Positions 1 to 64,000 of a stretch of DNA of 64,000 nt are shown piece after piece (the first letter of the stretch is position 1; each line of letters begins with the position of its first letter). The DNA lies in assembly GCA_963693285.1 (NCBI GenBank), contig OY848917.1, forward strand, positions 5,900,118-5,964,117, read 5' to 3'. The notes under the pieces are model-generated. The model was given only the letters and a program-made list of their open reading frames with translations, ran no database searches and was not told the DNA's origin. Source of the DNA: Xestospongia muta (lineage: Eukaryota; Porifera; Demospongiae; Haplosclerida; Petrosiidae). The translations under genes were made by a program, and so were the position numbers.

Positions 1-404
1 ATTATTTCTAAGAATTGTATATATTTCCATTGATAACTAAAGCATCAATAATTGTGTTTTTACCAATTGTATAATAGTCAGTAAATTTATGAATATTAAT
101 TTTTATGAATAAATTTCCGTACACTGATCGTTACGTCATAATAGAATAATAATACTAAATACTCATATTCATTGACTGCTATGAATATTATTATTATGAA
201 CGTAAGGATACTGTGTCTTCAAGATTGAGTGGACTGACAAGAAATGTCCTTAAAGTGAGTTAAAAGATTTTATTTATGAATAATTTCTCAAAAATAATAG
301 GGAAAATGATATTGAATGCCTACGTTACCTGAAAAAAAGATGCAGGTGCATTGGTATTTGTAACTGAAACAACACTATAAATATTATATAATATAAAATT
401 GCAG

Positions 405-2416
405 AGCAATTGAAGATGAGAGAGAGACGGCCGTAAATCGAGCTCGTGAAAGAGAAGAGTTAGTTATATATGTCATGAGTCAATTGTTTTAATTAATTAA
501 CACAGACAGAACATCCATTTAAAAGCTGAAACTGATACACAACAAAGGTTAGGAAAAAGTATATAATTGGCATATGTACACATGTTCTTATAAAACAGAT
601 TGTATGAGGAATTATTGACTAATAAGGCAAAACTCCAGGAAAGGTATAACATAATTTAGATAAAGTAGATAAAGTATTAACATTGTGATTTAATACAACC
701 ATACAGGTTACGTGAAGACTCATCTTTAGGGAGTAGGCCAGTGACACAACTAATCGAAAGGAGGTCCGCTATCTTATCATTGGATCAAAAAAAGACAAAA
801 AAGATAAAAGTAAATATTTATGGAAATCTATTAGTCTCAAGATGAATATATATTTATAGAAAGTCTATAATGCAGTGATTGAAGCACTTGTGTCAATGGC
901 TGATAAGCGTCTTCGTATGATTACTGATGCCAGTAATCAAGAGCTTATCACAAGTCCAGAAGACCATAAGAAAGAACAGTACAAAATCTATGGTCTTCTT
1001 CTTAGTGCATGTAGATTTAGAAAAAGATCATCATCTGATGGTGTAAACCAACAAACATCACAACAGGTTAGCTGATGCCAATGAATGTCATTCTACACTA
1101 TAATATGTTTTTACAATCAAAGGTATTGATTGCTGTAGCTAAAAACCATGCAATACTTCATGATAATGAGCCTCTCTTAAAAAGTAACATGGAAAAAGCA
1201 GTTGCTTTAACTCATTCAATGCTAACACGTTTACCACCCTTGTTAGTTTGTAAGACACTTTTATATCACGAGGACTATTATGATACAAATCGATTGACCT
1301 GGGATGAAACTAAAAAGACAACCACCTGTACGTTCCTCTGCTATCGTCCTGTTGTCTTCTTTGGTAATACAAAACATGTCGCTGTTAAAGGATTACTGGG
1401 AAATACTGAGGAAGAAATAAAAGATGATGTGCTACCTCTAGAGAGCTGTGAATTGGAAGCAAAAACATCACTTTTTCAAGACAAATCTCAACCACTTAAA
1501 GTAAGTATTTCTTTATCAGTTATTTAAAAACATTTTGTATATCACAAAAATGCATGCATAATTCTTTTATTACACTCATTACAATTTGCACAAATTTCTA
1601 TATAGGAAAAGCTTAAACTGGCTTCTTCTTTAGCAACAGACTCTATTATTTCTAACTCAGATTTCCAAGCACCAACAGGCCCAATAACTAATCAAGGTAC
1701 TATAGCTATTCTATATAGCAGCTTGTATTTATGGAGCATTACAGAGAGACCTCGTATTAGTGTCTATGCAACAAAAGGTGTAGATAAACCATCAAAAAAC
1801 CCTTCTTCAACAATCAAGAAGAGAAGTAAGTTTGAACTCTGGTTGACCGATCCAATTCAACAAACACATTCTTGTAGAACAACTTTTTGAACAACCAGCA
1901 TGCAGAGCAGAGCCAAAACCCTCTACAGCAAATAAAACATTCTCACAGTCTCGCGGTAAATAAGTGCGTTAACATTCCTAATATTCTTACATCCTAGGCC
2001 ACATAGTTAAAGAGAAATGCTTTATGTATGAGAATAAACACTCATCCAAGATGGGCTTAAGTAAAGGTATTGTTCTATCAATACTTACAAATCTTATTTC
2101 AAATCCCAAAGAAGGAGCTAAGAAACCAGACATTAGAAGTGCAACTCCCATGGACTCCTCTTTTGCAGAACAGAGGTATACAAAGTCTACATGTTATAAT
2201 TTACTAACCATATATACATATTTTCCTCTATCCACCAATTTTAACAAGCATTTTTAACTATAATTCTATTTGTTCATGATATTGTCTTGTTAACCTTCAG
2301 TGCAGTCTTTTTCTGTACTGTAAAGCATTAATAATAACATTTATAATATTTATTCCTATGATAGATATCCAAGATCCTCATTGTTCAATCGAGAAAAGAA
2401 AGTAACAACTGTTTAG
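405..2416 (+). CDS. Gene A: coiled-coil protein with MIEAP-like domain (5' end not found)
   Basis: Exons read as 405-458, 506-547, 599-643, 707-809, 860-1066, 1123-1500, 1606-1696, 1745-1825, 1878-1955, 1998-2066 and two small last exons (about 2115-2175 and 2365-2416), ending TAG. Phases join without stops. The first three exons (54, 42, 45 bp, all phase 2) encode a charged coiled coil. The exon at 860 carries EQYKIYGLLLSAC and the exon at 1123 carries LTWDETK...CYRPVVFFG...VAVKGLLGN, the two hallmarks shared by this family, resembling the C-terminal domain of mitochondria-eating protein. The tail is polar, basic and probably disordered. The initiator exon must lie before 405 or outside the window; a CRE-like TTACGTCAT at 132-140 could mark the promoter. 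The 2067-2114 stretch stays in frame and may be exon or intron. Function is inferred only from the domain resemblance. Confidence 0.62.
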
Positions 2417-2631
2417 CTTTCATAAAATGCTACACTACTATATGATTACAACTTTAATATAGATTTATGAATTTAGTTATGTTATTGTTAAAAGTTAGTT
2501 ATTGTATTATTGATGTCCTTTATATTTTAACAGGTTATATTTGTTTGCAAAATCACATATAAAAGTTAAAATTTATTATTTTGACACACAATTCATAGAT
2601 CAATATGTAATGTGGGTGGTGTTGAGTTTTA

Positions 2632-2672
2632 GGGCGGGGTTATTGCGTAGGAGCTATGTAAATCTCCGCCCC
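2632..2672 (+). promoter_or_regulatory. GC-box inverted pair upstream of gene B
   Basis: GGGCGGGG at 2632-2639 and CCGCCCC at 2666-2672 face each other in otherwise AT-rich DNA, 37-77 bp upstream of the ATG of gene B at 2709. They resemble paired GC boxes (Sp/KLF-type sites). Promoter function is inferred from position. Confidence 0.4.
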
Positions 2673-2708
2673 AAACAATACGTTCAGTTTGAAATTGGTT
2701 CTTGGTTC

Positions 2709-5700
2709 ATGTCTAAAAGCGACGCTATGCAGAGGTAAGATTCGATAAAGTGAGGGTCCTAATTATGTGTTATGTTCATGGCTTTTACTTATCACTTTGT
2801 TGGAAGATAATAGTCGATGTATTATTCTCATAATCAATATTGTGTGAATGTATCAAAAAGAGAATACTTTTGTTTTACTGATTTATTTTCGTTTGTCTTC
2901 AATATATAATATCATGAATTCTAAACTCTCTTATTATGTACTTTGAACATGAACTTAATGAACTGCCTTCATATGTACAAGTTCACAGTCTTAATTTTAT
3001 CTTTATAATAACTTAATAATAACTGTTTTCATACTCTATTAGTTTTAGACTAACTATCTGTATCGAGTAAAATGAAACTTCACATATATCCTATTATATA
3101 TAGTTTACATCTTGGGCTCATATTGACAAACAGCGGAAGCACTTTGAGTAACATGAGGTTTCTATAATATAAATGATTGCAATGCCTAATTTTCTCATTC
3201 AATCAGTCAATCATGTTAATATGTATATATTTAGGACTTTGCTTTAAACGCTAAGATATATGTGTTACTGCTTACCTACACTTTTTTTAGCGAGCCTATG
3301 TCCATTGTTATGTACATGTTGAACATATAACGCCTTGAAATTATGGCATTTATGATGTTATTTCCTGTCATAGATACTATACAGCGTCTTAACTTGTTGT
3401 TATTGTACAATTATAAATTTTGGAATAGTTTAATGATATGTTTGGCCTCTTTTTACGGTTACTGTCCACTGTGTCTTTCATCAATGAAAGATAAGCTAAA
3501 CACTCTCCTTTACTAAAGTCTCTTTGTGAGTATACAAAAAATTATCTAACAAAGGTCACAAGTTTAATTGAACCAATTAAACTAACTTATCAAATTAGTA
3601 AGAGCAAGAGTTACATTTTTAATCTATCTCTTCTCAAGTTCATCGTAAGTTAGACATGAGCTTTGCCAAGCCCTTTGGCACAGCAATTAGAAGGGTCTAA
3701 CTCAATTGACTAAAGGAAATAATTAGTTAATGATAACAGGAAATTACACTAGTTTTGTTTTCAGACTATTCTATGATTTACTTAATGAATGTTTAGTCAC
3801 GTTAGATCATCACTATGTAATTTATTACTATGTAATTACCCTCTAATACCTAATAGAATGGCTAAGAAAGTCATATTGTATGAACCTATCCCTTGTTCAC
3901 TGTGTGAGAATCTTCAACAAAATCGACTTTGAGACGACGTGTGTATACACATTTATATGTCTGGTCATGTTAGATTTAAGCTACACACTCTTTAAGATAA
4001 TGGTGCATAACTATGATACACTCTGACTATATTTTCTTATCTACAGAGAAAGAGACCAACTTGAACAAGATGTAATGGAACTACAAAGGTAATCTGTTAG
4101 TTATATCAATTCACATTTTATTTGTTATATTCTATGACAACCTTGTTTGCAGTCCTATAATTGTTTTGGACCACATGATATGTAACTACACGTATATTGT
4201 GACTACGTTTGTTTTCAAGATTTTATTCTTAGTGTATACGTATCTAACACCAAAAATGATCAAAAATTCAAAGTTCATGCTTTAACCACAAACAAACAAT
4301 GAATAATGTATCCAGTACCATGAGCAATGTGACAGTAGGTATGATTGATATGCTTTGGCTAGCTTGCTTGTTGTACTCTCGAGCACTCTTCACAGCTTTT
4401 GCCAACTAACTAATTGTCATCTTCAAAACTATTATAGGACAATTTATTTTATAAAGTACAAGTTCATGTCTAAAGCAAATACTTCATATACCTATATCAT
4501 TACATGTTTTTGTATATTTATTATTTAGAGACGTTCAAGGTCTTCAACAAAAGATACTAACTGCTGGAAGGTTAGTTCATTTTGTCTAAGACACCTAACT
4601 TGCTAAGTTAGCTTATCATTAGTCTCTATAGAAAACTATTGCTAAAAATAGTGACTATGCATATTGTCCTGGAATTATAAATCTGCCTGGTTATTATGAA
4701 ATAGCCTCTAATACATACTTTATGATTATATATCTATATGTAACATTAAGGTTGAGCTAATAGAAGCTTTGATGTTACCACGCGGAAAATAATATTTTTA
4801 TAGCTTAATCTATCATAGATATCCAACATTGATAACTTTTGCTTGTGGTTCATATATCCTTAACCACATTTTACATAACATAAACACAACATCTGTCTCA
4901 CTTTAACGTGTACTACTGAAATTTGATTCAAGACAATCATGATGTACAAATTATAGGCATTGATATATTAATGTGTTTTGTTTTATATCTACATTATGTA
5001 TTTGTGTTGTTAGTGAGATTAGCTCATCAAAAGATGCTAGAAAGATGTATGGAGATACAACTCCTGGAGATGTTACTCACCAAGATGTTACATTAGAATA
5101 TTCTGGATACTTTAAACATGCCTTTAGAAACTTACCTAAGTCACTTCAAGAAAAGTTATCAAAGTACGAGATTTGGGAGATGTGTGCTGATATAATGAAG
5201 GTAACTGTTACATAGCATCATAGTTTATTGTGTGGTTAGTCTTGTTACAAAGAGTTTAATATGGCATGTTAAGTAACCATACATTTTATTTGATAAATTT
5301 CTTTCTAGTAATACCAATGATTGCTCTCACAATTTGTCATAATGTGTGCCTTGTTTATAGTATGTCTTTGTTAACTCTGGCTTTTGTTTCTCTAAACCAA
5401 CTTATCATGTGTCAAAATATTTCACTAGTGAAGGTCTTAATATCAGTTACAAAATTACATGTAGCTATTTTAACAAAGTATTATTATAAGCAGATGTATT
5501 ACATGATGATGTATTCACATGAACAGACTGATCTGTACAATTGTTGTAGTACCTATCAATGTTCAGTTAAGCATTCTATGTACTGTAGCTCTAAATATAA
5601 CACCATTATAATGCTGTATTATCCTTGTTGTAATATAGGTAATTAATTGATTGATAAGTAACTGATTGATTGATTGATTGATTGATTGATAGGTAATTGA

Positions 5701-7762
5701 TTGATTGATTGATTGATAGGTAATTGATTCAATTTGATTGATTGATTGATTGATTGATTGATAGGTAATTGATTGATTGATTGATTTTTTTCTAGTCATC
5801 TTATGATGCTAATAAAGAAGAGATAATCGAGGAGATGATATCTAAAATGAGACAAGCACTAACAGCTGATAAGAACTCACTTACTGAAGATACTATTGAT
5901 TTATTGAGAGCATTCTCTTTTTTAATACATTACTTACCTCTTGAAGAAATAAAACAAAAGGTGAGTAAATTTAAATATGTAATTTTGTTAGAAGAATGGG
6001 ATGGAGATTACTGTTGTCAAAGAAGCCAATACAATGCCAAAGCTGCAAGTGAGGCATTATAGTGCTTCTGAGGGCAACTTAGAACTAACACCAAGGTCTC
6101 TTACTGCTTAGAACTTAGCTAGCAAAGCATCTCCAGCCATTTCTAGCTCTCAACAACAACGCATATACTTTAAGTAGAATTAAGTAGATTTGTTGGTTGT
6201 AATATGTTTAACATCAAGTCTAGAATTCGTTTACTTACTTCTTGTCTCCTCTTGCAATAAGTCAACATAATATTTTTGCGTGTGTTTCAAACTTGAAGCA
6301 AATTTTTAACTAATTTACAATGTTTTGAATTCAGGTGTGATAATCTACAACGTTCTTTGTGGATATTATAGTGATTTACATGTTAAATACAGTGACAAAA
6401 ACTGACCCAATAAGATTATAAAATTATTTTTAAAAACTTCACAACAATGGAAGCGTTGTAGCACTGACCAGTTTATCTTAATCTGGATGTTTAGTTTAGT
6501 CTAGCTGTGTACTAGCATTATGATAAAAAGTTGTTCCTCAGAGGTATTTAATTGCAAGAATATAGTCTTAGTGTATTCTTTGAAAACCTGTATTATGTTA
6601 ATTTTAATAATTTAGTAATTTTTGTTTTTCTTAGGTAATAGAAAATGGATCTTGCCCTCTTAATAAAGAAGCTGTAGATGTAGCAATGGACATTATCACA
6701 ATGTTACCTCCCACTGATCATCAACTTGTTATAAATGGTGGCAAAACAGGAAAGGGAGGAGCTTCCAAGGAACCAAAGACTACAAGAGACACAAGAGGTA
6801 CAATATTAACTGGAGGTCATTGGGAAAGTGGAAATACGTTAAGACCTGAACCTATTCGTGAAGGTTTGTAATTATAATAGTTAGGATACTTATCATTCTG
6901 TGATAATAGTTATAACTATTTGAAATATTTACATTAAGATACACACCATTCATTGCATCTAGCCATATTAAAAAGAAAATGTGCTGCTTGTGGACAACTT
7001 TTTAGTCAAAAGTAAGTACATCTGTTTAACAATTCAGTTATAATTGTTTTCCAACTAGTGAAACGGCGATCTTTCATTTAGGAAAATACTACCATAGACA
7101 TCATGCTATATGTGACAACTGTAAGAAGCCTATTGAACTAGATAACTGGAAATTTACAAAGTCAAAAACGTACTGTCTCTCATGTTTATGTACTACTTGT
7201 GGAAAGCCCTTGGGTACAGAAGAGGTATAGTCACTGTTTCTAACATAAATTTACATTTAAGCATAATGAAGTGTAATTACAATGTCATTTAGTTTTGACT
7301 TGACCAACATCACATTGGTATTAAAGTAATCATTTTTATTTAGTAAGCGTTTACATCCTGAACTATAAAAGTTATTCTAAATTAATATAAGATACACTTA
7401 GCATTGGATTACTAACATAACGTTCCATCTTCTCACTAATCTAATCATTCTAGCTTTCCATCCAGTCTAAACTTACAAAACATATGGTACTGCTTTTGTT
7501 TGAAAGTCCTACCTTTCATTATAATAAATACAACATGTATTGTTAGCTACTATATAAATGTCATGACACTATTAGTAGTTTCTATTTGATACAATATTGA
7601 CAAAGTTTTGTCTTCTAGGTTTTTGCAACTCAAGATGGTGATCATTATCATCCCTCTTGTTTCCATTGTATCCGATGTAAAAGTAAAGACAATCTGACTA
7701 AAGTTGAAAGAGACCTTATATGTCAAAAATGTTTCTCCCTTTATTATAAAAAACTAATGTAG
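2709..7762 (+). CDS. Gene B: coiled-coil / MIEAP-like N-half / two-LIM-domain protein
   Basis: Exons 2709-2734, 4047-4088, 4529-4570, 5014-5200, 5796-5960, 6635-6863, 6963-7011, 7059-7224, 7619-7762 give about 349 aa. The start exon (MSKSDAMQR) ends in phase 2, matching two 42-bp coiled-coil exons. Residues ~40-100 carry ARKMYGDTTPGDVTHQDV, the family signature, followed by a helical region. Two LIM zinc-binding domains follow from ~residue 235: LIM1 with CAAC, HHAICDNC and CLSC, then LIM2 with CTTCGKPL, HPSCFHCIRC and CQKC. LIM domains bind proteins, so an adaptor role is likely. The RPVLFYG half seen in A, D, F, H and P is absent. A second in-frame donor at 6798 would remove 22 codons, so alternative splicing is possible. 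The first intron (about 1.3 kb) is unusually long and may hide another coil exon. Nothing else recognisable lies in 2735-4046. Confidence 0.78.
5648..5786. repeat. GATT microsatellite in gene B intron
   Basis: Interrupted (TTGA)n tracts separated by TAGGTAA units sit just before the acceptor at 5795 of gene B. Open frames across it on both strands are simple-repeat artefacts. Its closeness to the acceptor could affect splicing if its length varies. Confidence 0.9.
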
Positions 7763-8705
7763 TTATTAACACAATTTATTGTGTTATTATATATAATACA
7801 TTATAACATAGTTGTTATTTTTCAAACATTCATAAGGTCAATTGTAAATGTATACATTAATATCTTGTATTTGAAGTCTAGGAATCTTCAGAGCAAAATA
7901 AACCAGAACCTGTCTTCATTACTTAGTAGTTATGAATTCTCTTTTCCAGGAATAATTTATGTTTTAATACTAAGAATTATCATAGCAGCTTTAACAATTT
8001 TCTGATGTATTTCTCCCAAAAGCAACTGTTTACAAAGCATAATTCCAGGAATTGCTGCCAAATGTCAAGTGTATTCATTGAGTACAACAAATTATACGTA
8101 TGCTTAATGAATTTTAAATAAAATTGACTGTAAAAGTATTAGATCTATTAAGAGGAAGTCCTTAGGAAGTGCAAATAATTTCTAGTATTTGAATGACGCT
8201 CAATTACTGGAAAATTAAAGCAATGACAATATTAAGGAATCTGTTTTTCTTTTTAATTTAATTATAAATTAAACACTTAGGAATAAGAGGTTACGATTAA
8301 CCCTTATCCAGTTCTTATCCATTACTTACCACAGTTTCTATTATTACTTGTATTCAGAATACAGTATATTTACAATTTCATCAACTAAGTTAAGCTACCC
8401 AGTCATAATAGTATTTGTACCGAAAGGTTCTATTAAAGAGACGATCACTCTAACCTTCAACTCGCAACACTGTTTTCATCTCTTATAGTAGCAACATGCA
8501 GGCTACAATCTTTATTACTAACTGAGGATTGTGTTCTCTGTTTTATGTTGTCATGGTCTCTAGTTCAAAATGCAGTGTGTCATGTTGTTTTGATAACAAT
8601 GTTGTCATAGTCATGCACATTGGAGCCTCAGGGCTAATATAATATAATTATATTTAGTAAGAACAATTATGCAAACCAGAACAAATCAACAAAATTCATC
8701 ATTTA
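7763..8705. other. Intergenic, no gene seen
   Basis: AT-rich spacer between the stop of gene B and the HSPA12 relic. I see no conserved exon, RNA gene or strong repeat. Short TTCCAGGAA palindromes occur at 7944 and 8043. Confidence 0.6.
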
Positions 8706-9175
8706 TATTTAAGTTGAAAGATAGTCATACACAGCTTTAACTTCCTCACTAGTAATGCAATATTGGCTTTAGCTTGTATTTCTGTCTTTGTATTTTCATC
8801 ACAATAGGACTTGATGTCTGTTATGAACACTTTGTCTATACTATATCAATGACAAATGTTCATTGTTTAAATTAAAATAGCCTGATCTCTTTCTATTAAC
8901 ATCCTGATATGTTCAAAATAAAAGTGTCGGGACTGTTCTTTTTGATAAATTGAGTTTGACCAATTGCAATAACTTCTAATGATTAGCCTTGGTCATGAAG
9001 AAAAATGGTATTTGAAAAAGAGAAGACTTAGCGTCTGGATATCCAAATGTAGAGTGTATACAGCAAAGAAACACATGTTGCACCAAAGTCGATTGCAGTG
9101 ATGTTCCTTCTTTAACACGATATCCTGAGTCAGTTCAGACAATTATCATCCTCTAGATAATGGCTCCTTATTTAT
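8706..9175 (-). pseudogene. HSPA12-like relic, internally deleted
   Basis: Read on the minus strand, 9175-8881 aligns with exon 1 of the intact copies (KEPLSR near 9165, a match to IDFGTT near 9095, and YFEHIRMLIERDQ near 8885-8920). Then 8770-8706 aligns with the extreme C-terminus (TEIQAKA then YCITSEEVKAVYDYLS after a one-base frameshift). Everything between, including exon 2 and most of exon 3, is missing, and stops are present. It is divergent to gene C, the same arrangement as intact gene K and the orphan exon at 39114, so it marks an ancestral HSPA12/coiled-coil pair. Confidence 0.85.
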
Positions 9176-9229
9176 TGTTTTAACAGTCACCACCATTCTT
9201 CACACTCAAGCATTACGTGTTAGATAGCA

Positions 9230-9237
9230 TCACGTGA
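9230..9237. promoter_or_regulatory. TCACGTGA E-box (CLEAR/M-box-like) before gene C
   Basis: A palindromic TCACGTGA lies 70 bp upstream of the gene C ATG and 55 bp from the edge of the divergent HSPA12 relic. The same 8-mer sits between gene K and its divergent partner at 39044. It is the core recognised by MiT/TFE-type bHLH-zip factors and by other CACGTG binders; which one acts here is unknown. Confidence 0.5.
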
Positions 9238-9306
9238 AAACATCTACGTATAACGTTACATATAAATCATCAATACCACTGTATTGCTATTAAAAATTTA
9301 GAAAGT

Positions 9307-9493
9307 ATGGCCACAGCCTCGGTTATGCTAGAAGATGTAGAGCGAGAGATGAAAAAGTTAAACTCGGAGATTGAACAAGCTAACGAGTTAGTCCTATTAC
9401 ACAACAACTTCTAATGTCATATATAATATATATTATAGAGAATCCAGGTCTCTTGATGAGGAAGCTAAAGACCTCCAAAGGTATATATACATA

Positions 9494-9524
<31 letters not shown>

Positions 9525-11059
9525 ATTGCAAGTTCATATATTCATATGAAAATACCATACACTATGTATTTCTAGCAAGAAAACAGATCTAACTAAAAAG
9601 ATCAATGGTTTACAGAGGTAAGGATGTTTAGGTAAAGTATTAATGTTGTACTGTTATTCCATGCCATGAAGTGAGATACAACAGCTTGAAGAAGAACTGG
9701 AGAGACAAAAAAGGTTAAGTTTCAAACTTTTATAAGTTCTGATGTTACTAATATTTATAACTACTAATATTGCTATGCATTGCTATATCTATAGACTTAC
9801 AAGCTCTTCTCGAGATGCACGTAAAATGTATGGAGACATGACACCTGGAGATATTACTCATCAAGATGTCATCTTACAATATACTAACCACTTTAAAGAT
9901 GCTTTTCGTAACATGCCTAAAGCTTTGCCACAACATGACAAATATAAAGTTTGGCAGATGTGTGGTGATATAGTTGAAGTATGTTCATAATTGTTGTTGT
10001 ATTCAAATTATTTCTTGTTGCAATTTTCCAATTCACATCATAAGTGAAGTAATCGTACAATATGTATTAATAATATGATTGGATTGATGTATGTGGCCTG
10101 CATTTTCATACAAATATTAAACTTCCTCAATATAAGTAACTATATCAGTTATAGATTCCTGTTATTATTCTCTTTGACCAGGAAAGCTTTAAACAAAATA
10201 GAGAAAGTATTATCAACACAATGGTTGATGCTCTTGGAAAGGCACTTCTAATGAAAGAAGACATTCTTACTGATGAAATCATTGATCTACATAGAGCTTT
10301 CAAAATGCTAGTTAATGATATAAATGAAGAGGAGTTGAGACAAATCAGATCAAAAGTATGTTGTGCATATGAATGTGCTTAATGAATATCCTATTCAGGT
10401 TACTGCCCAAGTAAAAGATAGCAGTGAAATGTTTGACTTAGTTATGAATGTTATAAAGAATCTTGATCCTAGTGATTACATTCATTTCCTTGAAAATGGA
10501 GAGCTAATGACAAGGAAGCTAGAACATCCTAAGACCGAGACAAGACAGATGTATTCAAGTAATAAGTGGTTAACCATTGTGTTTATCTGTTTATTCCTTT
10601 TGCTAGCAGAAAGCAGTCATAAAAATAAAGTCTGTCCTGCTTGCCAAAAGAAAGTTAATGAAATGTAAGCTGTATTCTAACTATGTGATTTGATTTTAAT
10701 GATTGGTAGAGAAACACCTCAGTATCACTTGAGTGAACATTGGCATAGGGAGCACATGTTCTGTGCTTGTTGTAGAAGCATGGTTCAAGGTCTTGATCAG
10801 TTTATTTTTTATAACTATCAAACCTACTGTACAAATTGCTTTTGCAAAGCTTGTGGCCACCCAATTAAGAATGAAGTAAGTTAATTAGTACACATATAAT
10901 CTAACCATCATTTTTAAGACTGACGCAGTTATGACTGAAATAGGCAAATTCCATACAGCATGTTTCAGGTGTCATTTCTGTTGTGGTAATGATACATCAC
11001 TGATTATGGTCAATGATCACTTGATATGTCAGTATTGCTACAAAACGACATCAAAGTAA
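9307..11059 (+). CDS. Gene C: coiled-coil / MIEAP-like N-half / two-LIM-domain protein
   Basis: Exons 9307-9386, 9439-9480, 9576-9617, 9672-9713, 9795-9978, 10182-10355, 10399-10558, 10607-10664, 10710-10875, 10919-11059 encode about 362 aa, the same length as gene I. After an 80-bp start exon (MATASVMLEDVEREMKKL), three consecutive 42-bp phase-2 exons each encode exactly two heptads. Residues ~70-130 hold SSSRDARKMYGDMTPGD and the following helical domain; residues ~130-240 are helical and acidic. LIM1 starts near residue 248 (CPAC, HWHREHMFCACC, CTNC), and LIM2 follows (CKACGHPI, FHTACFRCHFCC, CQYC). LIM domains mediate protein contacts, so a scaffold or adaptor is likely. Its promoter side faces a dead HSPA12 copy. 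Confidence 0.85.
9497..9524. repeat. (GT)n microsatellite in gene C intron
   Basis: Fourteen uninterrupted GT units lie 17 bp after the donor of the first 42-bp coil exon. Confidence 0.95.
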
Positions 11060-12130
11060 GCTTTTAAAGTCTAATTGACAAATCATAATTATATTTTCTT
11101 TTAACCCCAGCAACGTCTGAAATAAAGGAATATTGAATTTTTAGTAATTAAAATTGACTATTATTTGTATCGTATATATAAAAAGTAATAAGAAAAACTG
11201 GTTTTGAAGTAATAATAATAAAGATTATTTTGAAGTATGAAGCTGAAAAATGATTTGTCCTTGCAATGAAAATGCAATGAGTGCATAATGCATTGTCACA
11301 CAATTAATTGTTCAATGTTATAAGAACATATAAAAGATAAAATAATCTTTACACTTGTTTCATATTCTGATAAGAGCTACATAATCCATAAACTAGTGAA
11401 GTGCAGCAACTGTATTCTATGAAATTTTATAGTCAAAATAAAGGAAGTATAGACTCATGTGGAACTACATCACATAAAGATATTCATTGCTCATTCTCAA
11501 AACTATTCTTGGAAAGGTTATGACATAGTAGTGTTGAAGTATTGTAATTAATCCAATTCCCAGAATTTTATCATAAACAACTAATTCTAGGAAAGATTTA
11601 TTTTATCATGAACATGTCATACTTCATTGGAACTATAACACTATTAAAATTAATAATCTTTTAAAATTCAAAATTTGATAATAATCATAGATAGTGTCAT
11701 CTTTAGTAAAGTGGGTTATCAAATGCATATTCCAAACTCTGTTACTTCACACTATCATATCACTCAAGATAACATCAATAATATGTGCAAATAAAGGTAA
11801 CATATATACCTTATGAAACAGCTGGCAGTGCTCATTGTTACACAAAGTCTTGTTACTAAAGTTACTCAATAAATATTCTTTTGATAAATACATTCAAATA
11901 TTAACAGATGAGAGTTCAGCAAGTAAAAGGAGATTGATAGGAATATACTATGTACAATTATGTACTATCACCTTATATATATAGTGCTATATACTATTAT
12001 AGCATAAGTCTTTTCAACAGTACTCTCTTATATAAGCTAGTTATAAATTTATATGCTAGTCATCATGAATATCATTGTAAACAGTATATTTTAAGCTGTA
12101 GATAGCTCTTTAGCGTCGTTGGATCATAAA
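11060..12130. other. Intergenic, no gene seen
   Basis: AT-rich DNA between genes C and D. It holds several TTCNNNGAA palindromes (11506, 11557, 11585) and no coding signal that I can support. Confidence 0.6.
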
Positions 12131-14477
12131 ATGGAGGTACATCTTAAGTAAGTGAAAACGTTGTTATTGCTTTATATGTATCTCATCGTTACGATTAGGC
12201 AATGTCACAACTCGGAGTTATTCCTAGAGCTTATCACAAGAACCAGGTAGGTTAATAATTATAAACTAATACAACCTCGTTACATATCATCTTATCTATA
12301 AAATATTAGACAACTAGAAATCCGTCATCAAACATCCTGTGGCCAACGTGATTATCTGGAAAGGTAATACCATACTTATCATACTTAAGTATCTGAAATG
12401 TCTTGTTCTTTAAAATTATATACATGTACAGTCAAAATAAAGACCTAAGAGACTCTATTCAAGAACAGAACAAGTAAGATGAAATTTCTTTTTTTGCTTT
12501 ATTGATGTTTGATGCATTAGACTTTTGGAGAATATGACTAAAAAACACAATGAACTGAAAAAGAGGTTTGTATATATTTTGGTGCTCCACATATAGCTAT
12601 AACAAATACAGAGCCAATTCTATCAAGACAGAAGACCATCATGAATTGAAACTGAAACATAGCAGTGTGCTGAGTAAAGTCACTCTAGATGAAGCAAGGG
12701 TAAGATAACAAATATTAATATATAACTTCATCAAAATATAATACTTATTTACCTACAGGAAATGTATGAAAAGCTAATTCAGCAGATTCTTGAGACAAAA
12801 GTCAAAGCTTATCTCGAAGGACTTCTGACATCTACTTCTGAAATATCACCTCAACTTGACCAAAGGGAACTATACAAAATATATGGTCTTCTGCTGAGTG
12901 CTTGTAGGATAAAGGTAAAAGAAGAGAAGCATTCCATGCTTCATGAGGTTAGTAACTCTTAATTTTTTAAAGTATCTTCATTTCACATAAGGAAGCTGTT
13001 GGTGAACCTGGTCTAGAGGTGTACAAGGCAAAATCAGATATACTAACACATAATATGCTAAAACTTCTGCCACCCTTGCTTGTTGTATGTGATGAGAAAC
13101 AACAACATAGGATCAATAAGGAGATCTATGACACATTCAGACCAACTTGGGATGATACCAAAGATTTATCTAATATCTTTTGTTATCGACCAGTTCTTCT
13201 CTATGGTAAACAACATTCTATTGCTGTGAAAGGATTAGTAGGAAACTGTGAAAAACCTCAAATTCATAATCAATGGGACTCTAGTGCAAATCAGGATTTA
13301 GCTAAAAAGGTATACTTGACAAAAAATTAACATAAGTTGAATCTATACACAGGAAGTAAAAAAATCACATACACTTTTACCAAGTTATAAATGGCCACAA
13401 AACCAAATTTGGCAGACAGGACTCAATTTAGAGAATCATCAAGGTGTTTTTTACAGACCAGTTTGTGACACATCTGATAAAAGTAAGAGCAATAAATTAC
13501 ATCTATTAATATTATATTTAAGCAGCAAAAATGCAACTTTGTCAAGTTTGTCAATCTCAAGTGTGAGTTTAAGTGAATATTACTAAAGTAATCAGGCTAA
13601 TTTGTAGATTTGAAGCTGACACAGTGGGAAGAAATGGGAAATTTTGGCATAAACACCATGCTAAATGCTCAAAATGTCATGTTGATCTAACAGATAAAGC
13701 TTTTTTACAACATTATGTCATACCTGAAACTAATCTTGTTACATGTCATCAATGCATTATTGTGAGTTATAGTAGTTACAGGTTGTACTAAAACAAAAAT
13801 TACCTTCATTTTTTAGAAAGACTCAAAGGAGACATCTCAATTTTTGCCTGGCCAACTTGTTGATACTACATGCCAAAAAATGCCTAGGCGTAATACTAGT
13901 TATTTTGGACAACAAAAGTACTCTCATACTCTCTCCACACACAGAACATATGGACAATCTCATTTCTTTGGTAGGTTTTTCATAAATGACTTAAAATAAG
14001 AATTAAGTTTCTTAAAATTACAGTACCAAGTAGTATCAACAAGCAATGTGCTGTTTGTGCTCAAAACATCAAGACAGTGCAGGCAAGTTTATAAAGACTA
14101 TCACATTTATTTATGGTTATTAGATGGCAATGCAATTAAAAAAAGACCAGTTTATACATCGAGAGTGCTATGTGTGCTGTCTTTGTAACAACTACATTGA
14201 AACAACTAATGCCATGATACTTGACACAGGTCAATTAATATGCTTTAGATGCAATAAATGCTGTCGATGCAAAGAGGCAATTGATGAGAAGTCATTTAAA
14301 TACCAGGGTGCTCACATGACAGCTGGATACCTATGGCATAAGAACTGTTTCAAATGTTTTGTACGTGTATTCAATTATCATGAGTTTAAAATTACAAATT
14401 TTATTCCTATGTAGACATGTTATAAACCATTGGATCCTGATGGTTATTGCTTAAAATGTGGAACCACTGGACTTTGA
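12131..14477 (+). CDS. Gene D: coiled-coil / MIEAP-like domain / three-LIM-domain protein
   Basis: Exons 12131-12147, 12199-12246, 12310-12363, 12432-12473, 12521-12565, 12597-12699, 12759-12947, 12992-13309, 13353-13482, 13523-13562, 13608-13761, 13817-13970, 14024-14082, 14124-14360, 14415-14477 give about 550 aa. Small phase-2 exons encode the coiled coil. The exon at 12759 carries ELYKIYGLLLSACRIK and the exon at 12992 carries FRPTWDDTKD...CYRPVLLYG...IAVKGLVGN (MIEAP-like). From ~residue 315 three LIM modules follow: CQVC...HHAKCSKC...CHQC; CAVC...HRECYVCCLC...CFRC; CCRC...HKNCFKCF...CLKC. This gene joins the RPVLLYG half found in A/H/F/P with the LIM half found in B/C/I. The intron after 14082 uses a GC donor (GCAAGT), and 13523 has a NAGNAG acceptor. 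It converges on gene E with a 521-bp gap in which I see nothing. Confidence 0.83.
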
Positions 14478-14998
14478 ACTGTTTACGTTGAACTTTACAA
14501 AGAGTGTGTGTAACTATCATGTTTAATTTTACACTAGTGTATTAAAATTAAATGGTATGATGAGATAATTTGGCAAGTAATGCATCAGACAAATTTTGTT
14601 ATTATTATTAATTTGTGTTGTAAATCTAGAGTCTGTTCTTATGTATACTTTAGTTATATAGATAATGATATACATATGTTTGAAAACTCTACACCATAAG
14701 AAACATTACGTCAAGTTCTCATATAAGCAACATGTATTTGAGAGTATGATCTCTTATTACATCAAATATTAAAAGGGGTGAGAACAAAATGGCTTTCAAA
14801 TTGCACAATGCATGTCCTAGTTTCATTGGCTCTCATAGACCGTGGTAGTCCTGGTGAATTGAAAATAGCATTATTCTTTAAAGGTTTGCAAAACATTTAA
14901 ATACCCTAAACTTGAGCAAGTTATAGTTGACATGTAAATCACAACTAAACTATTAAGAAAACTAAAATGTAATTAATATGCACAAAAAACTCATGTAA

Positions 14999-17070
14999 TT
15001 ACTCAGACTGAGCGGATAAAAAGTCACACACAGTCTTTACTTCTTTTCTGTTGACACGATACTTTGCTTTGGCTTGTATTTCAGTACCACTGAAGTCCAT
15101 AGTAACATCAACTGTACGTTCACTTCGAGGAAGGTTGTCAGGATTGGGTATGTCAATAACAAGTTCCCCAACCTTCTTAACATTCATTTTACCACTTTTG
15201 TCTCTAATATATTGAACACCAAGATTAGGAGTAGACCAGATTTTAAAATGCATACTAGTCATAGATTGATAAGATGGTGTTATAGCTGCTGTGAATACCT
15301 CATCAGCTTGAGCTCTTTCACCCTTTTGCAGAAAAACTTGAAAAACATCATCACATTTATAGCATTCCTGTTCCTTATTATAGACACGATAATGAAAATC
15401 ATGTTTTTCTTCATCAAATGGAGATTGGACACCAATACCATATGTGGCATCAGCTCGACGTGCCTTGATGAGGTCTGGATTTTTTCTCCACATCACAGCT
15501 CCTGTGGCGATAGCTAATTTTGGTGAAGTTGGCACAATTATGCGACAGCTTGTTTCCCCTAATTTTTTTCTAATCTCCATGCCCAATTTTTGATACAGAA
15601 ATTTGCAGCCTCCAAACCCACCTACAAGATACATTGTGTCAATGTGACGATCAAGATCATCGAGTACAGTGATCATACATTCGACGATTCCATTAACAGG
15701 TGGACCAAATAGAATTTCTTCAACAACTTTGCTCTTAATGTATAGGGAATCATTGTCAAACTCAACACCATCAATACTTTTAGCTCCATCTTCTATTTTT
15801 CCAGGTCCATAAAATTTTACAATATCTCTTGGAAGGTCTATGGTCATTTCTTCGTAGACCTTCCCATCACCAAATGTATACTTTTGCAGTTCAAACTCAT
15901 AATAAAGAAGCTTATTTAAAACAGCTCTGTGTTGAATTTGATCACCAGATGAAAGAAAACGAGAAAAGCCAGGATCCTTCACTATTTTCTCAAGCATTTT
16001 AGAGAATTGTTCATTTACTCGAGTACCTCCCCAGTCATTTCCCATTGGAATGCTAATAACTTCAACACCATCCTCTACCTCAGCTTGAGCAGTTATATCA
16101 ACTGTTCCACCTCCAATGTCAAGAACCATATAGTTCCCTTTTGGCTTCTTAAATGATGATGTTCCTGCTTCAACTACTTCTTTTGCTGTTACCTGCTGAC
16201 TGTAAATAGCTGCTACTTCAGGCTCAAGAGCAAGTGATAGCTTATCAGGATTAACTTCATTTGGGCAAGGCAAATTACGTCCAACTGGTGTTAGTCGGCT
16301 AATACCTGGACCTCCAGATAGAAGTCCAGCCTACAAAAGAAAGTGATTTACTTTTTTAAGGTTCATTATCATATACATGTACTTACAAGGTAGGCAGCTT
16401 CTCTCATCATTCTCTTCCCTCGTGCATCCCATATAGCAGGTACTGTAATGACCCAATCAAAGTCTGTGGTTTTGAGAGGTTTTACAGTTTGAGCTAGATG
16501 ACCAACTAAACAATCTCGTAAATATTTCAAAATAAAAGCGATTACTTCTACAAGATAAAATTTCTCTCCTGTAAATGACTCAACTTCAGTCTGGCGATCA
16601 ATTTTCTGTATGATAATATATAATAGTTGTTATATTGATGATACTAATGATATCAGTATATGTACCTCTTCTCTCTTCATTAACATTTTGATTCTTTCAA
16701 AATAGACGTGGTTTTTTCTGTCATTGGGTCGCATTCTCGTGTAGTTGGTTCTAGCTTCCTGACCAAACGACGACATTGTCAGCGATGCACCATCTTTACG
16801 AAGCAGAATGGCGTTAGGGACTCTAGTATCAATATTTTCATTGTTTAACACGAGCGTACTGACCTCTTTGTCTCCTCTGGTGGTGTACGCCAAGGTGACA
16901 GAAGTAGTGCCAAAATCAATTGCTGCGATGTTGTTGTCAGTAGTTCGATATCCAGAATCCAAACGTGTTATTTTGTTGGCTCTTACAAGAGGCTCCTTTG
17001 GTACTGCCCTAATCCCCATCACGCTAATAACTCGCACTTGTTGTCGCACTGCGATAAATCCTGTGGCCAT
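14999..17070 (-). CDS. HSPA12: Gene E: HSPA12-like HSP70-family ATPase
   Basis: Complement of 16666-17070, 16387-16605 and 14999-16330, about 651 aa, close to the length of vertebrate HSPA12A/B. The nucleotide-binding domain shows the phosphate-1 loop AAIDFGTTSVTLAYTT (~residue 50), DWVITVPAIWDARGKRMMREAAY (~185), LSLALEPEVAAIY (~225), the phosphate-2 loop YMVLDIGGGTVDITA (~260) and the adenosine-type motif TMYLVGGFGGCKFLY (~440). HSPA12 proteins are divergent HSP70s lacking a classical EEVD tail; this one ends in CDFLSAQSE. MATGFIAVRQ is the start shared by other copies. It is head-to-head with gene F across 1.07 kb. Expected role: cytosolic ATP-dependent chaperone or signalling ATPase; the client is unknown. 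Confidence 0.93.
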
Positions 17071-18141
17071 TGTTACGTCGAGTGCAATGTCGTCCTGCGG
17101 ATAGTCAAGATTTTATATCTATATATGGGATCCTCCCACATATAAGAATAATTTAGACACATAAGCTGAGCAGACAGAATTGACAATTGGATTTTACCAC
17201 AACTTATATACATACATGAACAACAGAGACAGACTATGTTAGGCTATCTGAGTATAGCATAAAAACTATGATGTATATATATATATATATGTATAATTAT
17301 ATAGAAACTCAATGTGTTTGGATAAAGATATAGGAGTTGCCATTTGAGTAGTCTGCAAACAAATAAAATCTAATTGATTATATCTAATGATTCATTTCAT
17401 ATCGTAAAACAGAATGCAAGATAAAACAGTGACATTAAACATTGAGATTTCTATACAACAATTATGCTTTCTTTAATATTTTATAATAAGAAGGACAGAA
17501 TATTAAATTACATTTGTTTAAGTATGCTAATAGTTGAACTTAAATATATGCAACTATTCATGAGCAACAAAACACAGTTTGGATATATCTCAATTCCCAG
17601 AATTGCCAATCTATATACACAGTTTTGGTAGCAATTCCTAGAAAATAGCATTGTATAAACAAATCTAGTTAATTGCATTTTCCTGGAATTGACTCTACAA
17701 AGATATTGGTATTCATTAATTTATACATTATACAGGCTTATAAAATTATATATGTGTCCACAGGTCTTCTAGGACCTCATTCCTTTGAACACTACTTACC
17801 TCAAAGATATACAGTATACATTGCATAGTATAGTCTAAACCCACTTGACACTTCATAAAGCATAGTTTATGAAGGAACTATCTGTGATACTCATGTGTAT
17901 TCATGTATGGCAGACTCTACCATACAACTATTATGCAGATTATATATAATAGGTCAGTTGACCTCAAACTTGTGGCTTATGATTTCATAATTCATGTCAG
18001 TTGGATGCTTGCTCAGCTGTATATATTCCTAGAATGTGACAATATAACGTCATTCAAAATCTAATTGTGACGTAAAATAATTAATATAAAAGTGTAAAAG
18101 CATCCTCAATTTTCCAGTTACTAGTTCCGAGGATCAGCGAT
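17071..18141. promoter_or_regulatory. Divergent intergenic region between E and F
   Basis: The 1.07-kb spacer separates divergently transcribed E(-) and F(+). CRE-like half sites ACGTCA (18047-18052) and TGACGT (18068-18073) lie 69-95 bp before the F start. TTCNNNGAA palindromes occur at 17594, 17635, 17680 and 18026. No exon is visible. Use of the spacer as a shared promoter is inferred. Confidence 0.45.
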
Positions 18142-18424
18142 ATGGGGAATCTGTTTAGAAGAAGCAACAATCAAACAACTGATGAATTTGATGTTGTCAT
18201 ACGCGGAGCTGTGGACAGAGTGACTGATGCAACGAAACAAGCTCTCGAAAAAGAAAGAGAGAGCTTTAAGAAGTAAGTACAACTTTTTATCTTCAAAAAT
18301 AAGCTAGAATATCATACATACAAGGGAGTACTTGGAATTTCAAAAGACCAATCGGGAAAAAGAAGATCGACTTAAAACGTATGTATTGCAAATTTGAGGC
18401 TTTTATTTGCTCGTGCACCTTTAT

Positions 18425-18498
<74 letters not shown>

Positions 18499-21250
18499 AT
18501 ATATTATAAATTACTTTTAAAGTACCTATTATTAAGTTTAAATCAGGACAAGTGTATACTGCATATATGTAAACTCTACCTTATGTATGACTGGCATTCT
18601 ATTTTAAGACACAATAAAGCCAGCTATGACAATAATACCATTAGGCCTACATTGATCATATTCTCACTTTCAACCATTGATTTTTTTAATTATAACTGGT
18701 TCAAAGTATTGTAATATGAAATATAGTTTACTGTAATATGATATACTTTTAGAGAAATTGATGATCTCAAGAAGAAAAATGCTGACTTAGCCAGGTGAGC
18801 TCTTGCATATAAATCAGCCGTAATTTGACATTGTGTTTTACTTACAGAGAGAATGAAAGGCTTACACATGACATGTCTGAGTGAGTGAATATTGATAAAT
18901 TTATAGTTTATTATATAAAAACTATTTCTCAGGTTGACTAAGTCTGTGAAGTGTGAAAAGGAGAAAATTGACAAGTATGTAGTTAATATGTTCTGTTTTA
19001 ATAGAGTAATTTGTCTATTGTTATAATGAATAGGGAACGAGAACAACTAGATAAAGAGAAAGAACAAGTATTGAGGTAAATAGAATGTTAATAACAGTTG
19101 TGTTATCTGTCTTGATTCACTACTTATCTTTGTTTCTTTTGTTAAGTCTTACTGCACCTTCCTATCAAGCAAGGAAAATGTATGGTGATGTAACTCCTAA
19201 CAGTATGACTCATGAAGATATTAAGGGTGACTATGTTCAGTTCTTTAAGCATTGGATCCGGCATTTACCAAGAGAAAATAAAGATATTGCTGACACTAAT
19301 AGTGTCCAACAATCACTCACACCATTGTTTCAGGTACAGTATTTGCATTAATACTTAATAGTATCATTTTAATATTAGACCTGTTTTAATTTGAGTTGTG
19401 ACAAAATCATTGAGATAATGTCTAAGCAGTTGCAAGAGTTACTCCAAGATCCATGCAATGATTCTGAAGATGAGAAAGAAGATTTATCAGTTCAAGAAAA
19501 GCTTAGGGATATCTGTACAGCTTTCTCTCTACTTCTCTATCATGCAGAAATCAATACTGAGGATGTGCTTCAATACATTACTCAAATGGTAAGTTACTAC
19601 ATGCATTCAAAATTTAAAACTTGACTTTAAATTTTCTGTTTACTTTTGATGCTTTTATGTTCAATTTAGACAACAGACTCATTTGAAAAAGATGATGACA
19701 AAAAAATTAAGTTTCCAAATGAGGCCATACAAAAAGCATCAGAAATTGCCTGGGGTATGGTAACACAAGTCCCTCCAATGATGTGCAGTGAACCACAAAA
19801 GTTCAGTGAAAACCTTCATGAAATTAAAGAATGTAATTGGCAAGTCAATGATGGTCCATATGAGCTTGTGTACTTGCGTCCAGTCCTCTTTTATGGTAAA
19901 CATGGTGCTGTAGCAGCTCAAGGACAAGTTGGAAATCATGAGTGTGCTGCCGACACTGCAATAAATTTTGCTATACCTGAAAATAAAGAGGAGGATATGG
20001 GAGAACCTAAACCTGATGAAACAGAGGATAAAGATAAAGAAAGTGAAGGGCATGAAAAGATGATCACTGAAGAAGATTCTGCAGGTGTAACAAAAACGTT
20101 TTTGGCTGAAGAAAGTAAGGAAAAGGAAGATGAGTCAGAGGAAAAGAGGGTAGACACTGAAATAAACAAGAAGCAAGATTTGTCATTAGACAAAGGTACA
20201 GTCACCAATATCCCAGATGACGATAACCAAAATGATGAAAATGCTGAAATACCTTCTAACAAACAAAATGATGAGCCAAACAATGAAGGTACAGAAAAGG
20301 AAGTAACAGAGGCAAATTGCATTACACAAGACAACAAAACAGAAACAGGGACATCAAATGAAGATTGTAAGTCAGAAGAACCACCAGCTCAGTCATCAGA
20401 AATTGGGACAGTTAGCAAAATCCAAGATGAGGATAAACAAAATGGCGAAAACCAAGAAATAGATTTTAAAGAACATAATGATGAAGCAAACAATTGTGTT
20501 ACACCAGACGACAAAATCGAAACAAAGGGACCAAATGAAGCAGAAGAGTCAGAAGAACCACCAGCTCAGTCATCAGAAATTGGGACAGTTAGCAAAATCC
20601 AAGATGAGGATAAACAAAATGGCGAAAACCAAGAAATAGATTTTAAAGAACATAATGATGAAGCAAACAATTGTGTTACACCAGACGACAAAATCAAAAC
20701 AAAGGAACCAAATAAAGCAGAAGAGTCAGAAGAACCACCAGCTCAGTCATCAGAAATTGGGACAGTTAGCAAAATCCAAGATGAGGATAAACAAAATGGC
20801 GAAAACCAAGAAATAGATTTTAAAGAACGTAATGATGAAGCAAACAATTGTGTTACACCAGACGACAAAATTGAAACAAAGGAACCAAATGAAGCAGAAG
20901 AGTCAGAAGAACCACCAGCTCAGTCATCAGAAATTGGGACAGTTAGCAAAATCCAAGATGAGGATAAACAAAATGGCAAAAACCAAGAAATAGATTTTAA
21001 AGAACATAATGATGAAGCAAACAATTGTGTTACACCAGACGACAAAATCGAAACAAGGGAGCCAAATGAAGCAGAAGAGTCAGAAGAACCACCAGCTCAG
21101 TCATCAGAAATTGAGACAGTTAGCAAAACCCCAGATGAGGATAAACAAAATGGCGAAAACGAAGATATACATATCATGATCAATGAACAAAATGATAAAG
21201 CAGGAGTAAATTATTTTACAACAAAGGAATCGATGAAACAGCAGCCATAA
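18142..21250 (+). CDS. Gene F: coiled-coil / MIEAP-like protein with acidic 59-residue repeats
   Basis: Exons 18142-18272, 18325-18378, 18753-18794, 18848-18880, 18933-18974, 19034-19075, 19147-19333, 19379-19588, 19670-21250 encode about 773 aa. It starts MGNLFRRS, with a glycine at position 2 that might be myristoylated, although the context is weak. Five coil exons (54, 42, 33, 42, 42 bp; 18, 14, 11, 14, 14 residues) form the coiled coil. Residues ~115-335 are the MIEAP-like domain: QARKMYGDVTPNSMTHED, then AWGMVTQVPPMM, then YLRPVLFYG...VAAQGQVGN. The rest is a long Glu/Asp/Asn-rich disordered tail with five near-identical 59-residue units. It is divergent from HSPA12 gene E. Oligomeric scaffold is the best guess; no enzyme motif is present. 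The acceptor at 19379 was placed by codon alignment with gene P. Confidence 0.85.
18428..18493. repeat. (TA)n microsatellite in gene F intron
   Basis: About 33 TA units. The open frame across it is an artefact of the repeat. Confidence 0.95.
20371..21190 (+). repeat. Coding 177-bp minisatellite in gene F
   Basis: Copies begin at 20371, 20548, 20725, 20902 and 21079, exactly 177 bp (59 codons) apart. The first four are nearly identical; the last is degenerate. The unit includes EEPPAQSSEIGTVSKIQDED and is acidic and uncharged-polar, so likely disordered. The related gene P lacks it, so the array arose after they split. Confidence 0.95.
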
Positions 21251-24200
21251 CAGAAAAATTAAAAGAATTAGATAGGAAGCAAGATAACTAATTATGAAAC
21301 TACTATCTACACAGAAACATATAGATTTACTAATTTTACATTATACTATTATTAATACTAATTTTAGGTTTACGTTAATTTTGTAGTTCATTGAATAGTT
21401 ATTACTTTGTGTGAAGTATATACTTGTTAGAACAAGAAGAAAATTATCAAAATTATATATTATGACTGTGTTCTCATTGATGTATGACAAATTAAAATGC
21501 AACTACAAAAACGTATGCATATATATGATGCCAGTATTTGCAAGGAATAATTAAGTAACAGTAAAGAAGACAGATGTGTTTCTTATACATGTATATACAT
21601 ACATGTTTGCTTTCCAAAATCAAATCATTCATCATCTAAGGTAATGGCTATATGAAACAGGTTAAGATTACATCAAAGAATATAGACTATTTTTTGGAAG
21701 ATTTCGTTTCTTTTTCAGCTAACTGATAAACATGTATGAAATGTAAAGAAAAAGTGACTTTATATATAAATACATTTATTAGAAATAATGGCACAAATAC
21801 ATTATTATAATAACAAATTTAAGTTAGGTTGAATAAAAAAGTTTTAACATAAGACAAAAGTCATTGAAGCTTTTATTAATATGCCCTATAAAATAATGTG
21901 TTCACTAAAGTCTGATATAAAAGTAAAACAGGTTATGTACATTTCTGAAAAAAAAAGACAGCATTATTACAAGAGATACGAGATATCTTAGATATAAAAT
22001 CAATGAACATATTAAAGAGAGACAACACCTCATCCAGTTTATTACAGTGCTACATATTTGATTACATTCAGAAGAGATGAGTTGGCCAAATAGCTCCTAT
22101 ATATACAAATAACCTAAAATATGTAATACAAAAACATAAGTATGTCATGTCCAAATATGTGGCAATCATGCAGCTAACAACAATTATTGTTTCAACTTAA
22201 TGCAGATTCATGTATGACTATAAGTGTGCCTTGTTGATTCATAATCATGATTCATAATCATGAATATAAAGCAATATTGAGATAAGCTACTACTCATTGC
22301 CATACGGTGTTAATCTACAACTATAAAGTAACATGATACAGGTTTATTGTGTTTGCTTGATCATGATAGCGTGTATGTAAAGATGTGTTGCATTGTACAG
22401 AGGCATGCATTATGATTACAATATATTATATTAAAAAATATAAATTTCAAGAACTATGAAAAATTCTGAGAAACATTACTACTTCGAGGTTTTTATTTCC
22501 CAGAACAAAGAATTGTATAGAACTGAATCAATGCAATGGTGTAAATATTTTAGCACATTCTCTTACTTGCTTACTCCTGATTGTCAAGTTCTTGGAAGCA
22601 GTTATTCATGACCTTTGAATGTGACAAGACTGATTCCTGAAACTACTACTGATTCCTGGAAGTACTGTAGCCTATATGTCATTGACATCCTTTATCCTTT
22701 CTTGGAATTCAAGAAGTCATAATTTGTTTTCATTGACTATCAAAACTGTTTCTATACACTGACACTACAAATTACTTTTAATAGTGACACCTGCAGATAA
22801 CAAGTTTAACAACAAAGTTCTAAACAGGATTGCTACATTTAGTCTCCTCAACTTTGGAGAAACATTCCCGATATAAGTAACTACAGAACTACTATATTCA
22901 ACATCTTTAGCAACAATCTCTGAGGCCATAACACCAAATACCTTTACACTTTTGTTCTTGATATGCAACAAAGTGACTGGTTTGTCAAATACGCATCTTA
23001 TGTTAATACCATGATATTAATCTTTTCTCAAGCTATTTCTTTTTAATGAAAAATGGATAGGGTAAAACCATTAAACAATTAAAGGGGCTATGCTGAAAAG
23101 CACATTAAAAAACTCTATAGTTTAAATTTAATCTAATCCAGGGATACTTACAAACAAGTACATACAACATTTATTATGTTTATAAACCTCCTAAAAATAC
23201 AATATAACTCAAGTATTTTTTTTTATTTAGTAAAGATATGAAATAATTTGAGAACTTTTAATTTACTTGTTGCTAAAGTGCAAACAGTTAATCAAACAAT
23301 GAAGTTGGTCATTTTCAACTGTTGCATATAACAACAGTGAAGTGGACACATGAAATTGTCATTCAATGACACAAAATAATTGGAGGGCTACCTCATGTAA
23401 TCACATATAATATTACTTCATCAACAGATCTTTATTCTAATAATACTAACAACAACCATGAGTTATTATTTGTAGTAAAGGCATGCTCACATTGGAACAG
23501 ACAAATAATTTTTATTATTTAAACTTTTAATTCTAAGAAAGTGACCAATGGTTGTTGACATAGCAACAATTCCAAGAATATTACCACTATTGTTAATGAT
23601 TACACAAGCACATTGAGATTACACAGTAAATGGTAACAATAAAGTGTCATAATTCCTAGTATTTTAACCATACATCTTTCCTGGAAAAATATTAATAAGT
23701 TAAGAGTTATGAATAATTATAATATTTATTACATAGAGTATTTCATTTTATAATCATTAAGAAAAAGTGTCAATAGTTTTCAAAATAATGTTTTCTTAAC
23801 TTTAGCCACATTATCCAAGATATATGTAATATACAAAGATATTGGCTTGATCCGAAGTAAAAGACTAGATTTGTTAGTGGACTCTAGTATCGCATGAATA
23901 TCATAGTCATGTTTTTATGTTATAAATTTTAGAATAACAATAGTTACAATATTAAGGTAAATTTTATACCATTAGAAACAATTGCTAATATCCTCTAGTA
24001 TTGCATAAATACCACAGTAACATTTCCATGTTGTAAACTTAAGAATACAGTTTCACTACAATAGCTACAGTATATGATACATCTAATATTACAAACAATT
24101 AAATCAAAGCATGCTACTATCTTTTATTATAGTAACATCTGAAGGGTGTGTCTAGCTTACAAAGCATCTGCGGTCTATACAACATTTGTAGCAAAGGTGT

Positions 24201-24574
24201 ACTGAGTATTCACTTTGCAATTATATTAAAAGATGACTTTGAGAGTTAAAAACATAACACAAAAGAACAACAACAGGTATATTGTGTGGAATAAATTACC
24301 TTCTACCTTAAAATTCTAATCTAATTTTAACACAACATTAGAGCTTCTTAGAGATAAAATACTAAATCAGCAGACTATAATAAACAGCAAAAATTAAGGT
24401 TACACTACTATCAGTTAAAAGCATGGTCAATAATAAAGTAAACTGACATTTTGACTAATCCTAAATTTACTCTGTATACCAAGATTAAACACACAAGACT
24501 TACAATTTCATTTTCCGTGTAATAAATATATTTTCATATCAGAACACTTTCTCATACCTTGATTCTTGACAAAT
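21251..24574. other. Gene-poor intergenic region
   Basis: AT-rich DNA downstream of F. A small minus-strand open frame at 22765-22971 has no recognisable motif or splice context. TTCNNNGAA palindromes cluster at 22464-22707 and 23531-23686. I see nothing else. Confidence 0.55.
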
Positions 24575-24672
24575 TCTTTCAAATTGATATAACCTTGTAT
24601 AGGCATGTTTGAAGTATCCAGAATATTCTGTTATCTCTTTCTAGAATTCATAGATGAGCTAACCTCACTGAT
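24575..24672 (-). pseudogene. Relic of a gene B-like ARKMYGD exon
   Basis: The minus strand reads SEVSSS...SRKR then EYSGYFKHAYTRLY, closely matching the gene B exon at 5014 (SEISSSKDARKM...EYSGYFKHAFRNL). About 45 bp are deleted and a stop is present. No flanking exons could be traced, so it is a solitary dead exon. Confidence 0.75.
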
Positions 24673-26106
24673 AAGAACAGACATATTTATTGTCTATATG
24701 GATACTATTACATTAGTATACTAATACATTGTGTAGTAATGTGTTCATGAACAAAATGATGGTCGTCTGCCAGATTCTGACTGTTAACATTTAAATCCTT
24801 GATACATAAAGGGAGTCAGAGAGTCTATTATTGTCTCTTTCAGAAATTCAGGCCATTTACTATATACTACGTATGTCCACTGACATTGTTATATTATCTT
24901 GTTATATCAACAATTAAAAACAACAAATAACTACACTGCCCATACAAAACACACACATAATTGGCAACTAATGACATTAATGATTCTCTAATGTTTTGCT
25001 TCCTGTACATGCTCCATGCCATCTCTGATAATTAGCCAAATTATAAATTTTGAGAACATTCAGTAACAACATTTTACAGTCAAATCATTAACTTCAAAAA
25101 AACATAGGACTACTTTTATAATTACTGTAAAGTCCAGAGTTTGTCAAAATCAGGGATGTCTGGTATAATAACAGTATTCATACCATTAAAATAATCTCAT
25201 CATAAGCAATAAACACAAATCTCACTTATTTAGCCACCTTAAATACTCAAACATCAAATTCTTTAACCGACTAAAATAATCTCATGATTAAGGAGGAGGG
25301 GCTTCTATCTGGATAAAAGTGTTAATATTTCATACAGATTCCTCTATTTATGGCTATTTATATTCCTAGATTACAATGTAGTCTTATTACAGGTATAATT
25401 AAAAGATTGCAGCTTACTAACCTTCTAGCAATTTGTAATTTCATTAAAGACTCTGAATCTATAAGAAAATAAATGACAAACAATGAAACATATCCTTTAG
25501 CTAGTAGAGACATACTGATATGTAAATTATGTTATAACAAATTCAAACATAACAGCACTAGAGCTCTAACAAAAGGAATAGCAATGTAAACATTATCATT
25601 AGTGTTTTTTATATGTGCTGATTAGCTATTGTTCATGGTTACATTCATTTTAAGTAGTAGCACATTTGGGAACCATAATATAGATATCTATTGATGGCAG
25701 AAGTGATGAATAAGGTGTATATTGTGTTGCCATTCAAAGCAGTGCAAATTTTCAAATTAAGATAGAGTTAGAGCTGTGCTAATAGTGATGAAAGTAATGC
25801 TTAAAAAACATCTAACAAGTATGTAGTTAGGACTTTGACGTCTTTTCACATCCTTTAAAATTAACTAATATATATGTAATTGGACACCTTGCTAAACGTT
25901 AATAGATATATATATACATACATGCATACATACATACGTACATACGTACATACGTACATACGTACATACATACATACATACATACATACATACATACATA
26001 CATGCATACATATAATATATGTATATTATATAATATACATGTATTTGATCCATGGTATCCCTAAACATACTAGAGGAAGTATTGATATCCTTCGATTGTG
26101 ACCGTC
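24673..26106. other. Intergenic with TACA/TACG microsatellite
   Basis: No gene is visible. A (TACA/TACG)n tract at 25911-26012, flanked by TA-rich palindromic DNA, creates spurious Tyr/Thr/His open frames on both strands. Confidence 0.7.
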
Positions 26107-26114
26107 TCACATGA
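26107..26114. promoter_or_regulatory. TCACATGA E-box before gene G
   Basis: TCACATGA (complement TCATGTGA, an M-box-type E-box) lies 165 bp before the gene G start. Similar sites precede O and R. Confidence 0.4.
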
Positions 26115-26278
26115 GTAAGTCCTCCAAAGAACATTTTCGTTAATAGGGCGTTATAAAGAATCTCTAATACAGGCTAGGGGTTGGGTTAAATAACTGCATA
26201 AAAGCTGCATATAGTTGTTATTATATCTTTTTAATGCATAAAGACGTACGGAACAGTGTCTACAAAACGATTTTCGTC

Positions 26279-28345
26279 ATGGCCACTGGTTTCGTTGCTG
26301 TTCGTCAGGTGCGAATGATTGGAATAATATCAGTTAGAGCTACCCCAAAAGAGCCGCTAGCAAGAGCTACCAAGGTCACTCGGTCAATCTCAGGATATCG
26401 AACTACGAATGGTAACATCGCTGCAATCGACTTTGGAACAACCTCAGTTTCTGTAGCTTTCACGACTGGTGGAGACAAAGACATCAATACATTGATCTTA
26501 GACCAGTCAAACCTGGATACCCGAATCCCAAACACTCTCTTATTAAAGAGAACAGAAAACGGATCTACATCAATAATTTCAGTTGGTAATGATGCTACTA
26601 CTGTGTACAGCAAGCTGCGTGCAAGTGATAGATGCAATTACATCTACTTTGAAAGGATCAAAATGCTCATGAAGAGAGACAAGGTAGTGTGTGTAAGTAC
26701 TACAATATTATTATATGACAATTTACTTTGTACAGGAGGTCATTAATCGTCAATCACTTGCTGAGTCATTTTCAGGAGAATCATTTTATCTAGTTGAGGT
26801 GATTGGATTTATCTTGAAGTATCTTCGAGATCGTTTAATAGAACATCTTTCACAAACTCCTAAACCTCTCAAGACAACAGACTTTGATTGGGTCATCACT
26901 GTACCTGCTATATGGGATGCAAGAGGAAAGAGAATGATGAGAGAAGCTGCTTATTTGGTAAATATTATCTCAAAAACATAAACTATTTTTTATCTATTTC
27001 TCTGTAGGGTGGCCTTCTCTCTGGAAAGCCAGGAATTAGCCACTTCACTTCTGTTGGAAAATCTTTACCAAGACCCCTGGAGATAAACCCTGACAAGTTA
27101 TCTCTTGCTCTTGAACCAGAGGCTGCTGCCATTTACAGTCAAATAGTTACTTCTCGAGAGGTTATAGAGGCTGGGTCATCAATGTTTGAGAAACCAAAGG
27201 GTGCATACATGGTCCTCGATATAGGTGGTGGAACTGTTGATATAACTGCTCAAGTTGAGGTCAATGGAGGTGTTGAAGTTTTAAGCATTCCAACTGGCAA
27301 TGCTTCCGGTGGCACTCAAGTCAATGAAAAGTTTTCTGAGCTCTTACAGGAAGTTGTAAGTGATCCTAATTTTTCACGTTTCATTTCTTCTGGTGATGAG
27401 GCATACAATCAGACTATCCTAAACAAGCTTTTGTATAGAGAGTTTGAGCTCCAAAAGGTGATATTTGGAGACAACAAAATACATTTAGACGAGATATGTA
27501 TTGACTTGCCAACTGATTTAATTCGTTTTTATAGCAGCGATACTATTGAAAAAGGAGCAAAACAAATCGAAGGACTTGAATTCTCAAATGATTGTCTTTA
27601 CATTTCATGCAACGTTGTTAAAGAGCGACTTTTTGGTCCAATAATAGATGCGATTGTGGAGTGTATGCTACTGATACTAGATAATCTCGATAGTCAGATC
27701 GATACATTTTATCTGGTTGGTGGGTTTGGTGGTTGTAAGTATCTTTACAATACCTTAGGGGATGCCATTAAGAAAAAATTTGGATCTACTAAATGTCGTA
27801 TTATTGTACCAACGTCCCCTAAACTAGCTATTGCTACTGGAGCTGTCATGTGGAGGAGGGATCCTGATTTAATTAAAGCTCGACGAGTCGATGCCACTTA
27901 TGGCATAAGCCTCCAATATAACTTTGATGAAAGCAAGCATGATAGTCACTATCGCGTCTACAATGCAGAACAACAACGTTATAAATGCTCTGATGTTTTC
28001 ACTGTATATTTACAACGAGGTGAAATTGCAAGAGCTAATGAAGTGTTTGTTACAGCCAATATTACTCCTGCTTATCAAACCATGACAAACATGCAATTCG
28101 ACATTTTCACAACTCCACAATTGGGTGTTCAGTATGTAAAGGATCAAGATGGAGAAATGAATGTAATGAAGATCGGTGAACTAGTTATGGAAATTCCCAA
28201 TCCTGACAACCTTCCAAGAGAGCAGCGTAAAGTCGATGTTACAATGGATTTCAGTGGTACTGAGATACAGGCAAAAGCTAAATATTGCGTTACAGGAAAA
28301 GAAGTAAAAACAGTCTGCGATTTCCTTTCAGCTCAACAACAATAA
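26279..28345 (+). CDS. HSPA12: Gene G: HSPA12-like HSP70-family ATPase
   Basis: Exons 26279-26683, 26736-26957 and 27008-28345 give about 654 aa. I chose MATGFVAVRQ (26279) over an upstream in-frame ATG at 26234 because paralogues start there. Motifs in order: AAIDFGTTSVSVAF, DWVITVPAIWDARGKRMMREAAY, LSLALEPEAAAIY, YMVLDIGGGTVDITA, TFYLVGGFGGCKYLY and PTSPKLAIATGAVMWRRDPDLIKARR, ending CDFLSAQQQ. It has one alanine change (EPEA) relative to the EPEV of its siblings. Two in-frame donors compete at the end of exon 1: GTAGTG at 26684, conserved in position, and a stronger GTAAGT at 26693 that adds three codons. Unlike the other copies it has no intact coiled-coil gene within 2.3 kb. Confidence 0.93.
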
Positions 28346-30165
28346 CTTTTTATGTATAAATATTTTAATTGTTAAATAGCCAACATGTCTTTAAACAAAG
28401 TTATAGTGTTTATATTATAGTTTTATGCAATTTGATTTTAGAAATTTATGCTTGCTGAATAAAATGAGTAAAATGAGTTGATACCAACCTTAAGCAAAGT
28501 AATATTCCTGGTTTTCTTTTATTAGAATCAGATAGAATGTTTTTATAGTTTCTGCAATTGTGTATGTTGTTTAGGTGTTTAAATGTAACAACAACAGATA
28601 TTAGTCAGTCGTTTTAGTCTGAGTACTATTATGTATTCACATACCAATAGTTTGATTCTGTATGCATAATTATTTGTAATATTTTTGTATTTTTTTAACA
28701 ATTAATATTACGACTTTAAATGCCAATTTAATGTAAAGACTCTAATAAAACAGATTTGATTGTCAATAATTATTCAGTAATTTACTTTAAATTAGAAAAT
28801 ATTTAAATCAATATCGTGTTAAGGCATGTGAATGATTTCAAAGTTTGCTAAGTTATACACAGATTTTTCTATGTGAAGTACTTCTTTCTTTATTATGTTT
28901 AATTGAATTTGACATTAATAATTGCTTAAAATACACCTGGTTTATAACATTAATAAAATGCACTTCTTTCCTTTGTAAACAGATACTAGAAATTATTTCT
29001 ATCATTCAAAGCTTATGAATATGTTTTTCCTAGAATTAGAGAGTTATTACAACTATTTCTCTGAAATACTTAAAAGTCTTCTCTGGTTAATCTTAAAATA
29101 ATTCATTATTTTTGCTTTAATAATTCTAAATTGTATGATTATAACTTCAGCAAATTTTTAAAATTGTGATTAGATTGTTTGATAAATATTACAGCCAATT
29201 ACACTAGAATGCATGTTAACCACCACTGAAAGTATTACTTCAATATTGCTATACAAAATACAGCATTACGATCTGCATTATAAATATTATTTAATAATAC
29301 ATAAGCTAAGACATTTAACACGTATATAATTTATTGAAAGTGAAGAGGATTTTTGAATCATGCTGTCTATGATGGAATATACTAAGCATAATTATCATAA
29401 GAAAGAAAATAATACAAATTCTTTATTTAAAATTTATGCCACGTAAATTATTATAAAAACATTTGCACAGCTGTGACACAAGTTTTGTAATCTACTATTA
29501 CATGCATAATATAATAATTTTCCTGGAATTGTTTATCTTACACTATAGAATGCATACAACCATACTCATGTTATTATAAGAATAATTCTTGGAAAAGTAC
29601 TTGGAGTTTATATTAAACAATGTAATAAAATGACATCAAACATGTATTGGTCTTTTCATTTGTGTCAACAACATTTATAATAAGGTATTAAAGTCATGAT
29701 TGTTGCATTTTATTAACATAATTGCTACAAGTCTTCATCTTCCGATGATCTAAGATATAATTATATATTCACTATATCATTGTATACATTAGTGGCTGCT
29801 TTAGATTATCTAGAGAAATGTTATTGCAGCTGTCAAAACAAGAATAAAGGAAGCAATTTCCTATTACAATGACCTACTGCTGAGCAAATAGTGGCTGCTT
29901 GTTAAAACTCCCAATGTCATTTATAATTTTATGAATGTTGAGGTCACATACTTTAGCCACTTAAAAAGCTAACAGACCAGAGATCACTACTCATAAGTCA
30001 ACAACAAGTCAATCCAGACACTCTTATGGTAATGAAGCTAATTATCACTGCTGGTTGGTGATTACATTCATTCCATTATCAAGATGTGTATGAGCATATT
30101 GTTCGAAATGTGCTCAATTAATACAATGATGGAACACTGAAACGACTTCTTTTCCACCTTAGGAT
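28346..30165. other. Intergenic, no gene seen
   Basis: Very AT-rich. TTCNNNGAA palindromes occur at 29027, 29057, 29520 and 29586. No exon or RNA gene was recognised. Confidence 0.6.
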
Positions 30166-30256
30166 ATGTCAGATCACCTGTTGAAGCAGTCTTTAGATCA
30201 AAGAGAGTAATGCAAAGTATATAGTCTTCCATTAAATGGTTTTAAGATTAAAACAG
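30166..30256 (+). pseudogene. Relic of a YKIYGLLLSAC exon
   Basis: The stretch reads SDHLLKQSLDQRE, stop, CKVYSLPLNGFKIK, recognisably the exon that in gene D reads LDQRELYKIYGLLLSACRIK. It contains a stop and lacks flanking exons. Confidence 0.6.
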
Positions 30257-30570
30257 CTAAGATTAACATTAACATTAATTTAGTTAATGGTATATTATAA
30301 ATTGTCACAATTTGCACTAACACATTAATTTTCTATAAATATTTTTAAAAATGGACAGATATCATCACTTTGTATACAATATATATTATTAAATATTATA
30401 ATATATTATTATATTATATTTATAATTTTTATTTTATCAATAAAGAGGAAAGCCAAAAATATTTTTATGTAACTGTCCAGGTGTTATAAAAAAGAATTAA
30501 TTTAGTTGTATTTGACATAATATTTTTAATAATAAATTATCTTCAAAATTAAAAATTCGATAAAACGTGA

Positions 30571-30635
30571 TCCTACTTATGACATCATCAACAATAAAAA
30601 TTCCGACTCGTGACATCATAACAATAAAAATAACT
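30571..30635 (+). promoter_or_regulatory. Duplicated TGACATCAT sites before gene H
   Basis: TGACATCAT occurs at 30580-30588 and 30611-30619, each followed by AACAATAAAAAT-like sequence, as a 31-bp tandem duplication 70-110 bp before the H start. TGACATCA is a bZIP (CRE-like) half-palindrome. Function is inferred from position. Confidence 0.45.
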
Positions 30636-30689
30636 GAGGAGTTTGTTAAGGCTAGAGTGTAGTATTCTGGTGATTCACATTAGATCGTC

Positions 30690-32564
30690 ATGTCTAAGAA
30701 ATACGAAACAGTCAAGAAGTAAGCTAGTGTGTTTACAAATCTTGTGTTGTTATTATTTGTTGAAAGGCTCAAATATGAGGTTTTATTCGACCAACTTGAA
30801 AGCGAGAGGCAGTAAGCTTGTCGGCCGTTTCTACGATTTACATTTAAGTTTTCTCATTCACTTGTAGAGCCATCAGTGAACAAATTGAGAAAGTTCGTGC
30901 AAACTGGCAAAGCTGGAAGCAGTATGTCATTACTTATAATACATAAATCTGCTTTTATTTGTGAAGCAAGCATGACGAGATTACTAACTTACACTAATGC
31001 TAATAATACCTATATATATGTGAATGAAACTTTCCCAATCTACAGTACATACTATGTATACATGTATACATCCATTACAATCACTTCTCAATGGATGCAC
31101 TGATTTCATATACATTACTCTTATGTATACATGTATACATACTATGTATACATGTATACATCCATTACAATCACTTCTCAATGGATGCACTGATTTCATA
31201 TACATTACTCTTATTTTTGTACAGAGAAAATGAAGAACTAATAAGAATCAATAGTGAACACCAGCAGTAAGAGTACTAAGCTCTAATATATGAACAGCCT
31301 ATTATGTACATTTCTATATAGGCATATTGACATACTAACTGAAGAAAAAAAAGCTCTACAAAGAAGGTTTTATATCAAAAATACACATAGAGAATTAATA
31401 ATAATCTCTCTGTTGTTCTTTTTAGACTAGTAGGTAAGAGTGTTACTTTGCCTGATAAACTTGTTGGAAGGCATTCAGCATATCATTCACACCATAATAA
31501 AGTGATCTTGAAAGTAAACCCTTTCTGTTATAATGTATGGTTGATATTTTTCATTAAGGAAACACATTCTCGACTTGTGAGAGAGATTATTCTAAAAGTT
31601 GGTGCCTACATTCAAAATGTACTTGAGGTTCCTAAGGAGTCAGTTGTATCAATAGAAAATCAGAAGGAGCAATATAAAATATATGGTCTGTTACTTAGTG
31701 CATGTGTATTAAAACAACACACATTAAAGGAAAGGAGTTCTGGCATTATAGATAAAGTAAAAACATTTAAATCTAATCTATATTTAGTAATAAATACGTT
31801 ATTCAGGTCTTGAAGATGACATCTATTTCAGACAAAGAGATTGTTAGACCTCATGTTATCAAAGCTGTTGAAATGACCCAGAAAATGTTGTTAATACTAC
31901 CACCATTGATTGTATGGAAACCACCAGTATACAATGAACATCTTCAAGACACCAATCGATTGACATGGGATGAAACTACAAGAGATGAAGTATGTCTGAA
32001 ATATTACCGTCCTGTTCTATTGTATGGAGGCAATCTTCATGTTGCTGTTAAAGGTTTGGTAGGAAACAAAGAATATGAAGTGTTAGATGGAGAATCAGTA
32101 AATGAACTTATACATTCAACCAATGTTATATCTCAACAACCAGTCATTCATTACCAAGGTTAGTCAAACCCTTCATGGGTGAACCACAATGTCACATCCT
32201 TTACAACTGGTAAATTAAATGAATTAAAGATAGGAAATAGTTATATCCAATAGTACATGCAAGGAGTATAGCTTTAGTAATTAAATAACTAAGTTCATAT
32301 GCGTTTACTCGTAATCACCAGAACAAAGGCGTGACCATTTTTCAAGTTCTCTTGACAACAATGCAGCTGGGATGCATAGAAATTCAGGACACAGAACTAG
32401 ATCATTTTCATCTGATTACACTGAGTCTTGTTACAGTATATTTTGCAAAAACCAACACACATGATGAAAATTATAATATAATTTCCAATTAGGACATCAC
32501 AGTAACAGTCCATGTGCGGCCGATTGTTATAAAGATCCATACAAACCAGACGTATGAAATATAA
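30690..32564 (+). CDS. Gene H: coiled-coil protein with MIEAP-like domain
   Basis: Exons 30690-30718, 30767-30811, 30868-30921, 31225-31266, 31322-31366, 31426-31513, 31559-31756, 31807-32158, 32323-32435 and a last exon ~32494-32564. Start MSKKYETVKK; coil exons of 45, 54, 42 and 45 bp are all phase 2. The exon at 31559 carries EQYKIYGLLLSACVLK; the exon at 31807 carries LTWDETT...KYYRPVLLYG...VAVKGLVGN. The layout parallels gene A. The C-terminus after 32158 is uncertain. One chain stays open to TAA at 32564; another reading of the 32494-32551 exon (HHSNSPCAADCYKDPYKPD) with a further exon at ~32605 is also plausible but needs a different upstream frame. Function is inferred only from family resemblance. 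Confidence 0.62.
31051..31213. repeat. 90-bp tandem duplication in gene H intron
   Basis: Two nearly perfect copies start at 31051 and 31141, each with ACTATGTATACATGTATACA followed by a unique-looking 60-bp segment. They generate mirrored open frames on both strands that are not genes. Confidence 0.9.
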
Positions 32565-33241
32565 AACTTTATGATCCTTTATTTTATTAATAATTATTTT
32601 CTAGGTGGGAAAAGTCACGAACACAGGTTACCAATGAAGCCCTATACTTTGCAGCAGAACTTATTAAAGACACTGCTATAATTATAGTAAATAGTATTGT
32701 GCTCTAGTTTTGATTTTAGCTATAGTGAAGAATCCTTCTTCAGCATAATGTTAAATTTTGATTAAATATATTATTAACATTCAGTTGCCATTTCCTCTTT
32801 GTGTGTTGTTAAAACTTCAAGTTCCATATACATATTATTGAAACATACAAACAACAATCACCTGCTTTTTATCAGCATTATAGACAATCAACTACTATTA
32901 TTAAGTTTCTATTATAATTCATTGTTACACACTGAAGCATTTCAATTAGTAATAATAATTATAAACGTAAGTATGAGTCTCATCAAAATTTCCAAGTTGC
33001 TGTTTGACGTCTAAGCTGACATATTTGTATATAGTGAAAGTTTACTTTGGGGAACACAGTACATGGAATTGTAACACCAGGCTCATTCCAAGAACTATGA
33101 ATGTTATTGAGCCGTGCACGTGCTTGAAGTATTAAAATTCGTAGAAACGTCTATAATTCGGAGAACTCAAGTCAAAACGTATTCATGAGTTTTAAAAATT
33201 GTTATTATTTAGCTGTCATTCATATTGTGTAATAGAAGAGG
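32565..33241. other. Intergenic with E-box before gene I
   Basis: No further gene was recognised apart from possible last H coding sequence near 32605. GCACGTGC (core CACGTG at 33117-33122) lies 120 bp before gene I; the duplicated copy at 39660 has the degenerate CACATG. The duplication shared with 39598 begins by about 33045. Confidence 0.5.
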
Positions 33242-34820
33242 ATGGCTGCTGCTGTGAAATCAAAGCTAGGTGAAGCGCGACAAGAGTTTCGAAGCCTATC
33301 TCAAGTCAAAGAACAAGAAGAAAAGTTAGTCGTTATTAACAACTTTTATACTTGATTTTTGGCATATAGATATTGGAGAGAACAGTATGAACTAAACAAA
33401 GGCCTACAAGGGTATTGTAAACTCACAGTGTCGTTAATTGGTATAAACAAACTTTCTTTGTATTTTTAGACAGAACAAGGTCTTAGCTAAACAAGCTGCT
33501 GATCTAAAAAAGTATTGTAGTTATTTATGTTACCATTTTACTATACTCTTTAGAGAAGTTGCTGAACTCAAGCAAAAAGTAGAGGAGCAAGAAAGGTATG
33601 TAATTGATATTTGACAAATACAGTTATTGAATTCAAATAACCATGTATAGACTTGACAGTTCTTCTCGAGATGCTCGTAAAATGTATGGAGATATGACAC
33701 CTGGAGGCATTACTCATCAAGATGTCATCTTACAATATACTAACCATTTTAAAGATGCTTTTCGTAACATGCCTAAAGGCCTGCCAAATGCCAAAAAATA
33801 TGAAGTATGGCAGATGTGTGCTGACATAATAGAGGTGAATTAACAATATACTTTTAAGTATTATGTTATTTATACATTACAGGAAAGCTTTAAAGAAAAC
33901 AAACAACTTATAATCACCAACATTGTTGAATCCCTTGAAAAAGCATTGTTAGAGTCAAAAGACACACTTGATGAAGACACAAATGATCTTCATCGTGCTT
34001 TTAAAATGTTTGTAGAGACAATGAAAGAAACCAAACAATTGGAAGAAATTAGGCTTCAGGTTATTGCTATACAATTGCACACATTGACTATTATTGACAT
34101 TTTTAATGAATTTACCAATGTCATTATTATTCTCGCAGATGATTCATCAAAGAGTGTCTGATGAACCCACTTTAAATCTGGCAATGGGCATCATTACAGA
34201 ACTGGACCCAGATGATTATCTATATTTCATTGAGAATGGGAAAAAAAGAAATCGAAGAATTCAATCACAGCAATGCGAGTCAGACATAAAACCTACTAAA
34301 GGTACACTGCATGTACAAAAACCACAATTACAACTTAGAACAAAACTGTTTGCTTTTTTTCAGTTTTAAAAGATGACATGACTTGTGCAGCTTGTAAGAA
34401 GCATTTTAAGAAGAGGTATACTAAATGTAATATGCAATTTGTTATATATGATTGGCTTTTTTATATTCAGTGAAACTCCTACCTATCACTTAGGCCAATA
34501 CTGGCATACTATGCACTCATATTGTGGCATTTGTCGTAAAATGGTTGATGAGGATTTTAAGTGTTATCAGAAAACTACATATTGCAGCAGTTGCTTATGT
34601 GTTAAATGCAAAAAGCCCATAAGGGATGAGGTAACGTTTATGATCTGAGTATTATTGAGTCCATTAATTTTAACAGGCTATGGCAACAGACAATGGAAAT
34701 TATCATCGTCAGTGTTTGTCTTGTTATCACTGTCATCATCTAAAACATGATATGTTGGTGATAAATGAGAACTTTGTATGCAAGTCTTGCTCACAGCGTT
34801 ATTATACCATGATCAATTAA
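33242..34820 (+). CDS. Gene I: coiled-coil / MIEAP-like N-half / two-LIM-domain protein
   Basis: Exons 33242-33324, 33370-33411, 33470-33511, 33554-33595, 33651-33834, 33883-34059, 34139-34301, 34364-34415, 34471-34630, 34677-34820 give 362 aa, the same exon plan as gene C. Three 42-bp phase-2 exons encode two heptads each. SSSRDARKMYGDMTPGG near residue 72 opens the MIEAP-like helical part. LIM1 (CAAC, YWHTMHSYCGIC, CSSC) and LIM2 (CVKCKKPI, YHRQCLSCYHC, CKSC) fill the C-terminal third. It is the intact source of the broken copy at 39700-40710. Adaptor role inferred from LIM domains. Confidence 0.87.
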
Positions 34821-35520
34821 AATTTTAATTAATCTTATTTTTGTTGTTTAATTAACCACAAAACACTAAAATTATGTTTTTTGCCTTTAGTTATTCAACA
34901 AAAAAGTTGGATTTAGTTTCAATTATGTATTGTACTTACATACACACATGCATCATATTCAATCGTTAAAGCAGTAAATATTATTTTTTCTATAGCTAAT
35001 TGCAAGTTTACCTTGAAGTATTAATTGTCTACGACTTAGATTCTGAATTATTCAAATTAATTAAATGTTGAGAACTATATAATTAAATCTTTTCAGTCAC
35101 CAAACTAGCTATATAATAGACTAGAGCACATAGATAGTCCTGCTAAAATGTTGTAAAGAAATGACATAAGTATATCAGTGTAATATCCTGCCTCATTAGT
35201 AACTTATTAATATTCATAAGTTGTTTTTGTCTTTCAGTGAGAGAGAGAGTGATGTTCAGTAGTTACATTGTAATTTAATGCAGTTAGTTGAATCATTGTT
35301 TTGTGGAGCTTTGTTCATGTGTGCCGGTCATTTCAATCAGCTACAAATTCATTATCAGAGTCCCACAAGTAATATAATATGTGTTAACTTTGATAATATT
35401 CTTATATCCTCACAGGAAATGAGATGTTCCAAGTAATTAAGAGGGATTCCTTGTTCAAAATGGACTTTTCTAAAGATATAGGTCTTCTATCAAGACATGC
35501 AACATTTATTTCCTATGTAA

Positions 35521-35709
35521 AGGAAGGGTTAAGAAACCACACATTACAAATGTAACTCCTATTAACTCTACTATTACTAATTAAACTGAGGTATGCAAAG
35601 TCTACATGTATATTTCATAATTTACTTACTACATATGTGTATCTATTACTGTGATAGGCCTCCAAGATCTACATTGTCCTATCAAGAAAAGAAAGTAACA
35701 ACTGATTAG
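35521..35709 (+). pseudogene. Relic of the last two exons of a gene A-like gene
   Basis: 35521-35600 matches the gene A stretch GAKKPDIRSATPMDSS at the DNA level, and the end reads PPRSTLSYQEKKVTTD then TAG, against YPRSSLFNREKKVTTV in gene A. No upstream exons remain. It is duplicated at 41491-41680. Confidence 0.65.
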
Positions 35710-35851
35710 CTTTCATAAAATGCTCCAATAGTGTTTCCCATTTATATTGTACAAGTCAAATGATCACATGTTTTATTTTCTAAGCTAGCTGTAAAGCATG
35801 TAAAATATTCCTATAAGGACAAATTAAGTCATAAAATTGATTTACAAGGTA

Positions 35852-36229
35852 ACATGAATAGACTTCAGTTTGAGCTTGTAGCAGATATCAGATATCTTGT
35901 TCAGACTATAATAGTTACTGTTAGGGGCCAGTTAAATGACCTCACTCCACCAAAAGATATTCCAAATCAGATCATTCAAGAGTCAAAAGATCAAAGGGAA
36001 CTGTACAAAGTTTATGGTCTTCTTTTAAGTCCTTGTAAAATAAGACAAATTCTATTACAAACTCAGTAAGTAAGTAAGTAAGCTCTTAACATAAACGTAT
36101 TTTATCAATTATTAGAAATTTAAAGATATTGAGGAAAGTTATACCGGTCAAAACAAACAAGTAGTTGATGGTAGCATTCAAAATGCTTTGGTTTTGACTC
36201 ACTCAATGCTAGCCCATTACTTGATGTAG
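35852..36229 (+). pseudogene. Truncated MIEAP-like gene fragment
   Basis: Contains NQIIQESKDQRELYKVYGLLLSPCKIR (35930-36060) and, after a short gap, QNALVLTHSMLAHYLM then TAG, matching the ALTHSMLTRLPPLL region of gene A. The essential RPVLFYG part is gone and no coil exons precede it. Probably dead. Confidence 0.65.
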
Positions 36230-36647
36230 TTCAATAATCTACCATTATGAAAATTTTTAAAACCTTGCTATTTTACATGTCCTGTTTTGAAATATATGCA
36301 TATCTACACTTTTCTTACTATAAAACAACCACAAGATATTATATGATTATCGTTACAATTAATTTTGTGAATAAGATCATACTGTCTGTATATTGAGCAT
36401 TAATTATATGCAAAAACTACTGAAAAATAATATCAAATAATGTAACAGGTGGCAACATGTGCTAAAAAGATATAGTTATATTAGCAAACAACAACAATAT
36501 GGACAAAATTTATTATGTACTTTTCTACTCTCAACTTTAGTAACATTGTTAAATTTTCTTCTATCTATTTAGTTAAAACTTAACTTTGTGTTTAATGTAA
36601 GATGAAGCAATGATTACATTGAGTTCTAAAACATGAAAAAGATTGCT
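36230..36647. other. Spacer, nothing recognised
   Basis: AT-rich sequence between the truncated fragment and the 3' end of gene K on the opposite strand. Confidence 0.6.
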
Positions 36648-38982
36648 TTATTGCTGTGCAGAAAGAAAGTCACACACAGTCTTCACTTCTTTTCCAGTTA
36701 CACGATATTTTGCTTTAGCTTGTATTTCTGTGCCACTAAAATCCATTGATATATCAACACGTCGTTGTTCTCTTGAAAGTTTGTCTGGATTTGGTATATC
36801 AATAATCAACTCTCCTATTTCAGTAACAAGTGGATGACCATCTGTGTCAACTGTGTATTGGACTCCCAGTCGTGGAGTTGAATATAATGTGATAGTCATA
36901 GTTGTACAGTCATCACGAATGGGTATCATGTTCGTTGTGAATATTTCATTTGCATTTGCAATTTCTCCCTTTTGTAGGAAAACACAAAAGATTTTGTCAC
37001 AACGATATTCATTATGTTCCTCTATGGGTAATCGATAATGCCAATCATGCCTGCTTTCATCAAAAGGCAAAGATCCTGCTGTTCCATAGGTTGCATCAGC
37101 ACGTCTGGCTTTTATAAATTCAGGATGTTTTCTCCAAAGAACTGCTCCTTGTACTACAGCAAGACTTGGTGTAGTTGGTATAACAATCTCACATTGTAAA
37201 TCCTTAGAAGAGTACAGTTCAATAATTGGTTGTTTGATCTTTTCATACACATACTTGCAACCCCCAAATCCACCAACTAAGTATATTGTATCGATTTGAT
37301 ACTCAATGTCATTAAGTGCTTTAAATGTTGCATCAATGATTCCTTTCAAAGCAGGACCAAACAATTCATTCTCTACTACTTCTTTCTCAATATATAATGA
37401 ATCATCATCAAATTCAATTCCCTGTAGGTTCTCCACAGCTTCTACGATCTTACTTGCTTTATAAAACGATACAAGTTTGTTTGGTATTTTGATTATCATT
37501 TCATTTCCCATTTCAACTGCCTTCTTCCTTCCAAATGAGATTTTCTGATCTTCAAATTCCTTGAATAGCAAATTATTTATGATTGCCATTTGTTGTGATT
37601 GATCTCCAGTCCCCAAAAAAGAGCGAAAGTCTTTATCACCAACTATTTTTTCTAGCATTATAGAGAACTGTTCATTTACTTTTGTTCCACCCCATGAATT
37701 GCCAGTTGGAATACTAACAACTTTGACACCACCAGGGACTTCAACATGAGCTGTAACATCAACTGTTCCACCTCCAATGTCTAAAACCATGTACCGTGTC
37801 TTTGGAGGGATCAAAGACACTGATTTTGCATATATTACTTCTTGACTTGTCACATTTTGGCTGTAAATAGCTGCAACTTCAGGCTCAAGAGCAAGGGATA
37901 ATTTGTCTGGATTTTTCTCAATTGGGCGTGGTAAGTTATGACCTGACACAGGAGTAAATTGTGTTATTCCACTTTCATTAGTTAACAACCCTGCCTAAAA
38001 TTCATGAAGAATTTAAATTGTAAAACAATAGGTAACATTCTTACCAGATAAGCAGCTTCTCTCATCATTCTCTTTCCTCGTGCATCCCATATAGCAGGTA
38101 CTGTAATGACCCAGTCAAAGTCTGTTGTTTTGAGTGGTTTAATAGTTCGAGAAAGATGGTCAATCAGGAGGTCTTTGAGATGTTTCAAAATAAATGCAAT
38201 GACTTCTACCAAATAAAACGTTCTCCCAGAGAATGATTTCACCAATGTTTGACGATTGATTGTCTGTTTGGTAAGAAAGTAATTTTCGATTATAAATATA
38301 CAGATATCTAAAAGCATATGACAAGCTACAATCACATTCACTTTATAATTAATAATGTTTGCAGAATGTCAACATACTCTTGTATATATGTAGTATGTAC
38401 ATACATGATAGATATATATTAGACCCATTTCTAAGCTGGCCAGCCCTATGTACTCAGAAGACACATGATCAACTTCAGAAACCCTGTATGTGTTGGTCTA
38501 TAAAGTTTAAAGTAGTGTGGTTTAAGCCGTTGATGCATTTAAAAGTGGGTGCTATCAGAGTAAGTTGACCACCTAACATACAATAAACTAATGGAAATTA
38601 TAATTACCTGATCTCTTTTCATCAACATCTTGATACGTTCAAAATAAATGTGTTTGGAATAATTTTCTTGCCGCATTCTCATGAAGCTAGTTTGGGCAGC
38701 TCCACCAATTTCAACAACTTCCAAAGATTGGCCGTTGTCACGAAGAAGAATGGCATTTGCAACACGAACAGACATCATGCCTGAATCCAACTGTAGAGTG
38801 TTAGCTCCATGTTCGAGGTTATCTCTTTCTGCTACATAGGCCAAAGAAACGGACGTCGTGCCAAAGTCAATTGCAGCAATGTTGCCTTTACTAACTGGAA
38901 ACCCTGGGTCAATTCGAGCAATTTTCTTCGCTCTCCTGAATGGTTCCTTGGACTTCGCTCCTATATCCACCACCCGAGCCAT
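36648..38982 (-). CDS. HSPA12: Gene K: HSPA12-like HSP70-family ATPase, the most divergent copy
   Basis: Complement of 38608-38982, 38045-38263 and 36648-37994, about 646 aa. It shows AAIDFGTTSVSLAYV, DWVITVPAIWDARGKRMMREAAY, LSLALEPEVAAIY, YMVLDIGGGTVDVTA, TIYLVGGFGGCKYVY and PTTPSLAVVQGAVLWRKHPEFIKARR, ending CDFLSAQQ. Exon 1 is 375 bp rather than 405 bp because the N-terminal extension before KEP is shorter (MARVVDIGAKSKEP), and the middle of the protein differs most from the other copies. A TCACGTGA site 62 bp upstream lies midway to a divergent orphan exon at 39114. Confidence 0.93.
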
Positions 38983-39043
38983 ACTAACGGAACAAACCTG
39001 TCGAATGGCAGAAAGGTTATCTAGTACGGTTTATAATACAGTG

Positions 39044-39051
39044 TCACGTGA
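39044..39051. promoter_or_regulatory. TCACGTGA site in the divergent K promoter
   Basis: TGTCACGTGAAC sits 62 bp from the K start and 63 bp from the orphan exon start at 39114, i.e. in the centre of a bidirectional promoter. It is the same 8-mer as at 9230. Confidence 0.55.
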
Positions 39052-39113
39052 ACAAGTGCTATAATATATGCTTGCAACAGTTAGAATAGTTATTTTTTCC
39101 TATCGGTACATTT

Positions 39114-39195
39114 ATGGCTACAATTGGTGCTACACTAGAAAACATGGAACAAGAGATGACAAACCAGATCACGGAGGTTCACAAAGCTCTAATCA
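39114..39195 (+). pseudogene. Orphan first exon of a gene C-like gene
   Basis: ATG GCT ACA ATT opens MATIGATLENMEQEMTNQITEV, aligned with the gene C start MATASVMLEDVEREMKKLNSEI and followed by the same donor context GTTAGT. It is two bases longer than the gene C exon, breaking the phase-2 rule, and no matching downstream coil exon follows before the duplicated gene I block. Confidence 0.7.
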
Positions 39196-39699
39196 GTTAG
39201 TTGTTCAATATGAAATCATGTTACATTACCCTGTGATATGTAGTCAGACAAGGGTTAACATTTATACATAATTGCATGAATAATATACAATATATGTGAT
39301 TGACATCAGACAATTAGAAATAATTAACAAATAGAAGAAATTCTGTGTGAAGTATTAATTATGTGCATCAATGCTTTCCAGGAACTGCTCTCTGTCAAAA
39401 CACTTCTTAGAAATTTGTGCTTATATAAGTTGACATAGACATAACGTCTGTAATACTAACAATATTCATAACCTGAACTGATTATTCATAAAAACCAGTT
39501 GTTGACCTTCGCTACATATATATTAATGTGCATATATAATAATGCAAAAGAGTAAATTGTATAACAAAACATATTTTATGAAGTATTATCTTACTTTTGG
39601 GGTCACTGTACGTGGAACTGCAACATTAGGTTCATTCCAAGAACTATTATTGTCATTGAGCCGTGCACATGCCTAAAATATTAAAATCAAAGAAACAAA

Positions 39700-40710
39700 A
39701 TGAAGCTAAATGAAGTGTGACAAGAATTTTGAAGGCTATCTCAAGTCAAAAAACAAGCAGAAATGTTAGTTGTTATTTATAACTTTTATGCGTGATTTTT
39801 TGGCATAGACATTGGATAGAACAGTATGAACAAAATAATGGCCTACAAGGTTATTGTAAATTCACAGTGTCGTTAATTGGTATAAACAATCTTTCTTTAT
39901 ATTTTTAGACAGAACAAGGTCTTAGCTAAACAAGCTGCTGATCTAAAAAAGTATTGTAGTTATTTATGTTACCATTTTACTATATCCATTAGAGAAGTTG
40001 CTGAACTCAAGCAAAAAGCGGAGGAGCAAGAAAGGTATGTAATTCATATTTGACTTATACAGTTATTGAATTCAAATAACCATGTATAGACTTGACAGTT
40101 CTTCTCAAGATGCACATAAAATGTTTGGTGATATGACACCTGGAGGCATTACTCATCAAGATGTCATCTTACAACATATTATACTAACGGTAAACCACTT
40201 TAAAGACACTTTTCGTAACATGCCTAAAGACCTACCAATGCAAAAACGACTGTTTGGTTTTTTTCCATTTTTAAAAGATGACATGATTTGTGCAGCTTGT
40301 AAGAAGCATTTAAAGAATAGGTATACTAAATGTAATATGCAATTTGTTGTATATGATTAGTTTTTTTATACTTAGTGAAACTCCCACTTATCACTTAGGC
40401 CAATAATGATATACTATGCACACATATTGTGGGATTTGTTGTAGAATGGTTGAGGAGGATTTTAACTATTATCATAAAACTACATATCACAGCAGTTGCT
40501 TATGTGTTAAATGCAAAAACCCCATAAGGAATGAGGTAACGTTTATAATCAAAATATTATTGAGTACATTAATTTTAACAAGCTATGACAACAGACAATG
40601 GAAATTATCATCGTCAGTGTTTGTCTTGTTGTCATTGTCATCATCTAAAATGCGATATGTTGGTGATAAATAAGAACTTTGTATGCAAGTCTTGCTCACA
40701 GCGTTGCTAA
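39700..40710 (+). pseudogene. Broken copy of gene I (coiled-coil/LIM)
   Basis: The start exon has lost its ATG and gained an in-frame TGA. The first coil exon has a TAG and a mutated donor (GT to TT near 39852). Two coil exons at ~39910 and ~39993 remain intact. The ARKMYGD exon (here AHKMFGD) runs straight into the first LIM exon, deleting about three exons. LIM1 has lost key residues (TYHSSC in place of TYCSSC, and a frameshift at the HxxH part). It ends CKSCSQRC then TAA. Confidence 0.88.
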
Positions 40711-41490
40711 ATCTATGATCAATTAAAGGTTTTTTTTTAAATTAGTTTTTGTTGCTTAATTTACCACACAACACTCAAATTATGATGTTTTATCTTTAAT
40801 TATTTAAACAAAAAAGTTGGATTTAATTTTGATTATCTATTGTGCTTGCATACATACATGCATCGTATTCAATTGTTAAAGTAGTAAATATTATTTTTTC
40901 TATAGCTAATTGCAAGTTTACCTTGAAATAATAATTGTCTACGACTTAGATTCTGAATTATTCAAATTTATTAAATGTTGAGAACTATATAATCAAATTT
41001 TTTCAGTCTCCAGACTAACTATATAATAGACTAGAGCACATATTGTAAAGAAATGATATAAGTATATCAGTGATATCCTGCCTCAGTTAGTAACTTATTA
41101 ATATTCATAAGTTGGTTTTGTATTTAAGTCTTTTGTTTTTGTATTTCAGTGAGAGAGAGAGAGAGAGTGAGGTTCAGTAGTTACATTGTCATTTAATGCA
41201 GTTAGTTGAGTCATTGTTTTGTGGAGTTTTGTTGTTTGATATTATTTACTAGATATTTGTGGACTGTGAGTTTTTGTTGTAACTGCATGTGTGCCGGACA
41301 TTTCAATCAGTTTCAAAATCATTATCGGAGTCCCACAAGTAATATAATATGTGTTAACATTGATAATATTCTTATACCCTCACAGGAAATGCGAAGTTCC
41401 AAGTAATTAAGAGTGATTCCTTGTTCAAAATAGACTTTTTTAAAGATACAGGTCTTCTAACAAGACATGCAACTTTTATTTCCTATGTAA

Positions 41491-41680
41491 AAGGAAGGGT
41501 TAAGAAACCAGACATTACAAATGTAACTCCTATGAACTCTACTATTACTAATTAAACGAAGGTATACAAAGTCGACATGTATATCTCATAATTTACTTAC
41601 TATATATGTATATCTATTACTGTGATAGGCCTCCAAGATCTGCATTGTCCCATCAAGAAAAGAAAGTAACAACTGATTAG
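41491..41680 (+). pseudogene. Second relic of gene A-like last exons
   Basis: Duplicate of 35521-35709, ending in the same EKKVTTD then TAG. It travelled within the segmental duplication. Confidence 0.6.
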
Positions 41681-42335
41681 CTTTCATAAAATGCTCCAAT
41701 AGTGTTTCCCATTTATATGGTACAAGTCAAATGATCACATGTTTTATTTCTAAGCTAGCTGTAAAGCATGTAAAATATTACTATAAGGACAAATTAAGTC
41801 ATAAGACTGATTTACAAGGTATTCAATCTTTACTAAGTTATTATAAGTATATAATTCCTATAATAGTAATATGTACATGTAAGAAGTATTCTGTTAGTCT
41901 GACATATTATCATTCCTCTTCACTTCAATTACATCCCTACCTCTATGGTATGTACACAAACGTGATCATATTTTGTTAACATTGATAATTTATGCATACA
42001 AATGGTAACTATAATTATTATGCTTTGATAGATGTTCTGTGCCAATTCTCCATATAAAGAGAACTAGTAGACTCTCACTGAACTGATATGTTATGGGTTT
42101 GTATACTACTAAATTAAAATACTGTATTGCATGTTACTGTTTTAAAAAACAACAGCAACTGGAAAAGGGGAATTTATTCATAGCACATGAGCCACACCCT
42201 CTTCTCGCCATGTATTGGTTACTTTCAAAAACTGATGCTGTTTACCATCATGAAACAGTAAAAGAGTACATATTTTGTGTATCTAACATTAACTATTGTA
42301 TATTACCTTATTAGATGTTGTGTTGACTTGCTAAA

Positions 42336-44090
42336 ATGGGAAGTAACGGACAAAAGAGGTCAGTTGATATATGGTATGTATTGAATATATATATATATAT
42401 ATATATATTGACTAGCTATTTAGGTCTGCTGTTGTATAATAGATATAATAATTAGTATACTGACAACAACATGAACTCTTTTGTTGATTGTAATTATACT
42501 ACTCATATTGATAAAATAGTTTTAACAAAAATTAAAAAATTAGCGCAACCAAGTTGCTTTAGTGCTCAATGCCTATCCTTATTACAATTGTAGTAACAAA
42601 AATCACCGAAATAACAACATTGTAAGAGTGTAAGGGCTATCAACAGATAAGGCGTATTTTATTCACTTTCTTTGATAGTTGTCTATAATTTAACTAGAAC
42701 GTAAAGAGTTAAAAATACATACACTTCTGTTGTGAATGGTCATTTAAAAAGAAGAGGCATGCTTTGTGTACCATTAAGTTACCTATATGTTAGCTACATC
42801 TACATGTCTATACAAAGAAGATTTATGTAAACGATACATTATTATTTTAAAGATAAATTACATTTTTACTTAGCTAGTGGATATATTTGTGATTAGGAGA
42901 TTTACAAGACTAGAACAAATCAAAGATACTCTAAAAGAAAGATTGAAGTGCAAGTATGTTACATAGTATTAATAAATGCTTAGTTTGATGTGTACATTTT
43001 TTGTAAAGTGCTTACATTACTATAATTTTGTTAACATTTTACACTTTAGGACATCTTACTAACAGTTTGTTGTTTGATTCAACAAAAAAAACTCATTGAA
43101 TTATTCATAATGTGCTAGTACATAGTGCTAGAACTGCTAGTTGTATGTGATACTGTATAGCTGGGGATTGGATTTAAGTGTCATGAAGCCTCCAATGCAC
43201 TAAACTAAAATCTAATAAAAATTAACTCTGCATAATTTAAAATGGCAGACAGAAAGTAAGTAAAAAATTAATGTCATGTAAATTTTATCAGCAAAGTTTA
43301 ACATCCATGAATACAACAGACTATACAGTAATTGTTCGTACTGGTAGTTATTTAGCATACAGTTTGCTTTTTACATGGTTTTTTAACCCTATAGTAATAG
43401 CCATTCATTTTATGTATTGCAAATCTTGTCCACTTTCTTGTCATTAATTCAGTGATCACAACAGCTCAATGTACAAGATATCGTCTAAATGTTCAACTGT
43501 ATATATAAGCAAGATGGCTGCTCTGTTACAGGTACATGATCTTATTTACATGATATATATATATATCACCCAGTAATCATATTTCTATAAATCTTATATA
43601 CAAAGCCTATAAGTGGAACAAATCCTAGATTGCTACTGTTATCTTTCATAAAAGGAGTGTCAGAAGTGATAATAGAGTTTTGATTTTGTTCTGCCATTAG
43701 TTCTTCCTAATGTTAAATATAATCTATATTAGATTGATATTAGTTAGCATACTAAAATCACCATAAGAAAATTGATTGTTGTGAAGACGTTTAGCAAGGT
43801 TTCCACTTTTAATAGTACATTGGAGCTTTTTAGTTCTATTTATCATTATTTGAGGATTAAAACATTTTCACATCCCACTCTTGTTATCATATTATCATAT
43901 TTTCGGATCTTTCTTGAAGGAAAAACTCCATGAGTTTCTGACTAGACCAGATGATCATGAGTTTGATATCAGTGGTAGTACTATCTCTGAAACTAAACAG
44001 AAGGAACAGTACAAACCATATGGATTATTTTTGACTGCTTGTAAAACTAGAGACAAGAAAGAAACTGCTGTAGATAAAGCAAAAGAAAAG
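42336..44090 (+). pseudogene. Truncated coiled-coil/MIEAP-like gene (5' half only)
   Basis: A phase-consistent chain can be read: 42336-42358 (MGSNGQKR), 42897-42953 (coil, RFTRLEQIKDTLKERLKC), 43453-43498, 43920-44090 (KQKEQYKPYGLFLTACK). All junctions have GT-AG sites and no stops. The exon with RPVLFYG is not found. Instead a retroelement relic starts near 44520 and a 5'-truncated copy of gene P starts near 45130. Either the gene is dead or it makes a short protein. An alternative start exon is 43242-43255 (MADRK). Confidence 0.45.
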
Positions 44091-44519
44091 GTTAGTAAAT
44101 AATTGATGTACAATGATTGAAGAAAGATATTTGACCAATTGATGGCCAAACAACGTTAGCACTATGCATGTCATGGCAACAGTTTTACACACCTGAGTAT
44201 CATAAAGCAATGTTCATGTACTCCTTTTACATCTACAGAAACTTAATACTGTCTACACTGATGGTTTTCTTCCTTTAACTCTATGAGAAATAATTCGTCA
44301 ATACTAGGATGACAATGATGCAATGTTTTATTCGTTTACATTAAGTATGCATACATATAAAGCATTGTGCAATAGGCCAGGTGTTTGATTGACAATTTTG
44401 TTCAAATTGACACCACAGCCAATATAATAGTCATATCACCAGCTACACACATGAAGATTGGTAGCCCTCCTTAACAGTCTGCTGACACAGGTCTAAATGG
44501 CTCAAGCTGTCATAACATT

Positions 44520-44880
44520 TCTGTTAAAAGATGTTTTAGAGCCAACCTTTTTGAAAAGAATTGTAATCATAAAGTAAAACAAGATGTGTTTTAGATAAGC
44601 TAGCAAAATGCTTATTGGGACAGCCAGCTATCATGTACTAGAATTAGTACGAACAGTTGATAGAGTTAGTGACAACTCTCAGACTCTGCTTTAGGAGTTT
44701 CTTAAGCTTTTCCATGGACTAGGCAAGCTAGATGGAGAGTATACAATCCAATCACACAACGATGCTTGTCCATACATACTCACAAACCATGCCATGTTGC
44801 TTTTGGAAGTTGGTCAAGTAAGAGCTACATTGTATGCAAGAGTTACGTGTAATAGTATGTGTTGATGTGTCAACAGGTTG
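44520..44880 (+). mobile_element. Ty3/gypsy-type pol relic
   Basis: Over two frames the stretch reads LLGQPAI, LELVRTVD, then KLFHGLGKLDGEYTIQ and DACPYILTN. This is the usual segment linking protease and reverse transcriptase in gypsy-class pol (pattern LLGxPAI...F..LFxGLGxLxGEYxIxL...A.PY.LTTPR). Frameshifts and stops are present and no LTRs or RT core were seen, so it is a short dead fragment. It lies between the truncated gene at 42336-44090 and the truncated pseudogene at 45130. Confidence 0.7.
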
Positions 44881-45129
44881 AAGGTGGTAAGTATCTGTAC
44901 AAATTAATGTTTTTATATCTAAGTGACATAGATGTTACTGATCTTAAGTGTTGTATTAACTTTAAATTATAATGATGAAGCTTATTCTACTAGTATGTGT
45001 ACATGTAAATTAATAAATCTCTTTAGTTATATGCATGTATACTTTAGCATGTATTGAAGCCTCCTATGTTTGATATTTTAAGAGAATCCAGTTTTCTTAA
45101 TATCTGTGAACAATTTGATGAAGTCACAA

Positions 45130-46329
45130 CAATTAAGCATTGGTTGCACCATCTACCACAAGAAAACAAAGATGCTGACAGCGACAGCATCCAGCAAGCA
45201 CTGTCTCCATTGTTTCTGGTAGAATGATAATTCCTTTGTATTAGAATTAATTTATTGTTTTCTAGGACACTTATAACAAAACATGTGATGGAGTTATTAA
45301 CATTTTGTCTAATCAATTGAGAGAGTTGCTTCGAGATCCATCTACTGACATTCAAGAAGAAACAGAAGTTGATATCTCAGTTCAAGAAAGACAAAGATAT
45401 CTCCACAGCTTTTTCGTTACTGCTTCATCATGCCAAAATAAATTGTGAAGAGTTTTACCAAAGTTTATTTGAAAAGGCAAGCTTCATAGCTGTACCAATC
45501 TACCTATAATAATCACTTAAATTGCAATGTCTATATACATCTCGTTCTTTACATGTAGTGTAGTACCTTAGATTCAGTACATATGACAGCTGGAGAAAAG
45601 AAGATTTATATGCCAAAGGAAACTCGTGCAGATTTGTCACAAATTACCTTAAGTATGGTTACACAGGTCCCAGCTATGATATGCAGTGAGCCTATAAAGT
45701 TTAATGAAAAATTCCATGATATTAAAGAGTCCAAATGGCAAGACAATATCAGTGATTATGAACTAGTTTATTATTGACCAGTTCTTTTTTATGGTATACA
45801 TGGTGCTGTGGCTGCTCAAGGTCAAGTTGGAAATCGTGCATGTCCTATAGAGACAATGACTAATTTTCAATCAACTGCAGTTGAGTCCGAGTTTGAAGAT
45901 GAGCACGATAAAAGCTTAACCAATGAAATAAACTTGTCAAAACATGCTAATGGAGTATCTGCTATAACAGAGCTAGAAGATGTTGAAAATACATTAGAAG
46001 GAAGAATTGAAGTTTGCCTCCAGGAAAATGAAGAGTCTCGTGAAGATGAGAGGGGAAAGGAAGTTAACAATAATTCAAGTAATGAGAAGTCACAGAATAT
46101 CTGTCAAATTATTGAAAATGATGGAGACCGATTACCAGAACCTGATAAGACAAGTGAAGGCTTATTGAATAACATCAACAAAAACGGTCAGTTGGGTGAA
46201 GGCAAAGACAATACTCAATCATTAAAATTAGAAAAAATACCAGATGTCAGTGATGATGACAAAGTAAAGAATAAAATATCAGAAAGCATTGTAAATGAAT
46301 TACATGAAGAAACTGATGTTGATGATTGA
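45130..46329 (+). pseudogene. 5'-truncated broken copy of gene P
   Basis: Homology to gene P starts abruptly at about 45130 (P position ~57048), so the coil exons and ARKMYGD are missing. A two-base deletion near 45391 shifts the frame, and TGA at 45775-45777 replaces the CGA of RPVLFYG. The remaining acidic tail (45808-46329) is open and nearly identical to P. The GC donor at the matching intron is retained. Confidence 0.9.
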
Positions 46330-48215
46330 GAAGCTAGTCGTGTTAACAAAGGCACAGAGAATGACGAAGAAAAAGCAGAAGCAGTGCATGGCAACAATTT
46401 TATATAATGTGTTGTTTTTATTATGCTTTATAAAAATAACTATTATTTTAACTTTGTGATAGTAATTTTTTTCAAATACAATTTAGAGATTTAGTATTTT
46501 AGCAAGTTATAAGGTTTTTCATTTTGTATTATTGACTTTGAAATTGAAAATAAAAAGATTTTTCAGGTAGAGAAGTGTTCCTTCAAAACTAACACCAAAA
46601 TTGTTACCATGTGCTGCTTCTGCTCTAGTCATCCTCATTCTTCATTCACATGTTTTCTTGCCTTGACAGGTTTGCTACTGGTGGTCCAATACAACTGTAT
46701 GCTATCTTATTTGTGTTGTAGTAGTAGAGGTTCCAAGAGGAGAAAGGCTAGACGACACAGTTATCTCAAGGTTTCAGTTGGACTCATATTCTAATATGTT
46801 CTGTTTGTTGATTGTATAATATTAGTTTTAGGAACATCTTTTACTTTAGATAAATCAAATTTATTGACATATACTTATTACAAGACAAATTCCTTAGTTT
46901 GCCTAATTCAATAATACATTCAGGTCTTGTTGAAGACCAGTGAAATCAGAGATGTGATCTGCTTTAGGCACTTTCTGTGATCACCAAAGAGCAATAGGGT
47001 GGATGGAGTGAGCGATGCTGAAAGGGAGATAGCTGAAAAATATAAGGAAGAACACTGGACCAACAATATATCTCTGGGGTACTTCAGAAAAAATAGATGT
47101 AGTTGACATGTCTTTCCAGAGATGGAAACACATTGTGCATTCAACAAAAGTAATCTTGAAACCACTTCTACAGGCTATCAGTGTTACTTATTGTGACAAC
47201 TGGATAATAGAAGAGTCATATTATTGTATCGATGTAATTGACCATTACTTTAACAAACTTAATAGTGAAAGCAATGACATAACAATAATGCCAGATAATT
47301 AAAAACTAAATTTAATCTATACTGAGTAGTTTCTATAACAACTATTACCAGGTCAAATCTTACTGTGTACAATTTAATTGACAGCAATTATAATAACAAC
47401 TATTAATAACAATTCCTAGAAAGTTGTAGCAATTGCTCATTCATTTATTCTGGGAAATAAAAATTTTAGCCATTAACTCTCCTGATACAGTCTTGTTGGG
47501 ATTATGTATACTCTTTCAAAATGTATGACATAACCACGCCTTTTAATACTGTTCTTTTAGATATGCTGTATAAAAGAGAACCAATTGTCATTATTTCATT
47601 TGATAATAGGAAAGCAGACTGGCAACATAATAGCATGCTGAAGCTCATGTGATCCTAATATATTAATATTGGTTAATGGTTAATAGAGTTATTTATACAA
47701 TTTAATTTAAACTGATTTATGAAAGCATGTCAAGTTTTATGAGAGGAGTTCAGCATTATTACACTTTAGAATCAATGATTTGGGAACTTTTAAGTGTTGT
47801 GTACATGTAGATTTGACGACTAAAACATGTACCATCTAGTTCATTAAGTAAAGCAAGGTGAGGGTGCAATTGGGTCAGTGTGGTGGTGCCTGGTTCTATT
47901 TGTAAATATTGTGATACCATGTGTGCTTCTTTGATTCCATCAAGCCTCTCTCTGATGTTTCCCTTTTCATCATCATTGGCACATCTAGCCTAAATGTATA
48001 TTGAATATATACAGTAATAGGCACACAAGAAGGAAGTGAATAACTTACCTCAAAACATTTTTCTCTTATGTCCTACTTTTTTCTATCTAGAAGATTCCAA
48101 TCACAATGAACGCCTCTGGTAACACATGACATGCTTTCTCTGAGCAGTTTGTTAAATTGTGTAAGTTAGGTTTAATTATTTCTAACTATTAACTATAACA
48201 ATTATTAATATTAGC
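46330..48215. other. Spacer between P-like pseudogene and gene O
   Basis: Conserved with 58247-60137 because of the duplication. Apart from the candidate minus-strand exon at 47833-47989 I recognise no gene. A minus-strand open frame at 46920-47165 persists in both copies (83 codons in the second) but has no splice or motif support. Confidence 0.5.
47833..47989 (-). other. Candidate minus-strand exon, copy 1
   Basis: Flanked by a good acceptor (TTTAG) and donor (GTACAT), 157 bp are open and read ARCANDDEKGNIRERLDGIK, then EAHMVSQYLQIEPGTTT and LTQLHPHLALLNELDG. The copy at 59755-59911 has the same length and splice sites, with a few changes. A further minus-strand donor (GTAAGT) lies at about 48045-48050, but the upstream exon has a TAG in the matching frame. 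If real, this gene is divergent from HSPA12 gene O. Family unknown. Confidence 0.3.
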
Positions 48216-48225
48216 GTCATGTGAC
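48216..48225. promoter_or_regulatory. GTCATGTGAC palindromic E-box before gene O
   Basis: A perfect M-box-type site 68-77 bp before the gene O ATG; the R copy at 60138-60147 reads ATCATGTGAC at the same distance. Confidence 0.45.
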
Positions 48226-48292
48226 TCCACATTCTTTGTGTGGTGAACTGAAGGGGATTTATTTATTTAATTTACTGTTACACATTTTCGTA

Positions 48293-50364
48293 ATGGCCAG
48301 TGGAGGATTTATTGATGTAGAGCAGTTACGCGTAGTCAATCTAGTGGGAGTCTGTGTTAAACCAAAGGAGCCTCTATCAAGAGCTAATAAAGTAACTCGT
48401 TCCGTCTCGGGATATAGAACAACCAACAACAACATAGCAGCAATTGACTTTGGGACTACTTCTGTGACATTGTCTTACACTACTCTTGGTGACAAAGAAA
48501 TTAGTACTCTGACATTGGACGAGGCGAATAAGGATACACGAGTTCCAAACTCAATTTTACTCCGTAAAAACGACAAAATCTTTTCAATAGCTTCGTTTGG
48601 TAACAATGCTAGAGATATCTACACAAAGATGCGTACCACTGACAAAGAAAAGCACGTATACTTTGAAAGGATCAAGATGCTTATGAAAAAAGAACAGGTA
48701 TAATAAATAAAACATACATTATATGCATTTTATTTATACATGTTATATATAGACAATTGATCGTCAAAGTGTAGTTGAGTCATTGACTGGAGAAAAATTT
48801 TACCTTTTAGAAGTAGTTGCTTTTATCTTAAAGTATTTACGAGATTGTTTAATTGACCACTTTGTTCGAACTGCTAAACCACTCAAGACTTCAGACTTTG
48901 ACTGGGTCATCACTGTACCTGCCATATGGGATGCACGAGGAAAGAGAATGATGAGGGAAGCTGCTTACCTGGTAAGACCTCTAATTTTTAATTTGTCTAA
49001 TTAAATTTTTATTGTGTAATTAAATATAGGCTGGACTATTAACAGAGTCTTTAGGAATAACTCAACTAACACAAGTGGGTTATGAGCTACCTTGTCCAGC
49101 AGAAGTTAATCCTGATAAATTATCACTTGCCCTTGAGCCTGAGGTAGCAGCTATTTATAGTCAGCAGGTAACAGCAAAAGAAGTGGTGGAAGCAGGAACA
49201 TCATCATTTCTGAAGCCAAATGGGAATTATATGGTTGTTGACATTGGAGGAGGAACAGTTGATATAACTGCTCAAGGTGTGGTAGATGGTGCTATTGAAA
49301 TTCTTACTATTCCTGTGGGAAATGATTGGGGTGGTACACAAGTGAATGAACAATTTTCTACTTTTTTGGCAAAACTTGTACAAGATCCAAATTTTTCTTC
49401 TTTTCTCTCTTCTGATAATCAAATACAACACAGAGCTATTATAACCAAGCTTCTTTACCATGAGTTTGAATTACAGAAATATCAATTTGGCAGCAGAACC
49501 CTGCATGATGACGAAATGATTATAGATATTCCCAATGATATCATTAAGTTTTATGGTGCAACAAAATTGAGAGAGAGAGCAGAGTCTGTCCCTGGTGTTG
49601 AATTTGACAATGACAGTCTTTACATTAAGAAAGAAGTAATTGAAGAAACATTTTTTGGTCCACCAGTAAACGGAATTGTTAGCTTCGTGATGACTATCCT
49701 GGACAATTATGACCATCATATTGACACAATGTATCTCATAGGTGGATTTGGAGGTTGTAAATATCTCTATGAAACTTTGAGAAGGGAAATTCATAAAACA
49801 TTTAGTAGAACTATCTGTAGTATTATTGTACCAACATCACCTAAACTAGCTGTTGCTGTAGGAGCTGTGATGTGGAGAAAAAATCCAGATCTAATCAAAG
49901 CCCGAAAAGTTGATGCTACCTATGGCATTGCTGTTACAAGTCTATTTGATGATGACAAACATGATCGCCACTATCGTTTCTACAATGAGGAGCAGCAATG
50001 CTATAGATGTAACAATATTTTTAAAATTTTTGTACAAAAAGGTGAAAGAGTACAATCTGACGAGGTGTTTACAACAGATTTAAGACCAAGTTACCAGTCT
50101 GAAACCAAAATGAAATTGAATATCTTGTCTACACCACTTGTAGGTGTTGAATATATAAAAGATAAAGAAGGAAAAATGAATGTTACAAAGATTGGTAAAC
50201 TTGTTATAGATATTCCAAATCCAGACAACCTTCCTCGAGAGAAACGAGTTGTTAATGTTACTATGGACTTCAGTGGTACTGAGATACAAGCCAAAGCAAA
50301 GTATTGTGTTAATGGGAATGAAGTGAAAACTGTTTGTGACTTTTTGTCTGCTCAAACAAAATGA
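48293..50364 (+). CDS. HSPA12: Gene O: HSPA12-like HSP70-family ATPase
   Basis: Exons 48293-48697, 48753-48971 and 49030-50364 encode 652 aa. I chose MASGGFIDVEQ (48293) because the sibling R starts there; an in-frame ATG at 48221 would overlap the promoter E-box. Motifs: AAIDFGTTSVTLSYTT, DWVITVPAIWDARGKRMMREAAY, LSLALEPEVAAIY, YMVVDIGGGTVDITA, TMYLIGGFGGCKYLY and PTSPKLAVAVGAVMWRKNPDLIKARK; end CDFLSAQTK. It is a near twin of R. The differences cluster after residue ~510 (for example VTSLFDDDK against VTPFNDDK, and the 50070-50180 region), while the ATPase core is almost unchanged. Confidence 0.94.
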
Positions 50365-51111
50365 TTGCTTGTTTGTTTTTGTTCATGCACATTAATATCT
50401 TGTTTTTTAATCTTTATGTTAGAGCTTTTATATTTAAAAGCTGGATGTATAACCAATGTAATTTGTATATATAATATCAATTGTTGAGACCACTGTTTAT
50501 TAGGAATAAAATTAGTATGACATTTCTGAACTCTTAATAATAAGTAGCTGCGTTTGAGTTACTGGTTTAATCAATTAACAATGAATAAATATATATCTTT
50601 CAAAAATTTTTGCTTTTTCAAAATATAAAAAAAATATTTTTTTACTTACTTATGTTGTACTCCTGGAATAAATACAATTGTCTCACTGCGAAATCTATCA
50701 CTTTGTACATACACCTGAAAATTGTGTACATTCTTTGCTCTGTAGCTCTATATTTAAAACTTTCATTATTTCTAATCCCTATAGTGTTGTTTACATATAT
50801 ATAACTTGTTAACATGCTGATTGGACACATGCATTCAAAGTTAACATGAAACTGATGTAAGATTAGATTGAATTATTGGTATACCTGTGTGTCATGCATC
50901 ATCAAGTTCTCATGCGGGATTGTACAAAGTAATGTTAACCTTACTGATACTATAATTGCTAAGTCCATATTTGCAATATTTGTTAAACTGCCTTTTATAT
51001 TTACGATTTTCTATCTCCTCAAATGCTTTTCATATAGTTCATTTATGTGATGATGCACACTGACTGTCTGTATTCACATCAGTATCCTATAAATCAAACA
51101 ATTACATATGT
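50365..51111. other. Intergenic downstream of O
   Basis: The first ~520 bp are shared with the region after R. Compared with the second copy (62729-63948), about 1 kb including the start exon of the Pro/Ser-rich gene and the MITE is missing here. Confidence 0.7.
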
Positions 51112-53027
51112 ATTGATACCCATGTTACCAGGTACAACACCAACCTCAATTAGGCAACCTAAACAGGAAACTCCACATTGTTCCACATACTCTATAGATT
51201 ATCATGGGAAACAAACCAGCAGAACCTCACTAACTGATAATGACTTAGTGAACAAGACAAATTCCTTAAACATTTCAGAAAAACAGTTTGTACCTTCTGT
51301 TCTAACACAAAGTTTAATTCTTCCAAACCTACCTACTTTGAAGAGTACAGTACCCTCTGTTGCATCACAAAGTTTATCTGTTCCACCACCTGCTATTTCA
51401 AACATTGTCCCTTTAGCAACACCACAGAGTTTAACTCTTTCACATCCACCTATTTCAAACAATCCGATACCATCAGTTACATCACAACCTCCATACCAAG
51501 CTACTAATGTAATACCATCAAATAAATCACAGCGAGAACATGCAAGTCATCCATTTACAACTACCTCATCTATACCTCCTCCACCCTTAGCTTCAAAGCG
51601 TCCAGATTATATTGAATCTGGAAGAATAAAACATTATAGGAAATCTTTAAGTGAATCGCCACCATCTCCTAACAAAAAATCACTAGTGATGAAAAAAGTG
51701 TTAAGTCCACCAAAAGTTGACAGCAAAATCAATGACTTTCTCTATACTCCTGTCACTAAAGAATTTCATTCCCTCAAGATTAATGGAGTTTCTAAAGAAT
51801 GTAGTTCTAATCCTGAACCACAAGGATTAACTTTTCCACCTGTTTCAAACAATCTGATACCATCAGTTACATCACAACCTCCATACCAAGTTGTTAATGT
51901 ATTATCATCAAATAAATCACAGCAAGTACATACAAGTTGTCCATTGACACCTAACTTACCTATATCGTCACTACAAATCAGAAAAAATGTTGACAGTGCT
52001 CTACATCATCCTAATACTAACATTGCATCTTTACCTCCTCCGTCCTTTGGTTCAAAGATTTTGGTTTCTGATTTTAGTGAGTCTGGGAGAACAAAACATT
52101 ACAGGAAATCTTCAAGTCAATCCCTACCATCTCCTAACAAATAAACACCAGTGATGAAAGAAATGTTAAGTCCATCACAAGCTGACAGTATAATGAATGA
52201 GTTTCTCAGTACTCCTGTTACTAAAGAATCTCGTTCCACTAAGATGAATGCTGTTTCTAAAGAACGTGTTTCTAATCCTGAACCACAAAAGTGTACAAAT
52301 TCAAAAACCATTAGCCCTGGTATTAAACCATTGTTAAGAGCTTATTTTTCTGAAAATAGCTCTTCCCATGTTACTCATACTTCAACTTCATCTCCTATGA
52401 GTGTAACTTTTGCTGTTTCTAGAGAAATTTTTTCACCTACAAACAATATCTCCATTTTAGTACGAAGCAGAACCAAAAAAAATCACCTACCAGACAAAGA
52501 GTATCCCAATTACAATTTCAAACTATAAATCAACAACAATCTGTTAGTAACAATGCGTCACGATGTCATCCAAGTTCTATAGTAGAGAGAACCCATCATA
52601 TGACACTGAGATCTGCAAATAAGAAAAAAACACTCCCTTTATCTCCATATCAAAAAAGTAAGATTGTTATAATTGTATAAATGTTTAAGAAAGCTCTTTA
52701 CTATAAAAGACATACAATCAAATCTATGTACAAATTGTCCGTGTATTGTCTGACCACCTTAAAATCAAATATTATTAAGACCACTTAGTAAAGTTATTGA
52801 TTTTTTAATCCATAACTCTCTCTTTTATTGCTTGCTCAAATGTTAGGAAAATAGTTAATTGACAAGAAAAGACATTTTATAGGAAGTTACAATGATTGTT
52901 AATAATTATGTGATCATAGTTAGTGTGGCTTACAAACATCTTTAAAAGTTATTTATATTATTTTATTTTTCTATTTACAGCGAGTTCATCAATCATCATA
53001 TCGACAATATCGTACGTAAAGAACTGA
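51112..53027 (+). pseudogene. Pro/Ser-rich protein gene, 5'-truncated and broken
   Basis: A long open frame (to 52141) encodes a low-complexity Pro/Ser/Gln/Asn-rich, probably disordered protein. An in-frame TAA (52142-52144) interrupts it and the same frame resumes. A frameshift in an A-run near 52480 then moves the coding signal to another frame (SPTRQRVSQLQFQTINQQQ), which continues to a donor at 52658 and a last exon 52981-53027 ending TGA. Homology with the gene at the window end starts at 51112; its first exons are missing here. Segments such as SNNxIPSVTSQPPYQ, SGRxKHYRKS and NDFLYTPVTKE occur twice, showing internal duplication. No known domain recognised. Confidence 0.7.
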
Positions 53028-54471
53028 TAGACTTCAGTCTCCAAAGTGTTTCAGTAAGTTTACAGAAAGACATTCAGTGACTTCTTTGTCAGTTAAAAAG
53101 CAAGGTACTGTATTTGTGTCGGCTTGACTATGTGGATGTGTGTCTATGTATAGAAATTTTAACGGCATTTAAATGAGTTTATTATAGTTTAGAATGTTGT
53201 TATTGACAACTCTATAGTTATTTTTGTTAATATTAAAAATGATAAACAAGATACCAAGTCTTACAGTGGTACATTCAATACATTAAAATTAGTATGCACT
53301 CTCTTTTAATATAGAAAGTTAGGAAATGAAAATGACTTATGAGAAAAAGAGATGGCAAAATACATGTAGTTATCTTTTAACAGATAGGTAGATAAAGACA
53401 GTCAATTTTCTATTTTATCCCCTTTTTTCACATGGTAATACACACACACACTAACAAACATGTCATCTTCCTTGATATGAATTTATATTAAAGACAAACA
53501 AACAAGCAAATAGAATATTTTGAAATTTCATGAAATGTGGGGATAGCATCTCAAACAATACAGAAGGAAACCTCAGATTTATATTATTCAGTAGTAGCCA
53601 ATCTAGTCATACAATAGCACTGACCAGTTGTATTGCTAAATGGTGATATTTCTCTTATTAGATATCATAAACAATTGTATAAACAGTATTGACCTCAATT
53701 TAGTGCTACTATATAGGGATATTCATACTGTTATTCCTACTTGGTTTTATGTTAGTTGCTTTTGAGCAACTCTTAAAATTTTCAAGCCTTGTTTACTGAA
53801 ATTTTGAACCACATTTAGTTGACAAATAATTTAGTTAATTAATCTCATGAATAACTTACTTACAATTCTAATGATTAAAGTCTTTTTATATATAGAATAC
53901 CAATTCCACTTCATTCCAGTCAAGGTCAAGTGTTTAGAAATTCCATAGTTAGAATGATGGCTTGAACAATACACAATACCTAAGGTCCTGCTTTAATAAA
54001 GAACTTACAAATCTCAATGGTGCATGTTTGTCATAGAATCCACTGCAGTTGTGTAAACTACACATAGTTGAAACAACTATATAAACTGGTGGGATGTGTT
54101 AACCCTACCTCAAACATCTTACATAATAGTCTTTTAACTTCAAATAGACTCAGGTTTACATTATATATAACATCTTCCAGAACTCCCAACAAATTCTTGA
54201 TTAATTTAAAAAGCATATATATATGAAAAATTTGAATGCAGTTATTCAACTTAATAATAGATATTTCTTGGTTTTATCAGCTTATTATATATATATATAT
54301 ATATATATATGTCTGTGATTTAAGTGTTTTATGTGGCTTAAAATAACATTTAATTGCCAAGCACCTTCATTTGAGCCAACTAATCAGAATGGTGCAACAA
54401 AATCTTACCTTAGTTTATATATATATATATAATATTATATATATTTTTTTATTATTATTATTATATATATC

Positions 54472-54509
<38 letters not shown>

Positions 54510-55737
54510 GTTCAGTCATGGTTAGGAATGCAATATTGCTTTACCAGATCAGAATCACAGGTTTGCAAAAGTACATGATCAGTTACATTCATGGCAAAAA
54601 TGTTTACTCAATGTATTAGTTATGTAATAAGCATGAAGTAAGGAAAAGCAGACATATTTAAACAATGAAAAGATGTGTATAAGAAATCTAGAGCAGCATG
54701 AAGGTGAATAAGATCAAAATATAAGTTAGAAGCTAGGTATACAGAAATTACACTACAAATCCTAAAGCTTACTTTATCATAGCCTGCACAGACAAAGAGG
54801 TCACAGCCACATTTGTTATTAAATCTAGCCTATCACTGCACAAAGCAAACCCTGCATATCCACACATTCCTAGTTTATTAGATATGTTAACTCTTGGAAA
54901 AGTTGTCTACTACTTTATATAGTTTCCACTGAACTATGAGTTCTGTACTACATCTTGATTAATCTTGGGATTAGAGAGAAAGAGACCTGGGTGTTTGGGT
55001 AAGTTAGTGTTGCTAATATTCACTTTTTATTCACCAAACAAAGAATATATGAAAACGCCAAACTTTTCAATAGTCAGAGCGACTATCTTCAAATAATAAA
55101 AGTAAAAGCAAAACAGTAAAAAAGCTCCTATTTATACTATATATTGCATTCCTGCACACGTTGCGTTTATAGCTGGCATGTGTTCATGGGTGGAGCTGCT
55201 TCACATGATCATAGTGTGAGGTAAGTACTGAATAAATAAATAGAAGTTACATAATTGAATTTTAATTTGTCTATACAATGCAAAATCTAGAAATGATAAC
55301 TCTTCATTTGAAAAAATAGGTTAGTAAAGATATTTCAAAGAATCAAATGATCAACAAGTACAGTGTAACAGTTGTTGTTAGAGATGTTAGGAGACTACAG
55401 AGAGAGAGAAGAGAGCAAAAGGGTATTAATGTTAGTTCACACAGTTGTGATCTTAGATTCTTTCAAAAATTGGCAAAGTTTATAAGATTGAATTGATTGA
55501 ATTACATGCAAATTGCCATGCATAGAAACTACAACCCCTGTTTCTTCAATTCGAACGACTATACTCAACAATTAATATAGATGTTATAACATTTTAATAG
55601 AAGAAAATTTGTTTTAATCTTACCGCTTACAACAATATTCATTTGTCCAATAATTTATCGACACACCTTTTATAATAACTGCTCGTGATATTAATATTGA
55701 CCAAATACAACTAGACCCATCAGTTAGTGCCACTATC
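53028..55737. other. Intergenic with microsatellites
   Basis: (TA)n at ~54283-54310 and 54417-54450 and (GT)n at ~54475-54508; no gene recognised. TCACATGA at 55201-55208 lies about 530 bp before gene P. Confidence 0.65.
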
Positions 55738-58246
55738 ATGGGTAACCACCTTGGAGCAGCTGGATGGACCTCGGAAGACGTTGACAGAGAAATAAAAGAA
55801 GCTGTAGGGACAATTAATAGAGAAATACAACATGTGCTTCAAGAAAATGGGGAGAAATTCTTTAGAAAGTAAGCGCTATACTATGTGTGTGTGTGTGTAT
55901 TATGTATATATAATGATGAGATTCACAGCCCATACATTTTGAATGGGAGGGTCGGTTCCATATAACTCATATAGACCTCGTAGCAGTTTAAAATTTAAAA
56001 TATTGTACCTGACAGGTTAAATAACTAGTTCCTTTTTTCATAAACAGCTAAGCGGCAGGCTTATATGGACCTTGTGACAAGCTTTATTAGTTCTATCATT
56101 ACCGACAGATCTATAAGCATTTCAAGCCTCCCAACATGACAATTTAAAAGACTATTGCTCAAAGGCCACATGCTATATTATTAGCTTGACATTGTTGACC
56201 TGGGGACATATACATATAGAACTTGTACAGCCTGCAAAAATCTTGCAGGACACGGAAATGCCTTATGAACTTAAGAGGTTCTCCTTTTCACTTTATACCT
56301 ATTCCAAGAAGTTCATTATGGCTAATAAAGTCCTTAAATCTCTTCAAAACTCTGCTCTAAAGCAATACACTACACAAGGTAGTACTAGTTAGCGCTAGTT
56401 AGTAAACCTGTTTTGAAAGGTCATCACCACAACCAGTGCATATCATAACAGCTGATTTTAGTAGATTTATGTAACACATATTGACCTTTAATATATAATG
56501 TAAGTATGCATTCAAAAAGAAATGTATCTATTAAAGGGCCTATTCTAAAATTCAAGAGAACTGGAGAAAAAAAGAAGAACAGCTTAAAAGGTATGAACAA
56601 TTAACAGAAGCATCATCACTGATTTGCACGAGTGACCCAATTAGCACAATTGTCTTCACTATATACACTGTCATTTTGTAGGGAGAATGAACAGCTCAAA
56701 TCTCAAATAGATGAGTGAGTGTACTGAATATTGTTAGATTTCCAATCCATCACTTTAAATTTTCTAGATTGAATAAAGCACTAAAACATGAAAAGGAAAC
56801 ACTTCAAAAGTAAGTAAATGTATTTTTCTTTATTTATATATTATTGAAAACAGGGAAAGAGAGAACTTGAAAAAGGAGAAAGAAGAAATTTTAAAGTAAT
56901 GAAAATTGATAAAAGTTGAAATATTGATGACTTTTATATAATTATTAAGACTTAGTTCACCATCTTATCAAGCTCGAAAAATGTACGGTGATGTAACTCC
57001 CGGTGGAAAGACTCATAAAGATGTAACAGGTGATTTTATCCAGTTCTTTAAGCGTTGGTTGCACCATCTACCAAAAGAAAATGAGGATGCTGACAGCGAC
57101 AACATCCAGCAAGCACTGTCTTCATTGTTTCTGGTAGAATGATAATTCCTTTGTATAAGAATTAATTTATTGTTTTCTAGGATACTTATAACAAAACATG
57201 TGATGGAGTTATTAACATTTTGTCTAATCAATTGAGAGAGTTGCTTCAAGATCCATCTACTGATGTTCAAAAGGAAACAGAAGTTGATATCTCAGTACAA
57301 GAAAGACGTAAAGATATCTCCACAGCTTTTTCTTTACTTCTTTATCATTCCCAAAAAAATCCTGAAGAGTTTTACCAAAGTTTTCTTGAAAAGGCAAGCT
57401 TCATAGCTGTACCAATCTACCTATAATAATCATTAAAATTGCAATGTCTATATACATCTCGTTCTTTACATGTAGTGTAGTACCTTAGATTCAGTACATA
57501 TGACAGCTGGAGAAAACAAGATTTATATGCCAAAAGAAACTCGTGAAGATTTGTCACGAATTACCTTAAGTATGGTTACACAGGTCCCACCTATGATATG
57601 CAGTGAGCCTATAAAGTTTAATGAAAAATTCCATGATATTAAAGAGTCCAAATGGCAAGACAATATCAGTGATTATGAACTAGTTTATTATCGACCAGTT
57701 CTTTTTTATGGTATACATGGTGCTGTGGCTGCTCAAGGTCAAGTTGGAAATCGTGCATGTCCTATAGAGACAATGACTAATTTTCAATCAACTGCAGTTG
57801 AGTCTGAGTTTGAAGATGAGCACGATAAACGTTTAACCAATGAAATAAACTTGTCAAAACATGCTAATAGAGTAGCTGCTATAACAGAGCTAGAAAATGT
57901 TGAAAATACATTACAAGGAAGAATTGAAGTTTGCCTCCAGGAAAATGAAGAGTCTCGCGAAGATGAGAGGGAAAAGGAAGTTAGCAATAATTCAAGTAAT
58001 GAGAAGTCACAGAATATCTGTCAAATTAATGAAAATGATAGAGACCGATTACCAGAACATGATAAGACAAGTGAAGGCTCATTGAATAACATCAACAAAA
58101 ACGGTCAGTTGGATGAAGGCAAAGACAATACTCAATCATTAAAACTAGAAAAAATACCAGATGTCAGTGATGATGACAAAGTAAAGAATAAAATATCAGA
58201 AAGCATTGTAAATGAATTACATGAAGAAACTGATGTTGATGATTGA
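55738..58246 (+). CDS. Gene P: coiled-coil / MIEAP-like protein with acidic tail
   Basis: Exons 55738-55868, 56537-56590, 56682-56714, 56768-56809, 56854-56895, 56950-57133, 57181-57393, 57476-58246 give about 489 aa. It parallels gene F exon for exon (start exon 131 bp in both, then 54, 33, 42 and 42 bp) but lacks one 42-bp coil exon. It starts MGNHLGAAG. QARKMYGDVTPGGKTHKDV starts near residue 105, SMVTQVPPM near 250 and YYRPVLFYG...VAAQGQVGN near 305, completing the MIEAP-like domain. The last ~160 residues are an acidic disordered tail without the repeats of F. The intron after 57393 has a GC donor (GCAAGC). HSPA12 gene R follows 2 kb downstream on the same strand. Confidence 0.87.
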
Positions 58247-60137
58247 GAAGCTAGTCGTGTTAACAAAGGCACAGAGAATGACGAAGAAAAAGCAGAAGCA
58301 ATGCATGGCAACAATTTTATATAATGTGTTGTTTTTATTATGCTTTATAAAAATAACTATAATTTTAACTTTGTGATAGTAATTTTTTTCAAATACAATT
58401 TAGAGATTTAGTATATTAGCAAGTTATAAGGTTTTTCATTTTCTATTATTGACTTTGAAATTGAAAATAAAAATGATAGACTATTTTTCAGGTAGAAAGG
58501 TGTCCTTTCAAAACTAACACCAAATTGTTACAATACATTGCTTCTGCTTTAGTCATCCTAATTCTTCATTCACGTTTTCTTGCCTTAACAGGTTTGCTAC
58601 TGGTGGTCCAATGCAACTTTATGCTATCTTATTTGTGTTGTAGTAGTAGAGGTTCCAAGAGGAGAAAGGCTAGACGACACAGTTATCTCAAGGTTTCAGT
58701 GGGACTCATGTTCTAATATGTTCTGTTTGTTGATTGTATAATATTAGTTTTAGGAACATTTTTTACTTTAGATAAATCAAATGTATTGACATATACTTAT
58801 TACAAGACAAATTCCTCAGTTTGCCTGATTCAATAATACATTCAGGTCTTGTTGAAGACCAGTGAAATCAGTGATGTGATCTGCTTTAGGCACTTTCTGT
58901 GATCACCTAAGAGCAATAGGGTGGAAGGAGTAAGCGATGCTGAGAGGGAGATAGCTGAAAAATATAAGGAAGAACACTGGACCAACAATATATCTCTGGG
59001 GTACTTCAGAAAAAATAGATGTAGTTGACATGTCTTTCCAGAGATGGAAACACAGTGTGCATTCAACAAAAGTAATCTTGAAACCACTTCCACAGGCTAT
59101 CAGTGTTACTTATTGTGACATCTGGATAATAGAAGAGTCATATTATTGTATCGATGTAATTGACCATTACTTTAACAAACTTAATAGTGAAAGCAATGAC
59201 ATAACAATAATGCCAGATAATTAAAAACTAAATTTAATCTATACTGAGTAGTTTCTATAACAACTATTACCAGGTCAAATCTTACTGTGTACAATTTAAT
59301 TGACAGCAATTATAATAACAACTATTAATAACAATTCCTAGAAAGTTGTAGCAATTGCTCATTCATTTTTTCTGGGAAATAAAAATTTTACCCATTAAAT
59401 CTCCTGATACAGTCTTGTTGGAATTATGTATACTCTTTCAAAATGTATGACATAACCACGCCTTTTAATACTGTTCTTTTAGATATGCTGTATAAAAGAG
59501 AACCAATTGTCATTATTTCATTTGATAATAGGAAAGCAGACTGGCAACATAATAGCATGCTGAAGCTCATGTGATCCTAATATATTAATATTGGTTAATG
59601 GTTAATAGAGTTATTTATACAATTTAATTTAAACTGATTTATGAAAGCATGTCAAGTTTTATGAGAGGAGTTCAGCATTATTACACTTTAAAATCAATGA
59701 TTTGGGAACGTTTAAGTGTTGTGTACATGTAGATTTGATTACTAAAACATGTACCATCTAGTTTGTTAAGTAAAGCAAGGTGAGGGTGCAGTTGGGTCAG
59801 TGTGGTGGTGCTTGGTTCTATTTGTAAATATTGTGATACCATGTGTGTTTCTTTGATTCCATCAAGCCTCTCTCTAATGTTTCCCTTTTCATCATCATTG
59901 GCACATCTAGCCTAAATGTATATTGAATATATACAGTAATAGGCACACAAGAAGGAAGTGAATAACTTACCTCAAAACATTTTTCTCTTATGTCCTACTT
60001 TTTTCTATCTAGAAGATTCCAATCACAATGAACGCCTCTCGTAACACATGACATGCTTTCTCTGAGCAGTTTGTTAAATTGTGTAAGTTAGGTTTAATTA
60101 TTTCTAACTATTAACTATAACAATTATTAATGTTAGC
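58247..60137. other. Spacer between P and R
   Basis: Same content as 46330-48215. TTCCTAGAA near 59335 and TTCTGGGAA near 59369 are retained from the duplication. Confidence 0.5.
59755..59911 (-). other. Candidate minus-strand exon, copy 2
   Basis: Same 157-bp open exon as 47833-47989 with intact acceptor and donor. It reads NIRERLDGIKETHMVSQYLQ and differs by a few residues (A to T, G to S, E to K). Divergent from gene R. Confidence 0.3.
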
Positions 60138-60147
60138 ATCATGTGAC
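60138..60147. promoter_or_regulatory. ATCATGTGAC E-box before gene R
   Basis: Same position relative to the ATG as the site before gene O, with one base changed outside the TCATGTGA core. Confidence 0.45.
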
Positions 60148-60214
60148 TCCACATTCGTTGTGTGGTGAATTGAAGGGGATTTATTTATTTAATTTACTGT
60201 GACACATTTTCGTA

Positions 60215-62286
60215 ATGGCCAGTGGAGGATTTATTGACGTAGAGCAGTTACACGTAGTCAATCTAGTGGGAGTCTGTGTTAAACCAAAGGAGCCTGTATC
60301 AAGAGCTAGTAAAGTAACTCGTTCCGTCTCGGGATATAGAACAACCAACAACAACATAGCAGCAATTGACTTTGGGACTACTTCTGTGACATTGTCTTAC
60401 ACTACTCTTGGTGACAAAGAAATTAGTACTCTGACATTAGACGAGGCGAATAAAGATACACGAGTTCCAAACTCAATTTTACTCCGTAAAAACGACAAAA
60501 TCTTTTCAATAGCTTCGTTTGGTAACAATGCTAGAGATATCTACACAAAGATGCGTACCACTGACAAAGAAAAGCACGTATACTTTGAAAGGATCAAGAT
60601 GCTTATGAAAAAAGAACAGGTATAATAAATATAACATACATTATATGCATTTTATTTATACATGTTATATATAGACAATTGATCGTCAAAGTGTAGTTGA
60701 GTCATTGACTGGAGAAAAATTTTACCTTTTAGAAGTAGTTGCTTTTATCTTAAAGTATTTACGAGATTGTTTAATTGACCACTTTGCTCGAACTGCTAAA
60801 CCACTCAAGACTTCAGACTTTGACTGGGTCATCACTGTACCTGCCATATGGGATGCACGAGGAAAGAGAATGATGAGGGAAGCTGCTTATATGGTAAGAC
60901 CTCTTATTTTTAATTTGTCTAATTAAATTTTTATTGTGTAATTACATATAGGCTGGACTATTAACAGAGTCTTTAGGAATAACTCAACTAACACAAGTGG
61001 GTTATGAGCTACCTTGTCCAGTAGAAGTTAATCCTGATAAATTATCACTTGCCCTTGAGCCTGAGGTAGCAGCTATTTATAGTCAGCAGGTAACAGCAAA
61101 AGAAGTGGTGGAAGCAGGAACGTCATCATTTCTGAAGCCAAACGGGAATTATATGGTTGTTGACATTGGAGGAGGAACAGTTGATATAACTGCTCAAGGT
61201 GTGGTAGATGGTGGTATTGAAATTCTTACTATTCCTGTGGGAAATGATTGGGGTGGTACACAAGTGAATGAACAATTTTCTACTTTTTTGGCAAAACTTG
61301 TACAAGATCCAAATTTTTCTTCTTTTCTCTCTTCTGATAATCAAATACAACACAGAGCTATTATAAACAAGCTTCTTTACCATGAGTTTGAATTACAGAA
61401 ATATCAATTTGGCAACAGAACCCTGCATGATGACGAAATGATTATAGATATTCCCAACGATATCATTAAGTTTTATGGTGCAACAAAATTGAGAGAGAGA
61501 GCAGAGTCTGTCCCTGGTGTTGAATTTGACAATGACAGTCTTTACATTAAGAAAGAAGTCATTGAGGAAACATTTTTTGGTCCACCAGTAAACGGAATTG
61601 TTAGCTTCATGATGACTATCCTGGACAATTATGACCATCATATTGACACAATGTATCTCGTAGGTGGATTTGGAGGTTGTAAATATCTTTATAAAACATT
61701 GAGAAGGGAAATTCATAAAAAATTTAGTAGAACTATCTGTAGTATTATTGTACCAACATCACCTAAACTAGCTGTTGCTGTAGGAGCTGTGATGTGGAGA
61801 AAAAATCCAGATCTAATCAAAGCCCGAAAAGTTGATGCTACCTATGGCATTGATATTGTAACTCCATTTAATGATGACAAACATGATCGCCACTATCGTT
61901 TCTACAATGAGGAGCAGCAATGCTATAAATGTGAAAATATTTTTAAAGTTTTTGTACAAAATGGTGAAAGAGTACAATTTGATGAGGTTTTCACAACAGC
62001 TTTAACACCAGGTTACCAGGCTAAAACCAAAGCGAAAATAGATATCTGGTCTACGCCACTTCTAGGTGTTGAATATATAAAAGATAAAGATGGAAAAATG
62101 AACGTTACAAAAATTGGTGAACTTGTTATGGATATTCCAAATCCAGACAACCTTCCTCAAGAAAAACGAGTTATTGATGTTACTATGGACTTCAGTGGTA
62201 CTGAGATACAAGCCAAAGCCAAGTATTGTGTTAATGGGAATGAAGTGAAAACTGTTTGCGACTTTTTGTCTGCTCAAATAAAATGA
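60215..62286 (+). CDS. HSPA12: Gene R: HSPA12-like HSP70-family ATPase
   Basis: Exons 60215-60619, 60675-60893 and 60952-62286 encode 652 aa, co-linear with gene O. Start MASGGFIDVEQLHVV. ATPase motifs are as in O, with TMYLVGGFGGCKYLY. The last codon of exon 2 is ATG rather than CTG (AAYM for AAYL). The region after ~residue 510 reads DIVTPFNDDKH and ALTPGYQAKTKAKIDIWSTP, closer to gene E in places than O is, so gene conversion or relaxed change in O is possible. It ends CDFLSAQIK. It follows gene P on the same strand. Confidence 0.94.
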
Positions 62287-62728
62287 TTGCTTGTTTATTT
62301 TTATACTTGCACATTAATATCTTGTTTCCTTACCTTTTTGTTAGAGCTCTTTTATTCAAAAGCTGGATGTTTAACCACCAATGTAATTTGTATAATATCA
62401 ATTTTGCTGAGACCATTGTTTATTCTGAACTCCTAACAATAAATAACTGTGTTTGAATTACTGGTTCAATCAATTAACAATGAATGAATATATCTTTTAA
62501 AAATTTTAGCTTTTTCAAAAAACTACAATTGTATCACTGCGAAATCTACCACTTGTACATACACCTGAAAAATTGTGTACATTCTTAGCTCTGTACCTCT
62601 ATATTAAAAACTTTCATTATTTCTAGTCCCTATAGTGTTGTTTACATATTGTTAATGCTTATTAGACAGATGCATAAAAAGTTAACATGCAAACTAATGT
62701 AAAATTAGATTGAATTATTAGTATACCT

Positions 62729-63111
62729 GCTAATTCATAGTATTCAAAAATTTCCAAGAATTCTTTACATTCAATGTAGCATGCAATTAACTTATTATGA
62801 ATGTATGATTAAACCAGGCTAAAATATCCTTTCTAGGAATTAATATATGTGAAATGAATATCTTTACACATATGCGATGAATGTCTTCATGTTACTCATT
62901 TCTTCTTAAGATCTAGTGGTCATATCAACAAATCAAATGCCATGAATATTTAGGCTAATTAATATAAAATTCTAAGTCATTATGTTATATTAAATTAGTG
63001 CCAAGATAACATCCAGAAAAGACTATCTTGACTGTACTCCTCTATGTGCTTCGTGAACAGACAATTCAGAATGTTTAACATTATTGTTATCTGCAATATT
63101 CCTATAGTTAT
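62729..63111. other. Intergenic, nothing recognised
   Basis: AT-rich sequence with TTCNNNGAA palindromes at 62752 and 62831; no counterpart in the first duplication copy. Confidence 0.6.
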
Positions 63112-63333
63112 ACACATCAGTCAGATTATATCATGATATATTATACATTGTATCTGTTACTTCAGTGAAATAAAGTGTTCATATGACTGGTGAGAGATAG
63201 AAGCAGGCAGCAATTCTACCTTGCTCTGGACCCCTTTCCATCTCTCGACAGCCCTATGAACATCACTTTATTCCACTGAACTAACACATACAATGTGTAA
63301 TAAATATAACATGATGTAATCTGACTGATGTGT
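63112..63333. mobile_element. Foldback MITE-like element
   Basis: About 222 bp. The left arm starting ACACATCAGTCAGATTA (63112) is the reverse complement of the right arm ending TAATCTGACTGATGTGT (63333), with imperfect pairing through about 95 bp per arm and a loop near 63205-63240. TTAT flanks both ends, a possible target-site duplication. No coding capacity, so it would depend on a transposase elsewhere. Confidence 0.8.
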
Positions 63334-63678
63334 TTATTCCAGGCAGTTTAGCTGCATTGACATTTTGTGAGATATAACTACAGTTGCTGCAACTCATTAA
63401 AAGACTTGAAAGTATTAATTGATATTAACAGTGATTTCTTGTCATAATAAACATTACAACTCACAATTCAAGATATTAATTTATCATAATAAACATGGTA
63501 CTCATTTCTAAGAAATTTGTACAATTAATTTATTCATTTATTAGCCACGCCTCTCGCTATACTCAACTTTGAACTTTCAAATTTACGGGAAACGGTTGGG
63601 TAAAGATCTCTGTTAAGGAAAGTTATTGTATTATCAACTGCCTTACGACTTTTTAGGATAACCCTTGAGCAGACAGTC

Positions 63679-64000
63679 ATGGAAAAGAATAAGTAAGTCA
63701 ATTAGCACACTCTCCTTCAGCTTTTATCCCAGTTCAATGTGTGAATGTGAATCTGGTATCATGTTATATTCTCTAAAAGCTACCTTGTATAAGTGTAGTT
63801 TGGATTAAGACAACATCCTCAATGTTAACTAATTAAGGAAGAACTTGCTAAATCAGTAAGGACAAGTTGTAATACTTCTTTATCTACTAGTGCTTCTACT
63901 TCTAAAGTTGAAGATGCTAAACCTCATACAAGTCACAAACCACCCTCATTGATACCAGTGTTACCAGATACAACACCAACCTCAATTAGTCACCCTAAAC
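63679..64000 (+). CDS. Pro/Ser-rich protein gene, 5' part (runs off the window)
   Basis: A start exon 63679-63692 (MEKNK, donor GTAAGT) and an open exon from about 63838 to the window end (EELAKSVRTSCNTSLSTSAS...PSLIPVLPDTTPTSI). The last 52 bp match the start of homology at 51112 in the broken copy. The phases of the two exons do not join directly, so another exon probably lies between 63693 and 63837. Likely a disordered protein; no domain recognised. Confidence 0.45.

What the first reader, a model, noticed from the sequence alone, without database searches (positions are those of the whole stretch)
405..58246. HSPA12-like ATPases and MIEAP-like coiled-coil/LIM proteins form one interleaved expanded cluster
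Seen: five intact HSPA12 genes plus a relic alternate with eight coiled-coil genes and many relics, in divergent, tandem and convergent orders, with no unrelated intact gene between. Established: HSPA12 are divergent HSP70 ATPases expanded in several invertebrates; MIEAP acts in lysosome-linked mitochondrial quality control; LIM domains are protein-binding. Inference: a rapidly evolving paired system in which an HSP70-type ATPase works with self-assembling adaptors, possibly in stress or immune sensing.
Basis: partly seen in the sequence, partly recalled or inferred. Interest (0 to 1): 0.8.

Follow-up and report, generated by a model that had tools for sequence, protein, structure and literature searches.

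The report
Linked HSPA12 and MIEAP gene array
In what is probably a sponge genome, unusual HSP70-type ATPases (HSPA12) lie close to every detected relative of the mitochondria-eating protein MIEAP, including the single canonical copy, which hints that the two protein families may work together.

Summary
The arrangement is real. The window (C1:5,900,118-5,964,117 of a 158 Mb genome, probably a haplosclerid sponge) holds five intact HSPA12-type genes and a relic, interleaved with eight open and two degraded coiled-coil genes. These carry a divergent MIEAP domain (PF16026, 28.0 bits against a cut-off of 27 in the best copy), some with LIM domains, others with acidic or Pro/Ser-rich tails. They sit on three contigs: a 0.6 Mb array on C1, a small array on C9, and C13, where the one canonical MIEAP lies about 4.4 kb from an HSPA12A/B-like gene. 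Canonical HSP70 and SRCR controls show no such linkage. A bivalve study lists HSP70 and MIEAP as its two largest ancestrally expanded families. Against an obligate pair: five isolated HSPA12 loci lack MIEAP nearby, mixing within the array is no better than random, and tandem block duplication explains part of the alternation. A working partnership, an HSP70-type ATPase acting on self-assembling MIEAP scaffolds, is the best explanation but is inferred, not shown.

The parts
14999..17070 (-). HSPA12-type gene H1, three coding exons (about 17070-16666, 16600-16387, 16330-14999)
   Evidence: (PF00012 25.8 bits, cut-off 20.6)
26279..28345 (+). HSPA12-type gene H2, three coding exons
36648..38982 (-). 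HSPA12-type gene H3, three coding exons
48293..50364 (+). HSPA12-type gene H4, three coding exons
60215..62286 (+). HSPA12-type gene H5, duplicate of H4 at +11,922 bp
8870..9150 (-). HSPA12 exon-1 relic (AIDFGAT and YFEHIRMLIER remnants, stops and frame breaks)
860..1524 (+). MIEAP-like gene Ma, last two exons of the MIEAP domain (5' part not modelled)
4964..7759 (+). LIM-type MIEAP-like gene Mb: MIEAP-N exons 4964-5212 and 5796-6059, 6635-6868, LIM exon 7030-7227 and LIM-like exon 7619-7759
   Evidence: (LIM 26.9 bits, cut-off 22.9)
9307..11056 (+). LIM-type MIEAP-like gene Mc, head to head with the HSPA12 relic
12726..14411 (+). MIEAP-like gene Md: MIEAP C-terminal exon 12971-13327 followed by LIM-like exons 13573-14411
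   Evidence: (LIM 24.3 bits for 14124-14411)
18142..21250 (+). MIEAP-like gene Me: N-terminal MGNLFRRS, coil, complete MIEAP domain (exons about 19147-19333, 19379-19588, 19670 on), acidic tail with 177-bp repeats
   Evidence: PF16026 27.4 bits, E 3.9e-6; 28.0 bits
31028..32163 (+). MIEAP-like gene Mf (C-terminal exon 31777-32163; 5' end uncertain)
33236..34817 (+). LIM-type MIEAP-like gene Mg: coil, MIEAP-N, LIM
   Evidence: (LIM 31.4 bits)
35706..36226 (+). relic of a MIEAP-like C-terminal half
39113..40707 (+). degraded LIM-type MIEAP-like gene Mh, head to head with H3 (about 130 bp between start codons)
   Evidence: (stops in LIM exon)
41677..44099 (+). fragments of MIEAP-like exons
45048..46329 (+). 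MIEAP-like pseudogene Mi (truncated N exon, in-frame TGA in the C-terminal exon)
51038..52528 (+). Pro/Ser-rich ORFs, probably a C-terminal tail of the MIEAP-like family
55738..58246 (+). MIEAP-like gene Mj (N-terminal MGNHLGAAG, complete MIEAP-like domain, acidic tail)
63829..64000 (+). start of the next Pro/Ser-rich tail copy (runs off the window)

Best explanation
This is a lineage-specific birth-and-death array of two partner families. Shown: HSPA12-type HSP70 genes and MIEAP-domain coiled-coil genes are co-located genome-wide and were amplified together, partly as tandem two-gene blocks. Inferred mechanism: the MIEAP-domain proteins assemble through their N-terminal coiled coils and disordered acidic or Pro/Ser-rich tails into membrane-apposed scaffolds or condensates, with some copies possibly anchored by N-myristoylation and some recruiting cargo through LIM domains. 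The HSPA12 ATPase (HSP70 nucleotide-binding domain plus a lidless SBD-beta-like domain) binds and releases these scaffolds in an ATP-dependent cycle, setting their assembly or turnover during organelle stress. Canonical MIEAP and HSPA12A/B-like genes, neighbours on C13, would be the ancestral version of the pair.
Against: HSPA12 loci without MIEAP exist: five isolated loci (C1 4.81 Mb, C4, two on C5, C12) show none by profile search in the 50 kb fetched, 10 kb each, and runs of 13 and 16 HSPA12 places without a MIEAP C-terminal exon occur in the C1 array. Interleaving over the whole C1 array is no more than random mixing (37 runs, 39.8 expected, P 0.30). Orientation of 41 neighbouring pairs is 17 tandem, 15 divergent, 9 convergent, near the random 2:1:1, so no fixed bidirectional promoter. 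Recent duplicates H4/H5 show weak constraint (exon 3 dN/dS about 0.65). C9 and C1 may share one ancestral linkage, so at most two linkages may be independent. No expression or interaction data. The bivalve HSP70 group is not said there to be HSPA12, its members lie on six of ten oyster chromosomes, and the authors note that neutral forces can also expand families.
Confidence: 0.45

Rival explanations
1. Hitch-hiking: the two families happened to be neighbours in the ancestor, and unequal crossing-over amplified the segment; co-location reflects duplication history only, with no shared function.
For: Tandem 11.9 kb block copies in the window; further M-H pairs in the same order just downstream at 5.970/5.974 and 5.984/5.988 Mb; whole-array mixing and orientations are near random; HSPA12 present without MIEAP elsewhere.
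Against: Many deep copies of both families keep open frames, and most HSPA12 frames keep their motifs; the canonical pair is also adjacent on C13; bivalves expanded HSP70 and MIEAP families separately.
Confidence: 0.35
2. Co-regulation without contact: both families belong to one stress-responsive expression domain and serve the same cell state, but do not form a complex.
For: Head-to-head pairs with very short gaps (about 36 bp on C9; about 130 bp at H3/Mh); the only two TCACGTGA sites of the window lie in two head-to-head gaps.
Against: The two window promoters are paralogous, so they count about once; the motif is not in the C9 gap; 17 of 41 pairs are tandem.
Confidence: 0.15
3. The MIEAP assignment is wrong and these are unrelated helical coiled-coil proteins that only resemble MIEAP by chance.
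For: Only one window gene passes the Pfam cut-off, and narrowly; Mj, Md, Mf and the LIM type as scanned do not hit PF16026.
Against: Three of four array members scanned hit PF16026 at E up to 1, the best at 2.7e-6; matched profile stretches overlap (31-161 in Me, 124-193 in C9 copies); hhalign P 9.2e-7 to canonical MIEAP; all eight weak genome hits of the canonical exon fall in the arrays.
Confidence: 0.04

Closest known systems
HSPA12A/HSPA12B (HSP70 family, atypical)
   Same: DFGTT, EPxxA, DIGGGTVD and VGGF motifs in the window genes, HSP70 fold of a homologue, same family name given to Amphimedon homologues
   Different: Massively multiplied; some copies begin with MGN, a possible myristoylation signal; H1 exon 3 is 28-29% identical to the C13 copies
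MIEAP/SPATA18 (PF16026)
   Same: MIEAP domain, and by indirect evidence an N-terminal coil and disordered tails
   Different: Domain strongly diverged, some copies truncated and joined to LIM domains or to acidic or Pro/Ser-rich tails; MGN starts in Me and Mj; many copies
Bivalve HSP70 and MIEAP orthogroup expansions (PMC8382680)
   Same: The same two broad families expanded in one lineage; authors suggest a shared role in handling intracellular damage
   Different: Genomic linkage of the two families is not reported in the main text section read (supplements not looked at); HSP70 members there are spread over chromosomes
Tandem immune-type arrays such as NLR or SRCR clusters (recalled)
   Same: Birth-and-death evolution with pseudogenes and lineage-specific clades
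   Different: Two unrelated families interleaved; no receptor or known effector domain found in the proteins scanned

Membership tests
HSPA12 (HSP70 superfamily) | HSP70 nucleotide-binding domain with phosphate and adenosine motifs | tested here: met
   H1 PF00012 25.8 bits over cut-off 20.6; DxGGGTxD in 36 of 39 exon-3 frames, all three motifs in 30 of 39; homologue's fold matches DnaK/BiP
HSPA12 (HSP70 superfamily) | Closer to HSPA12 than to canonical HSP70 | tested here: met
   Best named database hits are Amphimedon 'heat shock 70 kDa protein 12A-like'; none of the 49 PF00012 genome matches is an HSPA12 place. No tree with canonical HSP70 was built
HSPA12 (HSP70 superfamily) | ATPase activity | not testable with these tools
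   Catalytic motifs mostly kept; no assay
MIEAP/SPATA18 | PF16026 domain | tested here: met
   Met for Me: 27.4-28.0 bits, cut-off 27. C9 copies and two database homologues below cut-off; hhalign P 9.2e-7 for a four-member profile. Other copies by relation to Me
MIEAP/SPATA18 | LIM-type genes carry PF16026 | tested here: inconclusive
   No direct Pfam hit; linked only through hhalign to the C type, P 1.6e-16
MIEAP/SPATA18 | N-terminal coiled coil | tested here: inconclusive
   Long helix in Amphimedon P0129, residues 11-85; Taxilin-like coil match in a C9 copy, E 2.9e-4, below its cut-off; not computed for window genes
MIEAP/SPATA18 | Condensate formation and cardiolipin binding | not testable with these tools
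   Reported for Mieap (PMC10845071, abstract); untested here
LIM-domain proteins | PF00412 zinc-finger pattern | tested here: met
   26.9, 24.3 and 31.4 bits in Mb, Md and Mg, cut-off 22.9

The most novel reading that the evidence does not exclude
HSPA12 and MIEAP are an ancient, unrecognised chaperone-scaffold pair aimed at cardiolipin-bearing membranes. In filter feeders that digest bacteria inside their cells (sponges, bivalves) the pair was independently multiplied into diversified intracellular systems that recognise and enclose damaged mitochondria or engulfed bacteria, whose membranes also carry cardiolipin (recalled).
Probability: 0.12. Interest if true: 0.88.

Novelty: new variant of a known kind. 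Interest (0 to 1): 0.68.

Why it matters
To my knowledge (recalled) HSPA12 proteins have no agreed general partner, and how MIEAP condensates are controlled is open. A genome in which every detected MIEAP-domain gene, canonical copy included, sits near HSPA12 genes gives a direct and cheap hypothesis: test human HSPA12A/B against SPATA18. It could also help explain why both families balloon in some invertebrates.

Tried and rejected
A CLEAR/TFEB-type promoter (motif name recalled) shared by the families: TCACGTGA occurs twice in the window, both in head-to-head HSPA12/MIEAP gaps (0.39 expected; 6 of 100 shuffles reach 2), but the two gaps are paralogous. Three further full sites in fetched loci (L029, L033, L038) were not placed relative to a start codon, and the C9 head-to-head gap has none. 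Kept only as something noticed.

A fixed bidirectional pair: rejected as a general rule, since 41 neighbour pairs are 17 tandem, 15 divergent and 9 convergent.

Perfect alternation as evidence of pairing: the 17-place run counts C-terminal exons only; the LIM-type genes Mg and Mh lie inside it and were not counted, so it was not used as support.

A motif count of 34 of 34 was circular (frames were picked by part of that motif) and is replaced, where frames were picked by BLAST.

Linkage in Amphimedon: one MIEAP-like protein was found (P0129, contig of 276,290 bp), but no HSPA12 on a contig of that length appears among the 120 of 1418 proteins listed: undecided.

Canonical-HSP70 Pfam search as a finder of HSPA12: misses them. 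The structure prediction of P0129 beyond its coil is low confidence (mean pLDDT 56) and was not used. No solved structure of MIEAP was found by sequence (best E 1.4, unrelated); PDB sequence matches to the HSPA12 profile at E up to 0.001 were DnaK and BiP.

Literature: searches for HSPA12 with sponge, MIEAP/SPATA18/LIM/HSPA12/expansion/mollusc combinations, 'mitochondria-eating protein' with HSPA12, the same with heat shock and gene family expansion, MIEAP with hsp70 and oyster, Amphimedon with HSP70 12, HSPA12 with oyster HSP70 expansion, and HSPA12A with cardiolipin listed no paper whose title or abstract start reports the linkage; for most papers only listings were seen, and most subscription papers are not held. 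PMC12692333 and PMC5549309 were seen as passages only; in the latter the MIEAP domain is enriched among mussel gill transcripts.
Full report
What is there. The window lies at C1:5,900,118-5,964,117 of a 158 Mb, 28-contig genome. The nearest named relatives of its HSPA12 proteins are from the sponge Amphimedon queenslandica (59% identity), so the animal is probably another haplosclerid sponge; the species was not determined. Five HSPA12-type genes, each with three coding exons, and one relic are present. Between them lie coiled-coil genes in three forms: a C type with a complete MIEAP-like domain and an acidic tail (Me, Mj), an Ma/Md/Mf type with a diverged first part, and a LIM type with a truncated MIEAP-like domain followed by LIM exons (Mb, Mc, Mg). 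Two more copies are degraded and several are fragments. A Pro/Ser-rich ORF at 51-52.5 kb is most likely a tail of the same family: the 21 matches of its first part are all in C1:5.951-6.022 Mb, and at 6.0197-6.0215 Mb MIEAP exon and tail are both reported in a 768-codon frame.

Is it MIEAP? One window protein passes the Pfam cut-off (27.4-28.0 bits, cut-off 27). Two C9 copies and two database homologues hit an overlapping stretch of the profile below the cut-off. A profile of four array members matches the canonical MIEAP of C13 with hhalign probability 91%, P 9.2e-7, over 68 columns, and the LIM type matches the C type with P 1.6e-16. When the last exon of the canonical gene is run over the whole genome, its eight further hits (E 0.37-2.9) all fall in the C1 and C9 arrays, about 0.4% of the genome. 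Against: Mj, Md, Mf and the LIM type do not hit PF16026 on their own.

Genome-wide neighbourhood. HSPA12 exon 3 gave 77 matches, merged by hand to 66 places: 49 on C1 between 5.40 and 6.03 Mb, the rest on C1 4.81 and 13.6 Mb, C4, C5, C9, C10, C12 and C13. MIEAP C-terminal exons gave 38 places: 32 in the same C1 interval, five on C9:4.554-4.569 Mb among three HSPA12 places, and the canonical gene on C13. All 38 lie within 50 kb of an HSPA12 place, 35 within 20 kb, median 4.7 kb, while 0.63% of the genome lies within 20 kb of one. MIEAP N-terminal exons: 26 of 26 hits at E up to 1 in the C1 and C9 arrays, four of them weak. Controls: 0 of 49 canonical HSP70 matches lie within 50 kb of an HSPA12 place (closest 785 kb; matches), and 0 of the 88 listed SRCR rows on contigs with HSPA12 hits (closest 344 kb; 173 matches, not all listed). 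Of 40 genome-wide LIM hits, three lie in or within 11 kb of the array. Searches score best candidates only, so counts are lower bounds. On C13, two HSPA12A/B-like genes stand head to head (38.3-40.5 and 40.7-43.2 kb); after a small gene that looks like DDRGK1 by eye (recalled; Pfam gave nothing) comes canonical MIEAP at 47.6-50.0 kb.

What weakens it. The linkage is one-sided: five isolated HSPA12 loci (10 kb each) have no MIEAP exon by profile search, and runs of 13 and 16 HSPA12 places without a MIEAP C-terminal exon occur in the C1 array. Over the array the two kinds are mixed as random shuffling would mix them (37 runs, 39.8 expected, P 0.30). A perfect alternation of 17 places from 5.913 to 6.012 Mb has probability 4e-5 given the counts, but it was chosen after seeing it, leaves out the LIM-type genes, and contains tandem blocks (two lie in the window, offset 11.92 kb). 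Orientations of 41 neighbour pairs are not clearly different from chance.

Evolution. In a tree of exon 3 from 34 frames of this genome and 30 Amphimedon proteins, the Amphimedon rows form three clades of their own, which points to lineage-specific birth and death with a few groups older than the split; several deep nodes have low support. Over longer distances the ATPase is under purifying selection (H1/H4 dN 0.19, dS 0.87; dS saturated or near saturation for other pairs); the young H4/H5 pair is only weakly constrained in exon 3. An Amphimedon protein with coil plus MIEAP-N (P0129) indicates that the coil-MIEAP family predates the split. Its linkage to HSPA12 there could not be settled.

Mechanism. 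The ATPase side is well supported as a machine: motifs kept in most frames (36 of 39 for DxGGGTxD, 30 of 39 for all three tested) and, in an Amphimedon homologue, a confident model with an HSP70 nucleotide-binding domain and a beta domain that aligns with the part of BiP and DnaK after the nucleotide-binding domain, without the alpha lid. The scaffold side is inferred from Mieap biology: condensate formation and cardiolipin binding (PMC10845071, abstract and passages). Me and Mj (2 of 6 MIEAP-like starts that I could place) and 4 of 25 HSPA12 exon-1 frames with a start codon (L019, L024 and two on C5) begin with MGN, a possible N-myristoylation signal (motif recalled), which would bring both to membranes; these are few and partly paralogous, and the starts are unverified. 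Some head-to-head starts are very close (about 36 bp on C9; about 130 bp at H3/Mh). That both families act together is inference. Its best outside support is that bivalves, far from sponges, also expanded HSP70 (68.1 genes per species against 4.4 in other molluscs) and MIEAP (53.1 against 0.6), the two largest of the 16 groups in that paper's first table (PMC8382680, main text section read); the paper does not say that its HSP70 group is HSPA12.

Verdict. A real, strongly non-random genomic association between two known families, extending to the canonical MIEAP gene, with a plausible but unproven functional partnership. Hitch-hiking by tandem duplication remains a serious rival.

Noticed in passing
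window 9230-9237 and 39044-39051: The only two TCACGTGA palindromes of the window lie in two head-to-head HSPA12/MIEAP gaps; they resemble the CLEAR/E-box element of lysosomal genes (recalled).
   Followed up: partly
18142 and 55738 in the window; L019, L024, L040, L041: Me, Mj and four HSPA12-type genes begin with MGN, a possible N-myristoylation signal shared by both families.
   Followed up: partly
window 20315-21169: Acidic tail of Me is built of about 4.8 copies of a 177-bp repeat at 95% matches.
   Followed up: no
G000:C3:656901-722251: A cluster of canonical HSP70 genes in which two open frames of about 1020 codons each carry two HSP70 matches in tandem.
   Followed up: no
P0025 (Amphimedon queenslandica, 987 aa): An HSPA12-like protein annotated with von Willebrand A domains, a possible fusion.
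   Followed up: no
G000:C13:30-37 kb (L032): A prominin-like exon (below the Pfam cut-off) next to the HSPA12A/B-like pair.
   Followed up: no
G000:C9:4573576-4574433 (L037): An ORF of 286 codons that looks like a chitinase-type glycosidase by eye flanks the C9 array.
   Followed up: no
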